Made by a program: the position numbers and the translations under genes. Shown one piece after another: positions 1 through 64,000 of a stretch of 64,000 nucleotides of DNA (position 1 is its first letter; the number at the start of each line of letters is the position of its first letter). The notes under the pieces were generated by a model. It saw nothing but the letters and a program-made list of their open reading frames with translations, searched no databases and had not been told where the DNA came from. The stretch is from Stieleria magnilauensis (GTDB lineage: Bacteria > Planctomycetota > Planctomycetia > Pirellulales > Pirellulaceae). The stretch covers positions 10,139,381 through 10,203,380 of the forward strand of contig CP036432.1 in assembly GCA_007753675.1 (NCBI GenBank). The letters are read 5' to 3'.

Positions 1-1650
1 ATCTTCACCATCGGCAGCCGGAACCGCGGGCGGCGGCGGATCGCCCGAGGCCGCCGGCGGTGCGACTTCTCGCACCGTGTACGTGAAGGTATCAACGACA
101 TCGATCCCGTCGGCCTGCAATTGCGCGATCGTCGCACTGACCGTCGGGTCGTAACTGAAGCTGCCGTCGGGATACACGATCACACGCGCGCCGTATTGGC
201 TGAATCCGTCGAAGGAAGCTTCCAGGATCGTTCCGTTGCTGGCCGCGTCGGGATCGGTGTCGTTGGCCAAGACTCCGTTACTGGCGGGCACCTCGATCTT
301 CTGCGTCGCAACGGTCCAGAATCCGCGTTCGACTCCGTCGGTACCGGCGATCGGTGCATCGTCCACTCCGATCACTTCGATCCGTACCGTCGCGATCGAT
401 TCGGCGCCTCGTTCGTCGAGCACCACGTACTGGAACGTATCGATTGCCGTTTCGCCTTCGGCCAGTTCCGCGAACGCTCCGGATGGATCGTAGTCGAACG
501 TTCCGTCCGGCCGCAGCGTCACGAGTGCACCGCCGGCGCTGAACAGATCTGTCTGACTGGGGTCGATCAGCAACGGCGGCGGCGAATCGATGTCGCTATC
601 GTTGGCCAACAGACCATTGGCGGTCGTGGTCGTCAGCAAGCCGTCGGCCGAGACGCCGGCGTAAAAGTCGTCGACGGCGGTTGGGGCGTCATTGATCCCC
701 GTCACCAGCAACGTCACCCACTCGGTCGCCGAGTCGTCGAAACCATCGGTGACGCGAATCAAAAAGCTGTCGCTGGTGGTCTCACCGGGGCCCAAGGATT
801 GAATCCCGGGCGATCCGGATGCATCGTAGACGAACGTGCCGTCGGCGGCGATGATCACGGTGGCGCCCATTGAACTGGTCACCGTTTCTTGCACCATGCT
901 CAAAGCCGCATCGGCGGGCAAGCGGTCGACGTCGGTCGCCCCGACCAGCAACGATTCGAACGTCCCCCCGTCGATCTCGCCGTCTTCACTGATCGTGATC
1001 GACGTCGGTGCCGCCGTGGGAGCAAGATTGATGCGACTTTGCACCCAGATCTGTGCGACAGCGGTGTCGCTCAGCCCCGAAGGATCCGAGACCGTGTAAG
1101 TGATTTCGTCAAAGAGATGCTCACCGGCCGCAAGGTTGTCGAAAGCGGCCACCCCGGTCGGATCGTAAACGAAATCACCGTCAACCAGACCAATCGACGC
1201 ACCGCGCAGACTGGTGGGCGCGATCAATGTCACGGTCAATCGATCATTGACGTCGGGGTCGAAGTCGTTGACGATCAAGTCGGCCGGATTGATTGCGACG
1301 GGAACGCCGGCGCGGGTGTACAGCGTCGGCGTCAGCTCGGTCGCCAGATCGTCCACCGCGGTCGGACCAGCGTTCTCTCCGCTGATGGTCAGATAGACGG
1401 TGGCTGTTGCGGGTTGATTGCCGCTATCGCGCAGCGAGTACGTAAAACTGTCCGTGATCGTTTCGCCACTGGCAAGCGAATCAAACACGCTGCCGGGAGT
1501 GAACGTGAAGCTACCGTCCGGCGCCACGCTGACCACGCCGCCCCATCGTGTTTGTGGATCGAATGATTCGATCGCCGACACACCGGCCGCGTCGTTGGCA
1601 CGCAAGCCGTTTGCCGTGTCAACCGTTAGCACCGCCGATGCCGACGACGA
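1..1650 (-). repeat. Five VCBS/cadherin-tandem-like repeats at the visible C-terminal side of the giant gene
   Basis: Five units, about 290-320 bp each, repeat NDAPTAVDD-type starts, NGLLANDxD turns, xPDGSFxYDP strands and a DxFTYxV close. The last unit ends with VDTFTYTVREV followed by a proline-rich linker (GDPPPPAVPAADGED) at the window edge. VCBS-type repeats commonly precede anchoring regions in bacterial adhesins; the anchoring region itself is not visible. Confidence 0.8.
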
Positions 1651-4600
1651 ATAGTAGTCGGTGACGGCAACCGCAGCGGCCGAAGAGGGAATCTGCATGG
1701 CAAGTTGCAATTCGCCCGTCGTCGCTCCTTGGGACAAGTCCGCGACCGTGGCGGTCGCAAATCCGGCGGTCGGTGCGGTGGTTGCCGTGTAACCGAACGT
1801 CAGCTGATCCCCGGCACCCAAACCGTCGACAGCCGGATCGATCGCCGCCAACGTGATGGAATCCAATCCGGGAACAACCGAGACGCTCCACGTCGGGGGA
1901 ACGACCAGGTCGCTGACAGTGACGTCCGTCGGGATCGGAACCGAAATCGAATCGAGTCGTCGCGAGAGTTCCGCAGCACCGGTCGCCGTGATCACGTAGC
2001 GGTACTCGTTACCGATGGGCGTGACGCCGACTTGCAGCTCGGGCGCCACCGAGGAGTCGCACGTCCATGACACTTCGGTCGGTTGACTCTGGCGTCCGAG
2101 TGCGTCGATCGCGGAGAAGTACAGCGTGTGATCGCCGTCCGGGAACGGAGCTCCATTGATCGACTCGATGTCGGTCGGCGTCAGCGTGAACTCGCCCGCA
2201 TTCAGATAATCGTTCAGGTCGAACACGCGTCGGGTGAACGTGGGATCGGTGCTGACGATTGCGTTGGTGATCGCGTTTTCGGCGCGCAATTGGCCATGGA
2301 CGATCGGCGGCGTCAGCGTGCCCTGGTCGATCACGTCGAAGGTAAACGTCGGGGGCAGCAATTCGCCGCGCGTGAACACGAACGTTTGCTCGGTGATGTT
2401 CCCCGCCGGGTCTTCGCTCGTCACCAGGAACTCGTTCGCGCCGACTTCCAAATCGACGACGAAGAAGAACAACCCCGACGCATCGATCGTGGGCGTCTCG
2501 TTTTGCCCGCTCATCGTGACACGGCTTCCCGGTTCCGCCGTCCCGATCATGTTGACTTGGTTGTCGGTGGTGTGATTCGCTCGGACGCTGCTTCGATGGA
2601 ATTCGAGCATCTCCAGCGTGACCGCCTGCGGGGGTGTCGCATCGATGGTCAACACGAGCGGATCGGACGGTCCGGCACGATTGCCCGCGGCGTCTTCGAT
2701 GGTCGCCGTCAGGCTGTAGGTTCCCGAATCGAGTGTCGGCAACGTGTACTGGGCGACTCCGGTCGACAGGACTTCGCCGACGAAACTCCCGTCGGCAAAG
2801 AACTTGACCAGGGCGCCTCGCTCGGCGAACAAACGGACGGTCGGTTCGGTCTGGGCGGTCAGATTGTCAAACTGGTCGTGCCCCAGATCGTCGGACGTGA
2901 CCAAATCTGGCGGGGCTTCGATCGGTGGCCCCGTGCGGTCGAGATCAAACTGAAGCTCGGCGCTGGATTCATTGCCCGCCGCGTCGGTCGCGACCATTGA
3001 CAACAGATGGCGTCCGTCGGGCAACGTGTCACCGAACAGCAATTCCAGTCGTGCCAAGTCGATCGAAAGCAGGTCTTCGTTGAGCGCCGAGGTGATGTCG
3101 ATCGGCGCTCGACCGTCCAGCGATCCGACCAGTGACACCACATCGGAAGCGTCTCGGACCAGACCGCCGATCGTCGGATCTTGGGTGCGGGTGTCGGTGT
3201 CACTGCGTCCGGTGTCGTTGATCAGATCGATTTCGAAAATCGGTCCGTCTTGATCGACGAACACGACGTTCAGGTTGACCGTTGCAGTGTTGCCGGCCGG
3301 ATCGGTCGCCAGAACCTGCAACGCATTAGTGCCGGGCGTCAGCTGGACGCCTGCGATTTGAAACCGGTCAAACTCACCGGCCACGGTGAAGTTTGGTCGT
3401 CCGACCAGTTCCAGACGGGTGCCTCTTTCGGCCGTGCCGACGAGGGTGACCGACGAAGTCGTGGTATGGAACGGGCTGCCCAAATCGGCTCGTTGCTGCG
3501 CCGCGAGCAACCCGACGGTCGGTTTGATGAACGTGTCATCGAACGTGATGAATCGCGGCGCGGTAAAGAAACTGACGTTGCCGGCTGCGTCGATCGCTTG
3601 GGCGACAAATCGATGCCGCCCGCGTTCGCTATCGGCCGACAGTGTGACGATTCCGCCTGCATCGGCCCGGTCGACTTCGTCACCGTCGGCAAACAGAATG
3701 ACCTGGGCGTCCGCGGCATCGACACTGGTGACAAACGTCAGCGTCGGGCTGTTGGTGATCCCGTCGCCTGGAGTCCCCGAATCGCTTGCCGCGTCGAGTC
3801 GAAGCGGCGCGGGCGTGTCCGGTCGGGTCGTATCAAGGGTGAAAACAAGTTCGGCGAGTTCGGAGACATGACCGACCTGATCTGCGGCACGCATGCGGAC
3901 GCTGACTGAACCGTCATCGAGCCGATCACCGGCGATCGTTTCGAGCACGCTGCGATCGAGTGTGAATGCGTTGTCGCGCAACGATCCCAGCGTATTGACG
4001 AACGCACCGGCGTTGACGCTGACTTGGAAACTGGTGATGCGGCTCGCGTCGTCGACCCTGCCCGTCACGGTCGGATCCTTTGTCAAACGATCGCTCGCCG
4101 AAACCCCGCTATCGTTGGCCAGTTGCAATTCGATTTCCGGAGCCGACAGGTCGGGAGCGTCGTAGGTCGTCGACGCGTCCACCTCGATCGGATTGCCCGC
4201 CAAGTCCTCGGCGACCACACGAAATCGATTCAATCCGTCACGAAGTCGGACTCCGTCAAAGCGATAGCTGCCATCGGCTGCGGCGATGGTTTCGCCGATC
4301 GCCGTTTGCGAGTCCAAGCCTCGATACAGGAACACGGTTGCATCGGCTTCGGTCAACCCGCTGATCGATCCGGCGTCCGACCCCGCGCCCGGCAACGTGA
4401 TCTCCGACGTCAACGAATCGGGCGCTGTGGTGTCGAGGACCACCGTCAATGGGTCACTCTGTGTGCTGACGTTTCCCGCGACATCGGTGATCGTCGCGGT
4501 GATCTGGTGCGTACCCTCGCTGAGCCCCGTGAGCGTGACCTCGCCGGGCCCGTCGGGCAACATGAATTGCGCATGCGGGTTTCCATCGACCAACACATCG

Positions 4601-7600
4601 ACGGTCGATTGTTCGCTGACGTGCAGTCCAAAACTCAGCTTCGTCGTGCTGGTGATCGCGTCTTGATCCTCGCGTCCCAGATCAGAATCAGGCGACAGCG
4701 CCAGACGGGCTGGTGCGGCCGGCGCCGTCGTGTCCAGGACCAGACTGACCGATCGTCTTGCCGAGGCGTTGTCGTACAGGTCAACGGCCTGCAGCGTGAA
4801 CGTGACATCTCCATCGTCGAGCGGTTGGCCGATCGCGTTTTCAATGTCCGCCGTTGACAACGTAAACGTCGCCCCGGTCAATGAAGCGGTCACGTCTGCC
4901 GGACCGTAGGAGGCGGTTGTGGAATTCGCCGCCGAAACCACATTGACCGAGAGGAACAAACCGGCGATGGCCGACGCATCGTTGATCGCACCGGACAGCG
5001 TCGGTTGCGAAGTGACGGCGTCGTTGAAATACAGCCCGGTGTCGTCCGACAGCGTGACGGCGATTTCGGGCGCGTCGGATTCCAATCGCGGCCGGAACAG
5101 GTTGATGCTGCGCTGGCGAGTGTTGCCGAGTGAATCGGCCGACGAAACGGTCAGCACGTTAGGTCCGAACCGCAATGGAACCGCCGAAAGCGAGAACGCA
5201 CCGCCGGCATCCGCGGTCGTCTCGATCGCCGTTCCGGTCAACCGGACCACCGCTCCGGGTTCGGTCGTGCCGATCAGAGTGACCGAATCGAGATCCGTGG
5301 TTTGATCGCCGATCACGCCGGTATCGCTGGCCGGGTCGAGATCCAGCGAATCGATCTGCGGCGCCGTCGTGTCGACGGTGAGGGTCAGCGTACCGGTGAC
5401 CGGGCTGCGATTGCCGGTCGGATCTTCGGCGGTGGCGGAAAACGTAAAGGTTCCGTCGCCGAGACCTGTCAAATTGAGCGGGAAATCGACGGGGCTTGCG
5501 GCCACACCGAGTGCGATTTCTTGATCGCCACGGTACAGACGAACGATGCTGCCGGTTTCCCCCTCGCTACGAATCATCACGTTGGGATCGCCGACCGTCA
5601 CGCCCGACACCTCGCTGCCGTCGGCCTGCACCAGCACCGGCGTCGTCGGAACGGGAGGCGCCGTGTCGTCGATCGTCAATTCCACATCCTCCGGATCCGA
5701 AACGTTCCCGAATCGGTCGGTCGCGACGAGCGTGATGACATGATCACCTTCACCAAAGGCCTGGCCGGCGCGGGCGAAAAGATCCGCCAAAGGGAACCGG
5801 AACGACTTGTCGGCCGAAAGTTCATCGACCATTTCGACGTCCGCGGATCCGTTGATCGACATCAACAGGGAGCTGACGTCACTGACATCGTTGATGACCA
5901 GCGAGAACTCGGCGTTGCTTTGGTAGGATTCGACCAACGGCAGCGCGTTGTTCGGCAACGTGACGGCGGCGATGATCTGCGGCGCGACAAAATCGGTCGT
6001 CAGGGTCAGCCGATTACGCCAAGCGACAAAATCATGCCGATCGATGATCCCTTCACCGGTCAAATCGCGGTGCCGGACATACCGACTTGAATCGGCATTG
6101 GAGTTCAGACTGTTGCGGATGTCGCGCCAATCTTCCACTTCGACTTCGTTGTTGCCGTTGACGTCGCTGAGCAACCGATGGAACGGCAGCGGAAAATAAT
6201 CCCCGCCGAACTCGGGACCGGTCGCCAACGTCTGCAGTCGATTCGCGGCGCTGGCGATCCCCGCCGTTCGAAGTGCGAGGTAATACTGTTTGTCTTGCTG
6301 AATCAGTCCGTCAACGTCCAAGTTCAGCTGGAATGTCCCCGAGTCGTAGGTGTAACGCGACGGATCCAGACGAATCTGATGACCGTCAATGTCGATGATA
6401 AAAATGTCCGCGGCGGGGTCGATGATCCAGGCGTCTTGATTGAACGTGACCGTCAAGGTGTGAATCAGCGAGCGTTGGACTTCGCCGCGGTTGACGACAA
6501 AATCGACGACGGACATCGGTTCAACAATCACGGACTCGACATCCAAATCCAGCGATTCAGTTTTGACGACCGGATCGGCAGTTTGATCGGTCGCGGTGAC
6601 CTGGACTTCTAACTTGGCTTGCCCCGACCATCCGGCGGCGGGGATCAAACTCAACGCGTCCAGTTCATCCGGTCGCAAGCGATAGTGACCGTCGGCGACA
6701 CGTGTTCCACCGCTGAGGGTCGCCCCCTGAGGCAGCGACTGAATCGTGATCATCACTTCTTCGCTGCCATCGATATCCATCGCGGCCGCATCGATCGACA
6801 GCGGCAATTCGGTGTCCTGGGGTCCCGATGTCCTCTCAGTCGTCAGCAGCGGGTCATCGGTGATCGGCGCGACCGTCAGACTGACAAACGCCTCGCCGGA
6901 AACAAACCCGTCGAGATCCTTGACCGTGTAAGTGAACGAATCGTTTCCGGAGTAGTCCAAATCGGGTGCGTAGGTCACATGACCGCTGCCGGGCGTGACG
7001 AAGAGCTGTCCGTGCGAGGGGCCGGACATGATGGTCAGCGTCGACGGATCCAACAACGATTCGTTGTCGACGTCGTTGGCCAGCACGTCGAAGATCACTG
7101 GCACGTCTTCGTCGGTCGTCACCAAGTCGGTGTTCGCCACGGGGGCGCGCAACTGGCCGGTGACCAGGAACACGTTGTCGATTTTGACCTCGCTGTGAGT
7201 TTCGGCGAATCCCAACAGATCGAACGAAAGCACGGCAAGGGTCCCCGCCGGGATCGCGGTCAAATCAATTTGCACCAGCAAGCGATCCCCCGAAACCGTT
7301 CCACCCAGATCGGCGGACGGATCGACGGAATCGGCGTCGCCCACCGTTACCGACGAAGCTGATGTGTACGTTCCGTCGGAGGCGATGTTGAGCAGTGCGT
7401 CGCTGTTACCGATGGCCAGTTGACCGGCCAGCGGCGCCAGGGACGTCGCGTCCAACAAGGCGACTTCGAAAGCATCGGGCGTTCGCGCATCGGTCGCGGC
7501 AAGGGTCAAACCCGTCACGGTGAAACGCAGGATCGATGCATCACCCGGGACAAAGAACGCTTGCCGCACAGACGTCCGCTCACCAAGCGTCTCGTGAAGG

Positions 7601-10600
7601 GTTGCGGTCCCATCGTCAAACGAAACGTCTCCACCGACGCTCCATTGGTCGCCCGCGGCATCGAACAGTCCGTTGCGGATGGCAAACGCCGCGCCGTCGG
7701 TCGGTGCCAGCGAGATCGGAATCAGCGTCGGCGGATCGACCTCGGGCACGGGTTCCGGCGCCGGTGTGATGCGCGTGTCGGTTCCCGTCGACGGATCGAC
7801 CGGAGTTTCCATCGTGGGCGGCGTTCCCGAGACCGGATCCGGCTGGAAAATCGGAAACAGCGGATCGGTCACGAATCGGTCAGTCAGTGCCAAGGCGGCG
7901 AAATCGGACGTGAACCCGAAGTTGGCGGCCAACAACTGGGAATCCGCGACGGTGATCGCACCATCGGAATCAAAATCTGCGTGCGGGTTGTATTCCAGAT
8001 CGCCGACAAAGGTGCCAAACGACTCGAAGATCAATTCGCTGTCGAGACCATCGACGGCGCCGTCGCGGTTGATGTCACCGACGACATCCAGGAACAGTTG
8101 GTAACGCCCGTCGTCGTCGTCTGACGCTCCGCGGACGTCCAGCACATACTGATCGGCGCGATCGATCGCGAACAACGCGACGGTACGGTCTTCGTCGACG
8201 CTCCGTGCGATCGGTGAAAGCCCGGCGATGCTCGGTGTTCCGGCAACAAACGGACTGCGATACCTTTCCACCATCGCCCGCACCCAGACGACTTGTTCGC
8301 CGGTCGAACGCAACTGGTCTTGATCGATCGTAAAGGCATACTGATGTGTCTGCCCGGCTTCGAGTTCGTTGATGATTTCGGCGCCGCTGAAATCGATCGC
8401 CCGGCCGAGATCACCGGTCAGGGGAAGCCCTCTGGGGTAAGAAGTGTTTTCGCCACCGATGCCGGTCGCCACCGTCAACGCGCCACCGCTGCGCGACTCG
8501 TAACCGTAGCGATGCAGGGAGACGGGTGGATCTCCGGTCGGCGGCACTGCGACCGCGGCGACTTCGATCAGCCGACCGGCGTCGTCATAGACGTAGTGCA
8601 AGTCGCCGAGACTGGAAAGCCCGGCCGGCAGTCGGATCGATTCCACACGCCCGGCATCGTCGGTGACGATCGGAATGAACGTCCCGTCGGAAAAACTGAT
8701 CCCGCTGTCGCTGAAGTGCCAAACGTCACCGTCGGGCCAAACCTGCCGCGCCAAGCGACCGTTTCCGTCCAGCACGTCGACTTTCCCGCTGGGGTACGTC
8801 AACCGATAGGCCTGGTCGCCCAACACGTCGTTCGCCGGATGATAGGGCTGGCCGGTTTCCTGGTCATAGTAGCGATTGCCACCGGCGACGAGCAATCGAT
8901 CGAGTGATTCAAGTGCAAAGTCGACGCCATCATCGGCCACCCAGTTCGGCCGGTAGAACACGAGCGTGTCGTTCTGGTCGAACGGCTGAACGGCAACCGG
9001 TTCGAACGTGAATCCCCCGCGGGTCCCGTCGGGCAAATCCAGATAAACGCGGTCACCGGCGGACAGCGCGGAATAAATACCGATCGATTCGAGGGCGATC
9101 GGATCGCTGCCACCGGCGCGTTGCTGCGGCGTGATACCGAGCTGCAATCGAGTTTCGCCGAACGTGAAACGCCAACCGTCGCCGAGTCGTCCGGTCACGT
9201 TTTGCGCGAGTGAATCGTACTGTCGGGCGAACTCAAACGTTTTCCCGCCCACGACGATCGTCGCATCGACGTCCGTGCGGACAAAGGCGTCGGTTTTCAG
9301 CGCCGAATTGATGGCCAGATCGATCGTCGTTTCGCTGCCTCGGCCGCTGATGTCGCGTGCCGACAGCCGCAGCGTGTAAATGCCGTTGGCAATCGTGGCC
9401 GGATCAATCGTCGTCAACACGAATCCGTCGCCGGTCGATTCGCCTTCGACCAGCGGGCGGAAGTCATTCGAACCGCGTGATGCGATCTCCAGTACCCAGT
9501 TGTCGAGATTGACGTCGACGACCGACGCGATCAGATCGAGCGGTTCGGTCGCCGTCGTCACGCCACCGAACGAGAGCGCCAGTTGAGGAGGAGTCTTGTC
9601 GGCGGAATCCCGTACACGAAGGGTTTCGGTGGTCGAACCGACAAACCCGTCCACATCCGTGGCGGTCGCGACCAGCGTTTGTTTCCCGGGAACTCCGGCG
9701 ACGATCTCGCCTCGTCCGTTGGCATCCAACGCGACCGGCACGCCGTCCAGCGTCAGCCCCAGCGAATCAATCGGCGCGAAGCCATCGGCGATCACGTCCA
9801 CCCGTACGGTTTGCCCGGGCAATGCGGGGAAACTGGGTGTGGTGACGATGCGGACGTCGGGCAACTGCGGTGTCGCGACCGAATCGATCACGATGGTGTG
9901 CTTGGTTTCGGCCAGACCGTCACTGGCACGGGCGTCGATGATCGTGCGTCCGAGTTGTCCAGGGTTCGGCACCCAAGTGATTCGTCCGGTGGCCGGATCG
10001 AGTTGCGCGCCAGTGGGCAAACCGTACGCCGAGAAGGTCAACGTGTCATCGAGATCGGGATCGGTTCCGGCGATCGAGAAATCGAGCAAGTTACCCACCA
10101 CGACCTGGTGATGGCGACTCTCAATGACCGGCGCGCGATTGACGTTTTCGACCACGATCGGGACGGTGATCGAATCCGATGCGGATTCGGAATCGGTCAA
10201 CGTAAACGTGACGTGGTACGTCCCCGCTTGGTCGTACCGCGGTTGCCATCGAAACACTCCGGTGCTGGCGTCAAAGAGTGCACCGTCGGGAACATCGCTG
10301 GCGGTCAATTCGAGGGATCCGCCGTCAAAGTCCGCGCCGGTGACTTGGAACTGTGCAAAAACCCCTTCCCGAGCGTATTGGGCGGCGGGGAAGGCCAGTC
10401 GCGGGGCGCGATTGACGGCGCCGACGGTGATCGCAAACGGTTTCGCGTCCGAACCTGATCCGTCGGTGGCGACGACCTGGATCGCATACGAACCGGCGTC
10501 GTTGAACGTCGGCGACCATTGCAATCGTCCCGTTGCGGGATCCAGTGTCGCGCCGGCGGGCAGATCATCGGCGAAAAATCGAATGGTATCGTTGTCCGGG

Positions 10601-13600
10601 TCCGTTGCGGAGAAATCGACCGACAGCGTCTCGCCTTCGTCGACGCTCGCATCGGCGGGAACGGTTAAGGTGGGCGCGGTGTTGGTACCGCGAACCGTGA
10701 TCACGAAGGACTGCGACGAGGTGAGCGACCGCGCAAGATCCCCGTTGCCTTCATCGGTCACCGTGACGGTGACGTTGTAGATTCCCAAATCGGCGGCCGT
10801 CGGGTCCCAATTCAAAAGTGCTTCACCATAGCGGGCTCCATCAACCAGACGAGCTTCAACCGGCAGCCCACTCATCGCGTAGGTGAGCGGTTCCTGATCC
10901 AGATCGCTCGACTGCAACGGCAGACGCAACAGTTCGCCCGGCAAGACCACCAACGAAGACACGGGTGCGAGAACCGGCGGATCGTTGGCCGATTCCACGG
11001 TGACGACGAAATCATATTGCACGGTTTCGATTCGACCGCGTCCGTGTCCGTTTCCGTCGTCGCTGGCGATCAACGAAAGCGTGTAGTTGCCCCGGTCGCC
11101 CGTTCCCGGTGCGAAGTGGAACGATCCGGTCCCGTTGCCGTTGTCGGTAAAGGAAACGAAATCGGGCAGCGGCAATCCCGGAAATCCGTTGGCGGCTTCG
11201 AGCGTGATGTTGTCACCATCGGGATCGGCCACCGAGACCGGGATGTCGACCATGCCACCGCGGCCGAGCGTCAGGTTACTGATCGGATCGATGATCGGTC
11301 GCTGATTGATGTCGCGGACGGAGATCGGAACGCGTGATGAAATCGTGATCGGATCGCTGACGCCGTCGCCGTCATCGGTCGCTTCGAACAAGACGCTGTA
11401 GTCCCCGGACTGGTCGTAGCGCGGCGTCCAGGTGAGTGTCGCCGTTTCGCTGTCGAACGTCGCTCCGTCGGGCAGTCCGGTGACGCGGTAGGCGATCGGC
11501 GAAACGAGGCCCGGCGGGTCGAGTGTGCCGTCTCCCAAACGAACCGGTAACTCAAAATCGGGATGATCGGGGTCAAAGGCGAACGACGTGATGACCAGCG
11601 TCTGGCCTTCTTCGACCGACCAACCTTGCATCGCGTCAAAGCTGGGCGCGCCGTTGGCGTTGATCACCGTCACGTCGATTTGGCCGTCGACTGATTGACC
11701 ACCCGCTGTCACGGTCACGGGAATCGATAGCGCCGGTGGAACATCAAACCCGACGGTCCAACGGAGTGTTCCGTCGCGCGAATCCAACGTGGCACCGCTC
11801 GGCAGGTCCGCGCTGGTAAACAGCAACCGGTCTCCGTCGGGATCCGACGCACCGATGCGATAGGTCCACTGGTCGCCCTGACGCAAAGTGAATTCTGGAA
11901 TCGGGTCCAAAACCGGCGGCCGATCGGCTTGACCGACCAGCAAGTCAAACGCATGCCGCGTGATGCTGATCCCATCGGTCGCGACCAACGTGACATCTCG
12001 ATAGACGCCTGCGGCGTTTTCGCCCGGTGTCCACCAAAGCGTTTTGGACGCCGGATCGAAGAACGCACCCGGCGGAAGGTTGTCGGCCCAGACATCGACC
12101 GGATCGTCTTCGCGATCGTCGATCTCCACGATGATTTGCAACGTCTCGTTCTCGATCATCCGAGCGTCAGCCGGCGGCTGGACGAATTCCGGTGCCCGGT
12201 TTCCACCGGTGACGCGAACCGTCCATGTTTGGGATGTGAATCCGCCGCGTGAATCGAACGCGTACAACACGACATCGTTCTGCTCGGCGACCCCAACCGT
12301 CGGGGTCCAGGCAACAAGTCCCGTCTCAGGATCCACCGTCATGCCGTCGGGTCCGCGTTGCAGCAGGTACGCGACCGCGACACCGTCCGGGTCGACCGCA
12401 TCGGCGTCGTACGAATAGGGCTGGTCGACGGTCGCGAATGTCACCGGATCGGTTTCGAAATCGGGCCTCAAATTCGGCGACGCGGTGGCCAGGAATCCGG
12501 GAACGAAATCGGCAGCGACGTTGTTCGGTGAGAGCAACCGAATCGTCTTGGCCGTCGTCGATTCGCCCGGACGCAGGTGAACGCCGTCGGGGACGTTGGC
12601 GGTCAAGTCAAACAGCCATCGTCCATCGGGACCCGGGATCGCCGGTTGACCGGGAACCGCGCCGCCGGCAGAAACGTCTCCGCCGGCCGGATCGAGAACC
12701 AGACTCATCGGCAACAACAAGTCATAGTCACCGCTGTTGCGGATTTCGACCTCGTACGTCAGCGCTTGGGTCTGACGATCGAAGCGTGTTCCGGTCAGCG
12801 TGATGTCGACGTCCGCGGAGAATTCGCTGACCGTGGTGAAGTGGACTTCGTAACCCGCCGGCAGCGAGAACCCGCCCACACTTTCGATCCCTTTGCCGAT
12901 GTACAGCGTGTGCTCCCCGGCAGAGAATCCTTGCACAAACAGATAGGCCGTTTGCGACGCCTCGTGGTAGCGGACTTCGGTGATGACCGGTTGTTGATCC
13001 TCGGGCAGGGCCGCATCACCGCGGATGGCGTAGTTTCCCGGATTGAGAACCGACTCGATCTCCGTGCCCAAACCCGTGAACATCTCTTCGCTGAACGTCA
13101 CACTGACAAGACCCAGCGGCAGCGCGACGACGGTTTGTTCGGCTGGATGGGTCGCGACGACTTCGGGGATCGCGATCGGGCTGATCACATCGACTTGTTC
13201 GGACTGGGTGATCAGAACGCGTCCGTCGCTGGTCGTCGCAACGACGTCGCCGCGGGTGCCGCCGGTGGCGACCGCGACCCGACGCAGCGTCGCCATGTCG
13301 ACCATCGTCAGCTCGCTGTTTTCGCCCGTGGCGACCGATTGGCCGAAACCGGTGTTCCCCGTGTTGTGGGAAACGAACATCAACCCTTCCAGTGACGTTT
13401 CAGTTTGTCCGAAGGCGATCGAATCGATCGGGGTTTCAAAGGAGAGCACCGTTTCGGCGCGTCCGAGCGGATTGAACCGCACCACCGCGTCTCGCTCGGG
13501 CCACTGCACGCCATAGAGTGTTCCGTCACCGGCGAACGCCAAACTGCCGACTCGCAAGTCCAAGTCACGACTGAGTCGTTTGAAGGTGCCGGTGTCGGGA

Positions 13601-16600
13601 TCGAATCGTTCGACACCATAGCGGGAACCGACGATCACGTCGCCGCCGGCCGGATCGATGGCCAGACCCATCGTCAAACCTTCGCCATGTTCGGCCAGGA
13701 TGCTGCCGTCGATCGGATCGAGTTGCAACAGCGGACCGCCGCCGGTGGTCGCCCACAGTCGACCGTCGTCATCAAACGCGAGGTTAAAGATCGGATGATC
13801 CAGTTCCGCCCATGTGCCTTCGGCCGTCCCACCGTTGGCATCAAACAGGTACAGCTGGTTTCTGGCCGTGCCGCCGCTGATCAGAATGTCTCCGTCGGGC
13901 GTTTCGGTGATCGCCATCGGTCCGATGCCGCTGGTTGCGACGCCGGTGGCGGTGATGTCGAAACCATCGGCAAATCGCTTGGCGGTAAACGGTTGCAAGA
14001 CGGTGTCAAAGATCGCCGGGTTGGTGGTCGATCCGGTCGATGGGACCAGGTTTTCGGCTGCGGCGAACAACGGATTGGTCGACGGCTCGGTGGTCGGCGG
14101 CGTCGGTTGCCCAAAATTCGGACGTGTCGTCGCATCGACCGTCGGCAAGGCCCCGAGAGAATTGGCGGTGCCGTCGTCATCCGCTGTGGCGCCCGCCGGC
14201 GGGGTTTCGCGGTTTCCGGCCAGGTCCGTCGCCAACGCCAGAAACTCATACGTGTGCCCGACGCGACCGATGAAGACTTCTTCGCCGACCGCTTGGCCGA
14301 CTTGGCGTTGCCAGATTTTGTAGTCGCCGCCGTCTTCGGCGACGTACAGCGTGACGTGCTTGAATCCACTTCCACCCGCATCGTCGGCGACATTCCAGGC
14401 GACGACGAAATCGTTTTGAGCGTTCAGCGGCGTGACGGTCACGTTGCTCGCGGGCGCCTGTGCATCGATGGTGTACGTCAGATCGTCGGCATCCTCCGGT
14501 GGCGCGTTGTCCAACAAGACACGGGCTTTGGCGGTCAACGATTGTCCCGTTTCGGCGTCATCGGAAAGCTCGATGCTGTAGGAAACGAAACCCGCCCCTC
14601 GGCCTTGAGCGTTGTTCGGCGGCAGCAAGCCCCCATCGGTATTCGTGCGGACTTCACCGGTCAGCGGATCGATGGCTTGAATCAACCAGGTCGCGGCGTT
14701 GGATTTGACATCGACCCCTCCGCTGACGCGAACATTAAACCCGAGCGTTTCGGCGAATTCAAAGTCGCCTTGATAAAGGGCCCGTCCGCCCGGAACGCGG
14801 ATCGTGATGTCGCCGACCTTGATGTCGCCCAGCTGGAACGTTCTGACATCCATGTTCTCGTCCAACGGAACCACCACACGGACTTCGTTGGCATCGCGAG
14901 TCGTGTTCGGGTCGTTCTGGAAATTGATCGTGAACGGAAGCGGTTCGTTGGCGGGAACAAAACCTCCCGTTTCCAGCGTGAACGGACCGGTTTGCGAAAC
15001 CGCGCCGACGTTGGTGCCTTGTTGGTCGTAGTACTCCTGCAAGTTCAACGGAAAGAAGACGTCTTCGTCGTTCGGCGTGATGCCGCGGATCTGGTAATCG
15101 GCGGGGATGCCGGCACCACGTTTGTCGAACGGAACCCATGGGACATAGACACGCATCGTTTGAAAATGCGTGTTCAGATCCAGCCCCAAATCGTAATCGT
15201 CGAACGTCGGCAGCTCGGGAACGGGATTGGCGCCGCTGAGGATTCCGAAGAACGACAATGAGTCGCCGGTGAAGTTGGCGCCGGTCGTGTCGTTGGGAGC
15301 TTTGAGAGTCGGATCGTGACCGTACCAGCGGCGGACGGTGTCAAAGAAGTCACCGAATTCGCCGGAGAGAATAATTTGATCACCGCCGGGTCCGCGCAGC
15401 ACACCGCCGGCCAGCGTCGCCATCAAACTGGCCAGTTCCTGGTCGCGTCGCGTCGGCGGCACGGCATCTTCGGCGCGCAGCCGTCCGCTTTCGGCCAGGT
15501 AGCTCAGGTACATCGATTGCCAAGCCGCTTCGTTGCCGGCCAGATTCACCAGCGCCGCGTCGGCATCCGCGTCATCCAAGATGCCTTGACGCAACTGATC
15601 CGCTTCGGCCAACGCATGGTCGACGAACTCATCGCGCGACATCGACGTGGCCGAGGCGACGACATGGAATTGGAAGGGGATCTTGGGGATCGTCAAGAAG
15701 TCGGGGACCGCACCAAAGACTTCCCAGATGAACGACAGACCGGGTGAGATCTGGTCCAGTGCCGAGGGACCGTCGGCAAGCAGATCGATTTCGGCGTATT
15801 GCGGAAGCGCCGCGTAGATCTTGGCTTTGAAGGATTCCCAGGCGTGATCGTGCAACTCACGCAAGCCCGGATAGGTTTGGACTTGGAACGTGAATCCCGC
15901 GAACCCGTCGGCCGGATGGTCGAACAGGTAGCCGCCGGCGGTGACGGTTCCGTCGGTGTTGACTGCCGACTCGAGTTCCGCCCAGGGCAAATCGGCCAGC
16001 GAGCCTTCCTCGGGGCCGCCACGCAGATTGGACGTGAAATGGTTGTAGGGCAATCCGTAAACGAAGTCATTGATGCCCATTTCCGGGATGCCGACGTTGT
16101 AGAACACGTAGGGCGCATCGATGTTGCCCAGGTTCTGCAGCGCGACGCTATACGTCCCCGGATCTCCGGCGAAAATGTAACGCGGCCCGCCGATCCCGAT
16201 CGTGACTTCGGGTTCGATCGTCCGTTCGATCTGGAACCGATACGGCACAACCGCGACTTCACCGCCCGGATTGATGACTTGCACGTCATACAAACCGTGC
16301 GGAGCATCTTCGAAATCAAACGTGACGATGATCTCGGACGCCGACACATAATTCCGATTGACGGGAACGATTTCGGCGAATCCCGGTCGGACCAGTTTGA
16401 CGACCGCGTCTTCGTGAAAGCGTGCTCCGGAAATGGTCGTGGTGACGTACTTGGAATCCCCGCCGAGATCCGTTTTGATGTTGGTGATCGCCAGCGGCAA
16501 CAACTCGGCGAGAATCCGAATCGGTGACTGATCACTCTCGGTGGCAAACCCCCGCACGAGCACATAGTAGGTCCCCGCTTCGGTGGCCGGAATGATTGCC

Positions 16601-19600
16601 GCGGGTGTTTCCGACAGCGTGCCGCCGCTGCTGGCGTCAAAGGTTCGCACGGTCGGCGCATCGTTGTGCCGCAAGAAGATTTCGTGGGTCGAATCGTCGT
16701 CGGCAAAAACGGTCACGCGCAACGTGCGGTCAAAGGGAACCTCGACCGCGTAGAGTCGTTGCTGTCCGGTTGCCAGAGTCGTCGGCAGGGGGACGTCCAG
16801 CGTCAAGAACGGCGCGGTCAATTGCATCGTCGATGGCGATGCGGTGATGTTGTTTCCGTCCGCGACGTCCTCGTAGACCTGATTAAAGATATCGGTGCGG
16901 ACGATGGCCCGGTACGCGCCGGGGGTCAACGAAGGCGTGATCGTTTGAAACGTTTGGGTATAACTTTCTCCGGGCGCGAGCGTGCCGCGGAATTCCAATC
17001 GTCCCGCCGGAGCATCCCGCAAGTCCCATGTCGCGTCGCTGGAAAAGAACAGACTGTCGGACCAGCGTCCGCTGGCGGTTTCGTTGCTGGTGTTGGTGAC
17101 GGTCCACGAGATCGTTGCCGGCGAACCGGCTTCGACATTCGCCGGAACGGTGATGTCGGTGACCTGCAAATCGGTCGGCGGCGGCAGTTCAATGATCGTG
17201 GGGACCGCAGTCGTACGCGAGTTATTGCGCTCGTTGGGCCCCTCGAAGACGTTTCCGCTGACGTTGTTTCGATCCGGGTCGGTGATCACGAAGACGTAAT
17301 ATGGCCCCAACAAATCCGCCGGCAGCGAGACCGTTCGCGAGGTCGTGTACGAGGCCCCCGCGTCCAACCCGACCTTTCGTTCCAGGGAGCCGAGGTAGAC
17401 GTCCGTGCTGAGATCCAAGAACTCATCGCGTGACAGGTAAATCAGATCGAACCAGTGCTGTTGACCGGCGACGGTGTCACCGCCGAGATTGCTGACGGTG
17501 AATTCGACATTGATCTCTTGCCCCCGGTCGGCACGAAGCGGCGCGGTGACCGCGGTGACCTGCAAGTCCGGCAGCGGCGCCAACGTGATCGGCAGATCGC
17601 GGATGGCGATGTTGTTGCCCTCCAATTGGTATTCCTTGACATTGGCCCGCGCCGATTCACGCGATGCTTCGGACGCCAGATCCCAGGGGGCGAGTGTGCC
17701 GGGTGTTTCGAACTCGAGCCCGATCAATTTGAACCCGATATTGCTCGGTCGCCGCGCGCGATCTTGCCTAGCGGCCGAGTCGGTGAACAACAGCAAACTG
17801 AAATCACCTTCGATCCCATCGGGAAGACGTGCCTGGATCGTGCCGGTGTACGTTTCACCGGGCTTCAACGTTCCGGTACGAAAACGCGAACCGATTTCGT
17901 GGTCAAAATTATCCAGCGAGGCGTCGTGCGAAATGAACAGCCGATCGAACCACGACCCGACGCGTGTTTCTCGGTTGCCAACGTTTTCGACCGTGTAAGA
18001 AATCTGTATGGTCTCGCCGGACGTCGCCCCCGCCGGGACCTGAAAATCCGTGATCGTCAGATCGGCTTCTTTGTAGATGATGGGAAAATCGGCGCGGGCC
18101 AGGTTGTCGCTGGGGTCTTCAAACGCCCAACGATCAAAGTGGCCGAGCCACGTAGCGTTGTCGCCTTCATTGGCGGGATACCAATCCGTTTCCAGCAGCC
18201 GTGCCTGGTAGGGAAAGTACAACGGCGAGCGGTCATTGTGGGCGTCCAAATGCACCCACAGCGAATAATCGTCTCCGGTGCCTTCGGGCAACGTGGTGGT
18301 GAACGCGATCGTGTAGCGGTCGCCCGGGTTGATGATCGATGTGGGAGCGTAAATCGACGTGCCCAGGAAAGACGCCCGCCGGCGAACAAACTCGTCATCC
18401 GCCGACAGCCAAATGAAATCCTTCCAGTAACGCGTGCCGCCCCAGACCGGATGGGTGCCGATGTTTTCGACCGTGTAGGTGAACGTGACCTCTTCGCCGG
18501 AGAACACGTTGTCGGGAATGTCGAACTCCACGACCTTCAGGTTCGCCGGATAGCTGCGGATGTCGGAATTGACTGCGGTCGCGTTGTTGGTTTCGTCGAC
18601 TTCGTCAACCGGATGGTACTTTTCCGGCGGCGGGATCTGTGGGAAGAACCCGGACAGGTCGATCGAGGGTTCCGGCGGCACGTCATCATCGGTGATGACC
18701 ACGATGTACTGGCCGGTCGCCGAGGGCGACAGCGCGATGTCCATCGAATCGGTGTAAGACGCTCCTTTCGCCAACGGCAGGTCGCGTTTCTTTTCGCCGA
18801 GTAACAGCGTCGTCGCGTGGACGCTCTTGGGATCGGGCAGGTCGCTCAAGTAAATGCGATCGATCCATCCGCCGGGTTCCGCGTCGGCCAGTCCCAAGTT
18901 GTCGACGGTCCACGTCACGGTGATCGTGTCGCCGCCGGACCCCGTCGGCGGAGCGATCACTTCCGAGACGACCAGATCGGGTTGCGATCCCAACACGTCG
19001 ATCGCGCGTGCTTTGTAGTTGTTGTTGTCAAAGTTGTTCGGGTCGTCGGGGTTGGTGTTCGACGCCAACGTGTCTTCGGGGATCACATCGAACGGATCCA
19101 CCCAAGGCGTGATGTACCAGGTTCCCGACTCCAGTTCTCTCGGAATGCGGACGGTGGTTTCCGTTTCATATCCGGCAAACCGGTCCAACGCACCCTGATG
19201 CGTCAGCGTCGTTAGAAAGAAGTCGCCTTGACCGGGATGGGGACGATTTTTGTCACGCGTCAGCCAAACACTTTCCGACCAGGTGTCGCCGTGGGTCGCG
19301 CCGCTGCCGAGGTTGGTGACGGTGTAGCGGATCGAGATCGTGCTTCCGGCGACGACTTGGCTGGGCGCGACGACGTCGCTGACGACCAGATCCGCCAGCG
19401 GTTCGGGCTCGATATAGATCGACTTGTAGGTCAAGTTGTTATTGTTGTTAGGCCACTCCTCGACGCGGTCTTGTGCGTCGGTCACGGCGATCACGTAGAC
19501 GTCTCCGCGATAGCGAATCGGCACGACGACGCTTCCCGCTTCGGTGCTGTAACGCTCGCCGGCCAGCAGCGCGGCGCTATTGGGCAGCTCGCCGATCAAG

Positions 19601-22600
19601 ACGTCCGCGTGATCAACCGTCGTATCCAACGACAGGTACACGCGATCGACCCACTGAGTGCTGCCTGTGCCCACGCCGCCTTGGTTGACGACGACGAATT
19701 CGGGTGACAGCGTGGCGCCGGCTGGCAAGCGGTCCGGGATCGTGATCGATTCGACTTGCAGATCCGGCCGCGGAAGCACGTTGATGACGATCTCGTGGGA
19801 CGTCGTGTTGTTGTCGTCGCCGGCACCTTCGTAAAGCGCGTCGTTGAAGTTCGTCTTGACGAACAGATTGAACGTCCCCGTCGTCTGCGTAGGAATCCGA
19901 ACCCGTTCGCTGCGGTGGTAGGTTTGACCGGCGGCCAGCGGATCGATGAAGGGGAATTGACCGAGTTGGATCACGTCGGCGTTGGGGTTGCCGGCCTGTT
20001 GCAAGTAAACGCGGTCCACCCAGCCGCCGGACGCCTCGTTGAGTCCGATGTTTTCCACCGTCCATTGGATGTCGACCAGTGTCCCCTCTTGCGCTTCGGT
20101 CGGTGCGGTGACCGAAGCGACGATCAGATCCGGCGGCGGCAGCAAGGTGATCGAAAACGCCGCACTGGCGGTGAAGTTGTTGTCGTTATAGAGGAATTCG
20201 AAGGGGGCGTTACGCCGGGCCGCATGCACGATCAGATAATGGTCACCGGAAAGACCGTCGGGGATCCGCAGGTTGCCGGTGCGGTCGTAGGTTCCGTCGG
20301 GAGCGATTTGACCGAAGTGCTGGAAATCGGTTTCGGTTCCGTCGATCAATCCCGTCGCGTCAGGCGTCGTCGAGAGGTACACGCGATCGTACCAGTCGCC
20401 GCGGCTGGTCACCCCGATCCCCGCGTTGCGTACCGTCCACGTCAAACTGGCGATCTCGCCCGCGTTGACCGGCAGCGGCACATCGATTGAATCAACGACC
20501 AAATCGGCATAGGGTGCCGGCATGATGTCGATTTCGCCGAGCCGGGCGACATCGTTGTTCGCCTCCAAGTCGTTTTCGAACACCAGGTCGCCGAAGTCGC
20601 TTCGGACGAACAGGGTAAACCGTCCATTGGTGGCGATCGGCAATCGAAAATTTTCGCTGCGGGTGTAGGAAGCGTTTTGATCGAGTCCGCCGGTGTGTTC
20701 AAACGTGGCGACCACCAAGTCGTCGGCGTCGCCGACCGTCGCGTTTTCACTCAACACGATCGCATCGGTCCACTGGTCGACGAAGCCGCGACCGAGACCC
20801 CGGTTGGTGACGGTCCAACCGACCGTGATGTCCGCCGGGTCACCGATCGTCAGCGCCGGCGCCGTGACGTTGCTGACGGCCAAATCCGCATAGGGCGATA
20901 GCGTCAACTCAATCAGTTTCGCGGCGACGTTGTTGTTCTCGCCCGCCGAAAGCTCACCGAGTTGGCCGGCCGTGTCGGTGACGAGCAACAGAAATTTGTT
21001 GCCCTCTAGATCGACCGGCAATCGAATCGTCCGAGATTCCGACCGTGTTTGCCCGGGATCCAGCGGCGAGGAAATGATGAACTCATCGACCAGACGATCG
21101 TCGCCGGAAAGTGTTTGATTGTCCGAAAGGTAAACGCGTTGTTGCCAGGTTTCGGCGGCGGCGGTTCCCGAATTCAAAAAGTCCCAGGTCAATTCGACTT
21201 GTTGTCCCGAGTTGCCTGCCGCCGGTGCGTCGAAGTTGCGGATTTCGACATCCGGGTGCGTCATCGTCGTGATGCCGCCGTACAACGCATTGTTGTCTTC
21301 GTAGGGACCCTCGAAAATGCGATTGTTGTAGTCGCTGACGATCTGAATCCGATAGTCGCCGTCGGCCAGATCGGGCAGGTTGGTCGTCATCATCGACACG
21401 TAACTTTGGCCCGGACTGAGCGGGCCGGACTGCAAGACCGTTCCGATCAGGTAGCGGGTCGCGGGATTACTGACCGATTCGAGATAAACCCGGTCGTACC
21501 AGTGCGTCGCGGTCGGCTCGTCACCCTGATTGGTGACCTCCCAGGTGAACACGTTGCTTTGCCGTGGTTGTCCGGCCGTCGGTCCGGTGATGGACGTCGG
21601 CAGCAAATCGACCAGCGGGGGGAAGGTCAGTTCGAGGGCGGCGGAGGCATAGACGTTGTTCTCGTCCGACTCGCTGATCCAATCGAAGTAGTCGACCGCT
21701 GCGAGCAAGTAATAGGTTCCGGCAAGCAGGTTGTCATCGAGCGGCAACGTCAATGTCAGGTCCAACGGATAGCTGTCACCGACCGCCAGCGGATCATCGC
21801 GTGAAACGCTTTCGAGCAAGACATCGTTGCCGTCGAGGATCAGGTCGGTGGACAGGTAAACCCGGTCTCGCCAAGCGTTGCCTCCTGCGACGGATGCACC
21901 GGAATTGGTCACCTGGAAACTGAGCGGGATGTCGCCGCCGAATGAATAGGTCGTTTCCGGCGTGGTCAGGTTGCCGCCGACCAGTTCCAAGTCGGGCAGC
22001 GCCCAATCGAAGGTCCCGGTGAACTGGTCTTCGATCGGTTCGCCGTTGATCTGGTCCTTGTCTTGATTCATCACGTTGCCGACGAAATCCAACACGTCGG
22101 GACCGATCGTGATGCTGTATTGCCCGTCGACGTATTGGGCGAAGTCTGGCCGCAAGAGGAACAGGTTGTCGGTTTCGGCGAACGGTTCGATCGAATCAAT
22201 ATTGATGGGCACAGCGCCCGGACCGATCAAGGTGACATCGTCGACGAAGAACGACTCCGGATCGATCGGTTCGTCAAATTCGATGACCAAGAAGGGGCCG
22301 TTGGGATAAACAGCACTATCCGATGGCGTGATGCTGGTGATCGCCGCACCGCTGGAGAACCCCGTGATGAATTCCAGGCTGGTCGGTGACAATTCGGGTG
22401 CGAGCAATTGGCTGCCGAAATCGAGGCCTTCATAGGTAGGCGTTCCGAACTTGACGTCGAACGTCATCACCAGATAGCTATCACCTTCGGCGGGTTGATA
22501 CCCGCCTCCCTGAACCGTCCGAATGGTGCCCAAAAACTCGACGAACCCGGTGACCTCCAGCACGTCATGCTGGGAAATCGGTGCCAGCCCGGCGATGTCA

Positions 22601-25600
22601 AACTCCAGATCACCGAGCGTGTCGAGCAGCAGATTACCGTCGATCGTCAACTTCCCCGCCGGAGCGAGCAACCCGCCCACGATCAAGTTGCCCACGACAA
22701 CACCGCTTCCCGTCAACACGGATCCGGGCTCCAGCGTGAATTGCCCGCCCACCACACTGTTGCTGCTGGTCGTCACGTAGACCCCGCTCAGGTCGGTCAG
22801 CGATGCGGAATTGGAGCTTCCTAAATCAACGGCGCCGCCGTAGCGTGAATGGATCCTCGAGTACCGCGCATCGCCGGACAGGCTGCCGGCCGAGGGATCG
22901 GTGAATGACTGGAGTCCGGAGAGATTGATCGAACTACCAATCCCCTCACTGAGCAATTCGACGCGTCGTCGTCGTTGATCGCCCTGGCTGGTTTCCGTGA
23001 TTGCTTGCGTACCGGAAAGATCAATGACCCCGCCGGAAAGCGATTCCAACAACAGAAGTGCGTTGTAATTGTTTCCACCCGTGATTTGGGTCACGTTTTG
23101 CAGATCGATGACGCTTCCATAGCCTTCGGCGCGCAAAACTTGCGATTGGCTCGAACCGGTGGTTAGATGGGTGATCGACGTGACCGCGGGCAACGCGAGG
23201 GTCACTCCATCGATCACGATCAAGTTCGCGCCGTCGATGTTACTCAATAGTGGCAATGCGACGTGACCGCCACCGGTGAGCGTGATCTCGCCGCGTTGGA
23301 GCGTGGTCAAAGCGGGCGCGGCGACTTGGTAGCCATGGATACGCAGCGCGGTTCCGGGCGCGTCGGTCAGCACGTTCAATTCGATCGTTCCGACACCAAC
23401 CGGTTCAATCACGCTGTCGCGTGCCGATTCGAGTGCAGGTGCGGGAAACGTTCCGAGCTCATCCACATAGACGCGAACGCCACGAATCGTTGTTAAGGCT
23501 TCGGCGTCAACTTCTCCGCCACGGGTGGCGGTCAGGGTGGAGTAGACTTTGTCACCTGAATACGGCACCGGCGGTTGGCCGACATCGGTGAGTGTCGTGA
23601 GCATCGAGACATCGATTCGACTGGCGCGGCCGTCGGCGATAAAGTGAACCGCCCGACGTCGGGTGTCGCCTGAGGACGGGTCCGTGACGGTTGCCAGTTT
23701 TGGCAGTTCAATCGCCCCGCCGTCTTGAGCTTCGAATCGAAGCGTCGCTTCATAATGGGTGCCGCCGGTGATCTCGGTCAGATTCGGCAACGAGATTCGA
23801 CTGCCATCTCCCGATGCGATGAACTGGCGCGTTTGATAGTTGCCCGTCGAAACGTGCGAATAAGCGGTGACCAAAGGAAACTCGACTTCGATTCCCGAAG
23901 ACACCGTCACGCCGGATCCGTCAAGATTGGTCAACGAGACGAGGTTGGCGCTCCCATCGGCAGACAGGTTGATCGTTCCCTGCGTAAACTCGGTGATGTT
24001 GGGTGCGTCGATGGTCGCATCGTTGGCGACGAACGACGTGTAACTGGCTGTCAGCAGATTGGGAAAACGGACCGTGTTGCCCTTTGCCGCAACTTCCGAA
24101 GCGGACAGGGTGGTGACGCCGTCGAATGTCCAATCACGACGCTCATCGGGCTCGATCCGAACCCCGATCAACGTTTGCAGGGCATCGAGACGAATTTCGC
24201 CGCCGCGACTGAACACCAATTGTGATCGCTGACCGTCACTGCTGGACGACCCGCTGCTGTCTTGGAATCGCGACAGCGAACGCAGGTCGATCGAACTGCC
24301 CCGATCCCGAGCCACGACGTGGATCGCCCTGCGCCGTGTGTCGCCGGACAGTCCGTCGACGATCTCGGTAACACCGCGTAAATCAATCCGTCCGCCCGCG
24401 TGCGATTCGATCGTCAAGTCATTGTCGTAGAAGGTTCCCCCGGTGATTTTTGTCAGTCCGCTCAAATCGATCGACGAACCGGCACCGCGAGTCGTCCAAG
24501 CTCGGTCTTCATAGTTGCCGGTGGCAATGAAATCGTATTCGGTGACACCCGAAAGATCGAGTGAACCGCCGTCAAAGACGGACAGTGAAACACCGTCGAT
24601 CTTGGTGAAATGGCTCCAATCGATCGCCAATCCGCCCCGCAGGTTGATCGCACCGCGATTGAGTTCCGCAAGAGCACTCAAGTCGGCCGTCGCTTGATTC
24701 AGCGTGATTGTCGTGTTGGCCGCGGCGGTCAGTCCGCTGAAATCGTAATCGCCGAAACTCAAATTCAAATAAGCATGATTCACCGATTGGATGTTTGCCG
24801 TTTGCATCGCGCCACGGCCGTCGAGTGAAATTTCCACACCGACCAGTGACTCGATCGACGGCGCATGAATCGTCCCCCAATCGTAGGCGACCAATTGGGA
24901 ACGTTCGTCCGGATTGGCATCGGAGAAACTTGTCAGCGCGTCCAGACGGATTTCGCTGCCGAACCCCGAAGCGACGAATCGCACGCGGCGAACCCGGGTA
25001 TCGCCGCCCCCATCGTTGATCTGGGTAACCGCGGGCAGATCGATCGTGCTTCCGGCCGTCGCGGAAATCGTCAGATCCGTGTCATAGTGCCCGCCCCCAG
25101 TGATAGCGGTCAAACCGGTCAGCGCAATCAAACTCTGTGGCCCGTCGGTCGTCCATGTTCGGTCTTGGTAGTGTCCGGTCGATGCGTGATCGTACGTCGT
25201 AACCAACGGCAGACTGATCGACGAACCGTCGCCGGCAAACAGGGAGGTTCCATCGATGTTGGTCAACAAAGGCGCCGAAATCGCGGCGAGATGGTGCAGC
25301 GTGATCGCCCCACGGGTGAACGACGTCAGCGACGAAAAATCGACCGATGAACCCGTCGCGGTCAGACGGACCGACGTGGCCGTAGCCACCGCACTCAAAT
25401 CCAACGTCGATGTCCAGGGCTCGACATCGACCCGATCGAGCGACGCGACATTTTGCAACGTGACGCGGCTCTGGGCTTCACGGACGACCCGCACGCCGGC
25501 AAGCGTTTGCAGCGACGGGGTATTGATCGTTCCACGATCTCGCGCCTCGATCGAGGAGTACTCCCCATCGAATTCCGAGGAGCGATCGTTGATCGAGGTC

Positions 25601-28600
25601 AACAGCGGTGCGTCGATCACACTGCCGTGACCGTTGGCGACCAAGTTGATTCTGCGCAGCCGCAAGTCACCGGAATTCGGGTCCTCGATCGTCATCAAGG
25701 CCGGCATTTCGATTTGCCCACCACCGAACACGTCGATGCCGAGACGTGCCTGGTAATGAGTCCCCCCGGTAATCGTCTGCAACGCATCAAAGACGATCCG
25801 GCTACCGGCGTCTTCGACGAACCAACGCCGCGTTTGGTAGTTCGCCGTCGATCCTTGGGAGTATTGAGTCAGGGTCGGAAAATGCAACGCGGCGCCTCCG
25901 ACGACGGTCAAGCTGGCGCCGTCCAAGTTCACCGTTCCGTCGGCGGTAAAACTCGCATCCCGTCCCGAAGCCGCCAAGGTCGCACCGTTGTTGACGACCA
26001 GCGATCCCGAGAGCACCGAGCCGTCATGAATCGTCAGCGACCCGCCGGTGATTTGCAGATTCCCCGAACCATTGATGCTGCGGACCGCTTGGCCGCCGGC
26101 GGAGATCGTGACGGTCACCGCCGCGTTATCCAAAATGACATCGTCCTCGGCATCGGGGACTTGGCCGGTACTCCAGTTTGCCGCCGTCGTCCAATCGCCG
26201 TCGCCACCGATCCAGGACACCGGTGCAGCCTGTGCCGACGGAGACTCGACCGGTGCCATCGGGAGTTCGGCGTGTGCGACGATGTCGTTGTTTTCAATGA
26301 CCGGGGCCGCAGCAATGATCGGTTGCTCGGCGGTCGCAATCGGACTGTTTGCGACATCGCCGTTCACATCGGCGTTGACCAATGTCACGATGGACGGCGC
26401 AAAGATTCGGCCGTCGGACGTTTCGGTCAGAAACGAACGCACGTCCCCGTTGACGTCGATCAGGTTTACCAGCGAATCGAACGCGATCTCCGAACCGCTG
26501 CCCGTTGCCGTGAATCCAAACCGTCGTGTCCGCGTGTCCCCGTCGGGACGATCGACGATTTGTTCGACGCCGCTCAGATCAAGCGATCCGCCGTTGCTGA
26601 CAGTGACATTGAGTCGGTTCTGGTAGGCACTGCCGCCACGAATCCATTTCACTCCGGACAGATCGAGTTTGCTTCCAGACCCGCTGATTTCCCAAGTCGA
26701 CTGTTCATAATTTGAGGACAATGCCAGGTCATAGGACTCGATACCGGGCAACGAGACTTCAGTCCCACCGTAAACTCGGAAAGCCGTCCCATCGATCGTC
26801 GTCACTGCCGGCAGCTGGATCGTCGCGCCGGCGTCGGTGGTCAACGTGTTGAAGACGAACCGCGTGATGCCGGGCAAGGAAGCGTTGGCATTGTTGAGCG
26901 ACAATTCGGTCCGGCTGATCGACTGCAGCGACGTGAAATCACTCGGCATCGAATGAATCGTCACCGCACTGTGCTCCAGGCGAACCAGGTTTGCCGCGGC
27001 CAGATCACCGGCCGTGTCCAGCGTCGTGGTGACACCATGCAAGTCCGTCAGCAGAGGAGCCACCAGTCGTCCGCCGGCGGTCGCATCGATTCGCGACCGC
27101 TGGTCGGTGTTTCGATCAATGATTGAGGTCAATGCACTCAAATCGATTTGGCTGCTCTCGCCTTCCGCCGTCACTTGAAAAGACCGCACGCGGGTGTCGC
27201 CGCCCCTGGGGTCGATCAGCTGCGTGACCGATGACAGATCGAGCACGCCTCCGCCGGTCGCCCGGATGGTCATGTCGGTGTCGTAGTGGCTGCCTCCTAA
27301 AACGCCCTTCAGGTTCGGCAGTTCGAGCCGGCTGTCGACGCCATCGACGTGCCAGATTCGATCGACGTAGTTGCCCGTTGATGCATGTTGATACTGGGTC
27401 ACACCGGGCAGCGAAACGGTGACTCCGCCGCTGACGCTCAGGTCGGTACCGTCGATATTGGTCAACAGCGGCGCCGTAAACGTCGCTCCCGCAGTCGCCG
27501 AAATCGCACCTTCACGAACGCTGGTCAATAGTGGAACGCTCAGGTCGACTCCGGTCAGTGCAAATTCCGTCCCGTCGGCGATCGTCAATTGGTTCAGCGC
27601 CACACTGCTGCCGCTGAGTGACAGCCGCGAGTGGGACAACACTTCGAATTGCGACAGCGGCATCGTGCCCGTGCTGTCGTTGATGAAGTGGACGCCATGT
27701 GCATCGGTCAGATTACCGATCTGAAGACTGCCACCCGTAGCCGCTTGAAAGACCGAACGTTGATCGGTATTGAGATCGACGACCTGTCGCAGCGAGGCAA
27801 GATTGATCAACGAGTTGGCTTGGGTCGATCTGAATTCAAATGCCCCCCTGCGGTTGTCGCCGGGAATGTCTTGCACCGAGACTAGCGACGGCAGATCCAA
27901 AACCCCGCCGTCACTGGCGGTAAAGTAATGTCGCGTTTCATAACCGGGCGATCCGGTGATCGTGGTGACGTTCGGCAATTCGATTCGGCTGCCGGCGCCG
28001 GAGACGGTCCAAGTGCGGGAGTGATAGTTTGAGGTATTGCTGTCTCGCACGGCGGTGACCGAAGGCATCGACAAAACCGCACCGCCAGAAACATTAAAAT
28101 CGGCCTGATCGATGTACTTCAGGGCACTGACGTCCAGCGTCGCTCCCTCGCGAAGAATCAAGTCGCCGCCTTGGATCCCGATCAGACTGGACAGATCCAC
28201 GGCCGCCGAGCCGATGTCGAACGTGACGTCGTCGGCACGGGTCAGATTCGGAAACGCTCGGTCGACATCGCGGATCGTGACAACGCTTTGAAAGATCCCG
28301 CGGAACTGATCGGAGGTGATCGAACCGGACGCGCCCAAATTCAAGCGGGCACCACGAATGAACTGCAAATTTGGAGCGACGATATCGGCCCCTGCGGTCG
28401 CTTCGATCAACGAACTGTTTGAGGTGTTGCCGTCAAATCTGTAGTCCGCAAACGAGACCAGCTGCGTCAAATCAATCTGGCTGTCCGCGCCGTCGGCATC
28501 GATGACAACGCGTCGCAATCGTGAATCACCGCCGGTCGGTTCGGCGATCGTGGTGACCGAGGATAGATCGAGTGCCCCACCGTCGAACGCCTCTAAATAG

Positions 28601-29970
28601 AACTCGGCATCGTAATGCGACCCGATTTCGATGGCGGCGAGGTTCGGTAGTGACAACGTGCTTCCGGCACCGCTGGCTCGAAAACGTTTCCGCTGATAAT
28701 TGCCGTCCGACCAAAATGAATAGTGATCCACCGCCGGCAACGTCAACGTCGCGCCGCCGGAAACGAGTAGGCTGGACCCGTCGATGTCGGCGAGCGCCGC
28801 CGGCATGAAGGTTCCGTCGCGCAGATCGACCGTCGAACGGACGGCGCGCTCCAGCAGCGGCGCCGTGTGAGTGCCTCCGGAGAGCACAAGCGTCGTGCGT
28901 TCCAAGTGCCGCAATGCATCCAGCGGCCCGCCTTCGGCGGACTGAAGTGTGATGCTGGCGCCGATCGCCGAATCCAGTGCACCGAGTAACAGGTCGCCGC
29001 CATCGGATTCGAGCAATCGGGTCAGCCCATCGGCGTTATAATCCTGCACGGCCACCAGCGCTGACAGATCGATCTGGCTGGTCGCGCCGGTGGCGCTGAA
29101 CTCGATGACGCGATTGCGCGTGTCACCGCGACTGACATCGACGATCGATTCGAGCATCGGCAGCGCAATCACACCGCCGGCCTGGGCGCGAACATACGTG
29201 TCGGAATACCGGGAGGTGCCGCCGATGATGTCGACGAGGTTGGGAAACTCGATCCGACTTCCGCTGTCGGTGGCGGTGTAGTAACGATCCTCGTTGTACT
29301 CCGACGAAATCGGAAACCGCGTGACGCCCGGCAAGGAAATCACACCACCGGAATTGGCCGTCACGTTGACGCGATGGAGTTGCACATCGCCATCAACCGT
29401 CAACGCTGCATCGTCTCCCGTGGCAACCAGCGTCAAACCGCGTTTGAGATCCAAGTTGCCGCCGACGGAGACATTGCCCAGGATCACGAACTGGCTGGCC
29501 GAACCGTCGACGGTCATGTCCCCGGCGATCGTCGCCGTCAGGACCTGGCCGTCGGTCGGGTTGAGCGTGCCGTCTTCGAAGCTCACCTCTTGTGCGATCA
29601 GACTGCGCGTGCGCAGTTCCGCGCCGTTGACTTCCAAGTGTTCGGTCGTGTCGATCGAATCGACGACCACGTTCGCGTCGATCCGCACCAGCAACTCGCT
29701 CGACGCATCGGCGATCACCGCTTGATCGACTGCGGTCGGCACGACGTCGCCGTCCCAGTTGAGCGGATCGTGCCAACGCTCGTTGTCACCTCCGCCATCC
29801 CAGGTGACGGTGGCGAGCAAATGCCGGTCTTCCAGTTTCTCAAACGGAGACCGCATCAAGCCTTCGGAAAGCTGCTTGCGTCGCAGTCGAGCCGCCTTGA
29901 TGCGACGACGATCACGAAGCTTTTCCACAACCCCGCGCTGGTCACCCAGCGAGTGTTTGTTCCGAGTCAT
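1..29970 (-). CDS. Giant multidomain secreted adhesin/matrix protein (3' end outside window)
   Basis: One reading frame is open from an ATG at 29,970 to the left edge: 9,990 codons with no stop noticed. Frame was confirmed by translation at 1-120, around 9,300, around 18,060 and at the start. An in-frame TAG lies just upstream (29,980-29,982), so this ATG is the first usable start; no Shine-Dalgarno is seen. Approximate residues: LEDRHLLA motif 46-53; ten ~220-residue repeats 190-2,280; Ig-like 2,540; thirteen CARDB-like domains 2,655-4,385; PPC-like 4,380-4,480; propeller-like 5,345-5,575; nine He_PIG/cadherin-like 5,830-6,705; RHS/YD-like 6,885-7,165; dockerin-like 7,290-7,350 and 7,930-7,990; Ig-like repeats 8,090-9,265; five VCBS-like repeats 9,440-9,990. 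Families with these domains act outside the cell in adhesion or matrix formation; that role is inferred. Domain names are by motif reading only. Confidence 0.93.
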   Translation of the reverse strand, partial: MTRNKHSLGDQRGVVEKLRDRRRIKAARLRRKQLSEGLMRSPFEKLEDRHLLATVTWDGGGDNERWHDPLNWDGDVVPTAVDQAVIADASSELLVRIDANVVVDSIDTTEHLEVNGAELRTRSLIAQEVSFEDGTLNPTDGQVLTATIAGDMTVDGSASQFVILGNVSVGGNLDLKRGLTLVATGDDAALTVDGDVQLHRVNVTANSGGVISLPGVTRFPISSEYNEDRYYTATDSGSRIEFPNLVDIIGGTSRYSDTYVRAQAGGVIALPMLESIVDVSRGDTRNRVIEFSATGATSQIDLSALVAVQDYNADGLTRLLESDGGDLLLGALDSAIGASITLQSAEGGPLDALRHLERTTLVLSGGTHTAPLLERAVRSTVDLRDGTFMPAALADIDGSSLLVSGGATLTLPAVDHYSFWSDGNYQRKRFRASGAGSTLSLPNLAAIEIGSHYDAEFYLEAFDGGALDLSSVTTIAEPTGGDSRLRRVVIDADGADSQIDLTQLVSFADYRFDGNTSNSSLIEATAGADIVAPNLQFIRGARLNLGASGSITSDQFRGIFQSVVTIRDVDRAFPNLTRADDVTFDIGSAAVDLSSLIGIQGGDLILREGATLDVSALKYIDQADFNVSGGAVLSMPSVTAVRDSNTSNYHSRTWTVSGAGSRIELPNVTTITGSPGYETRHYFTASDGGVLDLPSLVSVQDIPGDNRRGAFEFRSTQANSLINLASLRQVVDLNTDQRSVFQAATGGSLQIGNLTDAHGVHFINDSTGTMPLSQFEVLSHSRLSLSGSSVALNQLTIADGTEFALTGVDLSVPLLTSVREGAISATAGATFTAPLLTNIDGTDLSVSGGVTVSLPGVTQYQHASTGNYVDRIWHVDGVDSRLELPNLKGVLGGSHYDTDMTIRATGGGVLDLSSVTQLIDPRGGDTRVRSFQVTAEGESSQIDLSALTSIIDRNTDQRSRIDATAGGRLVAPLLTDLHGVTTTLDTAGDLAAANLVRLEHSAVTIHSMPSDFTSLQSISRTELSLNNANASLPGITRFVFNTLTTDAGATIQLPAVTTIDGTAFRVYGGTEVSLPGIESYDLALSSNYEQSTWEISGSGSKLDLSGVKWIRGGSAYQNRLNVTVSNGGSLDLSGVEQIVDRPDGDTRTRRFGFTATGSGSEIAFDSLVNLIDVNGDVRSFLTETSDGRIFAPSIVTLVNADVNGDVANSPIATAEQPIIAAAPVIENNDIVAHAELPMAPVESPSAQAAPVSWIGGDGDWTTAANWSTGQVPDAEDDVILDNAAVTVTISAGGQAVRSINGSGNLQITGGSLTIHDGSVLSGSLVVNNGATLAASGRDASFTADGTVNLDGASLTVVGGAALHFPTLTQYSQGSTANYQTRRWFVEDAGSRIVFDALQTITGGTHYQARLGIDVFGGGQIEMPALMTIEDPNSGDLRLRRINLVANGHGSVIDAPLLTSINDRSSEFDGEYSSIEARDRGTINTPSLQTLAGVRVVREAQSRVTLQNVASLDRVDVEPWTSTLDLSAVATATSVRLTATGSSVDFSSLTSFTRGAITLHHLAAISAPLLTNIDGTSLFAGDGSSISLPLVTTYDHASTGHYQDRTWTTDGPQSLIALTGLTAITGGGHYDTDLTISATAGSTIDLPAVTQINDGGGDTRVRRVRFVASGFGSEIRLDALTSFSDANPDERSQLVAYDWGTIHAPSIESLVGVEISLDGRGAMQTANIQSVNHAYLNLSFGDYDFSGLTAAANTTITLNQATADLSALAELNRGAINLRGGLAIDWSHFTKIDGVSLSVFDGGSLDLSGVTEYDFIATGNYEDRAWTTRGAGSSIDLSGLTKITGGTFYDNDLTIESHAGGRIDLRGVTEIVDGLSGDTRRRAIHVVARDRGSSIDLRSLSRFQDSSGSSSSDGQRSQLVFSRGGEIRLDALQTLIGVRIEPDERRDWTFDGVTTLSASEVAAKGNTVRFPNLLTASYTSFVANDATIDAPNITEFTQGTINLSADGSANLVSLTNLDGSGVTVSSGIEVEFPLVTAYSHVSTGNYQTRQFIASGDGSRISLPNLTEITGGTHYEATLRFEAQDGGAIELPKLATVTDPSSGDTRRRAVHFIADGRASRIDVSMLTTLTDVGQPPVPYSGDKVYSTLTATRGGEVDAEALTTIRGVRVYVDELGTFPAPALESARDSVIEPVGVGTIELNVLTDAPGTALRIHGYQVAAPALTTLQRGEITLTGGGHVALPLLSNIDGANLIVIDGVTLALPAVTSITHLTTGSSQSQVLRAEGYGSVIDLQNVTQITGGNNYNALLLLESLSGGVIDLSGTQAITETSQGDQRRRRVELLSEGIGSSINLSGLQSFTDPSAGSLSGDARYSRIHSRYGGAVDLGSSNSASLTDLSGVYVTTSSNSVVGGQFTLEPGSVLTGSGVVVGNLIVGGLLAPAGKLTIDGNLLLDTLGDLEFDIAGLAPISQHDVLEVTGFVEFLGTIRTVQGGGYQPAEGDSYLVMTFDVKFGTPTYEGLDFGSQLLAPELSPTSLEFITGFSSGAAITSITPSDSAVYPNGPFLVIEFDEPIDPESFFVDDVTLIGPGAVPINIDSIEPFAETDNLFLLRPDFAQYVDGQYSITIGPDVLDFVGNVMNQDKDQINGEPIEDQFTGTFDWALPDLELVGGNLTTPETTYSFGGDIPLSFQVTNSGASVAGGNAWRDRVYLSTDLILDGNDVLLESVSRDDPLAVGDSYPLDLTLTLPLDDNLLAGTYYLLAAVDYFDWISESDENNVYASAALELTFPPLVDLLPTSITGPTAGQPRQSNVFTWEVTNQGDEPTATHWYDRVYLESVSNPATRYLIGTVLQSGPLSPGQSYVSMMTTNLPDLADGDYRIQIVSDYNNRIFEGPYEDNNALYGGITTMTHPDVEIRNFDAPAAGNSGQQVELTWDFLNSGTAAAETWQQRVYLSDNQTLSGDDRLVDEFIISSPLDPGQTRSESRTIRLPVDLEGNKFLLLVTDTAGQLGELSAGENNNVAAKLIELTLSPYADLAVSNVTAPALTIGDPADITVGWTVTNRGLGRGFVDQWTDAIVLSENATVGDADDLVVATFEHTGGLDQNASYTRSENFRLPIATNGRFTLFVRSDFGDLVFENDLEANNDVARLGEIDIMPAPYADLVVDSIDVPLPVNAGEIASLTWTVRNAGIGVTSRGDWYDRVYLSTTPDATGLIDGTETDFQHFGQIAPDGTYDRTGNLRIPDGLSGDHYLIVHAARRNAPFEFLYNDNNFTASAAFSITLLPPPDLIVASVTAPTEAQEGTLVDIQWTVENIGLNEASGGWVDRVYLQQAGNPNADVIQLGQFPFIDPLAAGQTYHRSERVRIPTQTTGTFNLFVKTNFNDALYEGAGDDNNTTSHEIVINVLPRPDLQVESITIPDRLPAGATLSPEFVVVNQGGVGTGSTQWVDRVYLSLDTTVDHADVLIGELPNSAALLAGERYSTEAGSVVVPIRYRGDVYVIAVTDAQDRVEEWPNNNNNLTYKSIYIEPEPLADLVVSDVVAPSQVVAGSTISIRYTVTNLGSGATHGDTWSESVWLTRDKNRPHPGQGDFFLTTLTHQGALDRFAGYETETTVRIPRELESGTWYITPWVDPFDVIPEDTLASNTNPDDPNNFDNNNYKARAIDVLGSQPDLVVSEVIAPPTGSGGDTITVTWTVDNLGLADAEPGGWIDRIYLSDLPDPKSVHATTLLLGEKKRDLPLAKGASYTDSMDIALSPSATGQYIVVITDDDVPPEPSIDLSGFFPQIPPPEKYHPVDEVDETNNATAVNSDIRSYPANLKVVEFDIPDNVFSGEEVTFTYTVENIGTHPVWGGTRYWKDFIWLSADDEFVRRRASFLGTSIYAPTSIINPGDRYTIAFTTTLPEGTGDDYSLWVHLDAHNDRSPLYFPYQARLLETDWYPANEGDNATWLGHFDRWAFEDPSDNLARADFPIIYKEADLTITDFQVPAGATSGETIQISYTVENVGNRETRVGSWFDRLFISHDASLDNFDHEIGSRFRTGTLKPGETYTGTIQARLPDGIEGDFSLLLFTDSAARQDRARRPSNIGFKLIGLEFETPGTLAPWDLASEASRESARANVKEYQLEGNNIAIRDLPITLAPLPDLQVTAVTAPLRADRGQEINVEFTVSNLGGDTVAGQQHWFDLIYLSRDEFLDLSTDVYLGSLERKVGLDAGASYTTSRTVSLPADLLGPYYVFVITDPDRNNVSGNVFEGPNERNNSRTTAVPTIIELPPPTDLQVTDITVPANVEAGSPATISWTVTNTSNETASGRWSDSLFFSSDATWDLRDAPAGRLEFRGTLAPGESYTQTFQTITPSLTPGAYRAIVRTDIFNQVYEDVADGNNITASPSTMQLTAPFLTLDVPLPTTLATGQQRLYAVEVPFDRTLRVTVFADDDSTHEIFLRHNDAPTVRTFDASSGGTLSETPAAIIPATEAGTYYVLVRGFATESDQSPIRILAELLPLAITNIKTDLGGDSKYVTTTISGARFHEDAVVKLVRPGFAEIVPVNRNYVSASEIIVTFDFEDAPHGLYDVQVINPGGEVAVVPYRFQIERTIEPEVTIGIGGPRYIFAGDPGTYSVALQNLGNIDAPYVFYNVGIPEMGINDFVYGLPYNHFTSNLRGGPEEGSLADLPWAELESAVNTDGTVTAGGYLFDHPADGFAGFTFQVQTYPGLRELHDHAWESFKAKIYAALPQYAEIDLLADGPSALDQISPGLSFIWEVFGAVPDFLTIPKIPFQFHVVASATSMSRDEFVDHALAEADQLRQGILDDADADAALVNLAGNEAAWQSMYLSYLAESGRLRAEDAVPPTRRDQELASLMATLAGGVLRGPGGDQIILSGEFGDFFDTVRRWYGHDPTLKAPNDTTGANFTGDSLSFFGILSGANPVPELPTFDDYDLGLDLNTHFQTMRVYVPWVPFDKRGAGIPADYQIRGITPNDEDVFFPLNLQEYYDQQGTNVGAVSQTGPFTLETGGFVPANEPLPFTINFQNDPNTTRDANEVRVVVPLDENMDVRTFQLGDIKVGDITIRVPGGRALYQGDFEFAETLGFNVRVSGGVDVKSNAATWLIQAIDPLTGEVRTNTDGGLLPPNNAQGRGAGFVSYSIELSDDAETGQSLTAKARVLLDNAPPEDADDLTYTIDAQAPASNVTVTPLNAQNDFVVAWNVADDAGGSGFKHVTLYVAEDGGDYKIWQRQVGQAVGEEVFIGRVGHTYEFLALATDLAGNRETPPAGATADDDGTANSLGALPTVDATTRPNFGQPTPPTTEPSTNPLFAAAENLVPSTGSTTNPAIFDTVLQPFTAKRFADGFDITATGVATSGIGPMAITETPDGDILISGGTARNQLYLFDANGGTAEGTWAELDHPIFNLAFDDDGRLWATTGGGPLLQLDPIDGSILAEHGEGLTMGLAIDPAGGDVIVGSRYGVERFDPDTGTFKRLSRDLDLRVGSLAFAGDGTLYGVQWPERDAVVRFNPLGRAETVLSFETPIDSIAFGQTETSLEGLMFVSHNTGNTGFGQSVATGENSELTMVDMATLRRVAVATGGTRGDVVATTSDGRVLITQSEQVDVISPIAIPEVVATHPAEQTVVALPLGLVSVTFSEEMFTGLGTEIESVLNPGNYAIRGDAALPEDQQPVITEVRYHEASQTAYLFVQGFSAGEHTLYIGKGIESVGGFSLPAGYEVHFTTVSEFSADVDITLTGTRFDRQTQALTYEVEIRNSGDYDLLLPMSLVLDPAGGDVSAGGAVPGQPAIPGPDGRWLFDLTANVPDGVHLRPGESTTAKTIRLLSPNNVAADFVPGFLATASPNLRPDFETDPVTFATVDQPYSYDADAVDPDGVAVAYLLQRGPDGMTVDPETGLVAWTPTVGVAEQNDVVLYAFDSRGGFTSQTWTVRVTGGNRAPEFVQPPADARMIENETLQIIVEIDDREDDPVDVWADNLPPGAFFDPASKTLWWTPGENAAGVYRDVTLVATDGISITRHAFDLLVGQADRPPVLDPIPEFTLRQGDQWTYRIGASDPDGDRLLFTSADLPSGATLDSRDGTLRWTVGFDVPPALSIPVTVTAGGQSVDGQIDVTVINANGAPSFDAMQGWSVEEGQTLVITSFAFDPDHPDFELPVRLGDGTLDPPGLVSPIAYRVTGLPDGATFDSETATLTWTPRYDQSGDYSVLFEATDDGDGVSDPITISSRVPISVRDINQRPIIDPISNLTLGRGGMVDIPVSVADPDGDNITLEAANGFPGLPLPDFVSFTDNGNGTGSFHFAPGTGDRGNYTLSLIASDDGNGHGRGRIETVQYDFVVTVESANDPPVLAPVSSLVVLPGELLRLPLQSSDLDQEPLTYAMSGLPVEARLVDGARYGEALLNWDPTAADLGIYNVTVTVTDEGNGDLARSLTSSQSFVITVRGTNTAPTLTVPADASVDEGETLSVDFSATDPDNDTIRFFADDLPAGATLDPATGRLQWSPTFNDAGSYAIQVVATDGSGSDAKPFAITVGAVNRAPRLAFPAAQYAREGVFAQFQVTGADFDGGSLELTASDVPDGALFDASTGVFRWQPRYDQAGTYHVTFTLTDSESASDSITVPIVVENVNRAPVIESRHHQVVVGNLLDFSIAGTDPDLDDTLTFSAYGLPTGAQLDPATGRITWVPNPGQLGRTIIDARASDGLAETKHTIVIDSVATPQLPDVRIVTTPSFPALPGQTVRVDVIADGFAPIDSLGLTLDGVPVALDANGRGEIVAGVPGKQTLVATATDVDGFVGSTTETLRVRDSADKTPPQLALSFGGVTTATEPLDLIASVVDVNLDNWVLEIASRGSNDFRPLVEGESTGDGFVLTTIDPATIANGIYTLRLSARDISGRGSETTIDLAINSALKTDAFVRTDVDATIVVGGKTFEFARQYDSLAQNVTGRLGDGWRFTFGETRLQLGITPQQRAGGSDPIALESIGIYSALSAGDRVYLDLPDGTRGGFTFEPVAVQPFDQNDTLVFYRPNWVADDGVDFALESLDRLLVAGGNRYYDQETGQPYHPANDVLGDQAYRLTYPSGKVDVLDGNGRLARQVWPDGDVWHFSDSGISFSDGTFIPIVTDDAGRVESIRLPAGLSSLGDLHYVYDDAGRLIEVAAVAVPPTGDPPVSLHRYGYESRSGGALTVATGIGGENTSYPRGLPLTGDLGRAIDFSGAEIINELEAGQTHQYAFTIDQDQLRSTGEQVVWVRAMVERYRSPFVAGTPSIAGLSPIARSVDEDRTVALFAIDRADQYVLDVRGASDDDDGRYQLFLDVVGDINRDGAVDGLDSELIFESFGTFVGDLEYNPHADFDSDGAITVADSQLLAANFGFTSDFAALALTDRFVTDPLFPIFQPDPVSGTPPTMETPVDPSTGTDTRITPAPEPVPEVDPPTLIPISLAPTDGAAFAIRNGLFDAAGDQWSVGGDVSFDDGTATLHETLGERTSVRQAFFVPGDASILRFTVTGLTLAATDARTPDAFEVALLDATSLAPLAGQLAIGNSDALLNIASDGTYTSASSVTVGDADSVDPSADLGGTVSGDRLLVQIDLTAIPAGTLAVLSFDLLGFAETHSEVKIDNVFLVTGQLRAPVANTDLVTTDEDVPVIFDVLANDVDNESLLDPSTLTIMSGPSHGQLFVTPGSGHVTYAPDLDYSGNDSFTYTVKDLDGFVSGEAFVSLTVAPITDDPLLTTERTSGPQDTELPLSIDAAAMDIDGSEEVMITIQSLPQGATLSGGTRVADGHYRLRPDELDALSLIPAAGWSGQAKLEVQVTATDQTADPVVKTESLDLDVESVIVEPMSVVDFVVNRGEVQRSLIHTLTVTFNQDAWIIDPAADIFIIDIDGHQIRLDPSRYTYDSGTFQLNLDVDGLIQQDKQYYLALRTAGIASAANRLQTLATGPEFGGDYFPLPFHRLLSDVNGNNEVEVEDWRDIRNSLNSNADSSRYVRHRDLTGEGIIDRHDFVAWRNRLTLTTDFVAPQIIAAVTLPNNALPLVESYQSNAEFSLVINDVSDVSSLLMSINGSADVEMVDELSADKSFRFPLADLFARAGQAFGEGDHVITLVATDRFGNVSDPEDVELTIDDTAPPVPTTPVLVQADGSEVSGVTVGDPNVMIRSEGETGSIVRLYRGDQEIALGVAASPVDFPLNLTGLGDGTFTFSATAEDPTGNRSPVTGTLTLTVDTTAPQIDSLDLDPASDTGVIGDQTTDLDSVTLIGTTEPGAVVRLTGTAIETTADAGGAFSLSAVPLRFGPNVLTVSSADSLGNTRQRSINLFRPRLESDAPEIAVTLSDDTGLYFNDAVTSQPTLSGAINDASAIAGLFLSVNVVSAANSTTASYGPADVTASLTGATFTLSTADIENAIGQPLDDGDVTFTLQAVDLYDNASARRSVSLVLDTTAPAAPARLALSPDSDLGREDQDAITSTTKLSFGLHVSEQSTVDVLVDGNPHAQFMLPDGPGEVTLTGLSEGTHQITATITDVAGNVSTQSDPLTVVLDTTAPDSLTSEITLPGAGSDAGSISGLTEADATVFLYRGLDSQTAIGETIAAADGSYRFDGVRLRDGLNRFRVVAEDLAGNPIEVDASTTYDAPDLSAPEIELQLANDSGVSASDRLTKDPTVTGRVDDASRITSFQVSVNAGAFVNTLGSLRDNAFTLDRSVLETIAGDRLDDGSVSVRMRAADQVGHVSELAELVFTLDTTRPDTPAPLRLDAASDSGTPGDGITNSPTLTFVTSVDAADAQVILFADGDEVDRADAGGIVTLSADSERGRHRFVAQAIDAAGNVSFFTAPRFITFDDTFIKPTVGLLAAQQRADLGSPFHTTTSSVTLVGTAERGTRLELVGRPNFTVAGEFDRFQIAGVQLTPGTNALQVLATDPAGNTATVNLNVVFVDQDGPIFEIDLINDTGRSDTDTRTQDPTIGGLVRDASDVVSLVGSLDGRAPIDITSALNEDLLSIDLARLELLFGDTLPDGRHLLSMVATDAAGNESSAELQFDLDRTGPPIEAPPDLVTSDDLGHDQFDNLTAQTEPTVRLFAERGALVKFFADGSFVGEVLSTGVAQYTLPTLDSGTYSLTATIEDAAGNRAGPSDPLVLTIDATPPQAVTLEMLEFHRSSVRANHTTDNQVNMIGTAEPGSRVTMSGQNETPTIDASGLFFFVVDLEVGANEFLVTSEDPAGNITEQTFVFTRGELLPPTFTFDVIDQGTLTPPIVHGQLRAENAITNAIVSTDPTFTRRVFDLNDYLNAGEFTLTPTDIESINGAPFPDGDHTLYFSAIDALGRQSQPTEVSWTCDSSVAPELQVGVTPIGNEYRYVITATGAAELSRRLDSISVPIPTDVTVSDLVVPPTWSVSVVPGLDSITLAAIDPAVDGLGAGDQLTFGYTATTAPTAGFATATVADLSQGATTGELQLAMQIPSSAAAVAVTDYYSSSASAVLTVDTANGLRANDAAGVSAIESFDPQTRWGGVVSVAPDGSFTFTPGSVFDSLASGETITDSFTYSLRDSGNQPATATVYLTISGENAGPTAVDDLATELTPTLYTRAGVPVAINPADLIVNDFDPDVNDRLTVTLIAPTSLRGASIGLVDGDFVYDPTGVAAFDNLAAGEHLFDEITYTVSDPSGLSDTAVAQIWVQSRINLAPTAAPTSITISEDGEIDGGTFESLLVGATDVDRLPADAALSMVQETVTSSMGATVIIAADGTFVYDASGSPGIQSLGPGETTSDSFLIRVTDGFDDSATEWVTLLVTGINDAPTAVDDFYAGVSADGLLTTTTANGLLANDSDIDSPPPLLIDPSQTDLFSAGGALVTLRPDGTFDYDPSGAFAELAEGETAIDTFQYVVLDERGAESIATVRIEVIGVDDAPIAGTDGVERGFWTVATQKIEVPASNGVLANDTDPDAASNGTILEASFDGFSQYGARVIVYPDGSFSYDPTVSATIAQLQADGIDVVDTFTYTVREVAPPAASGDPPPPAVPAADGED
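6005..6185 (-). other. Internal dockerin-like segment 2 (degenerate)
   Basis: The translation reads LSDVNGNNEVEVEDWRDI followed by RDLTGEGIIDRHDFVAW. Spacing matches the first segment but several calcium ligands are replaced (for example N for D and T for D), so metal binding may be weaker. Confidence 0.6.
7915..8095 (-). other. Internal dockerin-like double EF-hand segment 1
   Basis: The translation contains GDINRDGAVDGLDSELIF and, about 40 residues later, ADFDSDGAITVADSQLL. The paired D-x-N/D-x-D-G-x-(I/V)-x-x-x-D loops are the dockerin type I pattern, predicted to bind two calcium ions. It sits in mid-protein rather than at the C-terminus. Confidence 0.75.
8480..9320 (-). other. RHS/YD-repeat-like segment inside the giant gene
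   Basis: The translation shows FVRTDVDATIVVGGKTFEF, then RxYDSL, GxLGDGWRFTF, a YRLTYPSGKVDVLDGNGR stretch and HYVYDDAGRLIEV. This order resembles the beginning of RHS/DUF6531-type shells and a single YD repeat. There is no sign here of the long repeat barrel or C-terminal toxin of polymorphic-toxin RHS proteins. Confidence 0.7.
9860..12480 (-). repeat. Nine He_PIG/cadherin-like repeats in the giant gene
   Basis: Units begin with NxAPxL/NRAPxF-type starts and contain DPDGD-type calcium-binding loops, LPxGAxxDxxTGxxxWTP signatures and an AxDGxG close. These are the putative-Ig/dystroglycan-cadherin repeats common in bacterial adhesins. Copy number is counted by eye. Confidence 0.85.
16820..22005 (-). 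repeat. Thirteen tandem CARDB-like domains in the giant gene
   Basis: Successive units open with PDLxVxxxxxP-type strands near 22,000, 21,615, 21,265, 20,900, 20,515, 20,145, 19,770, 19,405, 18,985, 18,550, 18,065, 17,570 and 17,175. Each continues with WTVxNxG, DRVYLS and an EDNN-type end. CARDB domains are bacterial beta-sandwich adhesion modules of about 110-130 residues; the spacing here fits. Confidence 0.85.
23150..29400 (-). repeat. Array of about ten ~220-residue (660-690 bp, one longer) repeats in the giant gene
   Basis: Copies begin near 29,350, 28,780, 28,100, 27,450, 26,790, 25,930, 25,255, 24,590, 23,925 and 23,235 (approximate, by eye). Each carries in order a NIDG-like turn, a STGNYQxRxW-like segment, an ITGGxHYD-like segment, a GDTRxRR segment, a DxNxDxRS-like segment and a GGxIxAPxLxxLxGV close. 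Many LSL/LPxLT rungs suggest a beta-solenoid. The 5th-to-6th spacing is longer because a second W-x(n)-ANW-x-G-x-xP motif is inserted near 26,130-26,225. I do not recognise this repeat as a named family. Confidence 0.75.
29812..29835 (-). other. LEDRHLLA planctomycete N-terminal export/sorting motif
   Basis: Residues 46-53 of the giant protein read LEDRHLLA, following a basic stretch (RDRRRIKAARLRRKQ) and the lead-in SPFEK. LE-x-R-x-LLA motifs are a recurring N-terminal mark of large secreted planctomycete proteins. It supports both the chosen start and an extracytoplasmic location. Mature protein probably begins shortly after, at the W-x(n)-NW-x-G segment near residue 58. Confidence 0.85.
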
Positions 29971-30654
29971 CGGAGATGCCTACTGGTGCGGACGGCACGC
30001 GGGCAGATTCAGAGTCTCAATGAAGGGTGTCGGCTTTGGACCAACATCGGACGGAACGCTTCGCTGAATGACGGATCTACCCCGACCGCCCATTTATCAA
30101 TGGAGGGGGACATCGGCTTGATTCACGCAGATCACGGACCGATTGAAGGCTGCCGGGAGCGGCGGGATCGAATCCGTCGTGAATCGATCCGGCACTCACC
30201 GAGCGGTCATCGTCTGGTCTGGCAAAAACGACGCAAAGTTCCACCGGGCATAACCTTCTAGCCTAGTGGTACCGAAGCGCAATTCAACATGCCGGCCGTG
30301 TAGTTGGTGGCATTCTTCTGCAATTCATCGAACCACGAAATCTCGCATAGTCGATGGGTCCGAACGTGTCGTCAAAGCGTTCACAGTGAGCTTGGCCATG
30401 TGCGACGAATTCGCCCGCGGCGCCTTCGCACTGATGCACATGACCGAATACGTCACACTCGCAATACCCCTCCGGCTGACTAGTCACCGAAGCGTCCAAG
30501 ACGAAAGCTTGCTTTCGCCTGTCGGCTGGTCTATCGTCAGGGATCGGTGTTCACCCGCGCGCGGGTGGATTGCGTTCGCATCCACCACAGTCCCTCAACT
30601 TTTACGAAGAGGTTCCGATCATCCGAGAAGGACGCTCGACGCATCGGATCGATC
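29971..30654. other. Divergent intergenic region
   Basis: This 684-bp spacer separates the giant gene (leftward) from the first PEP-CTERM gene (rightward) and should hold both promoters. Two small palindromes are visible: cgaaagcttgctttcg near 30,511 and cacccgcgcgcgggtg near 30,551. No convincing gene or clear -35/-10 pair was found. Confidence 0.5.
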
Positions 30655-31446
30655 ATGAATTGCCAAGCATGTCCTAAGAGAGCCAAGCTGCCGGTAAATC
30701 ATAAGCGGTATATCGCGGCTGCCTTTCTGCTCATCGTTGCCATAGGTGTCCCTCAATCGGATTGCCGAGCTGGGTTGATCGGAGGCCTAACGGAACTCGT
30801 GAATGACTCCACCTTGAAGCGATTGACGGCGGAATTTTGGATCAAAGCACAATACGACCCGACTGGTGGTACGTTTGTCGGTCCCAAAGACTTGGACTTC
30901 GTCGAGCTGGATATCGTCAAAACCAAGTTCAATTCGACATTTTTGGTCGATGACGATTCAAACCCACTCAGTTACAAGAAGGTGAAGCTCGATCCGGTGG
31001 ACCACTTTGTTGACTGGCGAGACGCCACGCCGATGGACTACCAACAGTTCGGATTCAACGACACCTTCCCGTCTCGCGCTTTGCTGGAGGGATACGGCCC
31101 TCTAAATGCCACCGCATTTGAGATGCAAGACAATGTCAAATTCCAATTTGGAATTCTCACGTTTGACTACTCGGGGCTGACCATCAACACCGGCGACACC
31201 TTCACGCTCGACATTACCGGAGATTTGGAAGCGAGCGGTCTCTACACAACCAATGCAGTGGTTTCTGATCCGGGAGATCCCGGAGGAACGGTACCGATTA
31301 ACTTTGAGTTTGATGCCGGTCTCGGACCGAGCGTGCAATCATATACCTTCGGTGCCACACAAAAGCCCGTCATCCCTGAACCAGGCAGCGGAGCGATCTT
31401 TCTCGGTTTGGCTTGCTTGACGTTGACCTCATTTCGTCGACGCTAG
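30655..31446 (+). CDS. PEP-CTERM sorting domain protein
   Basis: 263 residues. An N-terminal signal peptide is visible (basic KR, then AAAFLLIVAIGV, with a DCRA cleavage-like site near residue 35). The C-terminus has the PEP-CTERM layout: a VIPEPGSG motif, a short hydrophobic helix (AIFLGLACLTL) and an arginine cluster RRR. In known systems this tail directs export and exosortase/archaeosortase-type processing to the surface or matrix. The middle is beta-rich and not recognised. I chose the ATG at 30,655 over an upstream GTG (30,547) because the signal peptide starts right after it. No Shine-Dalgarno is seen. The next gene begins 3 bp after the stop, so the two are probably co-transcribed. 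Confidence 0.85.
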   Translation: MNCQACPKRAKLPVNHKRYIAAAFLLIVAIGVPQSDCRAGLIGGLTELVNDSTLKRLTAEFWIKAQYDPTGGTFVGPKDLDFVELDIVKTKFNSTFLVDDDSNPLSYKKVKLDPVDHFVDWRDATPMDYQQFGFNDTFPSRALLEGYGPLNATAFEMQDNVKFQFGILTFDYSGLTINTGDTFTLDITGDLEASGLYTTNAVVSDPGDPGGTVPINFEFDAGLGPSVQSYTFGATQKPVIPEPGSGAIFLGLACLTLTSFRRR

Positions 31447-31449
31447 ACC

Positions 31450-32295
31450 ATGGATTTAAAGCCTATCTTGAATCTGAATTCCTCGGTAATCCGCTTAGTG
31501 GTCATCACTTGCGGAATTGCCTCAATCGCATTCGGGTCTCGTTGCCGAGCCGAAGTCATCGCTCAGTTCGACTTTGACGGAAACAACTACGTTGTCGATA
31601 CCGCGAATCCATTGGGATCCAATACAGGATTGCAATTGTCAGGCGATCTTGGGCTAGTCGGCATCGCAGTAACGCAACTACAGTTCTCACCCGGTCTGGA
31701 TCCGACTGCCGCGCTTGGCTTTGGTGCCGCTGACTACAACAACGCCCTGGGCTTCAGCACGGATGTCAACAACGATCGCGATTTCTTGACCGCCGACCAG
31801 ACGGTTTTCTTTCAAGTTGAAGTGCAGTCGGGTTTTCTGCTCGACCTGGAGTCGTTTCGCTTTGACACGCTTAAGACGCGGGGCACAAATACCGACGACG
31901 CGCGGCTAACGTATTCGGTCTTTCTCAACCCGGCAGGCGATCCGTCGGTCGACGGACTGATCGGGGACTTCGACTTCTTACCGAACGGCAACGGCGCCCA
32001 TGACCACTTCGCCGATGGCGTTGCAGGCGCGGAGACCACCGGCCCGAGCTTTTCCACCGGACGCCATGCGGTCGGACCGATCGACCTGAGCGCCAATCAA
32101 AACCTGACCGGGACCCAAACCATCGCGATCCGATTGTACGGCAGCGCGGGCAACGGAAACGACCAGGACTTCGGCATCGACAACCTCGTCCTCCGCGGTC
32201 AAGTCACCGCGATCCCCGAACCCGCCTGCACCGCTGTGCTGCTGCTGGGCATCGCCGCATCGACCTGCCGCCGACGCCGGTCGAACGCCCTCTGA
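31450..32295 (+). CDS. PEP-CTERM sorting domain protein
   Basis: 281 residues. The N-terminus has a hydrophobic signal segment (VIRLVVITCGIASIAFG) ending in CRAE. The body, from FDFDGNNYVVDT to residue ~255, is beta-rich with DNDQDFGIDNLVLRG just before the tail; this resembles carbohydrate-binding-like ectodomains of other PEP-CTERM proteins, but no family is assigned. The C-terminus has AIPEPACT, a hydrophobic stretch (AVLLLGIAAS) and CRRRRS. It follows the preceding PEP-CTERM gene by 3 bp in the same direction. No exosortase gene is in this window, so sorting would depend on one elsewhere. Confidence 0.85.
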   Translation: MDLKPILNLNSSVIRLVVITCGIASIAFGSRCRAEVIAQFDFDGNNYVVDTANPLGSNTGLQLSGDLGLVGIAVTQLQFSPGLDPTAALGFGAADYNNALGFSTDVNNDRDFLTADQTVFFQVEVQSGFLLDLESFRFDTLKTRGTNTDDARLTYSVFLNPAGDPSVDGLIGDFDFLPNGNGAHDHFADGVAGAETTGPSFSTGRHAVGPIDLSANQNLTGTQTIAIRLYGSAGNGNDQDFGIDNLVLRGQVTAIPEPACTAVLLLGIAASTCRRRRSNAL

Positions 32296-32373
32296 CCGTC
32301 CGGACGCCGGCTTGATATCATTCGGGCGACTCGTTTGCATGGGGCTGACACCGCCCATCCACCGTCTTTCAGA

Positions 32374-33429
32374 GTGAATTCCGTGGCCCTCCGTTCCATC
32401 GTTTCGATTGTGCTGCTTGCCGGGTGTTTCGCCACCGCACTGTCCCCAGTCTCACCCGCAGTCTCGCCCGCAGACGAGCGCCCTCGATTGTTCGTGCTGA
32501 CCGACATCGGCGGTGACCCCGACGACCAACAGTCGCTCGTTCGGTTGATGGTCTACAGCAACGAATTCCAGATCGAAGGCCTCGTCGCCTCCGCCTCGGG
32601 AACGCCCGGGGAACTGAAAGTTGCCACGACCAGAACGGACATGATCCGCGAAACGGTGTCGGCCTACGGCAAGGTCCGCGGCAATCTGCTGCGACACGCC
32701 CGGGGTTGGCCCGAAACCGAATCGTTGCTGAACGTCATCAAGTCCGGTAATCCGCAACGGGGCCGCCAGAACGTCGGCGAAGGCCATGACACGGAGGGGT
32801 CGGCGCTGTTGATCGAACGTGTCGACGCGGGATCCGCAGATCGCCCCTTGAACATCACGATCTGGGGCGGACAGACAGACCTGGCCCAAGCACTGTGGCG
32901 GGTTCGCAAGGATCGCGGCGCTGAGGGGTTGGCAGAATTCGTCAAGCGATTTCGCGTCTATGACATCGCCGACCAAGACAGCATCGCCGACTGGATGCAG
33001 TCCGAGTTTGCGGGGATGTACTACATGCTCAGCAAAGCCAAGGCGGGGACCGACAAACGCAATGCAACCTTTCGGGGTATGTATCTGACCGGCGACGAAT
33101 CACTGACCTCGCGAGAATGGATCGAGACGAACGTCCGCTCGACCGGCCCGCTCGGTCAACTCTATCCCACCAAAACCTGGACCAGTCCCAATCCTCACGG
33201 CTGCATGAAGGAAGGCGACACGCCTTCCTGGTTTTTCTTTTTGCCCCAAGGCCACAACGATCCCTCCGATCCCACGCAACCCGGCTGGGGCGGGCAATTC
33301 GCTCAGGCGGCTGACGGTTGGTATCGCGACGACCAACTGACAACGGACCCCCGCCTCAACGTCAGTCGATGGCGAGCCGAATTTCAAACCGATTTCGCGC
33401 TCCGCATGTCCTGGTGCAAGGGCCCCTGA
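32374..33429 (+). CDS. DUF1593 (Sde182-type) nucleoside-hydrolase-like putative lipoprotein
   Basis: About 351 residues. The N-terminal hydrophobic segment ends in the lipobox-like LLAGC, suggesting an outer-face lipoprotein. The mature part opens with RLFVLTDIGGDPDDQQS, the D-x-G-x-D-x-D-D-like motif of the nucleoside-hydrolase-like DUF1593/Sde182 N-terminal domain, followed by VEGLVASAS-like and WGGQTDLAQAL-like conserved blocks. Sde182 homologues act extracellularly on polysaccharide; the substrate here is unknown. No second C-terminal Sde182 domain is seen, so this is a single-domain form. There is no ATG in frame; GTG at 32,374 or 32,383 both fit, and a TTG lies at 32,335. It lies 78 bp after the PEP-CTERM pair and may share their transcript. 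Confidence 0.85.
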   Translation: MNSVALRSIVSIVLLAGCFATALSPVSPAVSPADERPRLFVLTDIGGDPDDQQSLVRLMVYSNEFQIEGLVASASGTPGELKVATTRTDMIRETVSAYGKVRGNLLRHARGWPETESLLNVIKSGNPQRGRQNVGEGHDTEGSALLIERVDAGSADRPLNITIWGGQTDLAQALWRVRKDRGAEGLAEFVKRFRVYDIADQDSIADWMQSEFAGMYYMLSKAKAGTDKRNATFRGMYLTGDESLTSREWIETNVRSTGPLGQLYPTKTWTSPNPHGCMKEGDTPSWFFFLPQGHNDPSDPTQPGWGGQFAQAADGWYRDDQLTTDPRLNVSRWRAEFQTDFALRMSWCKGP

Positions 33430-33560
33430 ACACGTTACTGGGCGGCGTGATTCGCTTGGCTGCGACGGTCTTGGCGACACCTGATCGGCGACATTTTCCC
33501 AGGTGGGGCCCGAAGGCTCACGCCCAATACCGCAAAATCGAGAAGCGACTTACCCAAAAA

Positions 33561-33683
33561 TGGCTCCCCTCTCCCCCGAACAAGCCTCTTGGTCGATTCG
33601 GATTGATCATGCGCGCCAAGTGATTTTAGTAAGCGAAAACGTTGCGACGAGTAGAGGCTTGTTTGGGGGAGAGGGGAGCCATC
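33561..33683. repeat. 30-bp inverted repeat between convergent genes
   Basis: Left arm 33,561-33,590 and right arm 33,654-33,683 are reverse complements over 30 bp with one mismatch, separated by 63 bp. The arms contain CCCCTCTCCCCC / GGGGGAGAGGGG. It sits between the convergent DUF1593 and SHOCT genes within a 330-bp gap (33,430-33,759) and could act as a two-way terminator or be a small non-autonomous mobile element. No target duplication was identified. Confidence 0.75.
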
Positions 33684-33759
33684 GTGTTTGATTTTCGTTT
33701 CTCGATTTAGCGGCATTGGCCTCGCGCCAATCGGCTGATCATCGTTGAGCGGTATCGCG

Positions 33760-34632
33760 TTACAGCCGCGCGAGCAATTCGCTCTTCTTGCTGGCGAATT
33801 CTTCGTCGGTGATGTAGCCCTTTTCTTTCAGCGAGCCGAGTCGCTCCAGGGTCTCAATCACGTCTTCACGCGACGGATGCGTCGCGGGCGCGTCATTGGA
33901 CGGATTTGTCGCGGCGACGTTTTCGGATCGGTTCTCTGGCGGCGGTGCGGCCGGACCGACGCTCATCGATGGCGCCGGTGCATTGGCCGGCGGGTGAATC
34001 GAACCGTCTCGCGAAACGACCGGCAGCGTCGACAAGTCGACCGTCCCGTACTGGCTGGTGAAGGTGATCGATTGCCCGCCGCCTTGCTGCTGGCTGAAGC
34101 CGCCGATCTGATGATCCAAGGTATCGTACACCCAGGGCGTCCCGCCGGTCGTGACGGCCAGCCGATGCGAATCGGCAAAGTACGCGTAGCGCAGACTGTT
34201 CTGTGATCCCACCGACGTCGGCGACCCGAGTTCTTTCGGCCACCAATTCGTCGACGGATCGGGCACGAACAGACTGTTGGACGAGCCCATCTGACCGCTC
34301 GCCTGAGCCTGGGAACTCATCCCGTTTTGACTTTGAGATTGAAACGAACCACTAAACGGCGTCGATTGATGGTTGGCCAATTCGTTGGAAATGTCATTGC
34401 ACAGGTTGTCGACCAGGCATTTGAGATTGTTGTTGAACAGGTCGCTGACCATGGTCATCCCGCCGCGCATCCATTGACCGGAGCCGCAGAATTCGGGATG
34501 GCTGAACTGGGCCATCGTTCCGTTGCCGTTGTAAACGGCGATCAACATGTGGGTCACCGCGTCGTTGGAAAGGCCGTAACGGTTGGCGAGTGACTGGACG
34601 ATTTGTTGTCCCGTCGGGGAGAGGTTTGGCAT
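33760..34632 (-). CDS. SHOCT domain-containing protein
   Basis: 290 residues. The C-terminal ~35 residues (VIETLERLGSLKEKGYITDE then EFASKKSELLARL) are a clear SHOCT domain, a short oligomerisation-like helical module. The N-terminal ~90 residues start with SPTGQQIVQSLANRYGLS and contain a conserved-looking GMTMVSDLFNNNLKCLVDNL block. The middle is Ser/Gln-rich and then carries WWPKELGSPTSVGSQNSLRY and ITFTSQYGTVDLSTLP. No signal peptide is seen, so it is probably cytoplasmic. Function is unknown. The start at MPNLSP is preferred to an upstream in-frame ATG at 34,725 because that extension looks non-coding. It converges with the DUF1593 gene. Confidence 0.85.
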   Translation of the reverse strand: MPNLSPTGQQIVQSLANRYGLSNDAVTHMLIAVYNGNGTMAQFSHPEFCGSGQWMRGGMTMVSDLFNNNLKCLVDNLCNDISNELANHQSTPFSGSFQSQSQNGMSSQAQASGQMGSSNSLFVPDPSTNWWPKELGSPTSVGSQNSLRYAYFADSHRLAVTTGGTPWVYDTLDHQIGGFSQQQGGGQSITFTSQYGTVDLSTLPVVSRDGSIHPPANAPAPSMSVGPAAPPPENRSENVAATNPSNDAPATHPSREDVIETLERLGSLKEKGYITDEEFASKKSELLARL

Positions 34633-34956
34633 CTTTGTGCAAGGGTTGGAAATGGTGTCCTGCCGGGGAAATCCCCCGTCAGACTGGGGAACCGCTCGCG
34701 TCGCCGGCCTTGGAATCATTTCCACAAACGCAAGTGTTCAGAGATCGAACGAACTCCAGAGCCTAGCAGATCGACAACAAAAATGAATGTCCCTATTTGA
34801 GCCGGATCGTCGATTATTTGCCCGGCCCACGGTACGAGTGGGCTGTGAGTGAATGAGCCGAAGCCGCTCGCCGCGGGCCCAGTGGTGACGGCGCTTGGGA
34901 TTTAGGGCATCACACGCCACTGGCTAACGCCACGTGCTGAAATGCATTTCAGCGAG
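34633..34956. other. Intergenic region with 18-bp perfect palindrome
   Basis: This 324-bp spacer lies upstream of the SHOCT gene and downstream of the DUF1552 gene. A perfect palindrome, gctgaaatgcatttcagc, lies at 34,936-34,953, just past the DUF1552 stop, and may be its terminator stem although no T-run follows. Nothing else is evident. Confidence 0.5.
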
Positions 34957-36300
34957 CTACAGCTTGATCACACCGTTGCTGTCGCCGAACTGCTGTGCGT
35001 CGGCGCCCATTTGCTGCATCATCCAGACGTACAGATTGCACAGCGGCGTGCCGTTTTCGTACTTCAAATGACGCCCGGTCTTGATCCGCCCGGCCGCGGA
35101 TCCGGCCAGCAAAATCGGCAGATCGTCGTGGTTGTGGCGGTCACCGTCGCTGATGCCACTGCCGTAAACAATCATGCTGTTTTCCAACAGCGTCCGGCTG
35201 CCTTCGCGGACGCTACGCAACCGCCCCAGCAGATACGCGAAACGGTCCAGGTGATAGCGATTGATCGTTGCGATCTGTGTTTGCTTGTGCGCGCTCTTGC
35301 CGTGGTGCGACAACTCGTGGTGCCCCTCGCTCACGCCGATCTCTTTGTAACTTCGATTGCTGCCGGCATTGGTGAACATGAACGACAGGATCCGCGTGCT
35401 GTCGGTTTGAAACGCCAACGTGACCATGTCCATCATCAGATCGCTGTGCTTGTCCAATTCCCGCGGTACACCGCTGGGGCGCGGGTAATCCGGAACACCG
35501 CTCTCATCAAACCTCAAACGCTCCGCGCCGCCGAGCCGTTTCTCCACGTCGCGGACGGCATACAGGTACTCGTCCAACTTGCGACGATCCACGGCCGGCA
35601 GGGCTTGATGCAATCGCTTGGCGTCTTCGAGTGCGAAATCGAGCACACTTTTGCGAAACAGTTCGCGTTTCGTTTTCGCCTGTTTGGTTTCCTTGACGCT
35701 CTTTCCGGCAAACAGCCGATCGAACACCGCCCCGGGATCAATCTCCTTGGCCATCGGGTTGGTCGGGCCACGCCAAGACATGTTGGATGCGTAAGCACAG
35801 CTGTACCCGCTGTCGCAATTGCCCGCCTGGGCGCTGGCTTCGAGCCCGAGTTCCAGCGACGCGAATCGCGATTGGTCGCCGACAGACTTGGCGGTCGCTT
35901 GATCGACCGAGATACCATTTTGGATGTCTGCGCCGTTGGTTTTACGGGGATGGGCGCCCGTCAAAAACGCGGCCACGCTGCGGGCATGATCGCCGCCGCC
36001 GTCGCCGTGGGCGCGAGCCCCGTCGAGCGTCAACCCGCTCAACACATTGACGTCGTCGCGAAAGTCGGCGATCCGCTCGAGCGTCGGCGACAGATCGTAT
36101 TTGTAACCCGCCTTCTGTGGCGTCCAGTCCGGCATGTGCATACCGTTGGGCACATAAAAGAATGCCATCCGAAGCGGCGGACGGGTGCGTGCTTCGGCGG
36201 CCGACAACAGACGACTTGATGACATCACATCCAACAGCGGCAAGGCCAGCGAAACGCCGGCGCCACGCAATACGGTTCGTCGAGAAAGGGTCTTGGGCAT
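34957..36300 (-). CDS. DUF1552 domain-containing protein with Tat signal
   Basis: 447 residues. The N-terminus MPKTLSRRTVLRGAG carries a twin-arginine (SRRTVLRG) signal, with the hydrophobic SLALPLLD following, so folded export is likely. The body matches DUF1552: MAFFYVPNGMHMPDWTPQ near the start, LSGLTLDGARAHGDGGGDHA, then SLELGLE, SCAYASNMSWRGP, the HHELSHHGK block and a YGSGISDGDRHNHDDLPILL block with many His/Asp residues. The family is related to DUF1501-type sulfatase-like proteins; biochemical role is not established. The start at 36,300 places it 4 bp after the stop of the DUF1592 gene, a typical planctomycete two-gene operon. An upstream in-frame start at 36,339 would overlap that gene. 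Confidence 0.93.
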   Translation of the reverse strand: MPKTLSRRTVLRGAGVSLALPLLDVMSSSRLLSAAEARTRPPLRMAFFYVPNGMHMPDWTPQKAGYKYDLSPTLERIADFRDDVNVLSGLTLDGARAHGDGGGDHARSVAAFLTGAHPRKTNGADIQNGISVDQATAKSVGDQSRFASLELGLEASAQAGNCDSGYSCAYASNMSWRGPTNPMAKEIDPGAVFDRLFAGKSVKETKQAKTKRELFRKSVLDFALEDAKRLHQALPAVDRRKLDEYLYAVRDVEKRLGGAERLRFDESGVPDYPRPSGVPRELDKHSDLMMDMVTLAFQTDSTRILSFMFTNAGSNRSYKEIGVSEGHHELSHHGKSAHKQTQIATINRYHLDRFAYLLGRLRSVREGSRTLLENSMIVYGSGISDGDRHNHDDLPILLAGSAAGRIKTGRHLKYENGTPLCNLYVWMMQQMGADAQQFGDSNGVIKL

Positions 36301-36304
36301 CGGA

Positions 36305-38605
36305 TTACTCTCGGAAACCTTGTTTCTGGAAGGGGTCACTTTGAATGATGGCGGCGATCAGATAGGCGAAGCGGTCGTCGTGCTCACGACACTCGCTGAC
36401 AATCGTGTCGATCGCGCATTTGTCATAAAACTCGGTGCCGCGGCCGATCGCATAGATCAACAATTTCTCGGCCAGACAGCGAACGAATTGCTCTTTTCGA
36501 GAACCGGCCAACAGCCGACGCAGATCATCCACTCCATCGAACGCGGTCCCATCGGGGAACACGCCGGAGGCATCGATCGGGTCGCGGCCTTCCTTCATGC
36601 GCCAGCGTCCCACGGCGTCAAAATTTTCCAGCGCAAAGCCGAGCGGATCCATCATGTTGTGGCACGTCGCACAGGCCGGGTTCTGGCGATGTTGCTCCAT
36701 CCGTTCTCGCAACGTGCCGACCAATTCGTCACGTTGCAATTCGGGAACATTGGGCGGCGCCGGCGGTGGCGGTGTATTGAGCAGGTTGTCCAGCACCCAT
36801 TTCCCACGCTTGACCGGACTGGTGCGGGTCGGATTACTGGTCACCGTCAACACACTGGCGTGCGTCAGCAATCCGCCACGCGGTGTCCCGGCCAGCGACA
36901 CCTTGCGAAATCCGTCACCATCAACACCCGCGATCCCGTAAAACTCCGCCAGCGGCTGATTCAGATACGTGAAATCCGCATCCAGCAGCGTGGTCACGGG
37001 CAGGTTCTCCCGCATCACGGCGGCAAAAAACGTCAGCGTCTCGCGCATCATCAACTTGCGAATCTGATCGTTGAACCCGCGATACACCTTGGTGTCGGGA
37101 TCGACGTTTTCCAAGTTGCGAATCTGCAACCATTGCGAGGCAAAATTCTCGACGAACTGGTTGGCACGTCGGTCCTGGATCATCGACGCGATCTTTCTCA
37201 ATAACACGTTCGGATCTCGGATCGTACCGCGATGGGCCATCATCAACAGTTCATCGTCGGGCATGCTGCTCCACAGGAAGTACGAAATCCGCGTCGCCAG
37301 TTCGTAATCGGTGATCAGCGGCATCGATCCATCGGGCCCCGGCGATTGCGGCCGCTCGACCTTGAACAAAAACGATGGCGAAACGAGCACGGCGCCGATC
37401 GCGACTTGGATGCTTTCTTCGAAGCTTCCGTCCGCATCACGCACTTGAGCGGCGAGTGCGGAGAGCCGATCAACTTCCCAGTCGCTGGCCGGTCGACGGA
37501 ACGCGCGACTGGCAAACCGGGACAGGACAGCACGTGTCGCCTGGTCGACGGTCACGTCTTTGGACGGCGTGACAAAAATGATCTTCTGATGACTCGGTGG
37601 AATCTTGGACGCGTCGATCGAAACACTTCGGGTCTCGGTTCCCGCCAACTTCACGTGGTGCAAGTGGAAATTTCGATCCGCCACGTTCTTCTGGTAGTAG
37701 TCATTGATGAAACTGATTTTGATCGTGCGTTTGCCTTTTCCCAAACGCATCGGAATCTTGAATTCCTGGGGCTCGTGATTGGGGATTTCGATCACGGTCG
37801 GTCGACGCCCCCAATCGATCTCCGCCTTGACCGGTTCGTCCCCTCCCTGATCACCGCCGGCCATCAGCGTCAGCTGGTACATCCCGCCGAACGGCAGCGT
37901 GACCTCCAACGAAACGGTGCCGTGGGAGGCGAGAATGAGTGGCACACGGGATCCGAACTTTTCGGCACCGACCAACGACGCGGGGCCGCGTTCGATCTCG
38001 TACAACTCCGGCGGCGGTGGCGTGTAGATCGCTTCGCCGGCAATCTGCAACGCCGCATCGACGTACTTTTCCATCAACAACGGGGGCAGCGAGAGCACGT
38101 CACCGATGTTGTCGAATCCGTACCCCACATCGTCGCCGGGGAAATCCGCCGCCGGCGTGTAGTCGACGCCCGTCAAATCACCAATGGTGTTCCGATATTC
38201 GTCACGGTTGAGCCGGCGCAAGGCGACCCGACCGGCGTTGGGATTCTGGACACAATCGACCGCATTGGCCACCGCATCGATCATCCGCACCATCCGCTGC
38301 CGCGTCTCAGAATCCAGCTCCGGGCCGTCTTCGGGCGGCATCGTTCCCAAACGCAAATGGGCGATCGCCTGCCCCCAACGGGTCCGATTGGTCTGCAAAC
38401 TGGTGGCGCGGTCGTCGCTGGCCAAGTCAATTTCGCTGCCGGAATCGTGACAGTCGTAACAATACGTGCGAAGCAACGGCAGCAAATGGGTTCTGAAGTT
38501 GGCTTCACGGGCCGCCGAATCCGCCCGACAGGGGGACGCCGCAAACACCAGCACCATCAACGTCACGTGAGGCAGAAACGTCGAAAAAGGCCGGCGGAGA
38601 AACAT
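36305..38605 (-). CDS. DUF1592/DUF1588/DUF1585 protein with cytochrome c-like motifs
   Basis: 766 residues with a signal peptide ([16 protein letters not shown]). Domains in order: PSCyt1-type segment with heme-type CYDCH near residue 49; DUF1587 ([18 protein letters not shown]); a ligand-binding-like insert near 200-330; DUF1595 ([20 protein letters not shown]); DUF1592 ([20 protein letters not shown]); DUF1588 ([20 protein letters not shown]) with a second CATCH motif; DUF1585 at the C-terminus ([17 protein letters not shown]). The architecture is characteristic of Planctomycetes. It is presumed periplasmic and electron-transfer related, with polysaccharide or lignin-like degradation often suggested but unproven. 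It is followed after 4 bp by the DUF1552 gene. The region before its ATG is C-rich with no Shine-Dalgarno. Confidence 0.93.
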
Positions 38606-38945
38606 GGGGGCGGGAGCGGAGACGATGGTCGAAACAAAAAGTTCAAGGGCGATGCATCCATTCTACCTCATCAGAAACGCCGCACGCCGCACGCCGCAAC
38701 AAGGTGCTCAGCAATCTGTCGACGGCGGTCCGTGTTTCGCCTCGTGCGCACCGCGTGGTCCGCCGACGGAGCGTGCATTCACCTGGCCATCGAGCCGGTG
38801 GCGCAATCTGATAGACTACCGCCCCGTCTGCGGCGTGTGGATTGAATCGCATCACACGCAGGGTCAGCCGGTTGGCTGCAACCGACAGGCCCCCACCTCG
38901 TCTCGGCGATCAAATTGCATCGCGAACGATCTGAATCAAGGAATC
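38606..38945. other. Divergent promoter region
   Basis: This 340-bp spacer separates the leftward DUF1592 operon from the rightward enolase-superfamily gene and presumably holds both promoters. A short tandem of the 7-mer cgccgca (three units) is visible near 38,680. No gene or clear operator was found. Confidence 0.45.
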
Positions 38946-40313
38946 ATGAAACCCACCGACATTCGCATCACCGGCGTCCGAACCAGTTACGAGCACCACG
39001 ATTACCGGACGACGATGAAGTTCGGCGGCATGCCCGTCGATAAAGCCACGGTGTTGAACGTGGAGTGTGATGTCGTCACCCGCGATGGAAAAACGGCCAC
39101 CGGATTCGGTTCCATGCCGCTGTCGAACATCTGGGCATTCCCGTCGCGTGAGATGAAATACGACCAGACCCTGGCCGCAATGACCACACTGGCCGGGCGC
39201 TGCGAAACGATCACGGGCGAGTACACCGAATTCGGACACCCGGTCGACCTGGGCATGGCGTTGGAGGAACAGTATCTGGCGGCGGCCGCTGAGGTCAGCG
39301 GCGAACTCAAGTTGGTCCAACCGATCCCGATGCTGGCCACGATGGTCACCGCCAGCCCCTTTGACGCGGCGATCCACGACGCGTTTGGCAAAGTCCACGG
39401 CAAGAATTGTTTTCAAACCTACGGCCAAGACTTCATGAGCCGTGACGTCGGTGCGTACCTGGGCCCGGACTACGCCGGAGACTGGATCGGAGATTTCTTG
39501 CTGGACAAGCCCAAGCCGCGGATGCCGCTGTACCATTTGGTCGGCGCGCTCGATCCACTCGACGACAATGAATTGCAGAAACCCACCGGCGATGGATTGC
39601 CCGACACGTTGCCCGAGTGGATTCGATACAACGGTCTGACGAACCTGAAACTGAAACTCAACGGCGACGACGTCAATTGGGACCTGGAACGGATCGTCAA
39701 AGTCGATCGCATCGCCGCAGAAACCCAGGCCACACTCGGCGTCGACACCTGGTATTACTCGCTGGACTTCAACGAGCGCTGCCCACACGTCGATTACTTG
39801 ATCGAGATGTTGGAAAAACTTCGCGAGCGGACGCCGAAAGGATTTGACCGCGTGCAATACATCGAACAGCCGACGGCGCGCGATCTGAAGGCGCATCCGG
39901 AGAACAAGATGCACGAAGCGGCGAAGCTCAAGCCGGTCGTGATCGATGAATCGTTGACCGATCTGGAATCGTTGATGCTGGCCCGCGAGATGGGTTACAC
40001 CGGGGCGGCGCTCAAGGCGTGCAAGGGACAGTCGCAATCGATGTTGATGGCCGTTGCCGCACAGAAACTGGGGCTGTTTTTGTGCGTGCAAGATTTGACT
40101 TGCCCGGGCGCCTCGCTGATTCACTCGGCCGCCATCGCCGCCCACGTCCCCGGCGTCGCCGCGATCGAATCGAATTCGCGTCAGTATTGCCCGAAGGCGA
40201 ATCTGCCGTGGGAAGACAAGTTCCCGGGGATCTTCGTCGTGCGAGACGGATCGATGGACACCAGCTGCCTCAACGGCGTTGGCCTGGGCGCCGTCCCGGA
40301 CGGCGCGATGTGA
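38946..40313 (+). CDS. Enolase-superfamily (mandelate racemase/muconate lactonizing-like) protein
   Basis: 455 residues, no signal peptide, so cytoplasmic. The N-terminal capping domain is residues ~1-130. The barrel shows the expected catalytic layout: a K-x-K motif in [10 protein letters not shown] (~234-237), a metal-ligand D-x-N motif in YSLDFNE (~273), a second ligand in YIEQPTARD (~306) and a third in VVIDESL (~335). These features support an abstracted-alpha-proton reaction on a carboxylate sugar-acid-like substrate, but the substrate cannot be read. The ATG at 38,946 has AAGGA three bases before it, closer than usual. An open frame extends further upstream but lacks family similarity. 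It is divergent from the DUF1592 operon. Confidence 0.92.
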
Positions 40314-40422
40314 CAGCCAGCGACGCGGCACCATCAAGCCACCGGCTATTTCGCATCGGTCCTACAGGTCGATGGTCACCCGACCGATGTCCGGAAACAA
40401 AGCCGTCGGACGATCGGAGACG

Positions 40423-40689
40423 GCGGGTAAAAAACTTTGAGAGGTAAGAAAATTGCCGACGATCAAGGATCGCAGCCGGAATTCATGTTCTTACCTCCGA
40501 AATCTTCTTACCTTTTTCCAGCGGCCGATTCGGGAAAGAGTGGCAAAACATTGGGGCAAAACAACTCCAGATCCTAATCGTCTTGCCCCGCATCGTTTTG
40601 CCCCCTGCTCGTTCTCGATTTTCACTCCACCGGACACATCGACGCCCGAATTCAGAATCAGCACACCGGCGCCGAGGTTGCATCGACCG
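40423..40689 (+). repeat. Dispersed ~265-bp intergenic repeat, copy 1
   Basis: The sequence matches 47,158-47,426 in the same orientation, about 90% identical by eye. It contains two internal inverted pairs: GAGGTAAGAA / TTCTTACCTC near its left end and GGGGCAAAAC / GTTTTGCCCC in the middle. No transposase frame is inside it. It looks like a non-autonomous mobile or REP/MITE-like element. Confidence 0.85.
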
Positions 40690-40827
40690 AACACGGCCGG
40701 CAAAAATGCTTTAGCGCACGTTCCTTGAAATCCCGGACCCGATCCTCGGAACCGTCCACCGAAGCCTGCGATCCGCGTTTGGAAGCTAGATTTGGCCGCG
40801 TTAGCGAGCTGCGATCGAACGACGTAT

Positions 40828-40865
40828 GAGAAAAGGTGTCAGGATCAGTCCTGGCACCTTTTCTC
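40828..40865. terminator. Hairpin upstream of the sigma factor gene
   Basis: Arms 40,828-40,844 and 40,849-40,865 pair over 17 bp with one mismatch around a 4-base loop; the stem includes AAAAGGTGTCAGGA. The right arm ends in CCTTTTCTC, terminator-like. It may stop transcription before the sigma gene, or be one more REP-type palindrome. Confidence 0.6.
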
Positions 40866-40931
40866 GCGCAGCCAGAGAAATTCGCGGCACGTATTCTTGA
40901 AAAATGCGTCTCTGGAAACAAAAATGCTAGC

Positions 40932-41525
40932 ATGGCCGAGCAGAAAACATTGGGGCAAAGCGCCGCATCATTGGAAGCGAAGATCGAAAATCTTTCAAAT
41001 TGGCAAGAGCGCGTGAGTCGCTGGATTGCCGAATCGTGCCGTCACTCTTTCTCGCGTTTTCCGCAACTTCGGCGGTGGGAAATGACTGGTGATGTTGCTC
41101 AGCAGGCGACTTTATCGTTGCTTGACGCCATCAATTCGAAGAAGGTGAACCCGACTTCTGAGGAGCATTTGCGCCGCATTGCGATTCTTCATGTGAAGTG
41201 GACTTTTCTGAGGCTGGCTCGGCAGCATCGGCGGTCTATTCGTACAGCGTACGCTACACCGATCGCTGAAAACGGAGGGCTCAGAGTGGAGGAGGTCCAT
41301 GCGTCTGAATTCACTCCAATGAAGCGCAGAGTCGATTGGCTGCAGTTTCACTGCACGGTCGACAATCTACCTGAATTGCAACGGGAGATATTTCATAAGT
41401 GCTGGTACGACGAGATGAAGAAGTCGGAGATTGCTGAACAACTGGGTGTCAGTATCCGAACCGTCCAGCGAAACTACCGACTCGCTTGCGAGCGACTGAT
41501 TTGTGCATTGGGTGATTTCAACTGA
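40932..41525 (+). CDS. ECF-type RNA polymerase sigma factor
   Basis: 197 residues. Region 2 is seen around residues 25-65 (SRWIAESCRHSFSRFPQLRR then GDVAQQATLSLLDAI) and region 4 at the C-terminus (LPELQREIFHKCWYDEMKKS followed by the helix-turn-helix EIAEQLGVSIRTVQRNYRLA). The length fits ECF sigma factors. The gene lies 87 bp before the kinase-WD40 gene, an arrangement well known in Planctomycetes, where kinase-linked ECF factors probably respond to phosphorylation. Start ATG 40,932 was chosen because upstream codons overlap the hairpin; no Shine-Dalgarno is seen. Base composition is visibly lower in GC than neighbouring regions, consistent with acquisition by transfer. Confidence 0.9.
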   Translation: MAEQKTLGQSAASLEAKIENLSNWQERVSRWIAESCRHSFSRFPQLRRWEMTGDVAQQATLSLLDAINSKKVNPTSEEHLRRIAILHVKWTFLRLARQHRRSIRTAYATPIAENGGLRVEEVHASEFTPMKRRVDWLQFHCTVDNLPELQREIFHKCWYDEMKKSEIAEQLGVSIRTVQRNYRLACERLICALGDFN

Positions 41526-41612
41526 TCGGCGATTTCATCCCGGCCTACGTTTTGTGGCCAAGAGGCAAATGGTGACTTGCAACGCGAATGGCGTTTGGGT
41601 TCAAATCTTTGC

Positions 41613-42161
41613 ATGAATCAGTCCGACGAAAAGAATCCGGAAGAGCTTCAGAACCCGAAAGTGGGTGAATTGCTAGACGAGTTCTTAATTGCGGAAGAGT
41701 TAGGTTCACCGGTATCGGCTGAAGAGCTTTGTAAGGAAAACAGCGGTTTACTGACGGCGCTCCAAGATGCGATCGCTCGTCAGCGTCGCTTCGAATCACT
41801 CAAGGAGGACTTGGATTCGCAACTTCCGTTAGTCTACGGTTCCTACGAAGTCGTTGAAGTTCTTGGCAAAGGAGGATGCGGCACAGTCTTCAGGTGCAGG
41901 CACAAGCACCTTCAGCGTGAAGCAGCCGTGAAAGTGGTTGTGTTATCCATGGCAATCCTTTCGCCGAAGCTCACTTCGTTCGCGAGATTGAGGTTGTGCG
42001 AGAGTTCGGTCACGACCGGATTGCCACCATCTTTGACAGTGGCGTTCTCAACCATGGGTCAAGCATTGTCGGCTGGTTGGCAATGGAATACCTGTCTGGC
42101 GGCCGCATTGACGATTTCGTGTCGAATACAAACGCATCAGAATTCGCGATCCTTTCACTAA
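41613..42161 (+). CDS. Ser/Thr protein kinase, N-terminal part, split by frameshift
   Basis: This frame encodes an acidic leader and then the kinase N-lobe: the glycine loop VLGKGGCGTVFRC and the lysine strand REAAVKVV. After about 41,940 it runs out of register: the next residues (LSMAILSPKLTSFARL) are not kinase-like, whereas the -1 frame continues with NPFAEAHFVREIEVVREFGH, the expected C-helix. A single-base loss, or gain of two, near 41,934-41,942 explains this. No slippery heptamer is obvious, so the likely readings are a recent mutation or a sequencing/assembly error; programmed shifting is possible but less likely. Only codons up to ~41,940 are probably meaningful. Confidence 0.75.
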   Translation: MNQSDEKNPEELQNPKVGELLDEFLIAEELGSPVSAEELCKENSGLLTALQDAIARQRRFESLKEDLDSQLPLVYGSYEVVEVLGKGGCGTVFRCRHKHLQREAAVKVVVLSMAILSPKLTSFARLRLCESSVTTGLPPSLTVAFSTMGQALSAGWQWNTCLAAALTISCRIQTHQNSRSFH

Positions 42162-44944
42162 TCAGAAGCGTCGTGTCGACGTTGTCAGACGCTCATCAAT
42201 CAGGAATCCTGCATCACGACATCAAACCCGGTAATATCCTGATGTCCGAACGTGGGGAACCGCACCTAACGGACTTTGGATTGGCAAGGATTGCGGGAAG
42301 CCATGACTTGGAAGGCCCCCACGGTCCGATCGGAACGCCCGGCTACATCGCCCCAGAACTCAAAGACAGGACCGGGCGCCCCGGCGTGACTTCCGAGATA
42401 TACAGTTTGGGAGTCGTACTTAGAAAACTGTTGGGTCGAATGTCTGACGTTCCGGCAAGTGCGTCGGGCACGCGAACACCCAAACGACGCCACGATTTCG
42501 TGGAATGGCGATCACGCGATCTGGATGCCGTCTTGGCGCGGATGACAGCGGACAATCCAAAGGATCGGTATTCGTCGCTTCCGCTACTATCTGCGGACAT
42601 CGACTGCCTCATTGAGGGAGATTTGGTTGCGGTTCGACCAGTTTCGCTGGTCGAAAAAGGCGCCCGATGGATACGCCGAAACCCTACGCTGGCGATTCTT
42701 TGGAGCGTCATCGCAGCGACATTGCTGATGGCTTTTGTTCTCCTGACAGTGAACGTCACTTCAAGATACAGGCATGCACGAGAAGTCGACCAGCAGAATC
42801 AAGAACTCCTCGCCAGAGAACAGCAACTGAGGAGGGCAACGGTAAGTTCGCGTCTTAGATCGATTCAGTCGCTCCTGGGACGCAATCGGATTGTGGCGAA
42901 GCAGCAGCTTGAAGATGAATCGCTCTTTCCACTTGGAGATCGCGGTTTCGCATGGAAGTTCCTACATTCGGAGGCGACCGACGTTGCGTATGACTTGTCC
43001 GAATTAGACGGTGGATTTGGTGGGATCTATCAGGTCAGGTTCTCGCCTGACAACAGAAAACTTGTCGTATGCAGCAAGCCAAGAAGTCTTTCGCTCGTCG
43101 ACGTGGTTCATCGAACTAGGATTGTCGTGCCTTGTGATTTGCGGCTTGCCGGAACCCTGCTTTCTCACCCGGCGATGACATCTTTTTACTGCCAGGAGTC
43201 CAGTGGCAACTTGTTGGAAATCTCCTGGGAGTCCGGTGCGATCCTGCGCCGCATCGATCTGCCAGTGCCAACGCGAGCAAAGATGGCTTTAACATCACGA
43301 GGCCACCAAAGCTATGGGCTCACCAAAGAAGGGTCCCCATTTCGAATCGATTTGGCGTCGGAAACTGCTCTGACTGGGAGCAATCCAATTGACGCCGTCC
43401 CCGCCGGCTTGTGGCTCACTCCAGATGACCAGGTCCTGCATTGTGTGACCCGAAAAGGTATTTGGCATCGCTGGGATACGGGTACGCTTGAAGAGCTGCA
43501 GCAAAGCAACATTTTTGATGCTCTCGATCCAGAGGCTATCCTTCTCGATTCAACCAAACGCACGCTGAGAGCAGCGGAAGCGAATTATGAAATGGATTTC
43601 GGCCTCTGTATCGTTCTCGGGCTCGACAATGGAATAGCAATAGTCGCTTGGCCCGGCTCGCCTCGAAGTTATTCTTTGATCGCTCGATCCTCGCCGCTGA
43701 CAAGCCATTTCGCATTTAGGCCCAGGTCACAATGCGTCATACCGGACGGACGAGGCGGGCTCCTCTTCTCAGTATTCGATCCGGCAAATCAAGAAACGAT
43801 CGGCGCAGTCACGGATAGCGTTCTTGCCGCAGCCGTTTCTTCTGATAACAGATGGACTGCTACCGGTGGGAGCAAGGGCAAGCTCTTCGTAAGGCGAATC
43901 CGAGATCCAAGTGAAAGGACTCGGCGATTGCAAACGTTTACTGGAGAAGATCGTGGGTACGGTCCCCCAGTGCGTACCGTCCAATTGACGGCATCCGGTG
44001 AAACGCTCGTTTGCCATCGAGAGGGCTGGTGCGCGGTGGTCGATGTGGAAACAGACCGAGTCCTCGAGGGCTTTCAAATCAACAACTCCCAATTTTCGAC
44101 GATCGCCTATTCTCGAAAGAACCAATTGGCCGTGCTGGGCTTTCGAACTCCCGGGAGCAAGGTTGTCGCAATGCGGAGACGCGAGGATGGGGGCTTCTGC
44201 GATCAGGAACTGTCATCGACGGGAATATCGGAATCCTCAGGCCCTTTTTGTCCACCTCCAAAGCCTGCTTTTGAAATCGAATGCGATGCAAATGTCACGT
44301 CGTTGTGCTTTTCAAAGGATGAAGACGTACTACTCGTGGCGCTGCGAAACGGGGAGTTGTTCACGGCTGATGCTTTGACAGGAAAGATTCTTAAGCACTG
44401 TAGCCTTCTCGGAGGGAAATCGGCTTGTCTTTCAATGTCAGCGGTAGCGGGTGGAATCTTGTGCGGTGGAGCGGACGGTAGAATCCACCTCGTCAACGTC
44501 GGAGATGGAACGATCGAGGCGTCGTGGCGAGCCGGCGAAAGTCGCATCTACTCATTGACGGTCAACAGCGACGAATCCCTGATCTACAGCGGGATGGCAA
44601 CCGGTGTGATTCGGGTTTTCGACCCCGAGGGAAAGCTTCGCCGCCAAATGTCGGGACATCAAGGCCGAGTTCTATCGCTAGCGCTAAGCAACGATGGTGA
44701 AACATTGGCCAGCGGAAGTGCGGACCACAGGATCGTGCTCTGGGACACGCGCAGCGGAGAAATGCAACTGCTGCTGAATCGGCACACCGACTCCGTGACG
44801 GACCTGTGTTTTTCAAAGGACGATTCAGAGCTCTGGTCCACATCGGCTGAAGGGACCGTCTACAGATGGAACTCGCAGGACAGCGACGGCTCCATTTCAA
44901 GAACTCCCGATCATTCTGAAACTCCCAAGAGCCCCCCCGAGTGA
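41996..44944 (+). CDS. Ser/Thr protein kinase catalytic C-lobe, TM segment and WD40 region (continuation after frameshift)
   Basis: Kinase coding is in register from about 41,942 although the first start codon is GTG 41,996. The catalytic loop HHDIKPGN (HHD replacing HRD), LTDFGLARI and GTPGYIAPE are intact. A membrane helix lies at about 42,683-42,760 (NPTLAILWSVIAATLLMAFV), then a short coiled stretch and a large beta-propeller half with WD40-type repeats, clearest at the end (LASGSADHRIVLWDTRSGE; LWSTSAEGTVYRWNSQD). Together with the preceding fragment it would be a membrane kinase of about 1,110 residues sensing with an external or cytoplasmic propeller. It follows an ECF sigma gene, suggesting a signalling pair. 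Intact catalytic residues argue that the frameshift is recent or artefactual. Confidence 0.85.
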   Translation: MREFGHDRIATIFDSGVLNHGSSIVGWLAMEYLSGGRIDDFVSNTNASEFAILSLIRSVVSTLSDAHQSGILHHDIKPGNILMSERGEPHLTDFGLARIAGSHDLEGPHGPIGTPGYIAPELKDRTGRPGVTSEIYSLGVVLRKLLGRMSDVPASASGTRTPKRRHDFVEWRSRDLDAVLARMTADNPKDRYSSLPLLSADIDCLIEGDLVAVRPVSLVEKGARWIRRNPTLAILWSVIAATLLMAFVLLTVNVTSRYRHAREVDQQNQELLAREQQLRRATVSSRLRSIQSLLGRNRIVAKQQLEDESLFPLGDRGFAWKFLHSEATDVAYDLSELDGGFGGIYQVRFSPDNRKLVVCSKPRSLSLVDVVHRTRIVVPCDLRLAGTLLSHPAMTSFYCQESSGNLLEISWESGAILRRIDLPVPTRAKMALTSRGHQSYGLTKEGSPFRIDLASETALTGSNPIDAVPAGLWLTPDDQVLHCVTRKGIWHRWDTGTLEELQQSNIFDALDPEAILLDSTKRTLRAAEANYEMDFGLCIVLGLDNGIAIVAWPGSPRSYSLIARSSPLTSHFAFRPRSQCVIPDGRGGLLFSVFDPANQETIGAVTDSVLAAAVSSDNRWTATGGSKGKLFVRRIRDPSERTRRLQTFTGEDRGYGPPVRTVQLTASGETLVCHREGWCAVVDVETDRVLEGFQINNSQFSTIAYSRKNQLAVLGFRTPGSKVVAMRRREDGGFCDQELSSTGISESSGPFCPPPKPAFEIECDANVTSLCFSKDEDVLLVALRNGELFTADALTGKILKHCSLLGGKSACLSMSAVAGGILCGGADGRIHLVNVGDGTIEASWRAGESRIYSLTVNSDESLIYSGMATGVIRVFDPEGKLRRQMSGHQGRVLSLALSNDGETLASGSADHRIVLWDTRSGEMQLLLNRHTDSVTDLCFSKDDSELWSTSAEGTVYRWNSQDSDGSISRTPDHSETPKSPPE

Positions 44945-45191
44945 TGGACTCCTGGCGAAGTGCAATGCATTGAACGCAATGCGCTCGTTTTCGATCCGTA
45001 TTCTTGTCGCTTGACCCGTTGCAGTTTCGTCCGAGGCGGGACGTCTAAATCGAGCATCTGGAACGTGAGTTCTCACGGCAATTCTTGTCTTTCGTCCGAT
45101 TTTTCGAGATTTCCTGACGCTTCGCACGCAAATCGGTTCAGGGGTAGCCGTGGAGATCTCATTTCAACCAATCGGCAGGACTTCAAGCACC

Positions 45192-46010
45192 ATGATTCGC
45201 GCTTTTCTATTTCTGGCATCATTCATTGCCCCAGCCACCTGCAGTGCAGGACTAATGTTGTATGGAAATGACAACACCACGGATCAATTGATCAGGCTAG
45301 ATCCAGTCACTGGGATCGGGACTGCAATAGGAGCAACGGGCATCAGTCGCATCGCCGGGATTGCAGTTGGGTCCGACGGAACCATTTACGCTTCCGCCGA
45401 TCTGGACCAGAATCTCTTGACCCTTGATCCCGTCACGGGCGCGGCTACCGTTGTTGGTAGTTTCGGGTTTCCTGGCGTTCGAGGCTTGGCTTTCGATAAC
45501 AGCGGGCAGCTTTTTGGATTTGACGATGGCACTAATCAGATCATAAAGATCGACATCTCAAACGGTGCTGGTACAGCTGTTTCGTTGGTAGGGCTGACCG
45601 ATGTTAATGGCCTCGCCTTTGATTCTTCCGGAGTATTGTTCGCAACGGATCCGTTTAGCAACAACCTTTTGACAATCGACCCTGCGACCGGTGCTCACAC
45701 CGTGATTGGCGCGTTTGGCGCCGGCACGACTTCCATCCGTTCAATAGCCTTTGATGACACCGGGACATTGTTTGGAGTGGATGCCGGCGCCACTGATTCG
45801 CTGTACAAGATCAATACATCAACGGGTGCCGCAACTCTGGTCGGCCCAACAGGATTTAGTACGATTTCCGGTATCGCTTTTGCTCCAGCAATTGTCCCGG
45901 AACCGAGTGGCCTAGCCGTTTGGTCTCTGATCCTGCTTACTGTGCCTAGCCGGCGAAAACGACATCCATCAAATCTTCGCCCACTTTTCCCGGGAGAGAA
46001 AAGAGAGTGA
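45192..46010 (+). CDS. PEP-CTERM protein with DUF4394-like beta-propeller repeats
   Basis: 272 residues. A signal peptide is visible (MIRAFLFLASFIAPATCSAG). The body is built of about five repeats of 40-45 residues, each like GIAVGSDGTIYASADLDQN followed by LLTLDPVTGAATVVG, giving a propeller like DUF4394/NHL-type exported proteins. The tail reads IVPEPSGLAVW, hydrophobic SLILLTV, then RRKR, the PEP-CTERM arrangement; about 15 residues follow the basic cluster, longer than usual. ATG 45,192 is preferred to GTG 45,150 because it opens the signal peptide directly. The gene follows the kinase by 247 bp and shares the lower GC of this region, so it may be a target or cargo of the sigma-kinase module; that is inference. 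Confidence 0.85.
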   Translation: MIRAFLFLASFIAPATCSAGLMLYGNDNTTDQLIRLDPVTGIGTAIGATGISRIAGIAVGSDGTIYASADLDQNLLTLDPVTGAATVVGSFGFPGVRGLAFDNSGQLFGFDDGTNQIIKIDISNGAGTAVSLVGLTDVNGLAFDSSGVLFATDPFSNNLLTIDPATGAHTVIGAFGAGTTSIRSIAFDDTGTLFGVDAGATDSLYKINTSTGAATLVGPTGFSTISGIAFAPAIVPEPSGLAVWSLILLTVPSRRKRHPSNLRPLFPGEKRE

Positions 46011-46505
46011 AAAGGTGTCTTATCGGCCGAAGCAACCATCTACGGATAGAACTCGCAGGACAGCGACGCTTCGTAAGCGTTCTATCTGCCCACGGTGGCC
46101 TTGGTGGCGGGGGAAGCTGCCGACGGCCAATCGTCGCCCCGTCAATTCGGTGGCCGCCGCTTCCCATGTCTCCAGCACGCAGTTCATCGGCGCTGCCACT
46201 GATGCTGCGTTTTGATCTCTCTGGGGTGTCTGTGAGCTCTACTTCCGCTCGACTCCCAAGGGGCGGCGCGAAGTGCGGTCAAGGGATTCGGTCTTTCGCT
46301 AAAAGAAAAACCCATTGGATCACGCATCGCATGTCACGAGGGAGTCAGGCGTCTATCGATCCACCACGGGCCACGAGAGATCAAAACGCTTTCGCGGTCT
46401 CATCGCTGGTAACCTACGGCCAGAAGACCCCTGAAGCTGGCGATAGCCTTGCTCGCCATCACGTCTGATTTCGGGCGTCCCCTGACGGAAGCGACCTGGT
46501 GCATT

Positions 46506-46748
46506 TCACCACATCATGTCCAGGCCCCCGTCACCGGTGCGCTGGGCGTAATCGAGGTGGTCGCACAGGTCAGCGACCGCTTCAACATCGGAACCCGCTT
46601 TGCCTTTGACGCACGAGTGACTCAGGTCGCCGATGAGCCACTGCAACTCCACACGAGTCATTCCCACTCGGCGAATCGCTTGACCCTTCGGCCAACGACG
46701 CAGCGACGCCTCCAAACGGCCTGAGACGTAGCCGTACTTCAGGATCAA
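46506..46748 (-). pseudogene. Coding-like relic of unknown origin
   Basis: An 80-codon minus-strand frame has gene-like codon use and a plausible protein (SLRRWPKGQAIRRVGMTRVE, then LQWLIGDLSHSC). It begins inside a longer stretch lacking a good start and ends abruptly. It may be the remainder of a transposase or other mobile-element gene, but I do not recognise the family. Confidence 0.25.
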
Positions 46749-47157
46749 GTCACGATGTTCGCGCGGAGGAGAAAAAGGGTCAGGAGCCGAATTGGTAGGT
46801 TGGGCAATTTAGTTTCATCGTTCGATTGGCATTGCCCTGGACCTGATAGCTGTGGAATCCATCTTCCGTTTTCGTCCGCGACTCTCCTAGCCAGACCGGC
46901 AATTGTCGCAGGTTGCGTGGCGACTCCTGCCGTCAGACACTTTCGCTTGCCGTCGCCGCAGAGGTCGCAGACACCGACGCACGCTCGAAAAGTCACCTCC
47001 GCGCGGAGGTTGGTTCAACTTCCGCGCCGAACGAGATCTGGAAAATGAAGGCGGTGTCCGCCACCGCCCGCACGAAAGACAATCGCTTCGTGCAGGCGGT
47101 TGGTCCAACCTCTGCGAGGTTGAGATAGTTGTTTCGTTGCTTCGGACGACGAACAAG

Positions 47158-47426
47158 CGGGGGTAGGAAAATTTTGGAGGTAAGGAAATTGTCGACAACC
47201 ATGGATTGCAGCCGTAATTCATTTTCTTACCTCCGAAATCTTCTTGCCTTTTTCCAGCGACCGATTCGGGGATGAGTGGCAAAACAATAGGGGCAAAACA
47301 ATTGCAGATAGTAATCGTCTTGCCCCGCATCGTTTTGCCCCCTGCTCGTTCTCGATTTTCACTCCATCGGACAAATCGACGCCCGAATTCAGAATCAGCA
47401 CGCCGGCGTAGAGGTTGCATCGACCG
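47158..47426 (+). repeat. Dispersed ~265-bp intergenic repeat, copy 2
   Basis: Same orientation as the copy at 40,423-40,689, about 90% identical by eye, best in the right half (from GCCCCGCATCGTTTTGCCCC on). The GGAGGTAAGGAAAT / ATTTTCTTACCTCC and GGGGCAAAAC / GTTTTGCCCC inverted pairs are kept or improved here, hinting that the folded form matters. The two copies bracket the sigma factor-kinase-PEP-CTERM segment. Confidence 0.85.
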
Positions 47427-47480
47427 CTGCGCCCTACAAATCAGCCCTCAGCGCGGCGGTCAGATTCACCGCCTGCACGA

Positions 47481-47726
47481 ATGAATTTCACCTCAGTGAG
47501 CCCCAAGTTGGCTCGTTTGACGCGACGATTGCCCTATTCACATGTTCAGTGGCGTCCTCAATCGAAATCGCCCTGGCCGGTTTTCGCTGCTCCGGCATCG
47601 GCCACCGGAGCAGCGTCGGTGTTCGGGACCGAAGGCGATTTGCCAGTCTTCCAAGAATCTCTCGGCTTGTCGAACTTCAGCGTGGGAAGATCAGCCGGAT
47701 CGGTCCGATCAGACGGGTCCGACTGA
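47481..47726 (+). CDS. Hypothetical 81-residue protein (doubtful)
   Basis: An ATG-started frame directly after repeat copy 2 encodes an 81-residue Ser/Ala/Pro-rich peptide (for example VQWRPQSKSPWPVFAAPASA). It has no recognised motif, membrane segment or ribosome site. It is as likely to be chance as a gene; kept only because the surrounding region is otherwise empty. Confidence 0.2.
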   Translation: MNFTSVSPKLARLTRRLPYSHVQWRPQSKSPWPVFAAPASATGAASVFGTEGDLPVFQESLGLSNFSVGRSAGSVRSDGSD

Positions 47727-47862
47727 TCGAAGCAGAGAGAAAAGACAGCTCGTCAGCGGACATCTCTTCGTCGGCAGCGACCGCGCCAGCTGTTTCGGGT
47801 TACGACAAAAACGGTCCTAACTGCCATCGGCCTCTCACTCAATCCACCTATGAGTCAGTACC

Positions 47863-47991
47863 TTGCTAGACGACTTTGATTTTTTCGGCGATGTAGGTGG
47901 CTCCAACAACTCCATGGGCTGTGGAGGGCTAATGATCACGTTCGGCATCGCTGCGTTATTGTTCGTCATCGTTATGGCTTGGATGTCGTGA
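47863..47991 (+). CDS. Small membrane protein, 42 residues
   Basis: A TTG-started frame of 43 codons encodes an acidic, Gly-rich head (LLDDFDFFGDVGGSNNSMG, then CGG) and a single hydrophobic helix (LMITFGIAALLFVIVMAWMS) ending at the stop. The composition, acidic-glycine head plus one transmembrane helix, is what a genuine small membrane protein looks like and is unlikely by chance. An in-frame TGA precedes it closely, so it cannot extend upstream. No Shine-Dalgarno is visible and the start is weak; an internal ATG exists at the SMGCGG methionine. Function unknown. Confidence 0.45.
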   Translation: MLDDFDFFGDVGGSNNSMGCGGLMITFGIAALLFVIVMAWMS

Positions 47992-48198
47992 GAGCGTTTT
48001 CGTCTTGCTGAGGTGCATCGACCGATCACTGGAAGAGAATCTCTTCGGCACAGAAGTGATCCGACCGACGCGACGAAGGGCCGTGTATAATTCAACGTGA
48101 TCAATCACGCATCTGTGTCGAGTGCCGACTCGATTCGACGCAGCGCGCTGATCTCCAGCAGCCTGAGCGAATCGGTTGAAGCCTTAGAGGATAGCGGC

Positions 48199-49152
48199 AT
48201 GCGGTTGCGATACTCGATCCGTTTCTTGCTTGCCACCACAGCCGTGTTTGGTGTACTCGCGCTGGGACTTCGACAGTGGATGGGTCAAACGACACTCGAA
48301 GACGTTGCGGCGGAACTGAATCGTGCCGATGCGAAGCCCTACGTTTGGGACCACTGGAACGCCGACACGTTTCTCGAGGACCAAGTGGAGGTGGCCCATC
48401 TGTCAGGCGCCATTCCCTGCATCGGACTTCGCTTCGACAAAATCACGTCGGAATCGACACTGATCGCTGCTGCTAAAGTGCCGCAAGCGACCGAACTCGT
48501 CATACGCGAGATCGATTCGTCGCTCTCCGTGAAAGGTCTCGATTTTGCGCACCTGATCAAGTTGCATTTGGGCGGAGCGACTGAGAAACAGCTCACCGAA
48601 TGGCTGGATGCATCCAAACGACTGGAAGACCTCAGCCTGGCATGGAAAGACGAGGGGCCGCAACCAGACTATTCACGTCTTGCTGCGATCAAGTCGTTGA
48701 AGGTGTTCCGATTAAGTAACGCCAACGTTTCCGTAGGTGACCTGTCCGAGCTACGGAAACTTCCGCGATTGACTCACATTTCCTTCTATTCGTGCGAAAT
48801 CGACGATGCCGTGTTTGCCGAGTTGGCGTCGTTTCCTGCCCTCAGCAGCCTCGAACTCTACGGTAAGACCTGCAACGACCATACGGTGCGCCAGTTGCGT
48901 GACTTGCGGAAAATTGTTTCGATCGATCTCTCGTCCTCGCGCGTGACCGATCGTGGCGTGGAAATCCTCTCGGAGATGAATCACCTCAAGAAGCTGAGCC
49001 TCTACGACTGCCAAGACATCACCTCGCGCTGCGTCCCCGCCTTGTCTGAAATGCGATTTCTCGATTGGTTGAATGTCCTGAAAACTGCGGTCGAGAAAGA
49101 CAAAACACTCAATCAGGATCCACCCACACAGTTGGCGGAGTGGATGATGTAA
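48199..49152 (+). CDS. Membrane-anchored leucine-rich-repeat protein
   Basis: 317 residues. The N-terminus MRLRYSIRFLLATTAVFGVL then ALGLRQW is the one-helix anchor common in planctomycete proteins of this type. From about residue 100, LRR-like rungs follow with consensus LxxLxxLxLxxxxxxD (for example LKVFRLSNANVSVGDLSELR; FPALSSLELYGKTCNDHTV; LKKLSLYDCQDITSRCVPAL), ending near residue 300. These repeats form a curved binding surface; the partner is unknown. The start at 48,199 is chosen because it opens the membrane anchor; an upstream GTG at 48,097 adds a Ser-rich extension with no support. Confidence 0.85.
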   Translation: MRLRYSIRFLLATTAVFGVLALGLRQWMGQTTLEDVAAELNRADAKPYVWDHWNADTFLEDQVEVAHLSGAIPCIGLRFDKITSESTLIAAAKVPQATELVIREIDSSLSVKGLDFAHLIKLHLGGATEKQLTEWLDASKRLEDLSLAWKDEGPQPDYSRLAAIKSLKVFRLSNANVSVGDLSELRKLPRLTHISFYSCEIDDAVFAELASFPALSSLELYGKTCNDHTVRQLRDLRKIVSIDLSSSRVTDRGVEILSEMNHLKKLSLYDCQDITSRCVPALSEMRFLDWLNVLKTAVEKDKTLNQDPPTQLAEWMM

Positions 49153-49206
49153 TCTGCCGGACGCACAGGCATTCGGTTGCATCGTCTTCGCGGGGTTCGC
49201 TGGCGA

Positions 49207-52200
49207 TCATCCCTCCGGCACGCGGTTGATCGTCCAGTAGATTTCCTCTTCAAACGCCTCGCCGTCGCGGGCTGTTAACTTGAGCAGCAGGTGGACTTGG
49301 TCGACGGGTTCCAAGTCGGGGATGTTTAACAACACACTCTTGCCGTCGCTGCCCAATGACACGCTGGTCACGTTCATCTTGTCGACACCGATTTCACCGG
49401 TCTCAGGCGAATACATTTCTGAGCCGTACGATTTGGCCCATCGATAATTCCAGTGGGTCACGTCGTAGGATGCCAGATCGGTCGCCGACGGGATGTCGAG
49501 CGGGAAATTGAATTGCAGCTTCAATCCCTCCGCCTGGACCTTGCAATCGCTGACCATCTTGTGCGGCTTTCCGGTGTACCGCAGCCGCTGGATCCCTTTG
49601 TCGTCTAATCCGATCCGGCCGCCGCCGTTCCAGCCATGCAACCCGGTGGCATAGACTTGACCGTCGGCCGGATTCACTCGGGCTCGCATGATGCCGGTGC
49701 TGAAATCAAACGGCAACTTGATGATCGCGGCTTGAGACACGTCGGGAAAATCCTGGATCATCATGTAGTACATCCAGCCCTTGCCGAAACTGGTGTGCAA
49801 CAGGCGCCCCGACAGAGGCCCCCAACGCTCGTCGTCGACCCAAGCCTGGCCACCACACGAGTTATCGAATTCTTGCGGCATCCAAACCAGCGGCGGATCG
49901 AACGAATCCGGCGGAACGACTTTTTCAAGGTCGATGGTGCCGCCACCAGGCGCCCACATGCCGGGGATCGAATAGTTGCCGACCCAGCCGTAAAAGCCGC
50001 CGGGCCGCAGCAGGCTGATCTTCGACGCCGGCGTCCATTGACCTTGATTGTCGCTGGCGACCACGCGGCCGTCGGGCAAACTGCCCATCCCGTTGGGCGT
50101 GCGAAACCCAGTGCAATACACCTCTCGATGCCGCCCGTCGGCCGACACCTTGATCACCGCGCCGGGGATGTCCGAGTCCGTCCCGTGCCCGCTTTTCGCG
50201 TAATAAAAATTGCCTTGATCATCGGTTTGCAAATCAAAATTGAAGGCGTGGAAGTTGACCGAAACGTCTTGATCGGCGCTGTAGCTTTCATAAAAATCCG
50301 CTTCGCCATTGCCGTCGGCATCGTGCAGTTTGACCAACCGGTCCTTGCAGGTGACGAAGACGCTTTCATCCACGATCTTGACGCCGAACGGTTCGTACAA
50401 GCCGCCGGCGAATCGTTTCCATTTCAAGTTCAGCAAGTCGTCGTCGATTCCCGAAACGATCCAAATGTCGCCACCGTGTGTCGCAACGGCCATCCGTCCA
50501 TCGGCAAAGAAGTCCAATGCGGACGTGCGAAACCAGGTGTTCCACGGCGTGGCGTCTGGAATCGTGATCGTGTCGAGCGCATAGGCACCTTGTTCCAATC
50601 CCAGATACCCGGTGGTCGTCAACACGTCGGGCCACAGCAGCGGTCCGCCGGTCGTCAGGCGGTCAAAGTCCACCGGCGGTGATGTCGACGCAGACTCGGC
50701 GAGGAAGGTTTTGAATTGCGACAACGACACGTGCCGGTCCGCTCCGTCGGCGTCTCCGACGGAATCACCCGCGAGACAGTAAACGTCAACCTGTCGCGTT
50801 TGATCACTGGCCGGAATCACCAACCGCAATCGATGCTTCGCATCGACCTGCCATTCCAGCCCGTCGACATCACCGGTCACGGCCGCGGCGGTGAACTCAG
50901 CCATCGTGTCGTCGGTGCCGTCGTTGTCCGCCGGCGCAGCGACCAACGCGATCACCGCGCCCGCGTCTGCGGCGTGGGCATCACCATTGCCTGTATCCGC
51001 GTTGCCGTCGATTGGCACGAGCATCGAGTGATTCCGCGACGCGTCGCCTTGGGCGGCCGACAGCACCAGTTCCTTGCCCGGGCCGATCCGCAGCGAATGA
51101 CGGACGGAGTTTCGCAGCGCGCCCTGTTGCGGCAACTCCAGGATCTCGCGGCCGTCGATGCGATAGCGCAGCACCAACTGATCGCCGTGCAAGTAATGCC
51201 CGCGATAGTCCATCCACCGCTGCGGCATCGGCCCCCGCGGCAGCAAGTTGTCCCGCGGATAGTCGAGGGTTCCATCGTATCCCCATTGCCAACCGGCCAG
51301 GGCATCGAGCACCTGGCCGTCGGGATTGGCGGTTCCCTCGCCGCGTGCCCGAACGTGTTGCGTGTTGCTGAGGTCCAAAAACCCGTCGCGCCAGATGCCG
51401 GCCTGGTTCATCGTGTGCAAGTCGTACGAGACGGTCAGATCACCGAGCTTGACCGTCAGAACGCTACTGAGTTTTCGTTCCAATTGGGACGCCAAAGCGG
51501 GACCAAAATCGCGCTGCACGTTTTCGATTTCCGTGCCATCCTTGGTTCCCTTGGGCAGCCCCGCCAAGTAATCCTTGTCGACCTTGAAGTAATCGGGGTT
51601 GGACGGCTTCATAAACTGCTCGCGGATGTAGTGCACGACCTGATAACGTTCCTTGGGCGTCAGGTGCGACATCGGCGCCATCAACCCGTTGCCGCGCGTC
51701 AGGGTCATGAACATGCGATACGGGTCGCTACCGAACTTCAGCTTTTGAGTTCCGAAAGCGCGCGCCGTAGGCAAGGAGGGTGTGTTGCCGTCGCTGCCGT
51801 GACAATTAAAACAATAGCCGTGATAGATTCCTTTGCCGGTTTCGAAGTCACGGGAACGGAACCCGCCGATGATGCCCGCATGATCTAGATCTTGGGAATC
51901 ATCTTTGACCGCCACCTGCTCCGGTCGCGGTTTCAAAGCGGCGAAGCGTTCGGGACCACCGGCGGCGACATCGGTAACGAAGCGGACCAGATCCAGAAAA
52001 TCCCGCTGGTCACGCAGCGACGCGACAAGGCCTTCGGGCATCATCGATTTGGACGCCGGCTTCATCTGCACAATGTCGTCACGCTCGATCGTGGTCTCGC
52101 GGGTCAAGTCCGATGCCGAGCGCAGCGTCACGGTGTCGTCGGTCGTCGTTGCAATCAAGCCCGTCACCACCGCCCCGTCTTCCAACAATAGGGTGTGAGT

Positions 52201-52533
52201 TTGAAAGCCTTCGCGAATCTTGTTGGACGGATCCAGCAACGATTCGATCACGTGCTGCTCGGTAACCGGTCCGATCGTCGCCAAATCGGGACCGAGTGGC
52301 GTCGCGTCGTCCCCGCTGCCATGACATTTCACGCACGCCGCCGCGGACTTGTAGAACACCAACGCGCCACGGCGTGCGTCCCCACGCAGTCGAACCTGTT
52401 CGGCCAAGAATTCGGGGGACACGCCGCCGAGTTGTTGCTCCAGGCTTTGCGGGTGCCGGAGCGTTTCGGCGTTGGCCCACGAAAAAAGACTACCAATTGC
52501 GAACGAGACAACGCAAAGAAAAAGGTGACGCAT
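49207..52533 (-). CDS. Large secreted protein with Pirellula-type heme-binding domain (DUF6797-like)
   Basis: 1,108 residues with a signal peptide (HLFLCVVSFAIGSLFSWANA). The first domain is the putative heme-binding domain of Pirellula/Verrucomicrobium type: CVKCH at 67-71, GPDLATIGPV, LLDPSNKIREGF and SKSMMPEGL. A second cytochrome-like domain has CFNCH at 241-245 and methionine-containing NGLMAPMSHLT. The remainder includes a DUF6797-like block (VSYDLHTMNQAGIWRDGFLD) and a propeller-like part with PFGVKIVDESVFVTCKDRL, FYYAKSGHGTDSDIPGAVIK and GRVVASDNQGQWTPASKISL, followed by a beta-rich end. Members probably couple periplasmic electron transfer to a dehydrogenase-like propeller; substrate unknown. 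The start at 52,533 opens the signal peptide; an in-frame start 90 bp upstream gives a Cys-rich leader with no support. Confidence 0.9.
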   Translation of the reverse strand: MRHLFLCVVSFAIGSLFSWANAETLRHPQSLEQQLGGVSPEFLAEQVRLRGDARRGALVFYKSAAACVKCHGSGDDATPLGPDLATIGPVTEQHVIESLLDPSNKIREGFQTHTLLLEDGAVVTGLIATTTDDTVTLRSASDLTRETTIERDDIVQMKPASKSMMPEGLVASLRDQRDFLDLVRFVTDVAAGGPERFAALKPRPEQVAVKDDSQDLDHAGIIGGFRSRDFETGKGIYHGYCFNCHGSDGNTPSLPTARAFGTQKLKFGSDPYRMFMTLTRGNGLMAPMSHLTPKERYQVVHYIREQFMKPSNPDYFKVDKDYLAGLPKGTKDGTEIENVQRDFGPALASQLERKLSSVLTVKLGDLTVSYDLHTMNQAGIWRDGFLDLSNTQHVRARGEGTANPDGQVLDALAGWQWGYDGTLDYPRDNLLPRGPMPQRWMDYRGHYLHGDQLVLRYRIDGREILELPQQGALRNSVRHSLRIGPGKELVLSAAQGDASRNHSMLVPIDGNADTGNGDAHAADAGAVIALVAAPADNDGTDDTMAEFTAAAVTGDVDGLEWQVDAKHRLRLVIPASDQTRQVDVYCLAGDSVGDADGADRHVSLSQFKTFLAESASTSPPVDFDRLTTGGPLLWPDVLTTTGYLGLEQGAYALDTITIPDATPWNTWFRTSALDFFADGRMAVATHGGDIWIVSGIDDDLLNLKWKRFAGGLYEPFGVKIVDESVFVTCKDRLVKLHDADGNGEADFYESYSADQDVSVNFHAFNFDLQTDDQGNFYYAKSGHGTDSDIPGAVIKVSADGRHREVYCTGFRTPNGMGSLPDGRVVASDNQGQWTPASKISLLRPGGFYGWVGNYSIPGMWAPGGGTIDLEKVVPPDSFDPPLVWMPQEFDNSCGGQAWVDDERWGPLSGRLLHTSFGKGWMYYMMIQDFPDVSQAAIIKLPFDFSTGIMRARVNPADGQVYATGLHGWNGGGRIGLDDKGIQRLRYTGKPHKMVSDCKVQAEGLKLQFNFPLDIPSATDLASYDVTHWNYRWAKSYGSEMYSPETGEIGVDKMNVTSVSLGSDGKSVLLNIPDLEPVDQVHLLLKLTARDGEAFEEEIYWTINRVPEG

Positions 52534-52704
52534 GAAGACGGAGGTGGGAAAATCGGGGCGGGGAGAGAAAGGCGAGCAACAGTCACAGCCGCACAGTTTA
52601 CACGCTCCCGCCCGCCGACTCACGGTAGCGGCGTCGGGATCGCGTTGCTGTCCAGCCTTCAGGCCAAGCCACCCGTGAACATCAACGGGAGACCACCCTT
52701 GACG

Positions 52705-54204
52705 TTAGCGTGGCACATAAATCCTGGAGCCCCCGTGCGGCGGGTGCATGCGAACATTCAGCAGGTTGTGCGGATGTCGTGCACCTGCTTCGATCGCCAA
52801 ATCCATCGCGGCTTGCCATTGACGCCACGTGTCGACTTCACCGTTCAAGATGACGACCCCATCGCTGACCTCCACCTGGATCTGATTGGACGTATCAAAC
52901 AACGCGAACTTGAGTTTTCGTTCCAGGTCTTCGCGGATCTGGTCATCCGACTTCGGTTTCCAGTCGTCTTGCACGGCCAGTGCATTGTTGACATGAACCA
53001 CACCGGGGACCCCATCGACAATCCATTCGGCCAACTGTTTTTCGAATTCGCTTTCCACCAATCCGTAAAAACTGACGTGCGCGGCTTGACAATGGATACG
53101 GAAATCACGCCGATCCAAATTGGGGCTTCGCGAGATCGCTTGCTGGGACAGGCGTATGATCTCGGCATCTGACGGAAGTTCGCCTTCGTACCGCACCTCC
53201 AATTCGTTGACAACGCGGGTGACGCCGATCGCATCCATTGCCAGCCGCTCCGCCTTGTTTTTCACCCGCAGATTTCCGACGGTTCCGTCCAGGGTGACGA
53301 CTCCAGACTGGACGGTCGGTGAAATCGAATCGGCGAACGGGAACACGATCGGGTCATTGGCGAACACACGATCCAGCGTCTGCCGGATCGATTGGTCGCT
53401 GACGATTGCGTAGCGGCCGGCTCGTCGTGTCGGATCCAGCTGATCGGGATCCACCGATACGTCGTCGGCGACTACACCTTTGACGCCCCAGATCTCTGCC
53501 GTCTCAATCAGGTTCGCCTTTTGCGCGACCGACCCGACGGTGCCACTCAATGTGGCGATCGCATCGTCGACTTGGACGCGAATTTCGACGTCATCGAAGT
53601 AGACCGAGTTGACGATCAATGCTTGAATCTCCTCACGCAGTTCTTCATCGCTTCGTGGTTTGGTCAGTGCGACGGTGAGTTGATTCTGGACTTCGGTCAC
53701 GCCACGCACTCCGGCGGCGGCGGTTTCGGCGAGCCGTTTCTCCGCCAGCGAATCGATCTTGCCCGCCATCGCCACGTTGCCGTTTTCAACGTTGACCACG
53801 ATCTCGGGGCGGTCGAGGCTGTCGTTGACGCGCAACCGCATCAAGACGTCCTCGCGGATGGCGTCGTCGCTGCGATCGCTGCGGTCGACGTACAGTTGGT
53901 TGAGGACGCCCTGGATCGATCGGGTTCGTTTGGCAATCTGTCCGGCACGGCGTTTGTCCATCAAACTGGAGACGTTGCCGGAAAGGGTCACCAGTCCGTT
54001 TTCGACCTCCACGCTGATACGGCTCGCGTTGAGAGACTCGGTGTCGTCGAGATCGGCCTTGATCGCCGATTCAAGTTCCTCCGAATCAAATTTGTCCTGC
54101 TCGGCCGCGAGGGCCGATGCCGGCCCCAGCAGATCTGGGCTGGGGAAGGAAAGACTGACAAGGGTCATCAGTGCCGCAGCAGTGGCAAAGGTTTGATGGA
54201 TCAT
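52705..54204 (-). CDS. Exported protein with six BON domains
   Basis: 499 residues. A signal peptide is followed by ALAAEQDKF. Six BON-type units of about 70 residues can be followed: each has a helix with DDAIREDV-type start, a strand like VEVENGLVTLSGNV, and a helix ending in VxGVxxVxNxLxV. Units start near residues 45, 110, 185, 265, 345 and 420. BON domains are thought to bind phospholipid; OsmY-like proteins with two copies protect the envelope in stress. Six copies is well above that. The gene lies 57 bp after a small zinc-ribbon gene in the same direction and diverges from a PRC-barrel gene, suggesting a stress or envelope role. Confidence 0.92.
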   Translation of the reverse strand: MIHQTFATAAALMTLVSLSFPSPDLLGPASALAAEQDKFDSEELESAIKADLDDTESLNASRISVEVENGLVTLSGNVSSLMDKRRAGQIAKRTRSIQGVLNQLYVDRSDRSDDAIREDVLMRLRVNDSLDRPEIVVNVENGNVAMAGKIDSLAEKRLAETAAAGVRGVTEVQNQLTVALTKPRSDEELREEIQALIVNSVYFDDVEIRVQVDDAIATLSGTVGSVAQKANLIETAEIWGVKGVVADDVSVDPDQLDPTRRAGRYAIVSDQSIRQTLDRVFANDPIVFPFADSISPTVQSGVVTLDGTVGNLRVKNKAERLAMDAIGVTRVVNELEVRYEGELPSDAEIIRLSQQAISRSPNLDRRDFRIHCQAAHVSFYGLVESEFEKQLAEWIVDGVPGVVHVNNALAVQDDWKPKSDDQIREDLERKLKFALFDTSNQIQVEVSDGVVILNGEVDTWRQWQAAMDLAIEAGARHPHNLLNVRMHPPHGGSRIYVPR

Positions 54205-54261
54205 GATGGGATTCGCGTAGAGGGAGGGGTGAAGCAGAAAGACAACACCGACACGGTGCGA

Positions 54262-54435
54262 TCAGGAGGGCCCCCCGGCCGGCAGCGCTGTTACTTTTTT
54301 GAGCGGCTGGCCACAGCAGGTGAACTCGACCGTCGGCGAGTCACAACTACAGGGTTGAGTGATATGGATTTCCAGATCACAGGTTTGGCAACGGTACATG
54401 TCACCGGTCTTTGGCGGTTCTTCTTTGATGGGCAT
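54262..54435 (-). CDS. Small zinc-ribbon protein (desulforedoxin-like), 57 residues
   Basis: A 58-codon frame encodes a short protein with paired cysteines: YRCQTCDLEIHITQPCSCDS, then FTCCGQPLKK. Cysteines at 16 and 19, at 29 and 31, and at 40 and 41 give a zinc-ribbon or desulforedoxin-like metal site, with a CCGQPL end typical of such small proteins. A good Shine-Dalgarno (GAGGAA, complementary to 54,441-54,446) sits five bases before the ATG, which is rare in this window and strongly supports translation. It precedes the BON gene by 57 bp, probably in one transcript. No signal peptide, so cytoplasmic. Metal and partner are unknown. Confidence 0.8.
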   Translation of the reverse strand: MPIKEEPPKTGDMYRCQTCDLEIHITQPCSCDSPTVEFTCCGQPLKKVTALPAGGPS

Positions 54436-54855
54436 CTGTGTTCCTCGGTGCTACGGTCAACGATGGGTGACGTTCGCCGGTCAGATGGCGGCTGCGAAGG
54501 TCAATCACGAACGCGATGGAGCACTTCATATGCCGAATGCCCGAACGACGAAAATCCGTTCCCCTTCGTTGAAGCGGCCGATGAAAATGCCACCGGAGTG
54601 ATGGGGCAACAACCAGAGTGGTGCCTGTTCCTGCATGCCACCGTCGCGTCCTGTCGACTGAGTCGACCGTCGGAATTCGCCGCGATCACATCAGCCCGAC
54701 GCGTAAGCGAGGGACCGGTCGACGATTGCCGCTTGCTTGCCGGATCTCGACCCGACTGGGAACACGACTTGCGTCATTGATCGAACACGGCTTGAACGGC
54801 CCATTCGAAGCGTCGCCGAGCCTTTTTTGTGAGACTGTTTGACAGGAGACCCGTC
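54436..54855. promoter_or_regulatory. Divergent promoter region between zinc-ribbon/BON operon and PRC gene
   Basis: This 420-bp spacer should contain promoters for both directions. Both flanking genes have clear ribosome sites (GAGGAA on the left, AGGAG on the right), unlike most genes here, so regulation of the pair may be coordinated. No operator repeat was identified. Confidence 0.5.
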
Positions 54856-55608
54856 ATGTTGATCGCTTTTGATTCAGTTCGTGGAACCACACTCGCCGGT
54901 GTTGACGACAAGGTCGGAACGATCTTGGACCTGCTAATCGATACCGACGACTGGCTGACCCGGCACTTGGTGGTCGACACGGGAAAGTGGCTTTCCGAAC
55001 GCCGCGTCTTGTTGCCACCCAGCATTCTAGGACAGCGTGATTGGCAACAGCGATCGATCGCGATCAAGCTGACCAAGAAACAGGTCCAAGACAGCCCCCA
55101 CGTCGACTCGAAAAAGCCGGTGTCCAGGCAAATGGAAGCGGAGCTGTTCAAGTATTACGACGTGCCAGCTTATTGGGGACCGGCCGGAGTTTCGCTTGCC
55201 CTCGGCGGCCCGTCCGGCATGCCGATGTCCGCGCACGTTCCCAACGAAGAGCAGCAGGTGGTGGAAGAAGCACTGCCGAATCTTCGCAGCGCCAAAGAGA
55301 TCCGAAACTATTCGATCGAAGCGACCGACGGCGACCTCGGCCACGTCGAGGACCTGATCATCGACGATGAAACGTGGGCGGTTCGGTATGTCGTCGTGGA
55401 CACAAAGAACTGGTTGCCGGCGCGCAAGGTTTTGATCTCACCGCAATGGGTCGAATCCATCTCGTGGTCGGAAACCACCGTGTCAATCAACATGACCCGT
55501 GAGGAAATCAAGAACTCGCCCGAGTACGATCCGCTGACACCGATCAACCGCGGCTACGAAGAGCACCTGTACGATTACTACGGCCGAGAACGCTACTGGC
55601 TCCCCTAA
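54856..55608 (+). CDS. PRC-barrel domain protein with two PRC domains
   Basis: 250 residues with no signal peptide. Two PRC-barrel-like domains are visible: residues ~15-85 (GVDDKVGTILDLLIDTDDWL, then TRHLVVDTGKWLSERRVLLP) and ~150-225 (ATDGDLGHVEDLIIDDETWA, then VRYVVVDTKNWLPARKVLIS). Both end with the same SxxxxxxxIxxxxTKExVxxSP-like tail and an acidic YYD/YYG-type segment. PRC barrels bind partner proteins or membranes in photosynthetic and RNA-processing systems; in this type of duplicated protein the role is unknown but stress-related neighbours are common. The ATG at 54,856 has AGGAG seven bases upstream; the upstream start at 54,829 lacks this. Confidence 0.92.
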   Translation: MLIAFDSVRGTTLAGVDDKVGTILDLLIDTDDWLTRHLVVDTGKWLSERRVLLPPSILGQRDWQQRSIAIKLTKKQVQDSPHVDSKKPVSRQMEAELFKYYDVPAYWGPAGVSLALGGPSGMPMSAHVPNEEQQVVEEALPNLRSAKEIRNYSIEATDGDLGHVEDLIIDDETWAVRYVVVDTKNWLPARKVLISPQWVESISWSETTVSINMTREEIKNSPEYDPLTPINRGYEEHLYDYYGRERYWLP

Positions 55609-55616
55609 TGCACTCA

Positions 55617-55821
55617 CGCTGGTGTCCAGCCTTCAGGCGCATCCCCACTGGCCTTCAGGCCAAGACCACGGCGCTGAGATCAATCGAGAAGCCCGGACGC
55701 TGGCGCGAACCGGCTGATATCAAACGAATATCAGCCGTTTGGCGCGAGCCTACGGGCCCCAATCCGAGCAAACGACGCCTACCCTAGCCTTGTCGGCCGC
55801 GCTGGTGTCCAGCCTTCAGGC
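55617..55821. repeat. Short palindromic repeats after the PRC gene
   Basis: A 22-bp sequence (CTGGTGTCCAGCCTTCAGGC core) occurs at 55,617-55,638 and 55,800-55,821, with a third close relative at 52,647-52,664. Between them, 55,701-55,760 matches 57,926-57,986 almost throughout. The units are REP-like, and one overlaps the last codons of the oxidoreductase gene. Confidence 0.75.
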
Positions 55822-56808
55822 ATTTACATCGACGACGATCCGGCCTTTGACTTGACCGGCCAGGATCTGTTCGCCCAGTGACGGCACGACGGCCAGGTTT
55901 GCCTGCTGGATCATCGCATCGAGCTTGTCCAGCGGCAGATCACTGGCGATGCGTTGCCAGGCTCGGACGCGTTGTTGATAGGGTTGCATCACGCTATCGA
56001 TCCCCAGCAAGTTGACACCGCGAAGCAGAAACGGGATCACACTGGTCGGCAACGCGGCTCCACCGGCGAGCCCGACCGCGGCGACCGACGCGCCATATTT
56101 TAATTGGCCGATCACTCGTGCCAGCATTTCGCCGCCGACGGCATCGACACAGCCCGCCCACGTTTCTGATTCGAGCGGCTTTCTCGACACGGTGTCGATC
56201 TCTTCACGAGCGACGATCCGGCTGGCACCGAGCGACTTCAAGTACTCAGCGGCCTGCGGCCGGCCCGTCACGGCGGCGACTTGATAGCCGGTGTTGGCCA
56301 GGATCGCCGTGGCGATCGAACCGACGCCCCCCGCCGCTCCGGTGACCAACACTTCGCCTTGGTCCGGTTTCAATCCGTGATCTTCCAACGCGACAATCGC
56401 CAGGATCGCGGCGAAACCGGCCGTCCCGATCGCCATCGCCTGCCGTGTCGTCAAGCCGTCGGGCAACGGCACCAACCAATCCGCATCGACGCGAGCCTTT
56501 TGGGAATAGCCGCCCCAATGCGTCTCGCCGACACGCCAACCGGTCAGCACCACTTTGTCACCGGGCTGGTACCGTGGATCCGCCGACGATTCAACCGTTC
56601 CGGCAAAGTCGATGCCCGGCACGTGGGGATAGTTGCGAACCAGACCGCCGCCGGCGCGCATGCACAGTCCGTCCTTGTAGTTGACGGTGGTGTACTCCAC
56701 CGCCACCGTGACGTTGCCGGCAGGCAATTGATCCTCGGTCAACGTTTGCACCGCGGCGGAGACTTCGGACTCGCCGGTTTTGTCGACAACGAGTGCTCTG
56801 AATGTCAT
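55816..56808 (-). CDS. acuI: YhdH/AcuI-family NADPH:quinone oxidoreductase (acryloyl-CoA reductase-like)
   Basis: 330 residues, full length for the medium-chain dehydrogenase/reductase YhdH/AcuI family. Seen: VEYTTVNYKDGLC, the PGIDFAGTV block, GDKVVLTGWRVGETHWGGYS, the nucleotide-binding TGAAGGVGSIATAILANTGY, and VGLAGGAALPTSVIPFLLRG close to the end. No zinc-binding cysteines, as expected for this branch. AcuI reduces acryloyl-CoA with NADPH in DMSP or related metabolism; other members reduce quinones or enals, so the substrate is inferred. The start has AGGA six bases before the ATG. The last codons overlap a REP-like repeat. Confidence 0.9.
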   Translation of the reverse strand: MTFRALVVDKTGESEVSAAVQTLTEDQLPAGNVTVAVEYTTVNYKDGLCMRAGGGLVRNYPHVPGIDFAGTVESSADPRYQPGDKVVLTGWRVGETHWGGYSQKARVDADWLVPLPDGLTTRQAMAIGTAGFAAILAIVALEDHGLKPDQGEVLVTGAAGGVGSIATAILANTGYQVAAVTGRPQAAEYLKSLGASRIVAREEIDTVSRKPLESETWAGCVDAVGGEMLARVIGQLKYGASVAAVGLAGGAALPTSVIPFLLRGVNLLGIDSVMQPYQQRVRAWQRIASDLPLDKLDAMIQQANLAVVPSLGEQILAGQVKGRIVVDVNA

Positions 56809-57223
56809 GATTGTTCCTGGATGAGTTTCGGGTTTGATTGCAACGGTGTGGGCGTGATTGCCAATCCGATGAGAGGCTAACTTCGGTACATACCCTTACT
56901 CACAGGCAACCCTTTCAGACAACGCTGTGAAGTATTTTTTTGCGGTAGGCCGCGAGCCCTCCGGTCTTTCAGGGTGTTTTCAAGCTGGCACCGGACGGCT
57001 CGCGCCGTTCCGCTAGCTCATTCAGTACCCCCTACTTGACTAACAACCGGGGTGTTTTTTGTTAGCGGCAGGGCGCGAGCCCTCCGGTCTTTCAGGGTCA
57101 AACCGGACGGCTCGCGCCGTTCCGCTAACTCATTCAGTGCCTAAGTAGGTGGCATTGGGCTTGCGCCCTGCCGCTAACACGCGGACCATTTTTGGGACCA
57201 GTACGCTGTCACGGGGTCACCGG
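56809..57223. other. 415-bp spacer with tandem palindromic repeats
   Basis: Two copies of a GC-rich palindromic unit (56,951-57,027 and 57,074-57,138) share GCGAGCCCTCCGGTCTTTCA and CTCATTCAGT. Each folds on itself (GCGAGCCCTCCGGT / ACCGGACGGCTCGC). The second copy is additionally enclosed by a 22-bp inverted pair at 57,061-57,082 and 57,157-57,178 with one mismatch. No gene is seen; the spacer presumably also includes the promoter of the oxidoreductase gene and the end of the mntR gene. Confidence 0.75.
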
Positions 57224-57643
57224 TCACTGCGGCCACCCGCTGTCCAACACTCGCTTCATCGCCGCCAGTGTTTCCTTGCTGACGTGATGCTCGATGCCTT
57301 CGCTGTCGACCGCCGCCGTCTGGTCACTGACGCCCAGCTTTTTCAAAAACGCCTCGACGACCTCGTGCCGCCGACGTGATTGGGAGGCAAGCCGCCTGCC
57401 CGCCGACGTCAATTCCACCGGTTGGTACGGCGCCGTCGTCACCAAGCCGTCGCGTTCGAGACGCTTGATCGTATTGTTGACCGTCGCGTGCGTGACCGCA
57501 AAGTGTTTGACCAAATCGACAGCTCGGCAGACACCGCGTTGCTCGATCGCATCAGCAATCGCCTCCACGTAGTCCTCCGCCACTTCGCTGGCATGGTCCG
57601 AACGGGTCCGTTGATGAATCTTAATGGGCAATTTCGCGACCAT
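57224..57643 (-). CDS. mntR: MntR-like manganese-responsive DtxR-family regulator
   Basis: 139 residues. An N-terminal winged helix (SEVAEDYVEAIADAIEQRGV, RAVDLVKHFAVTHATVNNTI, KRLERDGLVTT, LTSAGRRLASQSRRRH) is followed by the metal-binding dimerisation part (VVEAFLKKLGVSDQTAAVDS, EGIEHHVSKETL). Ligand-type residues E in EDYVE, H in RRRH, and E/H in EGIEHH match the MntR pattern. No SH3-like third domain, so it is the short MntR form. It probably represses manganese uptake genes when Mn(II) is abundant; no target gene or operator lies in the window. The start at ATG 57,643 has no Shine-Dalgarno. Confidence 0.9.
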   Translation of the reverse strand: MVAKLPIKIHQRTRSDHASEVAEDYVEAIADAIEQRGVCRAVDLVKHFAVTHATVNNTIKRLERDGLVTTAPYQPVELTSAGRRLASQSRRRHEVVEAFLKKLGVSDQTAAVDSEGIEHHVSKETLAAMKRVLDSGWPQ

Positions 57644-58090
57644 ACCGCGGCAAGGAAAGGCTGATGCTCATCCACTGAGCTGTTTCGTCGTGCTGTTTTG
57701 GCAGCCGACACAGTTTAACCGGAAATTCGTTTTCCATCGAACCGCTTTCCTTAGGGCTTGCGTCCAATCGCCAGAGACTCTATTCTGGCCGCACACCCGG
57801 AGTTAGCCCTGGCTAACTTTGGGCGGAGCGGCTTTCTGCTGATGGAGCCTCGCCTGGAACCGCGTGTTTCGGCAACACTCGAGCCCCATACCGCAAAGTG
57901 AAGACAAGTGGAGGTGCCGCTCGCGCTGGCGCGAACCGACGGATCATCAAACGATGATCAGCCGTTTGGCGCGAGCCTACGGGCCCGACCTGAAGAAACC
58001 ACGTTTAACTTCGCGGAACTGCGCTTCACCCGGCACTAAAACTTAGCCCCGACTAACTCCTTTCCTCGCACGCACGACAGGAATTCAACC
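57644..58090. other. 447-bp spacer with REP-like element
   Basis: The spacer lies between the divergent mntR and DUF1559 genes. It contains the second copy of a ~60-bp element (57,926-57,986; first at 55,701-55,760) ending in GTTTGGCGCGAGCCTACGGG. No gene seen. Confidence 0.55.
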
Positions 58091-59218
58091 TTGAATACTT
58101 CATCACTCCAGGCAGATCCGCGGGGCGGCCCGCCGGGTCGGGCCCGGTCCGAGCGGCCGCGCGGGTTCACGTTGATCGAACTGCTGGTCGCGATCTCGAT
58201 CATCGGAGTCATGGTGGGGCTTTTGCTGCCGGCCGTTCAGGCCTCGCGTGAAGCCGCCCGTCGGATGTCCTGCAGCAACAACCTGCGGCAAGTGGGACTG
58301 GCGGCCCAGAATTACCATGCGGCCTTTCGACAGTTCCCGCCCGGCTACGTTTCGCATCCCACGACCGACGGTTCCGCCCCGACCGTGGTCAACATGGACC
58401 CGCTGACATGGGACGCCGGGCCGGGTTGGGGCTGGGCGGCGGCGCTGCTGCCGTTTGCCGAAGGCAACTCGGTGTTTGAAAGCCTGCGGATGGAGCAACC
58501 GATCTGGTCGAGCGGCAACGTGGATGGGATTTCGACGACGATCCCGATGTTCCTGTGCCCCAGTACGACCGGTGGCGACGACCCCTTTGTGGTCCTCAAT
58601 GAGGCCGGCGATCCGCTGCGAGTCCATGGCCGCGAAATCGTGCTGGGCCGCAGTCACTACGTCGCCAGCCACGGCCAGGAGAGTTGCTGGGGCGAATGCG
58701 GCTCCGCGGCGACCGGCGAAGTGTTCACCAACATCTACACCGGCCAGACGAAAATCATCGCGATCAACGGGGATGCCGGGCAAGTCGCCGACGGGCCGTT
58801 CTTTCGCAACTCCAGGACAAAATTCCGAGACGTGTTGGACGGGCTCAGCAGCACGATTTTCTTTGGCGAGCACAGCTCGGCACTGAGCGAGAAAACCTGG
58901 GTCGGCGTCGTCCCAGGCGCGTTCACCCATCCCCAGTTCACGTCGCCGGAAAACGGCCCCGACGCGGCGGCCACGCTGACGTTGGTTCACGCCGGTCCGT
59001 CCGGCGGCGAGTTGGACATCACCGGCAACCCGATCATTCACCCGATCAATTTTCCGACCTACCACGTCGGCCAAATGTTCTCGCAACACCCCGGCGGCGG
59101 CTATGTCGCGATGGGAGATGGATCGGTCCAGTTCGTCACCAACTTCATCGATCTGTTCATCTGGGCAGAACTCTCGAGCATGCGTGAACACGAAGTCATC
59201 GAATGGGATCAACTGTGA
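58091..59218 (+). CDS. DUF1559 pilin-like (type II secretion pseudopilin-like N-terminus) protein
   Basis: 375 residues. A short leader is followed by the prepilin cleavage/N-methylation motif RGFTLIELLVAISIIGVMVG and the DUF1559 signature LLPAVQASREAARRMSCSNN then LRQVGLAAQNYHAAF. The end contains GMSQHPGG-like MFSQHPGGGYVAMGDGSVQF, typical for the family. DUF1559 proteins are highly expanded in Planctomycetes and are presumed pilin-like surface or secretion parts; exact function unknown. The start is TTG at 58,091 with AGGA about nine bases upstream; there is no in-frame ATG before the motif. The stop overlaps the start region of the next gene, implying coupled translation. Confidence 0.92.
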   Translation: MNTSSLQADPRGGPPGRARSERPRGFTLIELLVAISIIGVMVGLLLPAVQASREAARRMSCSNNLRQVGLAAQNYHAAFRQFPPGYVSHPTTDGSAPTVVNMDPLTWDAGPGWGWAAALLPFAEGNSVFESLRMEQPIWSSGNVDGISTTIPMFLCPSTTGGDDPFVVLNEAGDPLRVHGREIVLGRSHYVASHGQESCWGECGSAATGEVFTNIYTGQTKIIAINGDAGQVADGPFFRNSRTKFRDVLDGLSSTIFFGEHSSALSEKTWVGVVPGAFTHPQFTSPENGPDAAATLTLVHAGPSGGELDITGNPIIHPINFPTYHVGQMFSQHPGGGYVAMGDGSVQFVTNFIDLFIWAELSSMREHEVIEWDQL

Positions 59219-59562
59219 AACCATCCAATCGCAACCAAACGTCAACACGATCTCGCAACGTGGGCCTGGCGCTCGCCGTGATCGCCTGCGCGGCGTCGCT
59301 GTGGTACTTCAGCCGCTCGCCGGTCCAACTGGATCACGACGGCTACGATCTGACGATCGCGTTGTACCGCGTTTGCAACCAGCGCGACACCGAGGCGTTG
59401 CAGCAGATCGAAAGCCGGCTGAACGAGATGGCCGGCGCCCCATCGCAAGGCGATCATCAACGCGAAGCGCTCCAGGACGTCGTCCAGGAAGCGCGACAAG
59501 GGAACTGGCGTGATGCCATGATCGCCTGCAGAACGTTGCTGGAAGAACAGGTTCGTTATTGA
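59203..59562 (+). CDS. Small membrane-anchored protein coupled to the DUF1559 gene
   Basis: 119 residues from ATG 59,203, or 115 from GTG 59,215, which overlaps the TGA of the DUF1559 gene in a GTGA arrangement. The N-terminus is basic, then a membrane helix (VGLALAVIACAASLWYF). The remaining ~75 residues are predicted helical, with LTIALYRVCNQRDTEALQQI and a RQGNWRDAMIACRTLLEEQ end. It resembles small proteins often found after DUF1559 genes in Pirellulaceae, but has no named family that I recognise. The overlap suggests they act together at the membrane. Confidence 0.8.
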   Translation: MGSTVKPSNRNQTSTRSRNVGLALAVIACAASLWYFSRSPVQLDHDGYDLTIALYRVCNQRDTEALQQIESRLNEMAGAPSQGDHQREALQDVVQEARQGNWRDAMIACRTLLEEQVRY

Positions 59563-60078
59563 AGTGGAGTCAACTTCCGTTGAGGGGCATTGGTATCGAC
59601 ACATCGTTTGCATGTCAGATCTGTTCTGAGCGGATGGTTTCGGCCAACGGCCGTTTACATCCATAGCCTTGGGCATCGCCCAAGGGCCTCAAGCGAGAAC
59701 GAGAACGATTGGCCAACGGCCATGCACAAATGCCTCGTCAAACGCGAAGGTTGTGCATGGCCGTTGGCCAAATTCAACCTCATTGCGATGCGGTTCCTGG
59801 GGCGGCGCAACCCTCGCAAATGCTCGGTTTGCTTGCCCCAGGCTAGGGATATGCATGCCCTTTAGGCAAAAAGCGACTTGTGTAGATACCAATGCCTTTT
59901 GGGAGGGTGCTTCGGCGTCGTTGTTCGCATCGGTGAACGCGAGGCAACGGAAACCCTCCCGCACACGGGAGGGTTACTTCCTAACCTGATGCCTATGCCC
60001 CTCGCTGCGCTCGCCCCTCCCGCACACGGGAGGGTGACTTCAAACGGCACGATCTGCAACGCAGGGGGAGGCGACCGC
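59563..60078. other. 516-bp spacer with nested inverted repeats
   Basis: Three layers of palindrome are visible. An outer pair at 59,586-59,603 and 59,879-59,896 matches 17 of 18 bases. A perfect 21-bp pair at 59,709-59,729 and 59,751-59,771 (TTGGCCAACGGCCATGCACAA) lies inside it. Two copies of a CCCTCCCGCACACGGGAGGG hairpin follow at about 59,952-59,975 and 60,014-60,034. No gene is seen. The last hairpin may terminate the leftward gene that ends at 60,079. Confidence 0.75.
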
Positions 60079-62076
60079 TCAAACCCGGCGAATAAACTCT
60101 TCCGCATACGACCGGACTTCACGACCGTTGAGGACATGAACCATCCGCAACTGCTGGACTTGTTCGTCGCTGAAGGAACTGAGCGGGACGTGGACGAGCG
60201 TTTTCTTGTAGTGTCGCGCGAGCTTTCGCCATCCGGCACCCGGCGGCAGGGCGCTGAGCAAGGCGACTTGCCGGCCGCCGGCGTGCATGCAAGCCGCGGT
60301 GATCAAGCGCTCTTCCAGCGTGCCCGCGAAATCAAGTCGCCGATCGCCCCAGATGTCGGGAATCATCACCGGCGGGTACAGGAACATCGCCCCGCCGTAG
60401 CGGCTGAGCCCGATGCCGGGGCCAACCATTTCATCGGCAAAGCTGGTGGCATAAAACGCCAACGTGGATTCATCCTTGTGTTCGGCGAACCACGTCGTCC
60501 GCCACGGGTAATCGCGGGGATCCGAGGGTGAATCGAACAACATGACACAGGCATCGAGCGTCCCGCGGCTGGGCGGGATGACTTTGACGTAGATTTGGCG
60601 GTCGTACCAGTGCCGCAGCGTGTCGCGGATATCGATCCCGTCTTTGACGCTGGTGGTGAACTTTTCCGTGCGTGCCAAATCGTTGCCGATGATCGCCTTG
60701 GCTCGATCAAACACACGGGTTCGAAAATTTTCAATCCGCTCGTCTTCGGGTGGATAACTGCACTGCGTAAACGGATTCCATTGGTACTTCCAGCGGCTCT
60801 TTTCCGGGGACGACGGTTTACGTTTCAGTTGCAATGTCCGCCAACAGATCGGCGGCCCCGGCAAACGATTGACCATCGAGATCAAATCGCCATCGGGCAG
60901 ACGGGCCTGATCGATCCCCAACTTGACCTCGTCCAACTCGCTATCGGTCGAGTCGTCTTCGGACACATTGGCATAGGAATACTGGTTGGCCAATTGCGCG
61001 ACGTGCAGCGCGTACTGATCGCCCATGATCTGTTGTGCCGCGGTCACGATCGTGATCAGATCGGGCGTCATCCGCCGCGACATCAACGAAAGGTTGCGGA
61101 TGTACTTCAGGCACTTGGAAAGATGCAGTGGGGTGATGCGTCGCGCGAATTGCTTTAATTCCGCTCGGTAGCTGACCCGCGCCGCAATCAAGAGTTCTTT
61201 CACGCCATCGATTTGCAGATCCTCGTCTTCCTCCAGCTCGCTGCGGGCGCGTTCATACAGCCCGGTGATGTAGGGCAGTTCGCCGAACAGAAACATCAAG
61301 GTCCGCGAATCGATGGCGTAGCAGCGAGGTTCCTGGACGGCATCGTGTTGCGGAAAATCGAACTGGTCGGACGATTCGCTCTTGTTGGCCGCCGGGGCGG
61401 AAAAGGACTCGGTGTAGGCTTCGCGAATCCACGGCCAATTCAAAATGCTTGTCACGAACAAGATTCGGTCATAGCGTTTTTCCAGCTCGGCCAACCGGTA
61501 AGCCATGTGTACGATCCGCGACCGCGTCTGGCGATCCGGCGGCCGCGGCAGACTCGGCAGCACGGCGGCGGCGAATCGCTCCGCGGCGACTTGGCGGACG
61601 GCAAACGGATCGGGCATCACCGAAGAAAACGGCAGAAACGGGTCCGTCTCCAGATCCACATAGGCCCGAGGAATGTGCTCTCCCATCGCGGCCCGAATGG
61701 CCATGATGACCGGCTGGCAGGGATCGATCGGAACGTAGCTGGCGGGATCGGAATCGGCGTCCCCGCTGTCGCAACTCTCACCCGCCTCGGGGTCGTAGGG
61801 AGCAAATCCAGACTCGAGATCAGGACGGGTGAAGCCGGCGCCGGGTTTTTGAATCACGATCGACGGCCGCGGCAACTCCAGGATCGCCGCCTCGGTGCTC
61901 TCACGAAACGACTCCGGCAGCGGAACCGCAACGCAATCAAAATCCTGTTCCAGCATCCAGCGACGCACCGTCAGCGCGAATTGGCCGCTGCCATGAATCA
62001 CCGGCAAGACGGCGATCGATTCCCCCAGCCGAAGGAGTGCGGGAGGATTAAATTTTGGTTCACTTTCTAAGTTCAT
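60079..62076 (-). CDS. Conserved hypothetical 665-residue protein
   Basis: I do not recognise this family. No signal peptide or membrane helix is seen, so it is probably cytoplasmic. The N-terminal 100 residues (LGESIAVLPVIHGSGQFALT then VRRWMLEQDFDCVAVPLPES) and YVPIDPCQPVIMAIRAA look like an alpha/beta fold with a possible catalytic HGSG and DPC motif; GEHIPRAYVDLETDPFLPF follows. The middle is helical (LIAARVSYRAELKQFARRIT). The C-terminal third contains LMFLFGELPYITGLYERA, WKYQWNPFTQCSYPPEDERI and GLSRYGGAMFLYPPVMIPD. An acidic low-complexity insert lies near residues 100-115. The layout loosely recalls DUF5682-type proteins, but I cannot support an assignment. Probably monocistronic. Confidence 0.8.
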   Translation of the reverse strand: MNLESEPKFNPPALLRLGESIAVLPVIHGSGQFALTVRRWMLEQDFDCVAVPLPESFRESTEAAILELPRPSIVIQKPGAGFTRPDLESGFAPYDPEAGESCDSGDADSDPASYVPIDPCQPVIMAIRAAMGEHIPRAYVDLETDPFLPFSSVMPDPFAVRQVAAERFAAAVLPSLPRPPDRQTRSRIVHMAYRLAELEKRYDRILFVTSILNWPWIREAYTESFSAPAANKSESSDQFDFPQHDAVQEPRCYAIDSRTLMFLFGELPYITGLYERARSELEEDEDLQIDGVKELLIAARVSYRAELKQFARRITPLHLSKCLKYIRNLSLMSRRMTPDLITIVTAAQQIMGDQYALHVAQLANQYSYANVSEDDSTDSELDEVKLGIDQARLPDGDLISMVNRLPGPPICWRTLQLKRKPSSPEKSRWKYQWNPFTQCSYPPEDERIENFRTRVFDRAKAIIGNDLARTEKFTTSVKDGIDIRDTLRHWYDRQIYVKVIPPSRGTLDACVMLFDSPSDPRDYPWRTTWFAEHKDESTLAFYATSFADEMVGPGIGLSRYGGAMFLYPPVMIPDIWGDRRLDFAGTLEERLITAACMHAGGRQVALLSALPPGAGWRKLARHYKKTLVHVPLSSFSDEQVQQLRMVHVLNGREVRSYAEEFIRRV

Positions 62077-62715
62077 GAAATCAGGGCTTGCAACCCCCTA
62101 CCGCGACGCATATGCTCCGAATCTCCAGGTTGCGAGCGAATTATCACCGCGACGATGGCACGGATTCGTGCCGCGGTTTCTCAATCTGGCGTATTTGGCT
62201 TGCGATTGCTCGCCAGTTTAACAGTTATTTTTGGAAACGCAGGTGTTCATTCCCACCTGCGTTTTCTTTTTGCCGGTTGCCAATCTCGTCGCAAACAACT
62301 CAGGGTGCGTCAACCCGATGGAATGGGCAAGCGCGTTGGTGTGCAGGCTTTAGCCGCCCAGTGTCGCCGCGACTGGGAATCGCCGAAAGGCTAACACCAA
62401 CGGTTGCGGAACCTCTTGTTACTGCCCCCCTTTTCCGCCCCGCCCACACTCCGATAGCGGCGTTTCGCAGTTCGACGTATTCTAACCGCTGCGCGACTGT
62501 CACGGAGCGAAGCAATGTCCCCTCCCGTCGCGGATTGATGATTCGGTTCTCGACCGTCAACGACCTCCTCGAGCATTCCCCGTCGGTGCATCCCAACGCC
62601 GGCCGCTCGGTCTTTCGGCGGCACGAGAAAGGCGGCCGAACCCACCGATCCGACGACCGCTGCTGCCTTGCGTTTCAGTCACCCGACAAGTCCTTTTCTC
62701 AACGAGGTGATAGCT
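62077..62715. other. 639-bp spacer upstream of the ammonium transporter
   Basis: It contains a rightward-facing hairpin plus T-run (62,235-62,271) and an imperfect hairpin at 62,334-62,402 whose ends CGTTGGTGT / ACACCAACG pair. The promoter of the ammonium transporter must lie within the last few hundred bases; no sigma-54 site could be read. Overlapping frames here look non-coding. Confidence 0.5.
62235..62271 (+). terminator. Rho-independent terminator, rightward
   Basis: Stem AAACGCAGGTG (62,235-62,245) pairs with CACCTGCGTTT (62,254-62,264) around an 8-base loop, followed by GTTTTCTTTTT. It points rightward, yet no rightward gene ends upstream within 2.6 kb, so it may end a small RNA starting near 62,080-62,180. 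Confidence 0.7.
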
Positions 62716-64000
62716 GTGAGTAGGTGGAGACTTTGTTTTGCGATCTCGATCCTGGGATCGCTTTTCCTGCTGGGCCCGATGGGTGCCGCGCTGGCCCAGG
62801 AGGCGACCGAGACAACCACGTCGCCGGCGGGCATGACCGATGAACAAATCGGAGACGGGCCGCTGGCGGCCCACAACGCGTGGATGCTGATCTGCTGCGC
62901 ATTGGTTCTGTTCATGACCGCGCCGGGGCTGGCCATGTTTTATGGCGGCTTGGTGCGACGCAAGAACGTGTTGAGCGTGATGATGCAGTGCATCTTCCTG
63001 ATGGGACTGATGACGGTGATCTGGGCGATCTATGGCTACTCGCTCGCCTTCGGCGGATCCGGCGGCTGGATCGGCAACACCGACTACCTGTTCATGAACG
63101 GGGTGCAACGCGAATGGAGCGAAACGCTCGGCAAGCCGGTCACACCGATGGAAGGCAGCATTCCGCGGCTGACCCACATGTTGTTCCAAGGCATGTTCTT
63201 CATCATCACCCCCGCCCTGATCTGCGGCGCGTTCGCCGAGCGGATCAAATTCGGCGCGATGGTGATCTACTCGATCCTGTGGGGCACGCTGATCTATTGC
63301 CCCCTTTGCCATTGGGTCTGGGACGGCGGACCGCTGGCCTACAGCGAAGGCAGCATCATGGGCGGCGCGCTCGACTTTGCCGGCGGCACCGTCGTTCATA
63401 TCTCCAGCGGTGTGTCGGCGCTGGTCGCCGCGATCCTGATCGGACCTCGCATGGGATTCCCCAATGAACCCTTCCAGCCACACAACCTGACCTACACCGC
63501 GCTCGGTGCGGCGATGCTGTGGGTCGGCTGGTTCGGATTCAATGCCGGCAGCGAATTACTGAGCGACGGCCTCACCAGCAGCGCGTTCGCGGTCACACAC
63601 TTTTCCGCCGCCGCCGGCGCGTTCGCCTGGGCCATGACCGAGTGGATCGTGCTGGGCAAGCCCACGGTCCTGGGCGCGAGCAGTGGTGCCGTTGCGGGGC
63701 TGGTGTGCATCACACCGGCCGCGGGATTCGTCCAACCCATGCCGGCACTGGTCATGGGCCTGGTCGCAGGGATTCTCTGCTATCTGGCGTGCAGCAAGCT
63801 GAAGCACACGCTGAAGTACGACGATGCACTGGATGCGTTTGGCGTCCACGGCGTCGGCGGAACTGTCGGCGCCGTCTTGACGGGCGTGTTCGCCAGTCGC
63901 GCGTGCTGGGACGTCAGCGGAAATGGCACCAAGATCGGGCTGCTCGAATCCGGCAACCCCTCGCTGCTAATCGGGCAAATTGTTGCGGTCCTGATCACGT
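62716..64000 (+). CDS. amtB: Ammonium transporter (AmtB family), 3' end outside window
   Basis: 428 codons are visible. GTG 62,716 has a strong Shine-Dalgarno (GAGGTGA, five bases before). A signal peptide (WRLCFAISILGSLFLLGPMG, ending ALAQE) precedes helix 1. The Amt fold is clear: NAWMLICCALVLFMTAPGLA then MFYGGLVRRKNVLSVMMQ; LDFAGGTVVHISSGVSALVA with the conserved Asp near 219 and pore His near 226; and DAFGVHGVGGTVGAVLTG with the second His near 378. It conducts ammonium/ammonia across the inner membrane and is usually controlled by a PII protein whose gene, glnB/glnK, often follows; none is visible here. The start is clear of the upstream terminator and hairpin. Confidence 0.95.
   Translation, partial: MSRWRLCFAISILGSLFLLGPMGAALAQEATETTTSPAGMTDEQIGDGPLAAHNAWMLICCALVLFMTAPGLAMFYGGLVRRKNVLSVMMQCIFLMGLMTVIWAIYGYSLAFGGSGGWIGNTDYLFMNGVQREWSETLGKPVTPMEGSIPRLTHMLFQGMFFIITPALICGAFAERIKFGAMVIYSILWGTLIYCPLCHWVWDGGPLAYSEGSIMGGALDFAGGTVVHISSGVSALVAAILIGPRMGFPNEPFQPHNLTYTALGAAMLWVGWFGFNAGSELLSDGLTSSAFAVTHFSAAAGAFAWAMTEWIVLGKPTVLGASSGAVAGLVCITPAAGFVQPMPALVMGLVAGILCYLACSKLKHTLKYDDALDAFGVHGVGGTVGAVLTGVFASRACWDVSGNGTKIGLLESGNPSLLIGQIVAVLIT

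What the first reader, a model, noticed from the sequence alone, without database searches (positions are those of the whole stretch)
1..29970. Gene of at least 9,990 codons, among the largest bacterial genes
A single frame stays open over the whole left half of the window with no stop noticed in the segments read, and starts with a planctomycete export motif. It joins CARDB, He_PIG/cadherin, VCBS, RHS-like, dockerin-like and novel repeats in one chain. Such size (over 1 MDa before the C-terminus) with this mix is rare and suggests a giant surface or predatory/attachment structure.
Basis: partly seen in the sequence, partly recalled or inferred. Interest (0 to 1): 0.75.

Follow-up and report, generated by a model that had tools for sequence, protein, structure and literature searches.

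The report
Giant toxin stalk with split warhead
A 13,980-residue surface protein of a planctomycete bacterium appears to be the stalk of an antibacterial toxin weapon whose interchangeable toxin tip is made as a separate small protein, with the self-processing domain that should join stalk and tip divided between the two.

Summary
One minus-strand frame covers window 1-29970 and closes 11.97 kb outside it: 13,980 codons, 1.48 MDa. Copies found by their HINT1 domain lie in 12 of 14 genomes of the genus (Stieleria, inferred): 16 copies, 15 of them 12.4-14.0 thousand aa, under purifying selection. Giant genes are known in planctomycetes; S. varia has a 13,990-aa one annotated as an adhesin. New is the C-terminus. 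In 8 of 16 copies a second HINT leads into a tip that differs between most species. In the window's copy and three orthologues this HINT2 is cut after about 11 residues: its first strand, with Cys1, ends the giant before a membrane helix; a separate downstream protein carries a helix, the remaining HINT, a toxin (here Endonuclea_NS_2), then a candidate immunity gene. Frame relations differ between species, so this is neither sequencing error nor frameshifting. Similar stalk/tip pairs and unlinked tips, two beside serine recombinases, occur elsewhere in the phylum. Best reading: a giant polymorphic-toxin stalk loaded in trans through a split HINT. Reassembly, secretion and killing are untested.

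The parts
1..29970 (-). Coding part of the giant gene inside the window (aa 1-9990 of 13,980). The rest lies left of the window (window coordinates continued below 1): S/T-rich 46-residue repeats -9929 to -2562; HINT1 -10814 to -10248; HINT2-N peptide -11666 to -11634; TGA stop -11972; ORF2 cartridge (helix, HINT2-C, Endonuclea_NS_2) -13479 to -12046; ORF3 candidate immunity gene -14153 to -13476; all minus strand
   Evidence: outside parts
29791..29970 (-). N-terminus: basic region then FEKLEDRHLLATV (aa 1-60); a like motif in paralogues A and B; 'export motif' is recall
   Evidence: no NCBIfam family at E<=0.01 for aa 1-800
22771..29793 (-). 219/220-residue repeats (aa ~60-2400), no Pfam family above cut-off
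16831..22173 (-). CARDB repeats (aa ~2600-4380), about ten (4 and 6 stretches in two pieces overlapping by 100 aa)
9901..12573 (-). He_PIG repeats (aa ~5800-6690), about seven
7927..8079 (-). Dockerin_1, best of two stretches (aa 7298-7348)
2101..5973 (-). Big_13 / Ca_tandemer repeats (aa ~8000-9290)
1..1773 (-). Big_9 / cadherin / VCBS repeats (aa ~9400-9990)

Best explanation
The gene encodes the stalk of a polymorphic-toxin weapon. Shown from sequence: a 13,980-aa stalk of adhesin-type repeats, then a region with a 46-residue period (predicted beta hairpins), then HINT1, a hydrophobic segment, and the first strand of HINT2 with its Cys1, closed by a hydrophobic helix and a stop. The remaining HINT2 (TxxH and terminal His-Asn) sits on a separate protein with its own N-terminal helix, fused to a nuclease and followed by a candidate immunity gene. 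Inferred: both proteins sit in the inner membrane with the HINT2 pieces in the periplasm; the 11-residue N piece completes the HINT of the tip protein; this cuts the toxin from its anchor after Asn (or, where the next residue is Ser, could splice it to the stalk); the exported stalk then carries or delivers the toxin to neighbouring bacteria. HINT1 may cut the stalk from the membrane part. I give 0.85 to 'polymorphic-toxin stalk' and about 0.6 to 'HINT2 works in trans'.
For: PT-HINT matches in the giant and in ORF2; aligned to eight whole HINT2 copies, the ORF2 HINT starts at about residue 20 and the giant supplies residues 1-11. ORF2 tip = Endonuclea_NS_2; own-genome paralogue tip = Tox-REase-2 just under cut-off; the small ORF after the second G209 copy = Imm33-like 6.7e-39. 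Among six of the eight fused copies, HINT2 residues 1-155 are 86-95% identical, tips 13-34% (30 shuffles of one pair: mean 16.6, max 20). Split at the same place in 4 species with two different frame relations and, in G209, a stop in the ORF2 frame after the giant's stop. The 11-residue N piece: mean identity 0.76 across 8 stalks lacking a HINT2-C in cis, against 0.26 for the tail after it (the peptide was located by its last 'CF', so C and F are the same by construction, but V3, T6, V8, P11 and the Lys before it are also the same in 8 of 8). dN/dS 0.17-0.25 for HINT-C in three pairs, 0.30 for the tail. Cartridge model: all 19 Foldseek hits at E<=0.001 are inteins or BIL domains.
Against: No expression, secretion or killing data. 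Only 2 of 10 tips scanned hit a toxin family, one of them below cut-off; 1 of 9 small ORFs scanned hits an immunity family, not the window's. No export partner was looked for. Some tip pairs exceed the shuffle maximum (G207/G212b 34%, OWN/G209a 28%), so they may be distantly related. The cartridge model has mean pLDDT 60 and query TM at most 0.18 in the intein rows. dS is above 1 in most bins, so dN/dS is rough. In the window's species the residue after His-Asn is Ala, unfavourable for splicing. Cartridges also occur where no HINT-N was found (G213; many contigs), so a HINT-C may act alone. Two of 14 genus genomes lack the giant.
Confidence: 0.6

Rival explanations
1. A giant adhesin or biofilm/rosette protein; the HINT remnants and downstream ORF are leftovers of an older toxin.
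For: Most of the length is adhesin-type repeats; the 13,990-aa S. varia giant is annotated so.
Against: HINT1, the HINT2-N peptide and the cartridge HINT-C are conserved in several species; tips vary while HINT2 residues 1-155 stay.
Confidence: 0.17
2. The window's copy is a toxin gene broken by a frameshift or displaced tip; the split is decay or sequencing error.
For: Polymorphic toxins often carry displaced toxin cassettes (recall); fused copies exist (8 of 16).
Against: Same split place in four species, two different frame relations, the same ATGTCCGC start 69-74 nt downstream; other split stalks in S. maiorica (G207), in G214 and in other genera.
Confidence: 0.05
3. The HINT-C cartridges are independent membrane-anchored toxins that need no stalk; HINT-N on the giants has another role, such as anchoring.
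For: Cartridges with no HINT-N found nearby are common; several lie in unrelated neighbourhoods.
Against: They lack the first HINT strand with Cys1; all 8 genus genomes with a HINT-N-only giant also have a close cartridge (E<=1e-60), against 2 of 6 others (Fisher p 0.015; related genomes, cut-off chosen after seeing the list).
Confidence: 0.2

Closest known systems
Polymorphic toxins with pretoxin HINT (PF07591; PMC3482391, passages seen)
   Same: Repeat stalk, HINT before a variable tip, a toxin family of known kind, small ORF after the tip
   Different: Stalk is 13,980 aa; HINT2 is divided between two proteins in the window's copy
Atypically split inteins (PMC3443213, start of abstract seen in the listing; VidaL structure 6vgv is row 22)
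   Same: Very small N piece, large C piece, Cys1 on the N piece
   Different: Each piece has a membrane helix and the C piece a toxin; the residue after Asn is Ala here; activity unknown
CdiA/CDI and RHS toxins
   Same: Long stalk, C-terminal tip, following small ORF
   Different: No FHA/TPS or RHS family in the giant at E<=0.01
Planctomycete giant genes (PMC5177795, PMC7717043; passages)
   Same: Same phylum and genus, adhesin-like repeats; S. varia Pla52n_23610 is 13,990 aa, the length of the G216 copy
   Different: Its table row names adhesion and surface functions only; 'toxin system' stands there for another giant, Pla52n_68570 of 6,872 aa
Omnitrophota giant ORFs (PMC10066038; passages)
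   Same: Giant surface-type ORFs
   Different: One of 39,678 aa; most Velamenicoccia ones described there as poorly conserved with few domains

Membership tests
Polymorphic toxin system | Variable C-terminal tip on a conserved stalk | tested here: met
   (six of eight fused copies, four split tips); sequences
Polymorphic toxin system | Recognised toxin domain at the tip | tested here: met
   Endonuclea_NS_2 in the window's system; 8 of 10 tips scanned have no toxin family
Polymorphic toxin system | Immunity gene directly downstream | tested here: inconclusive
   ORF overlaps by 4 nt; 1 of 9 small ORFs scanned hits an immunity family, not this one
Polymorphic toxin system | Known secretion route | not tested
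   no search made for an export partner
PT-HINT (PF07591) | Profile match and Cys1, TxxH, His-Asn | tested here: met
   profile matches are partial; in HINT2 the residues lie on two proteins
Split intein | Two polypeptides that together make one HINT | tested here: met
   sequence level only:
Split intein | Cys/Ser/Thr after the final Asn (needed for splicing; recall) | tested here: not met
   Ala in OWN and G209a, Ser in G211a and G212a
Split intein | Trans-splicing or trans-cleavage activity | not testable with these tools
   needs purified proteins
CDI two-partner toxin (CdiA) | FHA/TPS domain | tested here: not met
   none at E<=0.01
RHS toxin | RHS/YD repeats and core | tested here: not met
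   none at E<=0.01
RTX adhesin | RTX repeats / C-terminal type I secretion signal | tested here: not met
   no HemolysinCabind family; the C-terminus is HINT plus hydrophobic helix

The most novel reading that the evidence does not exclude
Planctomycetes run a trans-loaded toxin system: one giant (or several-thousand-residue) membrane-tethered stalk displays an 11-residue HINT-N 'socket', and many small toxin-immunity cartridges carrying the rest of the HINT, encoded next to it, in arrays, or on mobile elements elsewhere in the genome, plug into it. A genome can re-arm the stalk without recombining into the 42-kb gene, and mobile elements can parasitise or supply the weapon.
Probability: 0.4. 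Interest if true: 0.92.

Novelty: new variant of a known kind. Interest (0 to 1): 0.72.

Why it matters
It gives a testable function to one class of planctomycete giant genes, which have been counted and, in the papers read, filed mainly as adhesion or surface proteins. If the HINT works in trans, it is a natural split self-processing domain used to arm a weapon, would explain how toxins are swapped on a 42-kb gene, and offers an unusually short N piece for protein engineering.

Tried and rejected
RHS-like region: no RHS family in the giant. Programmed frameshift between giant and ORF2: rejected, two different frame relations and an intervening stop in G209. Pseudogene or sequencing error: see rivals. 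RHS-type shell for the S/T region: the 50 Foldseek rows shown are outer-membrane barrels and apoB/vitellogenin sheets with query TM at most 0.46 and rmsd above 13 A, so I claim only long antiparallel hairpins. Anti-phage defence: no PADLOC match for 5 proteins. Profile coverage of PT-HINT as proof of a missing first strand: rejected, because the whole HINT1 lacks it too. Alignment A3 was not in repeat register and was not used. The HINT-N pattern in the 70-locus survey is a strict regular expression: its 42 'none found' are not proof of absence; L117 does have a HINT-N stalk further upstream. Two earlier versions of the flank scan used a wrong pattern or orientation and were redone, where L078, L079, L082 and L091 still gave no motif. 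The C-terminus of giant B was never scanned with a family library (one search failed).

Full report
1. The observation. The frame is real and on the minus strand: ATG at window 29970, open to the left edge. The window is G000:C1:10139381-10203380 of a one-contig genome of 10,769,056 bases. The next stretches show the stop, TGA at genome 10127408, so the protein is 13,980 aa, 1,478 kDa, pI 4.2, 6 Cys. The other five frames of the same DNA hold 131-614 stops. Between this species and G209 the protein is 71.6% identical over 13,908 aligned residues with dN/dS 0.05-0.33 in all 28 bins of 500 aa; dS is 0.89-1.94, so the ratios are rough.

2. Who has it. The HINT1 region (370 aa) finds copies in 12 of 241 genomes of the family, all in the one genus, of which 14 genomes were searched; none in the other 67 genera at E<=1e-10. 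Sixteen copies (four genomes have two): open frames 12,447-13,995 aa except one of 6,880 (G204). The own genome holds a full paralogue A of 13,551 aa at C1:4493699-4534354 and a third giant B of 10,002 aa with RHS-type repeats by eye. Names: lengths of G209 and G207 equal those printed for Stieleria neptunia and S. maiorica (10,975,817 and 9,894,293); contig lengths equal those of records titled S. sedimenti (G211), Rhodopirellula sp. SM50 (G212), Planctomycetes bacterium SV_7m_r (G205) and Rhodopirellula baltica BR-MGV (G204). The genus of the window's own genome is inference.

3. Architecture. aa 1-60 basic plus LEDRHLLA; 219/220-residue repeats to ~2400; about ten CARDB; a stretch with weak or no families; about seven He_PIG; dockerin; Big_13/Ca_tandemer; Big_9/cadherin/VCBS. 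From ~10,845 to 13,300 the protein is about 38% Ser+Thr with a 46-residue period (autocorrelation 0.189 against 0.105 expected, peaks at multiples of 46). Six units of an orthologue, aligned with other units of three copies, are predicted with pLDDT 95 as 20-residue antiparallel strands joined by short turns. A profile of these units finds 10 of 396 order genomes: 8 of the 10 genus genomes listed, and 2 in another family (an even draw that does not hold all genus genomes).

4. The C-terminus. HINT1 (aa 13,407-13,595) has all motifs; Pfam matches only part of it (PT-HINT 73-137). A hydrophobic Gly/Ala-rich segment follows, then CFVAETPVWVP, the first strand of a second HINT, a hydrophobic helix, an Arg-rich stretch and the stop. 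In the window's copy and orthologues in G209, G211 and G212 a separate ORF starts 69-74 nt further on with ATGTCCGC, a hydrophobic helix, the remaining HINT (PT-HINT 2.1e-10, positions 32-136) and the tip. Its frame is +1 relative to the giant in two species and +2 in the other two; in G209 the ORF2 frame has a stop after the giant's own stop. Neither frameshifting nor a base error explains that. In 8 of 16 copies HINT2 is whole (218 aa in all eight) and fused to its tip. In the remaining 4 (G204, G205, G206, G214) the giant ends with HINT2-N and a helix and no cartridge follows directly.

5. Polymorphism. Six of the eight fused copies compared pairwise (15 pairs): HINT2 residues 1-155 are 86-95% identical, residues 156-218 33-79%, tips 13-34%; 30 shuffles of one pair give 16.6 on average and 20 at most, and three of the 15 pairs exceed that (22, 24, 34). 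Split cartridges (6 pairs): TxxH-to-HN 84-99%, tips 15-28% except the close pair G211/G212 at 94%. G207 and G213 carry tips of one kind by eye. Ten of the 12 tips were scanned with Pfam: Endonuclea_NS_2 for the window's system (6.8e-10), Tox-REase-2 for paralogue A (27.0 bits, cut-off 27.6), nothing convincing for eight. Nine following small ORFs were scanned: one Imm33-like (6.7e-39, G209 second copy), eight without a convincing family.

6. Is the split HINT used? The 11-residue N piece is 0.76 identical on average among the 8 stalks without a HINT2-C in cis, the tail behind it 0.26. I located the piece by its last 'CF', so C and F are the same by construction; V3, T6, V8 and P11 are also the same in 8 of 8. 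HINT-C has dN/dS 0.17-0.25 in three pairs. A model of the S. sedimenti cartridge (mean pLDDT 60, HINT part mostly 70-90) finds inteins or Hint/BIL proteins in its first 36 Foldseek rows, 19 of them at E<=0.001, with query TM 0.10-0.18 because only part of the chain matches. All 8 genus genomes with a HINT-N-only giant have a close cartridge (E<=1e-60, a cut-off chosen after seeing the list); of the other 6, two do (G207, which has another HINT-N stalk, and G213, where none was found); Fisher p 0.015, but the genomes are related. The residue after His-Asn is Ala, Ala, Ser, Ser in the four split cases, so release by cleavage is more likely than splicing in the window's species.

7. Beyond the giant. 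The HINT-C part matches 66 of 241 family genomes (21 of 68 genera) at E<=1e-8, fused and standalone together. A scan of genome contigs gave 70 loci, 66 of them titled as planctomycetes: by my pattern 14 fused (13 of 14 pass a hydropathy threshold inside the HINT), 4 split with the HINT-N ORF next door, 10 at contig edges, 42 without a HINT-N found. Further split stalks: G207 at 8.1 Mb, G214:C11, G171 and G028 in other genera, and strain 10988, where one stalk is followed by three HINT-C ORFs, the middle one short. Unlinked cartridges with their own small ORF: SV_7m_r has two, about 2.3 and 2.4 Mb from its giant, with no HINT-N pattern in about 9.6 kb upstream; two each in G204 and G206 and one in G214, with none in 6.8-8.1 kb upstream (a third G204 match was not examined; one of the G206 pair lies about 6 kb from that giant on the other strand). 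In G204:C53 and G214:C2 the cartridge follows directly on the 3' end of a Mg-chelatase gene (ComM-like, name recalled) with a serine recombinase just upstream; Pfam confirms Resolvase/Recombinase, Mg_chelatase_C, PT-HINT and, in G204, a WHH nuclease tip.

8. Mechanism. The R-rich stretch behind the first helix and the basic start of the cartridge suggest (positive-inside rule, recall; by eye) that the break lies in a cytoplasmic loop, putting both HINT2 pieces in the periplasm, each on its own helix. Joining them would complete the HINT, release the tip from its anchor, and hand it to a stalk that has its own HINT1 between stalk and membrane. Order of events, export and delivery are inference.

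9. Known or new. Giant genes in planctomycetes, and a 13,990-aa one in S. varia, are in print as adhesion or surface proteins (passages: PMC5177795; PMC7717043; PMC11573180). HINT as a processing domain before toxins is in print (PMC3482391 passages). I saw no paper on a HINT divided between stalk and toxin in the listings (open PMC papers; only the best 10-12 of each list shown); 'split hint' counts 0 in the ten listed. Subscription papers and preprints were not searched.

Noticed in passing
G000:C1:4493699-4534354 (L021-L023): Full-length paralogue of 13,551 aa in the same genome with two whole HINT domains fused to a Tox-REase-2-like tip and a 118-aa ORF about 17 nt after it.
   Followed up: yes
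G000:C1:8533733-8563741 (L024-L025): Third giant, 10,002 aa, N-terminal LEDRRMLA motif, RHS-type repeats by eye, short C-terminus meeting an ORF that looks like an ISAs1-type transposase (by eye).
   Followed up: partly
L195 (G204:C53) and L199 (G214:C2): HINT-C cartridges placed right after a Mg-chelatase gene end with a serine recombinase upstream: toxin cartridges on what look like mobile elements.
   Followed up: partly
L117 (Planctomycetales bacterium 10988): One stalk with HINT-N followed by three HINT-C ORFs in a row (the middle one short), two of them followed by a small ORF.
   Followed up: partly
L004, aa 10,845-13,300 of the giant: About 53 units of 46 residues, predicted from an orthologue as 20-residue beta hairpins, with no Pfam family; also in two genomes of another family in much shorter frames.
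   Followed up: partly
window 40836-44944: Two ORFs that read as an ECF-type sigma factor and a Ser/Thr kinase with a repeat C-terminus; by eye only.
   Followed up: no
G210 and G215 (same genus): No copy of the giant at the thresholds used, although both have distant HINT-C matches.
   Followed up: no
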